Assembly (NCBI GenBank): GCA_015146655.1
Contig: VKHL01000237.1
Location: 1 to 30,154 of the forward strand
Direction of reading: 5' to 3'
Length of the DNA: 30,154 bases
Source: Ochromonas danica
Taxonomy: Eukaryota > Sar > Chrysophyceae > Chromulinales > Chromulinaceae
Both the position numbers and the translations under genes were made by a program. Under the pieces are notes generated by a model that saw only the letters and a list, made by a program, of their open reading frames with translations, was not told the DNA's origin and searched no databases. Shown piece by piece: positions 1-30,154 of this stretch (positions within the stretch are counted from its first letter, which is position 1; each line of letters opens with the position of its first letter).

Positions 1-111
1 GAAAAGAAGGTAGATGTTTCTACATTATTTTTTCGTTTTTTCGTTTTTTCTATCAAAAATTTGCAAAAAGGATTGTACTATAGAGTTACAAGAGTGTTTT
101 ATTAAAAAGAT

Positions 112-615
112 ATGTTCAAGATAAATTTACATCTGTTAAATATTATTATTTATATTTTGGCTTCGTTTTTACTTTCAGTATTAATAGTCAATTTTCGCTT
201 GGTTGTGGAAATTTCACTAATACTAAAGTTTGCCTTCGTCTATCAATCTGGCGCATCTTATATTCTAGGTAGAATTGCGGAGAGCGCTCAACAAGCTAGT
301 CTTAATGATCAAATCATTAGTCAGCTTTTAAAGGCTCTTACTAACAATTTGAACCACATCTCTGCAATTAGTGTAGACGTCGCAGTTGTCGTTACGTTTT
401 CAACTGTTTTATATTTTTTTATGCCAAAAAAGAATGTTACTTTAAACTTCTTTTTTTACTTAGTTGTTTTTAATTATTTTTTAACAACTTATTATAGTTT
501 TCTGTGGAATTACATCCTAATGAATTCGATTGTTATTTTTAGTTATGTTCATACCTTATGTTTTTATTGCTATTCTATAAAAGAAATTATCTATTTTATT
601 TTTTATTTTTATTAA
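112..615 (+). CDS. Unknown membrane protein, orf167
   Basis: I do not recognise a known family. The 167-residue product starts with a hydrophobic segment (about residues 8-26), then has a more polar stretch (about 50-88, Gln/Asn/Ser rich), a second hydrophobic segment (about 88-104) and further hydrophobic, Phe/Tyr-rich segments to the end. The first half has the same plan as the N-terminal halves of orf247 (next gene) and orf246 (27047-27787): membrane segment, polar loop of about 40-60 residues, membrane segment. I infer it is a shortened or diverged member of that family. Its end overlaps the start of orf247 by 58 bases, unusual in this genome, so either the end of this gene or the start of the next may be misjudged. 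Location would be the inner mitochondrial membrane by analogy only. Confidence 0.55.
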   Translation: MFKINLHLLNIIIYILASFLLSVLIVNFRLVVEISLILKFAFVYQSGASYILGRIAESAQQASLNDQIISQLLKALTNNLNHISAISVDVAVVVTFSTVLYFFMPKKNVTLNFFFYLVVFNYFLTTYYSFLWNYILMNSIVIFSYVHTLCFYCYSIKEIIYFIFYFY

Positions 616-1301
616 TCCCATTTACAATTTCCTATAATTTTATTATTTTTAATAATTTTCAAGCCGAATTAAATCAGGACGTATATAGTGTTATGACTCA
701 AATTGGTAATGGAATAGAGTCAAATAATCTTGCTTTAATAAATAGCAGGAATATTAATATGTCTTGTGTTAATTCTAGTTTGAATTATTTTGCGCTTTTT
801 CTTAGCTTATCGCAAATTATTGTCTGTTTTAGTCTAGTTTTGTTCAAGAGTTTATTGCCGGTATCAAATTTAGCTCCTTTGAGTCCAAATATGGACTTTC
901 ATCCATATTTGGACTTTAACGATTTTCACCACCATTTAGATATTGCTTGGAATTTTTACTCTGATAATCTGAAAGATTTTAGTAGAGTTATTATGGTACG
1001 AATAAAAGATTTGTTAGTTTATAAAAGTATCCTCGTTCGTGAGTGGACTCAAATTAACCAACTCCAAGAAGGAGCTAGCGATTCTGTTTATTTAGATAAT
1101 TTACAACAATTAATTACTTTTCTACATAAGTCGCATCAAACTACGTGTCAGCTTAAAATCTACGGCAATAAGCTCTATACTTTTAAAAGTGTTGGTCTAC
1201 AAACATATTCCGGTAGAGATCTCCATGCCTTTTTAAAGTCTATTGAATCTTTTGATGATATTACAAAAATGCTAGATATGTTAAATATTTTAAAGAAATG
1301 A
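558..1301 (+). CDS. Unknown two-membrane-segment protein, orf247
   Basis: No known family recognised. The 247-residue protein has a hydrophobic segment near residues 10-30, a polar loop of about 45 residues (Asn/Gln/Ser rich), a second hydrophobic segment near 76-98, then a mostly soluble C-terminal domain of about 150 residues. The C-terminal motif DLHAFLKSIESFDDIT lines up with DLDLFFKTLEHSQDIT of orf246 (27047-27787), and the order of segments and total length are the same (247 and 246 residues), so I take them as paralogs. The stop is TGA. It overlaps orf167 by 58 bases and is followed 3 bases later by orf110, suggesting co-transcription. The start is uncertain because of the overlap; an internal start would remove part of the first membrane segment. 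Confidence 0.7.
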   Translation: MFLLLFYKRNYLFYFLFLLIPFTISYNFIIFNNFQAELNQDVYSVMTQIGNGIESNNLALINSRNINMSCVNSSLNYFALFLSLSQIIVCFSLVLFKSLLPVSNLAPLSPNMDFHPYLDFNDFHHHLDIAWNFYSDNLKDFSRVIMVRIKDLLVYKSILVREWTQINQLQEGASDSVYLDNLQQLITFLHKSHQTTCQLKIYGNKLYTFKSVGLQTYSGRDLHAFLKSIESFDDITKMLDMLNILKK

Positions 1302-1304
1302 TTT

Positions 1305-1637
1305 ATGTTAAGAAATGTTAAAAATTTGAGTAGTGATATAAAATTTCGATGCTTGATAATCTTTCTATTGTTTGTTTTAATTATTGTTGCTTCATTTTGT
1401 TATTTTGATTTATTAGAAAAGAAAGAATTAGCTGCTGGTGTGTTAGAACATGCTAAAGCAGAATTTCTATCTTTAAATGAAGAACAAAATGAGCTTACAA
1501 ACAAATTGAATGATCAGATCGAGGAGATCAACCAAAAAAAAGAGGCTTTAATTAAAAAACAACAATTAGAGAGATCATACACTCAAAAAATTGTTGAGGA
1601 TTTTTTTGGTTTCAAAACTGGGAGTAAAAAACCCTAG
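1305..1637 (+). CDS. Small membrane-anchored coiled-coil protein, orf110
   Basis: Unassigned. The 110-residue product has one hydrophobic segment (about residues 15-34) followed by a charged helix (about 38-95) rich in Glu, Lys, Gln and Leu with heptad-like spacing, so it is probably a single-pass anchor with a coiled coil, and it ends in a basic tail. This is a plan shared by many membrane-stalk or tether proteins, including ATP synthase b subunits, but it is shorter than mitochondrial Atp4/Ymf39 and shows no signature that would allow that call. It starts 3 bases after orf247 and is the last gene of the plus-strand block before the convergent spacer. Confidence 0.6.
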   Translation: MLRNVKNLSSDIKFRCLIIFLLFVLIIVASFCYFDLLEKKELAAGVLEHAKAEFLSLNEEQNELTNKLNDQIEEINQKKEALIKKQQLERSYTQKIVEDFFGFKTGSKKP

Positions 1638-1690
1638 TATTTTTTATTTGTTTAAATGTTTGTCAATAGTTAGGCAAATTTATTATATAG

Positions 1691-1721
1691 CTTTAAACAC
1701 ACTGAAAGGTGAGATTTAAAG
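1691..1721. terminator. Hairpin downstream of orf110, possible transcript end
   Basis: Arms CTTTAAA and TTTAAAG pair across an inner CAC/GTG helix. It lies about 55 bases after the orf110 stop, at the start of the convergent spacer. A role in 3' end formation or RNA processing is an inference from position only. Confidence 0.35.
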
Positions 1722-1837
1722 TTAAAATGATCTGTGATAAAATATTAATATTAAAAATTAATGTAAATATTTTTTTTAGAGTTCCTAAAATAAAAATAGT
1801 AATACTATTATTACTTTACATGAACTTTCAAAAAAAA

Positions 1838-1892
1838 GCCAGGTAACTATTTTGGAGTAAATATTAAGGTTCGATTCCTTCTACTTTTGGCC
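1838..1892 (+). pseudogene. tRNA-like remnant (anticodon arm plus T arm)
   Basis: A T-arm with loop TTCGATT (1865-1881) is preceded by a stem-loop at about 1844-1860 whose loop would place TTT at the anticodon position, as in tRNA-Lys. No matching 5' acceptor strand or D arm is found, and an intact tRNA-Lys(ttt) exists at 23100-23174. I read it as a decayed tRNA copy; chance resemblance is possible. Confidence 0.3.
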
Positions 1893-2191
1893 ATTCCTTA
1901 TGTTTTATATGAAAAAATAAGCATACTTTATTTCTTTGCTTTGGTTATGCTATTATAATATAATACATCTATATGATATATATCTATACATTAAATGTTC
2001 ACACAACAAAAATAACAATATTAGTAGTCGAAGTTATATTCTTATAAGTTTACACTATCATATAAATAATGTATACGTACGCAATAAGTCATATTACTGG
2101 TCACCAGCTGCTTTTGAGCAGTACATTTATTTTGATTTAAAAACTAGAAACAGTCTCCACTAGCTTATTTAAAAGTATTAATAATAAATAT

Positions 2192-3688
<1,497 letters not shown>

Positions 3689-3748
3689 TTACCAAAACCT
3701 TCGCCCAAAAAAAATCAAAGCCTTAATTATTGAATAGGTTACATTCAT

Positions 3749-3818
3749 AGACAAAATTGGATTCAAACCAACAACCTTTGCTTTGTAAGAGCAACGCTCT
3801 ATCGTTGAGCTATTTGTC
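3749..3818 (-). tRNA. trnV: tRNA-Val(tac)
   Basis: Minus-strand cloverleaf: acceptor GACAAAT pairs with TTTTGTC except at the innermost pair, anticodon arm TTGCT-CTTACAA-AGCAA gives anticodon TAC, T loop TTTGAAT. It lies between cox1 and tRNA-Leu(taa). Confidence 0.88.
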
Positions 3819-4022
3819 TTTTTATGTTGTAATTAGTGGACATATTGATAATATTGATAAATATAAAAAATTTATAGAAAAAGAGTCATTTTTAAACCTA
3901 CCAATTACAACAATGGAGTCAAATAATCTGTAATATGCGAATAGAAAGTCGTCACATTATAAATCAGATTACTCTTAACCAAATTTTTTAATTTTGTTAA
4001 AAAAACAAGTAATGGCGCGCCT

Positions 4023-4105
4023 TACTCAGTAATGGAATTGAACCAATACCTTCAATGAAGAACAAATTTTAAGTCTGTCGCGTCTACCTATTCCGCCAAC
4101 TGAGT
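4023..4105 (-). tRNA. trnL: tRNA-Leu(taa)
   Basis: Type II cloverleaf with long variable arm. Acceptor ACTCAGT/ACTGAGT is fully paired; anticodon loop CTTAAAA gives TAA, for the UUA codons that dominate leucine use here. It ends just upstream of cox1's leader region and starts 10 bases after the nad5 stop. Confidence 0.9.
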
Positions 4106-4114
4106 TCTCATAGC

Positions 4115-6121
4115 TTACTTATAAAAAATTTTTAATTCTTTTTCAAAGTAGTAGCTAGATAAAAATAATAAAATTAATGTTAAAGCTAATATTTGTAAGT
4201 TATAATTTATCATTAGGAAAAAAGCAATAATTGAGAAAAAAAAATAGATCAGGTAATGAATGATAAAACCTGTTGTTAAATTTCGAACTAAATTCGAAAA
4301 AATATTTAAACTGTTTGATATTCCTACCGGCCCAAACTTCTCAATTAATCCTCTATCAATTTGCTGATAAAAAAAATAATAGCTAGTTTTTAACACTTGT
4401 TGCACAAGAATTTCATTATATACTCTATCAAAATACCATTTTTTATTAAAAAAGTTAAAAATTTTAATAATATTGGTATTTTGTTTCACTTTAAAATAAT
4501 CTTCTATTCGAAAAACATAACAATAATATGCTGCTAATACACCAGAAAGTGTTAAAAAGAGTGGTAATGTTTTAATTTCAAAAGGAAGAAATTCAATATC
4601 ACTCATTACATAATTTTTAGAAAAAATAAAAATAGAATTGTTCCAAAAATCACTACCAAAGCCAATAAATAAGTCTTTCGTTAAGAATCCAATTAAAATC
4701 GAACAAATACTTAGAATAAATAATGGAAATCCCATCCTAATAGTTGGTTCATGAGCGTGTAAAGTAGTATTTTTATTTCCGTTAGGATTTGATAAGAAAA
4801 CTAAAAATAGTAGTCTAGTAGAATAATAAGCAGTACAAAATGCCGCTAATAAGCCTAAAACATATGCAAATTTCCCAACTACAGTCCATGTAGAAGCTGC
4901 AACTTCTAAAATTATATCTTTAGAATAAAACCCAGCTAAAAAAGGGAATCCTATTAAAGCTAAAGATCCAATTACAGAAATTGCATAAGTGAAAGGTAAT
5001 AAATTCTTTAAACCACCCATTTTACGCATATCTTGCTCATCTGACATTGCATGTATAACTGACCCTGCCCCTAGGAATAGTAAAGCTTTAAAAAAAGCGT
5101 GATTTGATAGATGAAATATTCCTACTTCATATCCGGATAACCCACAACAAAAAATCATATATCCTAATTGGCTACAAGTAGAATATGCAATTACCCTTTT
5201 CATATCATTTTGAAATAAACCAGTAGTAGCAGCAAAAAAAGCAGTCATAGATCCAACTAAACAAACAACAGATAGAGCTAATTCAGAATTTTCAAAAAGG
5301 AAAGAGCATCTAATTATCAAAAATACACCAGCTGTTACCATGGTCGCAGCATGAATTAATGCAGACACAGGTGTAGGGCCTTCCATAGCATCAGGTAACC
5401 AAGTATGAAGTCCAATTTGAGCCGATTTACCCATTGCTCCAAAAAATAAAAATAAACAAATTACATCAATAACATTAAATTCGAATAAACCAATATTCAG
5501 AGTTTCAATACTGGTTAACATACTTAGATTAAAAATTACATCATAATTTAAACTATTAAAGAAGACATACATAGTAAACATTGCTAATAATAAAAAGAAG
5601 TCTCCTACTCTATTAACTAGCATAGCTTTAATGGCTGCTTTATTGGCTTGAATACGAGTAAACCAAAAATTAATAAGTAGATACGATGAAACTCCTACGC
5701 CCTCCCATCCGATAAACATTTGAAGAAAAGTGTTACCAGTTACTAATATGATCATAAAAAATGTGAACAAAGATAAGTAAGACATAAATCTTGGGAAATG
5801 CGGATCATTTTCCATATATTCTGTAGAATATAAGTGTACCAATGTTGAAATGAAAGTAACAACCACAAGCATTACTCCGGTTAATGTATCAAAACAAAAA
5901 GACCATTGTATATTCATGGTATTTATTTTTATCCAATCATTTAAAGTAAAGATGTAAACGTTACCTGTATGTATATTTTCAAATAGAAATGTAACACATA
6001 TTAAAAAAGTAATACCAGTAAATAATGTTGTAATTATTCCTGCACCTTTTCCAACACGAGATCCAAATAAGCTTCCACTAAAAAACCCAAATAATGGCAA
6101 CAAGATTATTTGAGAAAACAT
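4115..6121 (-). CDS. nad5: NADH dehydrogenase subunit 5
   Basis: Antiporter-like proton-pumping subunit of complex I in the inner membrane. The 668-residue product is of normal length and has the family landmarks: the LYSTEYMENDPHFPRF region, FIGWEGVGVSSYLLINFW, the conserved Glu and Lys environment, HTWLPDAMEGPTPVSALIHA, and the lateral helix and final membrane segment at the C-terminus (after about residue 550). It is placed between tRNA-Ser(tga) upstream (7 bases) and tRNA-Leu(taa) downstream, so its mRNA ends may be set by tRNA excision. Confidence 0.98.
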   Translation of the reverse strand: MFSQIILLPLFGFFSGSLFGSRVGKGAGIITTLFTGITFLICVTFLFENIHTGNVYIFTLNDWIKINTMNIQWSFCFDTLTGVMLVVVTFISTLVHLYSTEYMENDPHFPRFMSYLSLFTFFMIILVTGNTFLQMFIGWEGVGVSSYLLINFWFTRIQANKAAIKAMLVNRVGDFFLLLAMFTMYVFFNSLNYDVIFNLSMLTSIETLNIGLFEFNVIDVICLFLFFGAMGKSAQIGLHTWLPDAMEGPTPVSALIHAATMVTAGVFLIIRCSFLFENSELALSVVCLVGSMTAFFAATTGLFQNDMKRVIAYSTCSQLGYMIFCCGLSGYEVGIFHLSNHAFFKALLFLGAGSVIHAMSDEQDMRKMGGLKNLLPFTYAISVIGSLALIGFPFLAGFYSKDIILEVAASTWTVVGKFAYVLGLLAAFCTAYYSTRLLFLVFLSNPNGNKNTTLHAHEPTIRMGFPLFILSICSILIGFLTKDLFIGFGSDFWNNSIFIFSKNYVMSDIEFLPFEIKTLPLFLTLSGVLAAYYCYVFRIEDYFKVKQNTNIIKIFNFFNKKWYFDRVYNEILVQQVLKTSYYFFYQQIDRGLIEKFGPVGISNSLNIFSNLVRNLTTGFIIHYLIYFFFSIIAFFLMINYNLQILALTLILLFLSSYYFEKELKIFYK

Positions 6122-6127
6122 AAAAAA

Positions 6128-6214
6128 TAGGATGAAGGGGGATTCGAACCCACGGTATATTTATATACATCAGTTTTCAAGACTAACGCCTTAAGCCACT
6201 CAGCAATTCATCCT
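6128..6214 (-). tRNA. trnS: tRNA-Ser(tga)
   Basis: Type II tRNA with long variable arm. Acceptor AGGATGA/TCATCCT is perfect, anticodon loop CTTGAAA gives TGA, T loop TTCGAAT. Confidence 0.95.
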
Positions 6215-6235
6215 AAAAAACTTTTAACATTTAAC

Positions 6236-6763
6236 TTATATAGAAATATAAAAGTCAAAATTTACAAAAACAGTTTTTACTTCAAGATCCTTATGATTTG
6301 CTAAAGAATAATATGCTATATCTTTAAGTTCAATCACTGGAAGTTGAACTGAAAATTTTTTTAAATTGTTATTTATATGACTAATACTCGTTGATAGTTC
6401 ATCTTCTAATCTTTTTAAAAGATTATGTTCATAAACTAAGGATTTAACTAAGTACCAAATTTCCTCTTTATCATTTAATGTTATATTGCAAAAATAATTA
6501 AAGAAACTATCATCAGTGTACCCTGGAGTAAACAATATATTTTTAGGATCAAAAACTTTTAGTAATGACATAACTTTAACATGAAATGCTTCATCAATGC
6601 GCGATTCGTGTGTTAACTCTTTAAGTGAATCTACACAGTTACTTGAACTTAAATAAACCACAACTTTTTTGATAATTGGTTGTTTATGAGCTCGAAAGTC
6701 ACTAAAAGTATTAAGCAAAAAATAATCTTTTGCATAACTTAAATTATTATAATCTTTTAACAT
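6236..6763 (-). CDS. Unassigned orf175, possibly a very divergent ribosomal protein L5
   Basis: The 175-residue product has no membrane segment and no clear family signature. Length and layout are reminiscent of ribosomal protein L5: a PIIKKVVVYLSSSN strand near residue 29 resembles the L5 strand PKIEKIVVNMG, and the C-terminus alternates short strands after an LKDIAYYSL segment. L5 is otherwise missing from this window although its usual neighbours rpl14 and rps14 are present. The resemblance is weak and could be chance. It starts after a 308-base non-coding stretch and ends 21 bases before tRNA-Ser(tga), so it is in a normal gene position and probably real. Confidence 0.55.
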   Translation of the reverse strand: MLKDYNNLSYAKDYFLLNTFSDFRAHKQPIIKKVVVYLSSSNCVDSLKELTHESRIDEAFHVKVMSLLKVFDPKNILFTPGYTDDSFFNYFCNITLNDKEEIWYLVKSLVYEHNLLKRLEDELSTSISHINNNLKKFSVQLPVIELKDIAYYSLANHKDLEVKTVFVNFDFYISI

Positions 6764-7071
6764 ATGGATATATAAGAAAATGATAACTTGTTATGTTTAT
6801 CATCTTCTAGTAAATTAATACTATATTACTACACAACAGGCGAAAAAGCAACAGCGCCAACTACGCAATAGAAAAACACAGTAAAAACTGTCTGAACCTA
6901 TAACACAAACAAATGGAATAAACCCCTATAGAACACTAGTTTAAGATCGAATATGTAATTATTGACCACATACTCATAAAATACAACCCTAAAATTTTTA
7001 CTTTGAATTATACCTTATAGTATAGAAAACTGCAACAGCTACTGTTTTCGTTGTAAGCCCTACATTTTAAT
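6764..7071. other. Non-coding spacer between nad11 and orf175
   Basis: About 308 bases. I find no tRNA, no convincing ORF and no strong hairpin. It lies downstream of nad11 and upstream of orf175 on the minus strand, so it could hold a leader or a secondary promoter, but nothing in it proves this. Confidence 0.5.
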
Positions 7072-9084
7072 CTATAAATTCCTATAAACAGCATTATACG
7101 TTTTTAACGCTTCTTCTAATGTTTTAGAATTTTGTGCTTGTTTATTATTATTATATGGATTTCTGATCCATTGTTTTATAGGATATTTATTGTAAATAGA
7201 AACAAAATTTTGATTGTATCTATAATAGTTATGTTCATTTTCTATTGCCTCAATATCCGTTAAAAAAGTGTTAGTTAAAAACGTAGCTTTTTTATAAATT
7301 TTACCAGATGGTAATAAATTAGAGACTACATTAGATAATTTTTGTATCATAGGCTGTACTTCTCCTGATTTATTTGAGACTTGATGACGATACCCCAAAC
7401 TTATTAATGAAAAACTTTCTTCTAAATAAGTTTTTGACGGAAAGCTATAATAACTTTTATTCGATAATTCAGATTTATTAGAATTAACCCAAACCGACGA
7501 TTTCTCTTTGGCAAAATTATATAATTTTCTTACTGAAATAGAATCCTCTACATTCAAATAAAGATTTGAATTTTTATTTACTTTCATTTTTTTTTCTCCA
7601 TTTATTCTTCGTAACTTAACCATTTTAACAAATTCTGAATTACAGTGATTATATAGTTCTAAAATTTTATTACTTATATTTAGACGTTTTAATATGCCTT
7701 TTATAGTATAATAGTTTTTCATACGATTAAAAAAGTTTTCTCCAAATATAATCATTGTTTCTTTATTCTTTGTATAGTTTTGTGCTAAACCTTCATAAAG
7801 ACCTTCAAAAGAAGTTAATGTGTCACTTAAATTTAAATATAACAAACGATTTGGTATATTGTTATCATAATTAAAACCAGAAGTAATTACTTTCACGTCT
7901 GATGTTCTATATTTAAAACGAAGCTTTGAATTAATTACCGCATTTTCTATTCTTAAGTTTACTCCTACTAAAAAACAACTTGTTTTTAAAGAATCAAAAT
8001 AATTTTTTATTGAATATTGTTCATTAATAATAATATTTTCAGAAGTAACGTTTGACTTATTTAATACAAGTAAATCTAATTTTGACTCCGACTTTTTTAA
8101 AAAATTTAAATAAATTAAACTTTCTACATCTATAGTTTCATCAATAATAACTGATAAACCCTTTTCTATTTGTTTTTTCAGAAAACTTACACACTCTTTC
8201 TGTAAATTTTTATCTTTTACAGAAATTAAATGATAACCATTTTCTTTTTTAGATGATCTTAAAATTCTATTATGTTTAGTATTTTCATAAGAAAATCTGG
8301 AAACATCTGCAATTATACTGCTTTTTAATTCTTCTGTACTTCTAGGTAAGATCCTATAAATAACATTTTCTTTATGGTCTACATAAATAGGAGATCCTAA
8401 AGCATCAACAGTATCTATTGCTTCTGTACTTCTTAATTCCCAAGGTCTTCCATGAAATGCATAAGGAGCAGAAGTTAATGCACCTACGGGGCATAAATCG
8501 ACTACATTTGCAGATATTTCAGAAATAAATAGATCTTCAGAATAAGAACCTATCTCAGTATTTTTACCTCTATTTAAAGTTCCAAAATACTCAACCCCAG
8601 CTATTTCTGTAGCAAACCTTACACAACGAGTGCAAGTAATGCATCTTGTCATTATTGTTTTAATAAAAGGATTGCATAATCTATCTTCTTTGGTCTTTTT
8701 TAAGCCAAAAAATCTTGCTTGTGAAGATCCATAAGCTTTCACTTGGTCTTGTAAATCACATTCTCCTGCCTGATCACAAATTGGACAATCTAGTGGATGA
8801 TTCAATAGTAAAAATTCAACAACATTTTCTCTTGCTTTTTTTACAAAGGCATTGTTTGTGTATACATCCATACCACCTTTTGCTTCAGTTGCACAAGATG
8901 CTACTGGTTTTTCAATAGTGTCTACTTCTACAACACACATACGACAGTTACCTGAAACACTCAAAATTTCATGATAACAAAATCTTGGTACTACAACACC
9001 TGCTAACTCACAAGATTCAATAATCGATAATTTTTCTGATACCTCTACAAGAATATTATCTATTGTTAAGTTTATTGTTTTCAT
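7072..9084 (-). CDS. nad11: NADH dehydrogenase subunit 11 (75-kDa, NuoG-like)
   Basis: Iron-sulfur subunit of the complex I peripheral arm, passing electrons from the NADH site toward the quinone. With the start chosen at 9084 the protein has 670 residues. The N-terminus is a ferredoxin-type [2Fe-2S] domain (Cys25, 36, 47, 50, 64), followed by the HxxxCxxC...C site (His96, Cys100, 103, 109) and a [4Fe-4S] site CITCTRC (148-154) with a later Cys in DLCPVG. The remaining about 430 residues correspond to the molybdopterin-oxidoreductase-like domain, here very divergent. The frame stays open upstream to 9216, where it would overlap the nad4 stop; MKTINLTIDN at 9084 matches the normal family start, so I prefer it. 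Full length is notable because several lineages keep only the N-terminal half in mtDNA. Confidence 0.95.
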   Translation of the reverse strand: MKTINLTIDNILVEVSEKLSIIESCELAGVVVPRFCYHEILSVSGNCRMCVVEVDTIEKPVASCATEAKGGMDVYTNNAFVKKARENVVEFLLLNHPLDCPICDQAGECDLQDQVKAYGSSQARFFGLKKTKEDRLCNPFIKTIMTRCITCTRCVRFATEIAGVEYFGTLNRGKNTEIGSYSEDLFISEISANVVDLCPVGALTSAPYAFHGRPWELRSTEAIDTVDALGSPIYVDHKENVIYRILPRSTEELKSSIIADVSRFSYENTKHNRILRSSKKENGYHLISVKDKNLQKECVSFLKKQIEKGLSVIIDETIDVESLIYLNFLKKSESKLDLLVLNKSNVTSENIIINEQYSIKNYFDSLKTSCFLVGVNLRIENAVINSKLRFKYRTSDVKVITSGFNYDNNIPNRLLYLNLSDTLTSFEGLYEGLAQNYTKNKETMIIFGENFFNRMKNYYTIKGILKRLNISNKILELYNHCNSEFVKMVKLRRINGEKKMKVNKNSNLYLNVEDSISVRKLYNFAKEKSSVWVNSNKSELSNKSYYSFPSKTYLEESFSLISLGYRHQVSNKSGEVQPMIQKLSNVVSNLLPSGKIYKKATFLTNTFLTDIEAIENEHNYYRYNQNFVSIYNKYPIKQWIRNPYNNNKQAQNSKTLEEALKTYNAVYRNL

Positions 9085-9208
9085 TATTAATGTAAAACAT
9101 TTCCATGTCATAACGACATTTACTCTGTTTTGTTCTTTTTTTTTGAATAATCCCTTTTTTAAAAAAATATGTTTTTTTCTTATAACAAAAGTATTAGTAT
9201 AAAAAGAA

Positions 9209-10645
9209 TTATGCAAGACATAATGTATTTACTACAAAATGAAGATTCTGTGTAAAATAACTAGGAAATATTCCTAAAATAACAATGTATATAAATAATG
9301 GAAACATAATAAAAAACTCTCTAAAATTTATATCTTGAAATTTACTTAAAAAAGTCACCTTTAAATTTCCAAAAGTCATTTTGTTATATAACCATAAAGA
9401 ATAAGCCCCAGATAAAATAACACCCAAAGCTGCAATAATACCTGTCACAACGTTAGTTTTATAAATACCAGATAAAATTAAAAATTCACCAACAAAACTA
9501 CTAGTAGTAGGAAGAGCAATATTTGCTAAAGTAAAAACTAGAAAAGTTGCTGAATATATAGGCATATAATGTACTATTCCACCATAATAATATAAATATC
9601 TTGTATGATATCGATTGTAGACAATTCCTATTAAAAAGAATAATCCTCCAGAAACAAAACCATGACTAATACTCTGTACAATAGCACCTTCAACTCCAAT
9701 AGAATTAAAACTAAAAATCCCTAAAGTAACAAGATTCATATGTGCTACTGATGAATAAGCAATAATTCTTTTTAAATCAGTTTGACGTAAAGCTGCTAAA
9801 GAAGCATACACTACCCCAATACACGACATTAAATAAACTAATGGAGAAAAATAAAAAGAAGCATCTGCAAAAACAGTAAGATTAAACCTTAAAAGTCCAT
9901 ACACCCCTAACTTTAATAAAATACCCGCTAATAAAACAGAACCTACAGTAGGTGCTTCAACATGTGCTTCCGGTAGCCATATATGAAACGGAAACATTGG
10001 AATTTTGGAAGCAAATGATAGAAAAAAAGCAGACCACAAAAATAGTTGTTCAGTAAAAGTAAACTCAACAGTCATCAAATACTCCAAACTTAATGACCCC
10101 GTTTTATTATAAATATATAATATTGAAATTAAAAATAATAATGAACTACACAAAGTGTAAAAAAAGAATAGATAAACTGCTCTTATTTTTCTTTCTCGAG
10201 ATCCCCAAATACCAATTAACAAATACATAGGAACTAATATTGCTTCAAAAAAAATATAAAATATCATTAAATCTAATACACTAAAAATAATGCATAAAAA
10301 TAATTCTATTAATAGTAAATTTACAGCATAGTCTTTAAATTTATTTTCATTTATTATAAATACTATGCATAAAAATATTAGCAATGCAGTTAAATAAAAA
10401 AAGTAAATGGATACTCCATCAAGCCCAAAACTTACTACAAAATTCAAGAACGAGTTATCTATCTTGTAAACAACAACATGTTGAAAAGACTCAACATTAC
10501 TTTTAAAACTAGTTAACAATTCTACTGATAAAATTAAAACAATCAAAGAAGTTGTTAATGCACAGATTTTAGAATATTTTTTATCTTGCGAAAAGCTGGT
10601 TAAAAAAATACCAAAAAATAATACAATAAAAATATAATTTAACAT
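9209..10645 (-). CDS. nad4: NADH dehydrogenase subunit 4
   Basis: Antiporter-like proton-pumping membrane subunit of complex I. The 478-residue product has many membrane segments and the signatures FYIFFEAILVPMYLLIGIWG with its conserved Glu, KIPMFPFHIWLPEAHVEAPT and SVLLAGILLKLGVYG. Length is typical. It lies 30 bases downstream of nad7 and about 125 bases upstream of the preferred nad11 start, within the nad9-nad7-nad4-nad11 run. Confidence 0.98.
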   Translation of the reverse strand: MLNYIFIVLFFGIFLTSFSQDKKYSKICALTTSLIVLILSVELLTSFKSNVESFQHVVVYKIDNSFLNFVVSFGLDGVSIYFFYLTALLIFLCIVFIINENKFKDYAVNLLLIELFLCIIFSVLDLMIFYIFFEAILVPMYLLIGIWGSRERKIRAVYLFFFYTLCSSLLFLISILYIYNKTGSLSLEYLMTVEFTFTEQLFLWSAFFLSFASKIPMFPFHIWLPEAHVEAPTVGSVLLAGILLKLGVYGLLRFNLTVFADASFYFSPLVYLMSCIGVVYASLAALRQTDLKRIIAYSSVAHMNLVTLGIFSFNSIGVEGAIVQSISHGFVSGGLFFLIGIVYNRYHTRYLYYYGGIVHYMPIYSATFLVFTLANIALPTTSSFVGEFLILSGIYKTNVVTGIIAALGVILSGAYSLWLYNKMTFGNLKVTFLSKFQDINFREFFIMFPLFIYIVILGIFPSYFTQNLHFVVNTLCLA

Positions 10646-10675
10646 AACAAATTATTTATAAAATAATAGAAAACT

Positions 10676-11875
10676 TTATCTATCTACTTCACCAAACACG
10701 ATATCTTGAGTACCAATTATAGTAACCACATCAGCAATCATATGATTATAAGTCATATCATCTAATGCTTGTAAATGACCAAAACCAGGAGCTTTTATTT
10801 TACACCTATAAGGTTTTTCTGTGTGATTTGAAATTACATAAACGCCAAATTCTCCTTTTGGAGCTTCAGTAGCAACATAAGCTTCCCCATAAGGTAATAT
10901 AAAACCCTCACTAAAATATTTAAAGTGATGAATGGTTGCTTCCATACTTGTTTTAAGATCAAAACGACTTGGATTTGTTATCTTAGAATTTACATTTTTA
11001 ATGATACCATCTTTTAATAACCCCATAGCATCTATTAAGATTTTTACGGATTGTCTCATTTCAGCAACTCTTACTAAATAACGATCATAACAATCACCAT
11101 TATTAGCTACCGGAATATCAAAATCTAGTTTATTATAAACTTCATATGATAAATTCTTTCTTAAATCCCATTTAATTCCAGAACCACGTAACATTACTCC
11201 ACTAAATCCCCAATTTAAGGCATTTTCAGAAGTAACAATACCAATATTTATTAAGCGCTCTTTCCAAATACGATTTGAAGTTAACATTTCCTCCATTTCA
11301 TCAATACGATCGTTAAATTGAGTAGCAAATAAATAAACATCGTCTAAAAATCCTAACGGAATATCATTTGCAACTCCCCCTGGTCGAATATAAGCACTAT
11401 GCATTCGAGCACCAGAAACCCTTTCGTAAAATTCCATTAACTTCTCACGTTCTTCAAAAGCCCATAAAAATGGAGTCATAGCACCCACATCCATTGCATG
11501 ACAGCCTACAGCTAATAAATGATTCAATATTCTAGTAATCTCTAAAAAAATTACTCTAATTACTTGAGCACGATAAGGAACCTCAATTTTACCAATTTTT
11601 TCAAGAGTCATACTATAAGTATGTTCTTGAGCCATCATAGACACATAATCTAATCGATCTAAATATGGTAGAGCTTGTAGATAATTTTTGTTTTCCATAA
11701 GCTTTTCAGTTCCTCTATGAAGAAGACCTATGTGTGGATCAGCGTTTTTAATTGTTTCTCCATCTAATTCTAATATTAATCTTAAAACTCCGTGAGCAGC
11801 TGGATGCTGTGGACCGAAATTTATTGTAAAATTATTAAGATTAATGGACAATTCATTTTTTTTCGCTATAGACAT
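10676..11875 (-). CDS. nad7: NADH dehydrogenase subunit 7 (49-kDa, NuoD-like)
   Basis: Quinone-site subunit of the complex I peripheral arm. The 399-residue product has the family landmarks [15 protein letters not shown] near the N-terminus, [14 protein letters not shown], the [11 protein letters not shown] quinone-site region, and the C-terminal DIVFGEVDR ending. Normal length and no intron. Its start codon overlaps the end of nad9 by 10 bases, so nad9 and nad7 are probably translated from one message, as the adjacent order nad9-nad7 also suggests (nuoC-nuoD in bacteria). Confidence 0.99.
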
Positions 11876-12780
11876 TGTCTTTTCCTAAAACACTCCTCAT
11901 TTCGCCTAAGGAGTTCCTCAAGCTCTTCGGGAGTTAAATCATCTATATCTATGACTACGTCTTCTTTATTAATCCATTCATCAATATTACGTACATCTTC
12001 ATCTTCCTCATCAGTATCACCCTCTTCATCATAATATTCTTCGTAAATTGTTTCTTCGTCTTCGTCAGAATATTCATCTTCAAAATCTTCTAATAAATCA
12101 TCTAATTCATCCAAATCTCTTGGATCCTTTCGGTCATAAACATCTTCCACATCCTCTAAATCATCGAAATCTTCTACATCATGTAAATCATCTTCTTGTG
12201 GATCTTTTGAAGTCAACGATAGTAATACATCCGTGTCCGATTGTAGCCAAGGATTTTCATAATTGTATTTTCGCATCTCCTGAGTTAAAGTTAAAGGATA
12301 AATCTCTACTTTTTTAGTTGAGTCATCATATTGTACTTCAACAAAACCAGATAGAGGGAAATCTTTTCTTAAAGGAAATCCTTGAAAACCATAATCAGTT
12401 AAAATTCTTCTTAAATCAGGATGATTTTCAAAAAAGATACCAAACATATCCCAAACTTCTCTTTCCCACCAATTTGAATTTTTAAAAACACTAACCAATG
12501 ATGGAACAGGAGTTACTTCATTCACAAAAACCTTTATAGTCATTCTTTGATTATTTTTAATACTTAACAACTCATAAACGACCGCAAATCGATACTGCAT
12601 CTCGATTAAATCTACTCCAGTAACATTAGATAGTAATGTATATAATGAATTTATATGAAGCTTCAAATTATTAACTACACCCAATAATTCATCTGAAGTT
12701 ACTACTACAGTTTGATGATCATTTAAAGTATTTCTCTCGAAATACACAACTGGTAAACTATTATATAAAAAATTAGTCAT
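11866..12780 (-). CDS. nad9: NADH dehydrogenase subunit 9 (30-kDa, NuoC-like) with acidic tail
   Basis: Peripheral-arm subunit of complex I. Residues about 1-180 are a complete Nad9: the [13 protein letters not shown] signature at 103-115, [24 protein letters not shown] at 120-142 (here split for length: [10 protein letters not shown] and [10 protein letters not shown]), and the usual end near ENPW at 175-178. The normal family length is about 190 residues. Here the frame continues for about 124 more residues (bases 11869-12240) that are overwhelmingly Asp and Glu with scattered Tyr, Leu and Val, ending in a short amphipathic stretch [12 protein letters not shown] and a Cys-containing basic end. 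The stop overlaps the nad7 start by 10 bases. The tail is uninterrupted, so it is probably translated; its role is unknown. Confidence 0.97.
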
Positions 12781-12793
12781 AGTAAATATTGAT

Positions 12794-14329
12794 TTAAATT
12801 AAAAAAGAACTCAACACAATAGAATTAACAAAAGTAATTACGATATTCGGATAAAAAAATAAGAGAATTAAAAAACTAGTTAATAAAACAATTACAAAAT
12901 GTGGCAAAAACAATTCATCAGAACCTTTTTTGATAACAGAATCAGAAGATTCATCATAAATAGCTTGATTGTAATGAGTTTCAAAAAAAGATATTTTTAA
13001 AATTCTAATATAATAAAACACAGAAACTGAACTTATTACAATTAATAAAACTGCACTTATTAAATAGTTATCCAAAACTAAAGCTTTTAATATTAAAAAC
13101 TTAGAAGTAAATCCAACAAAAGGAGGAATTCCTGCTATTGAAAAAAAGATAACACTAAAGATTACTTTCCAAAAAAAATTATAAGAAATTGCATTTGAAA
13201 AATTACTAATATATAATGAATCCACCACAGAACTATCTGTTAAGCTAACATCTGTAGTAGAACTATTAATTAGTATTATGTTTCCCCAAACTAATATAGA
13301 TGTAATTATGTATATTATTGTAAAGAAAAGCACTGAACTTAAACTTTCATTAGTTTCTAAACCTATAGCCGAAACTATAAAACCAACCTGTGCAATCGAA
13401 CTATATAAAACCATTCTTTTAACTTTAAGCTGCTTTAAAGCATATAAAGTACCAATTAAAGTTGAAATTACACCAAAGAATACTAAAGAATCCTTAATAT
13501 AATATTGTAATTCCGCTAAAGAATTTAACCATTTAATTAAAAAGAATATTAAAGGGAATTTTGGTAAAATTGAAAACACCATTGTTGAACTTATAGGAGC
13601 ACCTTCATATACATCTGGCATCCAAAAATGAAAAGGCGCCGATGCTATTTTAAATAATAATGTAGAAGTTATTAAAACAATTGCTAAAAAAACTAAAGAT
13701 TCTATTTGAATACTATAGTTTCCTAACCCAAAACTTAACAACGCATAAATTTCTTCTAAATTAATAGTACCTAAACATCCATACAATAAAGCTGTTCCAG
13801 CTAAAAAAGATGCGGAGAAAAAACTACCTGCTATAAAATATTTTAAAGCAGCTTCAACAGAAAATATACTGGTTCTATTTGCACTAGCTAACACATAAAA
13901 GCATAATGTTTGTGCTTCCATTGTTAAATAAAACATTAATAAGTCATTAACATTTAACATTAACAATAATGATAGTAACGCCACTAAATAAAAAAAGTAA
14001 TACTCAAAATGAATTATTTTCTGCGTCTTCAACGCATAACTTAAGAAAACCAAAACATACATTCCAAATATTACTGTAGCAATTTTAGAAAACAAAACAC
14101 CATCTTTATACAATCCTATGGAGTTTTGAATGCTTGCTTCTTCGAAAAGATATATTGTTACTAAAAAAAATACTGTTATATTTGTATGAACAGAGATTTC
14201 TTTTAAAACAGCAGAATATTTATAATGTTTATTATATGCAAGATAAGCACCAAACAATAACTGACCTAAAATAGATATCGAAAGAAAAATTTCAGGTATA
14301 CTAGAGTTTAAATTAATAATATTTTGCAT
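12794..14329 (-). CDS. nad2: NADH dehydrogenase subunit 2
   Basis: Antiporter-like membrane subunit of complex I. The 511-residue product has repeated hydrophobic segments and the family motifs FYLTMEAQTLCFYVLAS with its conserved Glu, and FKIASAPFHFWMPDVYEGAP, plus SIAGIPPFVGFTSKF in the C-terminal half. Length is typical of protist Nad2. It is 13 bases upstream of nad9 and 14 bases downstream of tRNA-Gln on the same strand. Confidence 0.98.
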   Translation of the reverse strand: MQNIINLNSSIPEIFLSISILGQLLFGAYLAYNKHYKYSAVLKEISVHTNITVFFLVTIYLFEEASIQNSIGLYKDGVLFSKIATVIFGMYVLVFLSYALKTQKIIHFEYYFFYLVALLSLLLMLNVNDLLMFYLTMEAQTLCFYVLASANRTSIFSVEAALKYFIAGSFFSASFLAGTALLYGCLGTINLEEIYALLSFGLGNYSIQIESLVFLAIVLITSTLLFKIASAPFHFWMPDVYEGAPISSTMVFSILPKFPLIFFLIKWLNSLAELQYYIKDSLVFFGVISTLIGTLYALKQLKVKRMVLYSSIAQVGFIVSAIGLETNESLSSVLFFTIIYIITSILVWGNIILINSSTTDVSLTDSSVVDSLYISNFSNAISYNFFWKVIFSVIFFSIAGIPPFVGFTSKFLILKALVLDNYLISAVLLIVISSVSVFYYIRILKISFFETHYNQAIYDESSDSVIKKGSDELFLPHFVIVLLTSFLILLFFYPNIVITFVNSIVLSSFLI

Positions 14330-14343
14330 TTATATTATATAAA

Positions 14344-14416
14344 CAGGACTAGCTAGAATCGAACTAACAAATCATCGAGTCAAAGTCGATTGCCTTACCA
14401 ATTTGGCTATAGTCCT
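14344..14416 (-). tRNA. trnQ: tRNA-Gln(ttg)
   Basis: Acceptor AGGACTA/TAGTCCT is perfect, anticodon arm ATCGA-CTTTGAC-TCGAT gives TTG, T loop TTCGATT. Confidence 0.95.
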
Positions 14417-14421
14417 AGACA

Positions 14422-14504
14422 TAGAAGAAGTAGGATTCGAACCTACGTAGGAAATTTCCAATAGATTTACAGTCTATCACCATTGGCCACTCGATCATTC
14501 TTCT
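14422..14504 (-). tRNA. trnY: tRNA-Tyr(gta)
   Basis: Type II tRNA with long variable arm. Acceptor AGAAGAA/TTCTTCT is paired, anticodon loop CTGTAAA gives GTA. Five bases separate it from tRNA-Gln. Confidence 0.95.
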
Positions 14505-14577
14505 GTGCCCTCCCGGAATGCACTTTTATATCGTTATTCAATAAAACATTCCACCACTACCACCCGGACACAAACTT
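14505..14577 (-). other. GC-rich double-helix structure, possible small structured RNA or mobile hairpin element
   Basis: Read on the minus strand, an outer helix GTGTCC/GGGCAC encloses an inner helix GGAATG/CATTCC with an AT-rich loop of about 26 bases. The GC content of the arms stands out from the AT-rich surroundings. It lies between rpl16 and tRNA-Tyr. It is too short for 5S rRNA and shows no tRNA features. Confidence 0.4.
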
Positions 14578-14616
14578 TTCTACTACAGAAACCTACTGCG
14601 TTACATACTTTAAAAT

Positions 14617-15039
14617 TTAAAAAGTTTTTATTTTTGTTTGAATAGGTAATTTCTTTTGTATTTCTCTTAAAAGCTTAACAGCTTTTACGATTGACAACTC
14701 GTGGATTTCAATAATATGTGCTCCAGGAACGACTTTAGCGATCCAGTGATCTACAGCACCTTTACCTTTTCCCATACGAATTTCTAAAGGTTTTTTACTT
14801 ACAGGAACATCCGCTAATAATTTTATAGAAAATTTACCTTGTTTCTTGATCTTTTTAGCTAAAGTCTGTCTAATAGTTAATAAAAGTTTTTCAGGAAATC
14901 GAGCATGGTTTAATGCTTTCAATACTGCAACTTCCATAGGACTAGAAGTTTTTTGAAGACCTACGCAAGAGCTAACTTTGTTAAATTTTCTACCTTTATA
15001 TTGTTTACTAAACTTAGTTTCTTTTGGTTTGAATAACAT
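14617..15039 (-). CDS. rpl16: Ribosomal protein L16
   Basis: Large-subunit mitoribosome protein near the tRNA A site. The 140-residue product starts MLFKPKETKFSKQYKGR, matching the conserved L16 start, and has the RMGKGKG motif at about residue 93, with the family's C-terminal helix rich in Lys, Leu and Ile. Length is normal. It begins 3 bases after the rps3 stop, completing the conserved order rpl2-rps19-rps3-rpl16 inherited from the bacterial S10 operon. Confidence 0.97.
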   Translation of the reverse strand: MLFKPKETKFSKQYKGRKFNKVSSCVGLQKTSSPMEVAVLKALNHARFPEKLLLTIRQTLAKKIKKQGKFSIKLLADVPVSKKPLEIRMGKGKGAVDHWIAKVVPGAHIIEIHELSIVKAVKLLREIQKKLPIQTKIKTF

Positions 15040-15042
15040 GGA

Positions 15043-17133
15043 CTATTTTTTATTAAAAGGAGGCTTTTTATGTTGATAATTCTTTTTATATGGTTTAGAT
15101 ATATTTGAATTATAACCTTTATCATTTTTATGATTAGCCTGAGTATTCGATGGGTTATATCTTTGTTGAGAATTATTTTGCCCTGGATAATACTTATCTT
15201 TAACATAATTATTAGGTTTACGATAATTACTGTTAGATTTACTGTAATTATCGTTAGGTTTACTATAGTTATTAGACTTAGTGAAACTATCATTGTAGTT
15301 TTTACCACGAAATTCTTTGTTATAATTAGAATTATAATTTTTATTTTTGTTATTATAATTCTTATTGTATCTATTACTATTTATATTACCCTCCTGATTA
15401 TGTTTATTTTGGTTGTATTTATTAAGCTGATAATTTTTATTTTGAGATTTCCCAAAACGATTATTAGGATAATTCATTCTTTTTTTGTTTCGAAAATTAA
15501 AAGAAGATCTAGCTTTATTATCAAGTTTTGCTTGATAATTTTTAAAAATACTTACTAAAGAAAAAACAGGTTTCACCTCTTTTATCTCACTTGCTTTTTT
15601 TCCATTTTTTACTCGTGAGGTTATCAAACGAGAAGTAGATTTAAGCTTAGTTTTAGTAACTAGTTTTAAAGACTTACGAGGACGAACTTTTCTGCTTTGT
15701 AATTTAAATTTTCGAGAAACTTCTCTAACTGCTACTGCAAAATCAGATTTTTTTTTAGGATCAGATGCTTTCGGTAAAGATTTTTTATCTTTTGATAAAA
15801 GTATTCTTTGACCCTCAGAACTAAAAATATAAGGACGGCGTTGAAAACGTAAAGTTACGCGAGCTAAACGTTTTTGTTTTAGCTTAAAATTTTTAAGTCT
15901 CCTTAATAATGACTTTTTTTCTTTTAACGTTAAACTAAGCCGAGTTCTAGGTTTTTTCTTAAAACTAATCCAAAATTTAAGACCGTAAACGCCATAAACA
16001 GTAAAAGCATCCACATGTGTATGTTCAGTGGTAGTACTTATAGTTGTTAATTGTGGAGATCCTTTGTCAACACATATAGTTTTAGCAATATCTCTCCCAA
16101 AAATTCTACCACTAAAGGTTATTTTAACACCAGAAATATCGCTTAACAAATTACTAACTACTCCTTTACTTAAAATATTTAAAAAAGAAATAAATAAACC
16201 ATGTCTTCGCTTATGAATACTTCCTACTACTCTTGCTAAAATAACACCAAGAATTGTAATTGAAATATTTCTAAGGCTTAATAAAGCTAATACAGCAACG
16301 AAATCATTATAAAGATCTTCATTTCGGCTAAAAAGTCGAAATTTAAAAGACTGAAAAGAGTCATAGAAAATTCCATATAAATCCTTACGAATCAAATAAT
16401 TTAAAGGAACTATAGAAAACAATACATTTTTAGACGTATTAGTTAAATTTTCTACATCTACAAGAGTACTTCTCATACCTAAAAGAGAATCTTTATTTTG
16501 TAATCGTATTCTTTTTGTAGATACATTAAATTTATGCACAATACCTCGATGGCTTAGCCTAATAACAGAACGATTATTTTTATATAAAGTTGTGTAAACT
16601 TTTCGACCAAGCGTTTTTGGTGGTTGTACATAAATCCTAGACTTAACTGTACCTTTTTTAACATAAATAAAAGCAAACCTCTTATTTAGTAGACCTAACA
16701 CATCGTTAACAGACCTTAACATCCCTTGCCTTACTATTTTAGATAGCTCGTACAATTTTCTATTAAGATATCGCCTATAGTAAGTATACTTTAAAATACT
16801 TTTAACATCTTTAACTGGTGTAACTTGCAACAACTTTGTCACGGTAAGAATACGAGATTTTAACCTGTGTCTCTCTGAAGACAATAATTTCCTTTTTAAA
16901 GGCTCTACTCCCCTAAAGTTTGCTGAAACATTACGAAAAAATTTACTTCCATATAAAACTTTTAAAGTAACATGACGTGTATTGCCAATATCTGTATAAA
17001 AATAATCAGATAAATATACCTGTTTACTTTTTAACAAATAAGTTAAATGTCCTAAAAACTGAATATCTTTTGCGATTAAAGAAGAATCTAATGGTTTAGT
17101 AGAACTTATTTGATTAACATTTCTAACTTTCAT
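15043..17133 (-). CDS. rps3: Ribosomal protein S3, enlarged
   Basis: Small-subunit mitoribosome protein at the mRNA entry. The 696-residue product is far longer than bacterial S3 (about 230). The N-terminal part has the conserved basic start; the C-terminal S3 domain is recognisable at about residues 330-395 (SGVKITFSGRIFGRDIAKT and YGVYGLKFWISF). After that comes a Lys/Arg-rich stretch of about 160 residues and then a low-complexity tail of about 140 residues dominated by Asn, Lys, Tyr, Ser and Gln, with repeated NYSKPN-like units. The start overlaps the rps19 stop as ATGA. The long insertions and tail are seen in other protist mitochondrial S3 proteins, but this tail's composition is extreme. 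Confidence 0.93.
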   Translation of the reverse strand: MKVRNVNQISSTKPLDSSLIAKDIQFLGHLTYLLKSKQVYLSDYFYTDIGNTRHVTLKVLYGSKFFRNVSANFRGVEPLKRKLLSSERHRLKSRILTVTKLLQVTPVKDVKSILKYTYYRRYLNRKLYELSKIVRQGMLRSVNDVLGLLNKRFAFIYVKKGTVKSRIYVQPPKTLGRKVYTTLYKNNRSVIRLSHRGIVHKFNVSTKRIRLQNKDSLLGMRSTLVDVENLTNTSKNVLFSIVPLNYLIRKDLYGIFYDSFQSFKFRLFSRNEDLYNDFVAVLALLSLRNISITILGVILARVVGSIHKRRHGLFISFLNILSKGVVSNLLSDISGVKITFSGRIFGRDIAKTICVDKGSPQLTTISTTTEHTHVDAFTVYGVYGLKFWISFKKKPRTRLSLTLKEKKSLLRRLKNFKLKQKRLARVTLRFQRRPYIFSSEGQRILLSKDKKSLPKASDPKKKSDFAVAVREVSRKFKLQSRKVRPRKSLKLVTKTKLKSTSRLITSRVKNGKKASEIKEVKPVFSLVSIFKNYQAKLDNKARSSFNFRNKKRMNYPNNRFGKSQNKNYQLNKYNQNKHNQEGNINSNRYNKNYNNKNKNYNSNYNKEFRGKNYNDSFTKSNNYSKPNDNYSKSNSNYRKPNNYVKDKYYPGQNNSQQRYNPSNTQANHKNDKGYNSNISKPYKKNYQHKKPPFNKK

Positions 17134-17420
17134 TTGCTTTTCTTTTTACGCCTCAATGATCTACGACGCTTTCTTTGATCTTCAGGTTTAGGTGTAAAAT
17201 TACGGGTGAAACTAAACTCCCCAAATTTATAACCAATACACGCATCATCTATTAATAAACTTTTAAAAGAATTTCCATTATGAATATATACTTCTTTCCC
17301 AAGTAAATATTCTGGAATAGTGCTTCTTCTAGACATAATTTTAATAAACGATTTCTTTGTATTATTTAATTTTAATACGTTTTTATCAATAAAACTACCT
17401 TTCCAAGATGATCTACTCAT
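17130..17420 (-). CDS. rps19: Ribosomal protein S19
   Basis: Small-subunit head protein. The 96-residue product begins MSRSSWKGSF, has SRRSTIPEYLLGKEVYIHNG (the S19 core near residues 30-48) and GYKFGEFSFTRNF, corresponding to the conserved GHKLGEFAPTRTF region, and ends with a basic extension. It overlaps rpl2 upstream and rps3 downstream by 4 bases each, so the three are probably translationally coupled. Confidence 0.97.
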   Translation of the reverse strand: MSRSSWKGSFIDKNVLKLNNTKKSFIKIMSRRSTIPEYLLGKEVYIHNGNSFKSLLIDDACIGYKFGEFSFTRNFTPKPEDQRKRRRSLRRKKKSK

Positions 17421-18247
17421 AATTTTTTTTTTCTTAATTTAAATTTTGATTTTGTTAAGATTCCCCAAGGACTAACAGATGGGCGACCCCCATTTGTTCT
17501 ACCTCCATGTGGATGATCCACCGGATTCATAGCTACACCTCGTACAATAGGTCTGCGCCCCAAATTTCGATTTCTACCAGCTTTTCCATAAACCAACAAC
17601 CTATGTTTTTCATTACTAACCACACCAACACTTGCAGTAGAATCCCCTGGAACCTTCACTAATTTTCCAGTGCTTAATTTAACAGTTGCTGATTTCAAAT
17701 CAGCTCGTATTAACTGAGCTTTAGTACCTGCAGCTTTAGTATAAGTTATTTTATTTCCAACAGTTATTGAATTTATAATTGAACCAATAGGAATTCGATA
17801 TAAAAAAGAACGAAAACCTAATAACATCTGATTACCTTTAGAATACATATCTAATATATCTTTATCTAGATATTTAACATCTCTTAATTCTTTTACTAAA
17901 GTCCCCGGAGAAAAATTTAATGTTGATATCATATTAAAAAATTTTCTAGACTTAAAATCAAAATTAATAGAAACTAAACTGCTTCTATAAGGGTCATAAG
18001 TTACCCCAACTACTAAAGAAAATCTATTTATATTGGTAAAGTTAATATCATGATATAAACGTTTATGACCAGATCCTCTATGCCAAGCAGTGATATGACC
18101 AGTTAACGTACTTCTTCCCGAACGAGAATTATATCCTGAAGAAACCCGAAAAATACTGTTATCTTTTAGTAAGGTTGCTTTCTCTAGATTTACTAAATGA
18201 CGAATACTATTAGTAAACGCTTTGTACTGTACTACTTTTAAACTCAT
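17417..18247 (-). CDS. rpl2: Ribosomal protein L2
   Basis: Large-subunit protein next to the peptidyl transferase centre. The 276-residue product has normal bacterial length. Visible landmarks are the SGRSTLTGHITAWHRGSGHKR region near residues 23-45 and the C-terminal RGVAMNPVDHPHGGRTNGGR segment containing the conserved His of the NPVDHPHGG motif. It is the first gene of the overlapping rpl2-rps19-rps3-rpl16 run and follows tRNA-Glu by 11 bases. Confidence 0.98.
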   Translation of the reverse strand: MSLKVVQYKAFTNSIRHLVNLEKATLLKDNSIFRVSSGYNSRSGRSTLTGHITAWHRGSGHKRLYHDINFTNINRFSLVVGVTYDPYRSSLVSINFDFKSRKFFNMISTLNFSPGTLVKELRDVKYLDKDILDMYSKGNQMLLGFRSFLYRIPIGSIINSITVGNKITYTKAAGTKAQLIRADLKSATVKLSTGKLVKVPGDSTASVGVVSNEKHRLLVYGKAGRNRNLGRRPIVRGVAMNPVDHPHGGRTNGGRPSVSPWGILTKSKFKLRKKKL

Positions 18248-18258
18248 AACAATTTAAT

Positions 18259-18331
18259 TATCTTCTATGAGGATCGAACTCATGCTTCTTCCGTGAAAGG
18301 GAAACGTCTTGACCGACTAGACTAAGAAGAC
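18259..18331 (-). tRNA. trnE: tRNA-Glu(ttc)
   Basis: Acceptor GTCTTCT/AGAAGAT (one G-T pair), anticodon loop CTTTCAC gives TTC, T arm ATGAG-TTCGATC-CTCAT. Confidence 0.93.
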
Positions 18332-18337
18332 AAAGAA

Positions 18338-18408
18338 TACCGCTGGATGGAATCGAACCATCGCTTTCAAGGCCTAAACTTGATACGCTACCATTACATT
18401 ACAGCAGT
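18338..18408 (-). tRNA. trnL: tRNA-Leu(tag), short variable arm
   Basis: Acceptor ACTGCTG/CAGCGGT (one T-G pair), anticodon arm TCAAG-TTTAGGC-CTTGA gives TAG, T arm GATGG-TTCGATT-CCATC. The variable region is only about 4 bases, so this is a type I tRNA, whereas bacterial-type tRNA-Leu is type II, as is tRNA-Leu(taa) in this window. CTN codons fall at conserved Leu positions in rps12 (the ALQK start region), which supports a Leu reading. Confidence 0.85.
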
Positions 18409-18452
18409 CTAAATTGGTGTAAAATTGTAAAATAAATAAAATACACTAAAAA

Positions 18453-18524
18453 AGACTAAAATGAGAATCAAACTCATATCTTGAAATTTGCAATTTCATG
18501 CATTAATCAATATGCTATATAGTC
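18453..18524 (-). tRNA. trnC: tRNA-Cys(gca)
   Basis: Anticodon arm TGAAA-TTGCAAA-TTTCA gives GCA; acceptor GACTATA pairs with TTTAGTC with one mismatch; the discriminator is T, as usual for tRNA-Cys. Confidence 0.9.
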
Positions 18525-18540
18525 AGTCAAATATAATCAT

Positions 18541-19086
18541 TTACGAATTAAAAAATAATTTTTTATTTTGTCGATTATGATCTAAAGTAATACAAACACA
18601 ACCTACTAATGCAATTAAAAGAATAACCCCAGCAACTAAGAAATTAACAATGTGATAATTATATAAAACTTGTCCAAAAATTTCAATGTTTGATAAAGTG
18701 TCCACTAAAAAAAGGGTATCAACATTAGCAGAAGTTGATGTAAAAAAAGTATTGTTTAAATAAAATAAAATAAAAACAAAGAAGATATAAATAGAACTTA
18801 CTAAAAAAAAATAAATAAAAAATTTATATTTATTAAAAAAGTTTTTCTTTACTCTAATGTCTAACATCATAATGATAAATAAAAATAAAACTGCAACAGC
18901 TCCTACGTATACTACAACATAAGTTAAAGCTAAAAACTCAACATTAAAAATAAATAGTATACAAGCTGACAAATAAAAGCACAGAATTAAGAATAGAACT
19001 GATTCTACAGGGTTTAATGAAAAACTCGCAAGTAGAGAACAAACTATTAATAAAACACCAAAAAATAAATGTAAAGTTTCTAACAT
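18541..19086 (-). CDS. nad6: NADH dehydrogenase subunit 6
   Basis: Membrane subunit of complex I. With the start at 19086 (MLETLHLFFG) the protein has 181 residues and about five membrane segments, with the conserved NVEFLALTYVVVYVGAVAVLFLFIIMMLD segment (positions about 52-80; given here in part: LALTYVVVYVGAVAVLFLF) in the third helix. The open frame extends upstream to 19128, but that would run into tRNA-Pro (19104-19176), so the internal start is preferred. It lies between tRNA-Cys and tRNA-Pro. Confidence 0.97.
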   Translation of the reverse strand: MLETLHLFFGVLLIVCSLLASFSLNPVESVLFLILCFYLSACILFIFNVEFLALTYVVVYVGAVAVLFLFIIMMLDIRVKKNFFNKYKFFIYFFLVSSIYIFFVFILFYLNNTFFTSTSANVDTLFLVDTLSNIEIFGQVLYNYHIVNFLVAGVILLIALVGCVCITLDHNRQNKKLFFNS

Positions 19087-19103
19087 AATATGTTTATTCA
19101 AAA

Positions 19104-19176
19104 TCGGAACGATAAGATTCGAACTCATGACTTCCTGTTCCCAAAACAGACGCGCTACCAGCTGCGCTACATTCCG
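19104..19176 (-). tRNA. trnP: tRNA-Pro(tgg)
   Basis: Acceptor CGGAATG/CGTTCCG with one wobble pair, anticodon loop TTTGGGA gives TGG, T loop TTCGAAT. Confidence 0.95.
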
Positions 19177-19186
19177 TAAACAATAT

Positions 19187-19259
19187 TGATGATAGTAGGA
19201 CTCGAACCTACAACCGCCGGATTATGATTCCAAAATTCAACCAATTAAAATATACCATC
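19187..19259 (-). tRNA. tRNA with anticodon CAT (Met or Ile), copy 1
   Basis: Acceptor GATGGTA/TATCATC (one wobble), anticodon arm TTGGA-ATCATAA-TCCGG gives CAT, T loop TTCGAGT. It could be initiator Met, elongator Met or the lysidine-modified Ile tRNA; sequence alone does not settle this. A second CAT tRNA is at 22911-22982. Confidence 0.88.
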
Positions 19260-19309
19260 TTATATACTGTTTAAAAAACATTAAACATGCTCTTTTTCTT
19301 AAAAGTATT

Positions 19310-19382
19310 TGGAGATAACCAGAGTCGAACTGATTACTTCATGCTTGCAAAGCATACACTCTACCAAATGAGTTATACCCCC
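19310..19382 (-). tRNA. trnA: tRNA-Ala(tgc)
   Basis: Acceptor GGGGGTA/TATCTCC with two G-T pairs, anticodon loop TTTGCAA gives TGC, T loop TTCGACT. Confidence 0.93.
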
Positions 19383-19385
19383 TTT

Positions 19386-19456
19386 TACGAACAATGAGAC
19401 TTGAACTCATATAGTCTGCTTGGAAGGCAGAAAATCTACCATTAATTTATATTCGC
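19386..19456 (-). tRNA. trnG: tRNA-Gly(tcc)
   Basis: Acceptor GCGAATA/TGTTCGT with wobble pairs, anticodon arm TCTGC-CTTCCAA-GCAGA gives TCC, T loop TTCAAGT. Three bases from tRNA-Ala. Confidence 0.93.
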
Positions 19457-19480
19457 AAAAAAAAAACAAATAAAAAAAAA

Positions 19481-21154
19481 TTACCTTCTAAGAAAATTTA
19501 CATTCGCAAATCTTGTTGTAGCCATATTCATTAAAAATGTATCTGAACTGGATAAAAATTTAAGATCCTTAACTACAGCTATATTCTGAATATAATCATC
19601 TAGTTCTAAGAAAGGATAAAACATCCTACGAGTTTTAATATCTTCCATAGCACTTTCAAGATCAAAGTCATTGTTTTTGTATAAATCACAAACTAAATCT
19701 CCTTTAAATAAACGAGTTTCATTCTTAGGAGAATGACCATTTATTGAAAATCTCCCATAATTAATTTGTTGATTCACTTCAGCAACTGATCGAGAATAGA
19801 ACATCGTAAATAAACTATATCGTAAACTATAGTAGTTACTAAAAGCTTTTTCCAGCAAAAAGTCCCAGCGATTGTCTACATCTGTTTTTTTTCGATGATG
19901 AGGTTTATTATATACCATACGGAAAGCTCTATCGAGCTTTACTTGTTTTTTATGCCAAATTCTCTTCCTTATAATCTTTTTCGCCCGCAATTTAATTGGA
20001 AAAGAATTTAAACGTTTATATTTTACAGCTCTTTTAAATACTTTACGAAAACTAAAAGGAAATCGATTTCGACGTTTGAAAATATTTCTAGCAGCTTTTC
20101 TCGATATATCCTTTATTTTTTTATTAAATCTTCTATAAAGTTTTTTAGGCTCAATAAAAGCACGATAAAAAAGTTTACGAGTTTTAAAGTCTGGAAGAGG
20201 ACGTTTCATCTTTTTAAAAAAGTAATCATATATTATATCCCTTTCACTTGATTTAAACTTTTTAGTAAAATATATTTTACGATCAAAAGATCGCAATTTT
20301 GCAAATTTTCTATATCGTCTAAAATAACAATACTGAATATAACGTATAGTTGAAAGAGACTTAGCTAATCTAAATCTTTTTTTTGAAGTACGAGGATAAA
20401 AAGTATATTTTTTTGTTGAAAACTTAAAATTTTTACGATTAGCAACTACAATAAAAGTACGTTTAGGCTTATGCTTAAATACAGATACTTTTTTTTTTTT
20501 AGAATTCTTAAAAGTATTAAGAGTTGAATTGTACTTTTTCAATAACCTCTTTAATTTAAATCTATACCCACGAGATAAATAAGGAGATAAAGAAGTATGA
20601 ATACGCCATCGAAAAATAGGATATTCTTTAATAAAGACACTTGCTTTGTATTTAATACCATATTGAGAATTCGGAACTCCTTTATAAAAAAAATATATTG
20701 GCTTTTTTTGACGATAACGCTGCCCCCAATAATCGTGCTCTTGAAAACCAAAAATCATCCTAACTTGTGGCATACGGTAAAACTTACCATAGTATTTACC
20801 AAAGACCTTATAGTATTCGGTAAACTTCATTTTATAAAGTTCTCCTTTACCCTTTAAATATTTTTGTAAAGGAAACGAGCTATATGGTTTTAAATAGTTT
20901 CGGGTACTCCTATATCTTTTACGTCTAAATACTTTTAAAAGTTTTCTGTTCTTTTTAATTTGCCAAGGACGAAAAAAGTTTGGTCTAAGTTTTAACGAAT
21001 AACTGCGCCTACGTCTACTTCCACTGACTTTTTTCCAATGTTCGTTTGGAGCCTTTGGCGCATTCCAACGAGCACTAGTTTTTCGATCAATGTTTAAGTT
21101 TTGAGTATGACCTAAGCCATAATTATTTTTGATTGCAGCATGTCTATTCGCCAT
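19481..21154 (-). CDS. rps4: Ribosomal protein S4, enlarged
   Basis: Small-subunit assembly protein. The 557-residue product is more than twice bacterial S4 length. The S4 RNA-binding domain is near residues 453-487: RSVAEVNQQINYGRFSINGH matches the family pattern of Ser-Arg, Ala, Gln-Leu, Gly and Val-Asn-Gly, followed by KGDLV. The preceding FLLEKAFSNYYSLRYSLF corresponds to the LE-RLD helix, and FYPFLELDDY near the end to the family's terminal segment. The first about 420 residues are a Lys/Arg/Tyr/Phe-rich region without a domain I can name. It starts 2 bases after the orf334 stop. Confidence 0.82.
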   Translation of the reverse strand: MANRHAAIKNNYGLGHTQNLNIDRKTSARWNAPKAPNEHWKKVSGSRRRRSYSLKLRPNFFRPWQIKKNRKLLKVFRRKRYRSTRNYLKPYSSFPLQKYLKGKGELYKMKFTEYYKVFGKYYGKFYRMPQVRMIFGFQEHDYWGQRYRQKKPIYFFYKGVPNSQYGIKYKASVFIKEYPIFRWRIHTSLSPYLSRGYRFKLKRLLKKYNSTLNTFKNSKKKKVSVFKHKPKRTFIVVANRKNFKFSTKKYTFYPRTSKKRFRLAKSLSTIRYIQYCYFRRYRKFAKLRSFDRKIYFTKKFKSSERDIIYDYFFKKMKRPLPDFKTRKLFYRAFIEPKKLYRRFNKKIKDISRKAARNIFKRRNRFPFSFRKVFKRAVKYKRLNSFPIKLRAKKIIRKRIWHKKQVKLDRAFRMVYNKPHHRKKTDVDNRWDFLLEKAFSNYYSLRYSLFTMFYSRSVAEVNQQINYGRFSINGHSPKNETRLFKGDLVCDLYKNNDFDLESAMEDIKTRRMFYPFLELDDYIQNIAVVKDLKFLSSSDTFLMNMATTRFANVNFLRR

Positions 21155-21156
21155 AA

Positions 21157-22161
21157 TTACCCCCTTCTTTCAGAGCCTGAATCATTATTTGGCACTGAAG
21201 TGTTTTTTTTTGTTTTAACACCTTTTGAGCCTTTAGATTGTTTTGGTGCTTCTGATATTTTAGGTACTTTTGGTTCCTTAGATTTTTTAACAGTCTTTGA
21301 CTTTTTCGACCTTTTTACTATATCAGTATCTTCAGGCTGCTCACGAATTTTGGGTACCTTTAGTCCTTTTGAAGGAGTCTTCTTCGAAATCTCAGAATCC
21401 TTTAACGGCTTAGAATCTTTCTTAGGATCCTTCGGCACCTTTGGACCCTTAGGATCCTTTTTTGGGAGCTTTTCTTTACGATCCTTACGATCACTTGAAC
21501 GCTCTTTTGGCTTTTTATCACTACGATCCTTAGGCTGGACACGCTCCTGAGGATTTTTTGAGCCATCCTCTTTTTTTTTCTTCTTAACCGGAGATTTCGG
21601 ATTTGAAGTTTGGTCTTTAACAGAACTAATAACTTGCTCAGGATTGTCAGACACAACCCGATTTTTACTAAGTAGTTTGTCTTCCACAGCAATAGGAAGA
21701 TCTGCAGTCAGCGGATTAACTAAATCCAAGGAAAAATTTTTATTTTCAGTTAACATAATTTTGTTTACACTCTTGAAAGATTTTAAACGCATCTTTCCTG
21801 CGTGTTTAATCACAAGATCTAAATGCTTTAATCTACGATTTATATTTTTTGCTATAGAAGCTTTCACATTTCGCTTCTGATTCTTTAACAAAGAATGAAA
21901 AAATTCTTGTACGGGTTTGTAATAACGACTCCTAACCCATTCATCAACTTTAAATGGAGTACTGCCTTGTGTTTCTTGTCTATATAGAATAGGTTTTATC
22001 CTTATCAATTTAGACCTATAAAACTTTGAAATACGATATTTGCGCGCTACAGCTTTTTTTAAACGCTTAAATTTTGGCCGTTTCAAGTTAAGAATTCTAG
22101 CATTAATGTGCTGAACACTTCTAGTTTTTAAATAGGTTTTATATTTAATAAAATTTTTCAT
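21157..22161 (-). CDS. Unassigned basic orf334 with charged low-complexity tail
   Basis: The 334-residue product has a very basic N-terminal half (residues 1-140, Lys/Arg-rich helices), a short ordinary stretch, and from about residue 186 a 150-residue tail of Lys, Pro, Ser, Asp and Glu in short repeats such as KDPKGPKVPKDPKKD. It ends 2 bases before the rps4 start, so both are probably on one message. The segment RILNLKRPKFKRLKK near residue 22 and the following basic helices look like the N-terminal part of some protist mitochondrial S4 proteins, from memory only. It may therefore be an unrecognised ribosomal protein, or an N-terminal piece of a split S4. Confidence 0.6.
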   Translation of the reverse strand: MKNFIKYKTYLKTRSVQHINARILNLKRPKFKRLKKAVARKYRISKFYRSKLIRIKPILYRQETQGSTPFKVDEWVRSRYYKPVQEFFHSLLKNQKRNVKASIAKNINRRLKHLDLVIKHAGKMRLKSFKSVNKIMLTENKNFSLDLVNPLTADLPIAVEDKLLSKNRVVSDNPEQVISSVKDQTSNPKSPVKKKKKEDGSKNPQERVQPKDRSDKKPKERSSDRKDRKEKLPKKDPKGPKVPKDPKKDSKPLKDSEISKKTPSKGLKVPKIREQPEDTDIVKRSKKSKTVKKSKEPKVPKISEAPKQSKGSKGVKTKKNTSVPNNDSGSERRG

Positions 22162-22193
22162 GCAACTTATTTATAACTACTTCTAAAAGAAAT

Positions 22194-22266
22194 TGCTTTG
22201 AGTTGGAATCGAACCAACCAAGAAATGATTTTCAGTCATTCGTGAAAACCGCTTCACATCCAAAGC
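22194..22266 (-). tRNA. trnF: tRNA-Phe(gaa)
   Basis: Acceptor GCTTTGG pairs with CTCAAAGC region with one mismatch, anticodon loop CTGAAAA gives GAA, T arm TTGG-TTCGATT-CCAA. Confidence 0.95.
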
Positions 22267-22327
22267 TAAAAAAATAATTGACGGTAGGTGTTCTTATATT
22301 TTTACTTTTAAGAAAATTAAAAGAAAA

Positions 22328-22814
<487 letters not shown>

Positions 22815-22885
22815 CAGAAGAAGAAGGACTTGAACCTTCATTGATGAATTTGGAATTCATTATTCTACCATTAAAATATACTTCT
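22815..22885 (-). tRNA. trnW: tRNA-Trp(cca)
   Basis: Anticodon arm ATGAA-TTCCAAA-TTCAT gives CCA; acceptor AGAAGTA/TTCTTCT has one mismatch; discriminator G. The CCA anticodon reads only UGG, consistent with TGA used as stop. Confidence 0.93.
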
Positions 22886-22910
22886 GATTATTACAACAGT
22901 AAAAAACTAT

Positions 22911-22982
22911 AAGATAACGTGCGAATCGAACGCACATACATCGGATCATGAGTCCAAGATTTTACCATTAAACTAGCTATCC
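22911..22982 (-). tRNA. tRNA with anticodon CAT (Met or Ile), copy 2
   Basis: Acceptor GGATAGC/GTTATCT with wobble pairs, anticodon arm TTGGA-CTCATGA-TCCGA gives CAT, T arm GTGCG-TTCGATT-CGCAC. Identity among initiator Met, elongator Met and Ile is not settled. Confidence 0.88.
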
Positions 22983-22984
22983 AA

Positions 22985-23059
22985 AACATTCTTTAGGAAT
23001 CGAACCTAAAACCTGCGGCTTAGAAGGCCAACGCTCTATCCAAGTTGAGCTAAGAATGC
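22985..23059 (-). tRNA. trnR: tRNA-Arg(tct)
   Basis: Acceptor GCATTCT/AGAATGT, anticodon loop CTTCTAA gives TCT, T arm TTAGG-TTCGATT-CCTAA. Two bases from the neighbouring CAT tRNA. Confidence 0.93.
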
Positions 23060-23099
23060 TTTTAACAATTCTAGAAATATCCTAAGAAAAAATGAATGC

Positions 23100-23174
23100 T
23101 GGTTGAGACAGGGATCGAACCTGTGACATTTTCATTAAAAGTGAAACGCTCTTATCCAACTGAGCTACTCAACC
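23100..23174 (-). tRNA. trnK: tRNA-Lys(ttt)
   Basis: Acceptor GGTTGAG with CTCAACC, anticodon loop CTTTTAA gives TTT, T arm CAGG-TTCGATC-CCTG. It is the first gene of the minus-strand block after the divergent strand switch. Confidence 0.95.
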
Positions 23175-23447
23175 TGGGTTTGAACGGCTACACTAGTATA
23201 CAAACTTTCTTGTGAAAACACAGTCAAACCACTACGCCACAAACAGACATAAACGTGCGTCATTGGACCTATAAAAATCAAACATAGTTGCGCCGAAAAC
23301 CAGGTTCAGTAAAAAAGTAAATTCGTAATTATCTATAACTGAAATTAAACTACTCTATATCTAGATTACAGAAAAAGTAACAGTAATACCTCAGAAAATC
23401 TTGTTACACGTAGGATTATTTACTAGTTATTTACTGATACTTTCAAC

Positions 23448-23460
23448 AAGCCGTAGGCTT
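23448..23460. repeat. Small hairpin AAGCC-GTA-GGCTT
   Basis: Five perfect base pairs with a 3-base loop, inside the strand-switch region, 28 bases before the GC palindrome. An ATTTACTGATA word lies on each side of it. Confidence 0.5.
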
Positions 23461-23488
23461 ATCTTCTGTTCATTTACTGATAACTATA

Positions 23489-23504
23489 CCCCCTTTAAAG
23501 GGGG
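23489..23504. promoter_or_regulatory. Perfect 16-bp palindrome CCCCCTTTAAAGGGGG
   Basis: A perfect inverted repeat with G/C runs in AT-rich surroundings, followed at 23505-23533 by another stem with AACAC/GTGTT arms. Because of its place at the divergence point it could be a dimer-binding site, cruciform or origin/promoter element. The function is inferred from position. Confidence 0.45.
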
Positions 23505-23578
23505 AACACCTAGTATCGATCCGAGCCTGTGTTTTTTAATTTAAACTTTTGAAAAATATTAAAAAAAAAACTTTCTAT

Positions 23579-23740
23579 TTAAATTCTTTTTGAATTTCCT
23601 AGCTTTTTAATCTTAGCGGGTATGTAATCAGAACACTTTGGAGAGAACTCGTTAAAATATTGCACAACAATTAGTTTTGTCTTCTATTTATAGTGTTTAG
23701 GCTAAAAACCTTTTATGAAATTACGACTCTCTCTTTTCTA
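23579..23740 (-). pseudogene. Degenerate inverted copy of the right-edge open frame (30048 onward)
   Basis: Read on the minus strand this segment matches the plus strand at 30048-30152. The ends are strongly alike (AGTCGTAATTT...AAAGG and GAGTTCTCTCCAAAG), with identical spacing of 73 bases between the two blocks and a diverged middle. In the matching frame it reads SRNF, KGF and EFSPK as in the other copy, but is interrupted by stop codons and lacks a start, then remains open for about 20 codons after EFSPK. I infer a decayed duplicate of an unassigned gene; the alternative is a shared non-coding element. Confidence 0.5.
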
Positions 23741-24449
23741 TTTTTTTTGTATTTTATTTAACTAAAGTTGACTTTATGTTTGTTTGTCCGTGCTTTTTTG
23801 ATATCTTTAGCATGCTTTTTTTGTGTTTAATAAAAATGTTTTAAAATATAAAAAATATAGTAATGTAAATCAACATCTAAAAAAATCTGTATAACATTTT
23901 TTGGATTTTACTTGTCGTTTAATTATCAGAGGTTTAACTTTTTTTATTTTTTTAAGAATTAGCAGATATTATAAATCATTTTTTGTGTTGAAAGTTCATT
24001 AAGCTGTACAGTATTAGTGTTGGTTGATATATACATCGTATTGTACTTACATTTAAACGAATTATTGGTACAAAATTCAATCTTATTTGAATGGGGCAAT
24101 TGATGTTGTGTTTCTTTTTTTTTGAACTTTTGAGATTTCAGTAGAGGTAGCTCAAAAAACAGTAAGTGACAGATAATAGTTTATAAATTTTTATAAAAGT
24201 ATGATCTGTATAAATTTTTGATGAAGACAAAACTTTTTTGAATTTTAAACATAAAGTATGGAAAGTTTTAAAGGTATTTGTTTGAAAAAATTTAACAACA
24301 TTAAATAATTTTTGAACAAATATCTTTAACTGTATTTAAAAGTTATAGGTTCAATGGACGAATATTTCTACTGCTACCGTTGTCTTGTCAACGATCAATT
24401 CTTATATTAAAGCTAGTACTTGTAGAGTAGTGTTTTTTAATAACAGTTC

Positions 24450-24845
24450 ATGTCTAATTTTCAAAAATTAAATGCATTCTTAAGTACTGATTTTGGCTTT
24501 AAAAAATATTCAAAAATTTATTTTAAAAACAAGGCCGGTTATAATATCAGGCACCCTTTAGTTGTTATCAAGCACAAAGATGTTGAGCATGTTGTTAATT
24601 CATTAACCTCAATCTCTGAAGCTAGAGCAATTGTTTCTGGTGAAACAGGGTCAAAAACTTTAAGATCTGAAGTTAATGACTTTATTAACTATAAAGTATT
24701 AAACACTTCATATCAAGGAGATCGTCATGAAAAAAATCTTCCTGTAAGAGGTCAACGAACTAAGACTAATGGTAGAACAAGTAAAAGTCGATCTCTTTCT
24801 TTATTTTTTTTAGAACGTAATACTGCTGAGGCTACTGAAAAGTAA
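24450..24845 (+). CDS. rps13: Ribosomal protein S13
   Basis: Small-subunit head protein contacting the P-site tRNA and the large subunit. The 131-residue product carries the diagnostic C-terminal motif QGDRHEKNLPVRGQRTKTNGRT (residues about 91-112; core LPVRGQRTKTNGRT), and a middle SISEAR segment; the N-terminal helix-two-turn-helix part is divergent. Length is near normal (about 120). It is the first gene of the plus-strand block after the strand switch and is followed by rps11, the same order as in the bacterial alpha operon. Confidence 0.95.
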   Translation: MSNFQKLNAFLSTDFGFKKYSKIYFKNKAGYNIRHPLVVIKHKDVEHVVNSLTSISEARAIVSGETGSKTLRSEVNDFINYKVLNTSYQGDRHEKNLPVRGQRTKTNGRTSKSRSLSLFFLERNTAEATEK

Positions 24846-24954
24846 AGCTCTATTGTATCTTTTGAAGAAATTAAAGAAATGTTCTTTTTTGTATATACGG
24901 TAATTCTGGTTGAATATACAACTCTAATAAAAAAGGATTTAATAATTTTGTAAT

Positions 24955-25905
24955 ATGAAAAATAAAAAGTGGAAATTAAAATTTTATAAAAAAAAAGAAA
25001 AGCCTACTATAGTCTTTAAAAAAGCTATAAGTCCTTATAAAGCAACTTATGTAAAAAGTTTTAATCTTTTTAATAGAAAAATAATTATTAATAAGTGGCT
25101 TACCTTATGCGCATTAAAGATTAGAGATAGTCTTACTAAGCATAATAAGGCTTTAGCTGTAAATATTAACATTAGGAAAATTAAAGCTCTAAGCAGAAAT
25201 ATTGGTCTAACTTTAAATTTATTATCAAGAAGAAGACTAAATTTAGTTAGGTTTTTTGGGAAAGGTGTTAAGTTTAAAAATAAATCGTTAATACATATAG
25301 TTAATCATAGAAGAAGATTAAATCGTCGAAATGAAAAAAAATTATTTTTAATACAACAAAGTCAATATGTACTTGCGCGGTCTTCGTATCTTGTATTACA
25401 TATTAAAGTTGTTTTTAATAATGTTTTTTGTCATTTAACTGATAATAACGGGAGGACTATTTTTCCAGTAAAAACAGGTCCTTCTTATGGTATTAAGATG
25501 TCAAAAATAAATATTAAATTAAATTTAGAACGCTTTTTATCTGCTTATACTCACGATTTAATAAAGAATATAGCGGGTAAAAGTAAAGGTCCTATTAAAA
25601 ATTTTCTTCTTAATATAACTTCTCCTAAAAAATATCGAAGACGAATTCTATTTTCTTGTAAAAATTTTGTTGTCAAAAAGTTTGTTAAAGCTCAATTAGA
25701 GTCACGATCATTAAAGTCAAAAGTTCTTACTACTAATTTGAGAAACTTTTCATCTGCTAAAAATTTTTTATTAAATGTTGGTAGACAGAGAAGAACTCCA
25801 ATGGCTTATACTAATTTAGTAGATAGTAAACCTTTTAATGGGTGTAGACAAATTGTTTTATTAAGAAAGAAACGAATGAAGTTGTTTTTTTACAAAGTTA
25901 GGTAA
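24955..25905 (+). CDS. rps11: Ribosomal protein S11 with long N-terminal extension
   Basis: Small-subunit platform protein. The S11 core lies at about residues 148-306 of 316: HIKVVFNNVFCHLTDNNGR corresponds to the start of the family domain (NNTIVTITD in bacteria), YGIKMSKI to the following segment, and DSKPFNGCRQIVLLRKKRM to the conserved NGCRPPKKRR end. About 147 Lys/Arg/Asn-rich residues precede the core, against nearly none in bacteria, and there is also extra sequence inside the core (about 205-280). It follows rps13 by 109 bases, keeping the ancestral rps13-rps11 order. Confidence 0.9.
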   Translation: MKNKKWKLKFYKKKEKPTIVFKKAISPYKATYVKSFNLFNRKIIINKWLTLCALKIRDSLTKHNKALAVNINIRKIKALSRNIGLTLNLLSRRRLNLVRFFGKGVKFKNKSLIHIVNHRRRLNRRNEKKLFLIQQSQYVLARSSYLVLHIKVVFNNVFCHLTDNNGRTIFPVKTGPSYGIKMSKINIKLNLERFLSAYTHDLIKNIAGKSKGPIKNFLLNITSPKKYRRRILFSCKNFVVKKFVKAQLESRSLKSKVLTTNLRNFSSAKNFLLNVGRQRRTPMAYTNLVDSKPFNGCRQIVLLRKKRMKLFFYKVR

Positions 25906-25931
25906 CTTTTATTAAACAACAAATGTTTTAA

Positions 25932-26018
25932 GGAATTGTGGCTGAGTGGCTTAAAGCGCTAATTTGCTAAATTAGAGTGTATTTTTTTGCACCGTGGGTT
26001 CGAATCCCACCTTTTCCC
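25932..26018 (+). tRNA. trnS: tRNA-Ser(gct)
   Basis: Type II tRNA with long variable arm; anticodon loop TTGCTAA gives GCT; T arm GTGGG-TTCGAAT-CCCAC; acceptor GGAATTG/CTTTTCC has two mismatches. It ends 6 bases before the nad1 start. Confidence 0.9.
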
Positions 26019-26024
26019 GTTATT

Positions 26025-27029
26025 ATGTCTCAATTTACAATAAGTTCATTTTTAAATGTTTTGTTTACAATAATCAAGATACTTGTTATTCTTGTGCCGC
26101 TTTTATTGAGTATAGCATACTTTACTTTGGCAGAAAGAAAAGTACTTGGAACCATTCAAAGACGAATGGGGCCTAATGTTATTGGGGTTTACGGGCTATT
26201 ACAACCATTATCTGATGGATTTAAGCTTTTTATGAAAGAGGCTTTAATTCCTAGTAATGCTAATAAAATTATATTTATTATATCTCCTATTATTACTTTT
26301 ACCGTAAGTTTAATAGGTTGGTGTGTTATCCCTTTTGATAAGTATTCTTCTTTAGTAGAATTAAATGTTGCGTCTATTTATTTAGTTGCTGTTTCTTCTT
26401 TAGGTTTTTATGGAATTGCTATGTCAGGATGGTCGAGTAACTCTAAATATCCTTTTTTAGGGTCACTTCGTTCTACTGCTCAAATGGTATCTTATGAAGT
26501 TTCTATCGGTTTTATTATTGTTACTATTGTAACTTGTGCTGGTAGTTTTGACTTACAGGAAATTGTTAATTCTCAGATTAACGTTTGGTATTTTATCCCA
26601 TTTTTTCCTTTGTTTTTGATGTTTTTTACTTCTGCTTTAGCAGAAACTAATAGACATCCTTTTGATTTACCAGAAGCTGAAGCCGAGTTAGTTTCGGGGT
26701 ATAATGTTGAGTATTCTGCTATGACTTTTGCTCTTTTCTCTTTAGGTGAATATTCTAATATGTTAATGATGAGTGCTATTAATACTATTTTCTTTTTTGG
26801 AGGATGGTTACCGCCTTTAGCTATTTTAGATTTTTTACCTGGTTCTTTTTGGTTTGCTCTTAAAATTTCTTTTTTTGTTATTTTATTTGCTTGGATGCGA
26901 GCTATTTTACCCAGATATAGGTATGATCAACTTATGGATTTAGGGTGGAAAATTTTTTTACCACTATCTATTGCTTATTTAGTTTTTACATACAATGTTT
27001 TATGTTCATTTGACTACTTAGGTAGATAA
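26025..27029 (+). CDS. nad1: NADH dehydrogenase subunit 1
   Basis: Membrane subunit of complex I that forms part of the quinone chamber. With the start at 26025 ([10 protein letters not shown]) it has 334 residues. Landmarks are the [19 protein letters not shown] loop near residues 40-58, [20 protein letters not shown], and the [20 protein letters not shown] quinone-site loop near residues 200-220. The open frame extends to 25977, but that would overlap tRNA-Ser(gct), so the internal ATG is chosen. It has no intron and is followed 17 bases later by orf246. Confidence 0.98.
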
Positions 27030-27046
27030 AATATATTTTATAGTGA

Positions 27047-27787
27047 ATGTTTTTTATTAAAGCTATGACATCTTTTCGGTGGATTTGGGGTATTTTATTC
27101 TTTGTTGTTTTTGTTTTATATAACTATTTATGCTTTGTTTCTTTTGTTGAGCAGCTTGAAAATGATTTAAATGTAGCCATGTTATTATCAGAGTCGTTTA
27201 TAAATGCTAATCAGATTGCATTAGAACGGTCTAACAATTTGGTAGTTTCTACTACCAGCGATAACAGTGCTTTTAGTGTTCTATTAACAGTTGGTGGAGT
27301 TGTTCTAGCTATTACTGCTGTTTTTTTATTATTTGGTATTGTTGTGGATTTTTGTTATCCTCAACCTATATATCTGCCGTATGATTCTTGGTTGTCTTTT
27401 CACTTAAAGGCAAATAGTGCGTGCAGTATTTATTTAAAATGGTTACCTGTTTACAATTGGAAACTACAATCTTTAAAGTACTATCTGGACTATTATATCC
27501 AAATATGGTCTACGCATGATAACCCTGCGGCTGATCAGTTGCCTGAGGTGATTATTACTTTGGGTCAAAAATACCAACAAATGCTTGATTTTCAACATTG
27601 CGGATATAAAGTACTACAGTATGTGTGTGCTAGTGATCCAGGGGCGGTTAACCGCCTTACGCCAAAGGATCTGGATTTGTTTTTTAAAACACTAGAGCAT
27701 TCCCAAGACATTACTGATTTTATTTTGGTATCAAAGAAGGTGGCTAACGCGGATGCATTCGGAGTTATTAATAAACTTTTTACATAA
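27047..27787 (+). CDS. Unknown two-membrane-segment protein, orf246
   Basis: No known family recognised. The 246-residue product has a hydrophobic segment at about residues 11-33, an acidic/polar loop of about 50 residues, a second hydrophobic segment at about 77-104, and a soluble C-terminal domain of about 140 residues. Its motif DLDLFFKTLEHSQDIT near residue 211 matches DLHAFLKSIESFDDIT in orf247 (558-1301), and the lengths differ by one residue. I infer they are paralogs placed far apart in the genome, one next to nad1. It sits 17 bases after nad1 and 13 bases before tRNA-His, so it is embedded among normal genes. Function is unknown; inner membrane is likely. Confidence 0.72.
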   Translation: MFFIKAMTSFRWIWGILFFVVFVLYNYLCFVSFVEQLENDLNVAMLLSESFINANQIALERSNNLVVSTTSDNSAFSVLLTVGGVVLAITAVFLLFGIVVDFCYPQPIYLPYDSWLSFHLKANSACSIYLKWLPVYNWKLQSLKYYLDYYIQIWSTHDNPAADQLPEVIITLGQKYQQMLDFQHCGYKVLQYVCASDPGAVNRLTPKDLDLFFKTLEHSQDITDFILVSKKVANADAFGVINKLFT

Positions 27788-27800
27788 TTTATTCCACACA

Positions 27801-27874
27801 GGTGAATATATCTCAATAAGTAGAGAATCAAATTGTGGCTTTGAAGGTTATGAGTGCAATTCTCATTATTCACC
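27801..27874 (+). tRNA. trnH: tRNA-His(gtg)
   Basis: Anticodon arm TCAAA-TTGTGGC-TTTGA gives GTG. Acceptor GTGAATA/TATTCAC is perfect, with a G at -1 (27801) opposite C73, the usual identity feature of bacterial-type tRNA-His. Confidence 0.93.
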
Positions 27875-27875
27875 C

Positions 27876-27949
27876 GAAGAAATAGCTCAATTGGTTAGAG
27901 TGACAGCCTGTCACGCTGTAGGTTGCGGGTTCGATTCCCGTTTTTTTCG
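27876..27949 (+). tRNA. trnD: tRNA-Asp(gtc)
   Basis: Acceptor GAAGAAA/TTTTTTC with one wobble, D arm TAGCTCAATTGGTTAGAG, anticodon loop CTGTCAC gives GTC, T arm GCGGG-TTCGATT-CCCGT. One base from tRNA-His. Confidence 0.95.
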
Positions 27950-27982
27950 GATTTATTGCTGTGAGTAAGGATTATTCAAAGT

Positions 27983-28351
27983 ATGACCAGTTTATTTTTT
28001 TTAGAATCTACGAAAATAGGTTTAATTATTTTATTTTCTGTAGTGTTATCGTGTTTGATAGTTTTATTCTCATTTTTACTAGGTCCTTCGATACCAGATT
28101 CAGAAAAGTCTTCTATCTACGAATGTGGGTTTGATCCTTATGAAGATGCAAGGAATGAGTTTGATGTTCGTTTTTATTTAGTAGCAATTCTTTTCATAAT
28201 CTTTGACTTAGAAACCGTATTCTTTTTTCCATGGTGTGTTAGTTTGAGTCATTTAAATTTTGGTGGTTTTTGGAGTATGCTTGATTTTATTTTAGAGTTA
28301 TTGGTTGGTTATATTTACGCTTGGCAGGCAGGTGCTTTAAATTGGGATTAA
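27983..28351 (+). CDS. nad3: NADH dehydrogenase subunit 3
   Basis: Membrane subunit of complex I whose loop contacts the quinone site. The 122-residue product has three membrane segments and the conserved loop [20 protein letters not shown] (about residues 42-61), including the Cys whose exposure marks the active/deactive state in other organisms, then [20 protein letters not shown] with its conserved Asp-Leu-Glu. Normal length. It follows tRNA-Asp by 33 bases and precedes rps14 by 4 bases. Confidence 0.98.
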
Positions 28352-28355
28352 TATT

Positions 28356-28667
28356 ATGAAATTATCTGCCAATAAGGATAAAAAGTTAAGAAAAAAACTT
28401 TCTCAGCTAGAACTAGAAGAAAGACAATATAGATACTTACGAGTTAATGTATTGAATCTTCCTTATTATAAGCAAGATCGTAATGTATATAAACATTACT
28501 TTAACGCTAGATTAAGAAAAAGAATTTCAAAAACGAAACTTGTTAGAAGATGTTTATTGACTTATAAAGCTCGTGTAATGTATAAAAAGTTTAAAATATC
28601 AAGAGTTAAACTTAAATACATGTTGGATTTAAATCTAATTGCTGGTTATAAAAAAGCAGTTTGGTAA
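28356..28667 (+). CDS. rps14: Ribosomal protein S14
   Basis: Small-subunit head protein. The 103-residue product has normal length and the C-terminal signature RRCLLTYKARVMYKKFKISR followed by an Arg/Leu helix and ending GYKKAVW, which matches RCxxTGRxRGxxRKFxLSR...GxxKASW of the family. The N-terminal part is a basic helix, as usual. No zinc-binding Cys pairs are seen, typical of the zinc-free type. It lies between nad3 and rpl14, in the reverse order to the bacterial rpl14...rps14. Confidence 0.95.
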   Translation: MKLSANKDKKLRKKLSQLELEERQYRYLRVNVLNLPYYKQDRNVYKHYFNARLRKRISKTKLVRRCLLTYKARVMYKKFKISRVKLKYMLDLNLIAGYKKAVW

Positions 28668-28678
28668 ATTATTAGCAT

Positions 28679-29065
28679 ATGATACAAAAAAATACAGTTT
28701 TATCAGTAGTAGACAATTCCGGAGTAAAGCGCGCTCGTTGTATCCATGTTTATCATGGGTATAGAAAACGTTATGCTAAACTTGGTGATTTAATATTAGT
28801 CTCTTTGTTGGCTGTTCGACGCAAAGAAAAAACGGAGAAGCAAGATTTAAAAAAAGGAGGTGTTTCTAAGGCAATAGTCCTTAGAACAAAGTCAACTAAA
28901 AGTTTTAAGAGTAATAATCAATTATTTTTCAAAGAAAATAGTGTGGCTTTATTAAATAGTAAAAGTAAATTTGCAGGAACAAGAGTGTTTGGTGTAATTC
29001 CTCGTTTGTTAAGAAAAACTAGATTTTTAAGGTTACTTAAAATGTCTGGTGGTGGTGTATTTTAA
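28679..29065 (+). CDS. rpl14: Ribosomal protein L14
   Basis: Large-subunit protein at the subunit interface. The 128-residue product begins MIQKNTVLSVVDNSGVKRAR, matching the family start (MIQxxTxLxVADNSGAKxxx), and has KAIVLRTKS, the NSVALLNSKSKFAGTRVFGVI segment (residues about 94-114; core GTRVFGVI) and the ending regular for L14. Slightly longer than the bacterial 122 residues, with a Gly-rich end. It follows rps14 by 11 bases and precedes tRNA-Asn by 6 bases. Confidence 0.97.
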   Translation: MIQKNTVLSVVDNSGVKRARCIHVYHGYRKRYAKLGDLILVSLLAVRRKEKTEKQDLKKGGVSKAIVLRTKSTKSFKSNNQLFFKENSVALLNSKSKFAGTRVFGVIPRLLRKTRFLRLLKMSGGGVF

Positions 29066-29071
29066 CCACGT

Positions 29072-29143
29072 TCTTTGATAGCTCAGTGGTAGAGCAGTTG
29101 GCTGTTAACCAATTTGTCGTGAGTTCAACTCTCACTCAGAGAT
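29072..29143 (+). tRNA. trnN: tRNA-Asn(gtt)
   Basis: Acceptor TCTTTGA/TCAGAGA with one mismatch, anticodon loop CTGTTAA gives GTT, T arm GTGAG-TTCAACT-CTCAC. Confidence 0.95.
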
Positions 29144-29152
29144 CTTAATAGT

Positions 29153-29545
29153 ATGTCTACTTTAGCTAAAACAGCTTGCAAGCATAAAAGAAAACCAAAA
29201 GTTCGATTAAACAGAACACCAGCACTTCAAAAAACTTGTCAACGCCAAGCTATTGCAGTTAAGGCTTATACTCGTTCGCCTAAGAAACCAAATTCTGCAA
29301 GACGTGCGGTATGTAAAGTTCGTTTCTGGTCTAAAAAAAGAAAAAGACTTTATATATTAGAAGCGTATATTCCTGGAATAAAACATAATGTACAAGATTA
29401 CACTGTTTTACTTCTAAGAGGAGGAAGAATTAGGGATTTACCAGGTATTAAGTATAGAGTAGTTAGAGGGGCTTATGACTGTGAGGGTGTTAAAAATCGA
29501 AAAAATGCTAGATCAAAGTTTGGAGCAAAAAAACCAGGAGTTTAA
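29153..29545 (+). CDS. rps12: Ribosomal protein S12
   Basis: Decoding-centre protein of the small subunit. The 130-residue product is of normal length and has PALQKTCQRQAIAVKAYTRS, the conserved PKKPNSARRAVCKVRF segment carrying the decoding-site Lys, and LLRGGRIRDLPGIKYRVVRG with the second conserved loop. It follows tRNA-Asn by 9 bases and is followed 12 bases later by rps7, the bacterial str operon order. Confidence 0.99.
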   Translation: MSTLAKTACKHKRKPKVRLNRTPALQKTCQRQAIAVKAYTRSPKKPNSARRAVCKVRFWSKKRKRLYILEAYIPGIKHNVQDYTVLLLRGGRIRDLPGIKYRVVRGAYDCEGVKNRKNARSKFGAKKPGV

Positions 29546-29557
29546 TATTAAAAATAT

Positions 29558-30031
29558 ATGTCATTAAGAATTAATACACAAAAGTTAGCCAAATTAAAAA
29601 AAGGTAGAGTTCCTACGTTAGGTACCAGTTTTGTAGGTGTTTTAATAAAAAACGGTAAAAAGAATAAAGCAACTAAAATTTTTGAAAATGCATTAGCTAA
29701 TGCATGTTTAGAGTTAAAAAAACCATTACCTTTTGTATTAAAAACTGTAGTGAATCAAACGTCACTTTTTTTTGAAATTAAAACATTAAAGCGTGGAAAA
29801 CGTATGCTTACAATTCCTCGTTTTGCGAATAGAAATCGTATTCGTTTTTTGACCGTTCGAAATTTAGTTCGTGATCTTAGAGAGGAAAAATCCTTTTTAA
29901 ATTTAACAGATAGGCTTACTCAAGAATTTATTAAAATAATTTTAGGGAGATCTTCAAAGACTATTGAAAAAAATAAACAGGTTGTTAAAGAGGCTGTGAG
30001 ACATAAGTCATTTTTACATCATAGATGGTAA
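29558..30031 (+). CDS. rps7: Ribosomal protein S7
   Basis: Primary 16S-binding protein of the small-subunit head. The 157-residue product matches family length. Visible are the first helix region LIKNGKKNKATKIFENAL (KIMxDGKKxxAxxIxYxAL in bacteria), the KKPLPFVLKTVVNQTSLFFEI segment near residues 64-84 (in bacteria NVxPxVEVRSRRVGGxxYQVP, here divergent), and a conserved basic helix with EAVRHKSFLHHRW at the end, matching the family's Lys/Arg-His ending. It is 16 bases before the frame that runs off the window. Confidence 0.95.
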   Translation: MSLRINTQKLAKLKKGRVPTLGTSFVGVLIKNGKKNKATKIFENALANACLELKKPLPFVLKTVVNQTSLFFEIKTLKRGKRMLTIPRFANRNRIRFLTVRNLVRDLREEKSFLNLTDRLTQEFIKIILGRSSKTIEKNKQVVKEAVRHKSFLHHRW

Positions 30032-30047
30032 AAACAAAAATAAAGAT

Positions 30048-30154
30048 ATGAAAAGAGATAGTCGTAATTTTATGAAAGGTTTCGCTATGAAAATAGCTAA
30101 AGATGGGAGAATATTGTTTATCGTGTGTCATGTGAGCGAGTTCTCTCCAAAGCG
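30048..30154 (+). CDS. Unassigned gene, start only, cut by the window end
   Basis: An ATG 16 bases after the rps7 stop opens a frame that is unbroken for 35 codons to the window edge; it begins MKRDSRNFMKGF and reads EFSPK just before the edge. Close spacing after rps7 and an open frame suggest a real downstream gene, but I recognise no family in so short a piece. The matching degenerate copy on the minus strand at 23579-23740 agrees best in this frame (SRNF, KGF, EFSPK), which supports a coding origin. It could also be a non-coding repeat. Confidence 0.45.
   Translation, partial: MKRDSRNFMKGFAMKIAKDGRILFIVCHVSEFSPK

Follow-up and report, generated by a model that had tools for sequence, protein, structure and literature searches.

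orf247 and orf246, two probable paralogs with a common two-membrane-segment plan in mitochondrial DNA of Ochromonas danica

Orphan membrane ORFs have been recorded in the mtDNA of several groups of protists, and their status as genes is often in doubt. The present stretch of Ochromonas danica DNA (30,154 nucleotides, hereafter the window) carries two, orf247 and orf246, which a preliminary description took for diverged yet intact copies of one membrane protein, presumably kept by selection. How are the two related, and what could such a pair do? We found that they have a common plan, a significant full-length similarity, and a weak codon bias, and that they are very probably paralogs. Significant full-length similarity within one genome is internal evidence that orf247 and orf246 are real genes, and makes them good targets for proteomics.

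Under the standard code, both frames are open over the coordinates given in Table 1. orf246 is flanked by nad1 on one side (gap, 17 nt) and by trnH-trnD-nad3 on the other; orf247 lies next to cox1. The start of orf247 falls inside orf167 (overlap, 58 nt), and its first membrane segment hinges on this choice of start. The frame of orf247 is also in register with that of orf110, one codon away, and a fusion of the two by TGA readthrough was considered. We reject it, since TGA is a normal stop here: Trp is always TGG in the 22 core genes (68 of the 68 codons counted), and rpl2 and rps19 likewise end in TGA, each of these stops overlapping the start of the next gene. The two proteins are of equal length to within one residue, their starts lie 26.5 kb apart, and hydropathy places the same parts in the same order in both, all as the preliminary description had stated.

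Table 1. Positions of the two ORFs and their predicted parts in the window
Feature	Position	Strand	Remarks
orf247, member 1 of paralogous pair	558..1301	+	247 aa, stop TGA; open frame, homologous to orf246
orf247 TM1, predicted, aa 12-30	591..647	+	hydropathy peak 2.0
orf247 polar loop, 47 aa, predicted intermembrane space	648..788	+	K+R 1, D+E 3
orf247 TM2, predicted, aa 78-96	789..845	+	hydropathy peak 2.42
orf247 soluble domain, 151 aa, predicted matrix side	846..1298	+	motif DLHAFLKSIESFDDIT at 1218-1265
orf246, member 2 of pair	27047..27787	+	246 aa, stop TAA; open frame, homologous to orf247
orf246 TM1, predicted, aa 16-34	27092..27148	+	hydropathy peak 2.45
orf246 polar loop, 47 aa, predicted intermembrane space	27149..27289	+	K+R 1, D+E 6
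orf246 TM2, predicted, aa 82-100	27290..27346	+	hydropathy peak 2.78
orf246 soluble domain, 146 aa, predicted matrix side, all-helical	27347..27784	+	motif DLDLFFKTLEHSQDIT at 27668-27715

BLASTP aligned residues 12-239 of orf247 with residues 17-226 of orf246 at 38.1 bits (E = 4e-8, 22% identity), which ranks the pair fourth by bit score among all pairs of 23 window proteins. The three pairs formed by nad2, nad4, and nad5 stand above it (42-69 bits), and the next pair below reaches 26.2 bits; the maxima for shuffled sequences were 30.8 bits (300 local shuffles) and 25.4 bits (300 full shuffles). No shuffle in any of three schemes (2000 each) reached the Smith-Waterman score of 125, nor did any of 152 decoy comparisons (best decoy, 59). 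Each half of the protein was significant separately: none of 2000 shuffles equaled the score of the N part, and none of 2000 in either of two schemes equaled that of the C part. When codons were shuffled instead, the maxima were 101 (500 shuffles, blocks of 10) and 64 (500 whole shuffles), none at 125; an extreme-value estimate, made by hand from the means and SDs of these codon shuffles, runs from about 1e-4 (blocks, conservative) to 3e-9 (whole). Block shuffles are a strict control because part of any real homology is kept in them. The C-terminal motifs, whose likeness had been noticed beforehand, do pair up in the alignment (DLHAFLKSIESFDDIT with DLDLFFKTLEHSQDIT). The evidence for homology is the alignment score; aligned shuffles have as high a percent identity, and 262 of 500 aligned block shuffles reach the 27% of the pair alignment. 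Residues common to both proteins number 56, with one His and zero Cys. The profile comparison suggested in the preliminary description came out divided, HHalign with the bare sequences giving an E of 6e-4 but a probability of just 28%, and the loops taken alone gave no BLAST match.

At the nucleotide level, a self-comparison of the window revealed no match between the two genes at E <= 0.01, so the split is old. No third copy was found among 511 six-frame segments of at least 25 aa in the window (next best E, 0.1). orf167 was rejected as a third member (z 1.8 and -0.2 against the pair), as was orf110, whose z of 2.3 and 2.4 (35 and 29 of 1000 shuffles) we did not count as significant. Two diverged, intact copies of one plan, homologous in all probability, are what the window contains. 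That selection has kept them so, as the preliminary description supposed, is suggested indirectly by likeness of protein without likeness of nucleotides and by frames that would stay open from composition alone at odds of the order of 1e-8 to 1e-9 (2e-9 for orf247, 2e-8 for orf246). A direct argument fell away, however: a codon-position test for protein constraint was not distinguishable from aligned shuffles and, having failed this control, is not counted. The agreement in hydrophobic pattern from the same alignment is discounted too.

The few charges present suggest that both termini of each protein lie in the matrix. The N-termini (K+R 2, D+E 0) and the loops carry this prediction, since positive and negative charges almost cancel in the C-terminal tails (16/16 and 12/14). 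The AF2 model of orf246 is partly usable, with ten-residue blocks across residues 111-190 at pLDDT 62-80 and predicted helices at 115-156, 165-193, 206-219, and 222-234; that of orf247 is unusable (mean pLDDT 38). Foldseek with the orf246 model returned 412 PDB and 515 viral matches at E <= 10, and none at E <= 0.001. In orf247 and orf246, respectively, the charged fraction of the soluble domain is 0.21 and 0.18 and that of aromatics (His included) 0.17 and 0.19; for comparison, the tail of orf110 is 37% charged.

A further observation concerns codon usage. The synonymous codon score is 0.155 for orf247 and 0.118 for orf246, compared with 0.25-0.40 in the 22 core genes; both fall below every one of these (z -4.8 and -5.2) and exceed the expectation from composition by z 2.4 and 2.0 only. 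GC3 (0.24 and 0.28) is near the intergenic GC of the same window (0.254). Codon use is core-like in orf110 (z -1.3) and orf175 (z -0.6) and atypical in orf167 and orf334 as well, and a short, presumably spurious ORF at 1936-2163 has a z of -3.8. The weak bias of both genes suggests low expression or relaxed constraint, although youth, a mobile origin, or even a non-gene could also account for it.

The most likely role of the pair is to help the respiratory machinery of one lineage, and in this the two resemble other unexplained mitochondrial genes of single-celled eukaryotes. More specifically, and tentatively, we favor an accessory or assembly protein of respiratory complexes that is confined to this lineage and probably scarce. 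From here on we infer: orf247 and orf246 would be old paralogs of one lineage-specific inner-membrane protein, synthesized on mitoribosomes and inserted cotranslationally. Each would be a two-helix membrane hairpin whose ends both face the matrix, with its 47-residue loop exposed to the intermembrane space and a helical domain of about 150 residues on the matrix side. Anchored by the hairpin next to a complex, the protein may dock with its matrix domain onto nascent or peripheral subunits, and the two paralogs may be partners of each other or act on two different targets. Should they turn out to be assembly or regulatory factors synthesized within the organelle, they would join the few factors of this type that mtDNA has retained.

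Precedent is found in ciliates, where Ymf ORFs have been assigned to respiratory complexes or ATP synthase: Ymf67/68 and Ymf75 are located in complex IV by structure and Ymf66 is proposed as ATP synthase subunit a (PMC10060162, PMC2903591). Like these, orf247 and orf246 are membrane proteins in the mtDNA of one lineage that are hard or impossible to assign by sequence. Unlike Ymf66, which has about eight TM segments, they have two, and none of Ymf66, Ymf67/68, or Ymf75 is described there as a paralogous pair. They also differ in lacking a credible sequence match to PDB chains, which presumably include the Tetrahymena complexes. Organelle DNA is already known to encode two-TM orphan ORFs as well as families of paralogous orphan membrane proteins: a report on Leucomyxa plasmidifera describes paralogous orphan TM-helix proteins encoded by the mitochondrial plasmid pLPM and a cob intron, and speculates on inner-membrane hetero-oligomers (PMC11528492). 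orf247 and orf246 resemble these as paralogous orphan membrane proteins of mitochondrial DNA. In Leucomyxa, however, a single TM helix is predicted in the conserved N-terminal domain, in which His and Cys are (nearly) invariant, whereas our pair, compared by description, has two TMs and no shared Cys; the Leucomyxa genes lie on a plasmid and a presumed insert, and orf247 and orf246 in the chromosome segment seen.

Other readings have to be weighed against a low-abundance accessory or assembly protein. The two could be lineage-specific components, present in stoichiometric amounts, of a respiratory complex or of ATP synthase, as abundant as core subunits and comparable to some ciliate Ymf proteins. 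This has the ciliate precedent in its favor, as well as the position of orf246 just behind nad1 and the finding that hydrophobicity best predicts retention in mtDNA, whose core genes encode respiratory and ATP synthase subunits (PMC10809612). Codon use about 5 z units away from the core, in a window where orf110 and orf175 are core-like, makes it doubtful nevertheless. We regard it as quite unlikely that the two diverged copies are remnants of a mitochondrial plasmid or another mobile element, on the model of the Leucomyxa plasmid and cob-intron insert family (PMC11528492). The atypical codon use that the pair has in common with orf167 and orf334 would fit, but the scanned ORFs include no polymerase or other plasmid gene; searches of phages, plasmids, and PHROGs gave no credible match (best E, 1, 4, and 0.2), and orf246 lies within a tight gene array. 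GC3 is in line with the intergenic DNA of the window, and a foreign composition is therefore unneeded. Bolder, and to us a long shot, is the proposal that the pair forms the mtDNA-encoded core of a hetero-oligomeric device of the inner membrane (e.g., an assembly or regulatory apparatus) that arose in one protist lineage only, through gene duplication within its mitochondrial genome, and that other eukaryotes lack.

We give little credence to the idea that one or both are known mitochondrial genes diverged past recognition (e.g., atp4, sdh3/sdh4, a cox fragment, or a ribosomal protein). None of atp4, cox2, cox3, cob, atp6, and sdh was recognized in the window, which proves little because the window is partial; Ymf67 and Ymf68 did prove to be cox3 in two halves, and for Ymf66 the identity proposed was that of subunit a. 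Pfam and NCBIfam scans, which did pick up weak rps13 and rps14, yielded nothing credible: the best E values for orf246 were 0.29 and 0.019, far below curated cutoffs, orf247 had none, and its soluble domain alone had no Pfam match at E <= 1. Neither protein matched atp4 or a ribosomal protein in these scans, an outcome that the preliminary description would have taken as a refutation had it been otherwise. Subunit b of the mitochondrial ATP synthase (atp4) has two membrane helices, both ends in the matrix, and a matrix domain; its last TM is followed by a long and highly charged stalk helix. By prediction, our pair shares the two helices, the matrix ends, and the matrix domain, but its 47-aa loop is long, its matrix domain is aromatic and low in charge, unlike a stalk, and ATP synthase b families are absent for both proteins at E <= 1 in Pfam and NCBIfam. 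In cox2, the soluble domain lies in the intermembrane space and bears the CuA ligands. The charge bias of our proteins, from few charges, puts the domain on the opposite side, in the matrix; there is no Pfam COX2 match and, by eye, no CuA motif. Moreover, a paralogous pair suits none of these genes singly. A chance resemblance between two AT-rich membrane ORFs of similar composition we hold very improbable: the low HHalign probability, an identity within the range of aligned block shuffles, and block-shuffle scores of up to 101 would allow it, but no shuffle or decoy reached 125, and each half is significant separately.

We obtained no credible relative from Pfam, NCBIfam, PHROGs, PDB sequences, IMG/VR, phages, plasmids, or 289 genomes of one bacterial class; the family may be undescribed, and we met no family with this two-TM and soluble-domain plan in the open-access literature. 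tblastn against phages and plasmids gave E >= 1 or no match. In PDB sequences, neither the pair profile nor the single sequences had a credible match. Two designed TIM barrels (E about 1e-5), whose matches consist of four 22-residue repeats at independent E >= 81, were set aside as chance, as was At1g54780 for orf246 (E 0.6, without support from orf247). The pair profile, though not the single sequences, met UNK5 of 7tgh, which we take to be a Tetrahymena entry, at E 0.26. In 3 genomes the profile had one match to the soluble domain (E 0.013; no closed ORF of at least 300 aa was listed), and in 289 genomes of one bacterial class one match at about chance level (E 0.0065). IMG/VR scans with orf246, orf247, the pair alignment, nad1, and nad7 returned zero loci, and that with cox1 returned 5, in whose DNA the other 27 of the 28 window proteins had no match at E <= 0.01. 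In genome contigs, the best 80 of at least 593 cox1 loci were all titled as bacteria.

The reading frames and hydropathy of orf247 and orf246 confirmed the preliminary description of both as open reading frames, each encoding two membrane segments around a 47-residue loop and a soluble tail, and on their sequences it is very probable, though not certain, that the two are paralogs. BLASTP aligned residues 12-239 of orf247 with 17-226 of orf246 (38.1 bits, E 4e-8, 22% identity), and 56 of the 220 aligned pairs were identical in a MAFFT alignment. In an all-against-all comparison of 23 window proteins, only the three pairs among nad2, nad4 and nad5 had higher BLASTP scores (42-69 bits); the next pair below reached 26.2 bits, and shuffled sequences gave at most 30.8 bits (300 local shuffles) and 25.4 bits (300 full). 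The Smith-Waterman score of 125 was matched by 0/2000 full shuffles, 0/2000 20-residue block shuffles and 0/2000 10-residue block shuffles. Taken separately, the N part scored 81 (0/2000 shuffles, z 3.7) and the C part 63 (0/2000 under each of two schemes, z 6.4 and 5.7); in 152 decoy comparisons, made against stretches of 13 further proteins of the window, the top score was 59. Repeating this with shuffled codons gave maxima of 101 (500 block shuffles) and 64 (500 full), against 125 for the real pair, and an extreme-value estimate by hand of about 1e-4 (block, a scheme that retains part of any true homology) to 3e-9 (full). HHalign of the bare sequences returned an E value of 6e-4 with a probability of only 28%, and the loops alone gave no BLAST match. 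Because the two proteins are so similar in composition, their 25-27% identity by itself means little (the identity fraction was equalled by 262 of 500 aligned block shuffles); what is unusual is that the alignment is long, has few gaps and contains many conservative exchanges.

Self-comparison of the window detected no nucleotide match between orf247 and orf246 at E <= 0.01, which, if they are paralogs, makes their split an old one. Given composition alone, the odds of such open frames were 2e-9 and 2e-8 for the pair, and in both the reading frame scored highest among four frames. Identities at the three codon positions (0.39, 0.54 and 0.40; expected 0.26, 0.31 and 0.35) were rejected as a sign of protein-level selection, since aligned shuffles reproduce the pattern (0.41, 0.53 and 0.41) and render the test uninformative; agreement in hydrophobic pattern shares this flaw and was set aside. 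Both genes may be under constraint.

The window comes from a protist mtDNA rich in genes. Profile scans identified nad1, nad2, nad3, nad6, nad9, atp9, rps3, rps7, rps12, rps13, rps14, rpl14, rpl16 and, weakly, rps11, and a search against the sequences of solved structures identified cox1, which is conservative (best solved relative 7jro_a, 896 bits); nad4, nad5, nad7, nad11, rpl2 and rps19 were assigned by eye only, as was, less surely, rps4. There are 21 tRNA genes. Because no rRNA reached the Rfam threshold and no cob, cox2, cox3 or atp6 gene was recognised, the window probably covers only part of the mtDNA. The genetic code is standard, since 68/68 Trp codons in the 22 core genes (our codon-use reference) are TGG and rpl2, rps19 and orf247 end in TGA.

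With synonymous scores trained on these core genes, the core genes themselves, each left out in turn, gave 0.25-0.40; orf247 scored 0.155 (z -4.8 versus core-like resampling) and orf246 0.118 (z -5.2). Similar departures were seen in orf167 and orf334 (see table); a short, presumably spurious ORF (1936-2163) gave z -3.8, and orf110 (z -1.3) and orf175 (z -0.6) were core-like. The pair lay above the composition expectation (z 2.4 and 2.0). Their GC3 (0.24 and 0.28) was close to the GC of intergenic DNA (0.254 over 3654 nt) and lay at the top of the core range (0.14-0.25) or beyond it. For real genes, the simplest reading is that selection on synonymous sites is weak, as it is in genes of low expression; the alternative is that this codon use stems from a recent or mobile origin.

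Pfam, NCBIfam and PHROGs yielded no credible match for the pair (best, orf246 E 0.29 and 0.019; orf247 E 0.2), nor Pfam for the loops and domains alone; the same libraries recognised rps13, rps14 and rps7. No credible relative was found among PDB sequences, IMG/VR, phages and plasmids, or 289 genomes from the same class as a Rickettsia. Within these collections, which are not built to hold mtDNA, the family is an orphan.

Positive charge prevails at both N-termini (K+R 2, D+E 0) and negative charge in the loops (K+R 1; D+E 3 and 6); by the positive-inside rule, this predicts a matrix location for N- and C-terminus alike, with the loop facing the intermembrane space. The tails, nearly neutral, do not help with orientation. 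For orf246, the best of five models had a mean pLDDT of 57.9, against 37-43 for the rest. Its residues 111-190 lie at 62-80, and it shows a long helix over 115-156, another over 165-193 and two further, shorter helices; the orf247 model was unusable (mean pLDDT 38.4). Foldseek found no match at E <= 0.001 in PDB or BFVD.

In layout, the pair resembles lineage-specific inner-membrane proteins that some protists retain in mtDNA. As set out in parts of PMC10060162 and PMC2903591, Tetrahymena Ymf67, Ymf68 and Ymf75 have been placed in complex IV and Ymf66 proposed as ATP synthase subunit a; the identification of Ymf67 and Ymf68 as two halves of cox3 cautions that an orphan can be a known gene in disguise. 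Passages of PMC11528492 report, from a Leucomyxa mitochondrial plasmid, a family of paralogous orphan proteins that carry a membrane helix, with speculation by the authors on hetero-oligomers, and part of a review (PMC7194472) notes that several protist groups have unassigned ORFs. With these on record, the kind of protein is already known, and orf247 and orf246 are newly added to it. Their weak codon bias shifts the putative function from an abundant subunit towards a low-abundance accessory or assembly protein. With both ends predicted in the matrix, the layout is like that of atp4; however, the pair lacks a profile match, and its domain contains many aromatic residues and few charged ones (18-21% charged versus 37% in the coil-like orf110 tail).

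Features of the window
Feature	Position	Strand	Description
orf247	558-1301	+	247 aa
orf246	27047-27787	+	246 aa
orf110	1305-1637	+	one TM, then 76-aa tail, 37% charged, coil-like
orf167	112-615	+	hydrophobic, five hydropathy peaks; atypical codon use (z -4.9)
orf334	21157-22161	-	Lys-rich; largest codon-use departure among ORFs tested (z -6.4)
orf175	6236-6763	-	soluble, core-like codon use
Short ORF	1936-2163		presumably spurious
557-aa basic ORF	19481-21154	-	C-terminal part like rps4 S4 domain, by eye
nad9	11866-12780	-	long acidic C-terminal extension past 30-kDa domain
Imperfect inverted repeat	23706-23756 and 30029-30082		85%; brackets + strand block rps13 to rps7
Direct match, 39 nt	1234-1271 and 24843-24881		85%, E 0.003

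orf110 lies in register with orf247, one codon past its TGA; short b or Atp8-type subunits have a similar layout, and Pfam gave no ATP synthase profile match. orf167 shares 58 nt with the start of orf247 and has no significant similarity to either member of the pair. No Pfam match was found for orf334 and no convincing family match for orf175 (Pfam, NCBIfam, PHROGs); Pfam did not confirm the S4 domain of the 557-aa ORF, and its match to nad9 stops at residue 146 of 304. By eye, another short inverted match links the window end with a site near 23.6 kb. The 39-nt direct match, with one copy in the 3' part of orf247 and the other at the rps13 end, is perhaps due to chance. Five IMG/VR contigs (one of 194.5 kb), in which no other window protein matched in the DNA compared, encode a cox1 relative with 48-58% identity.
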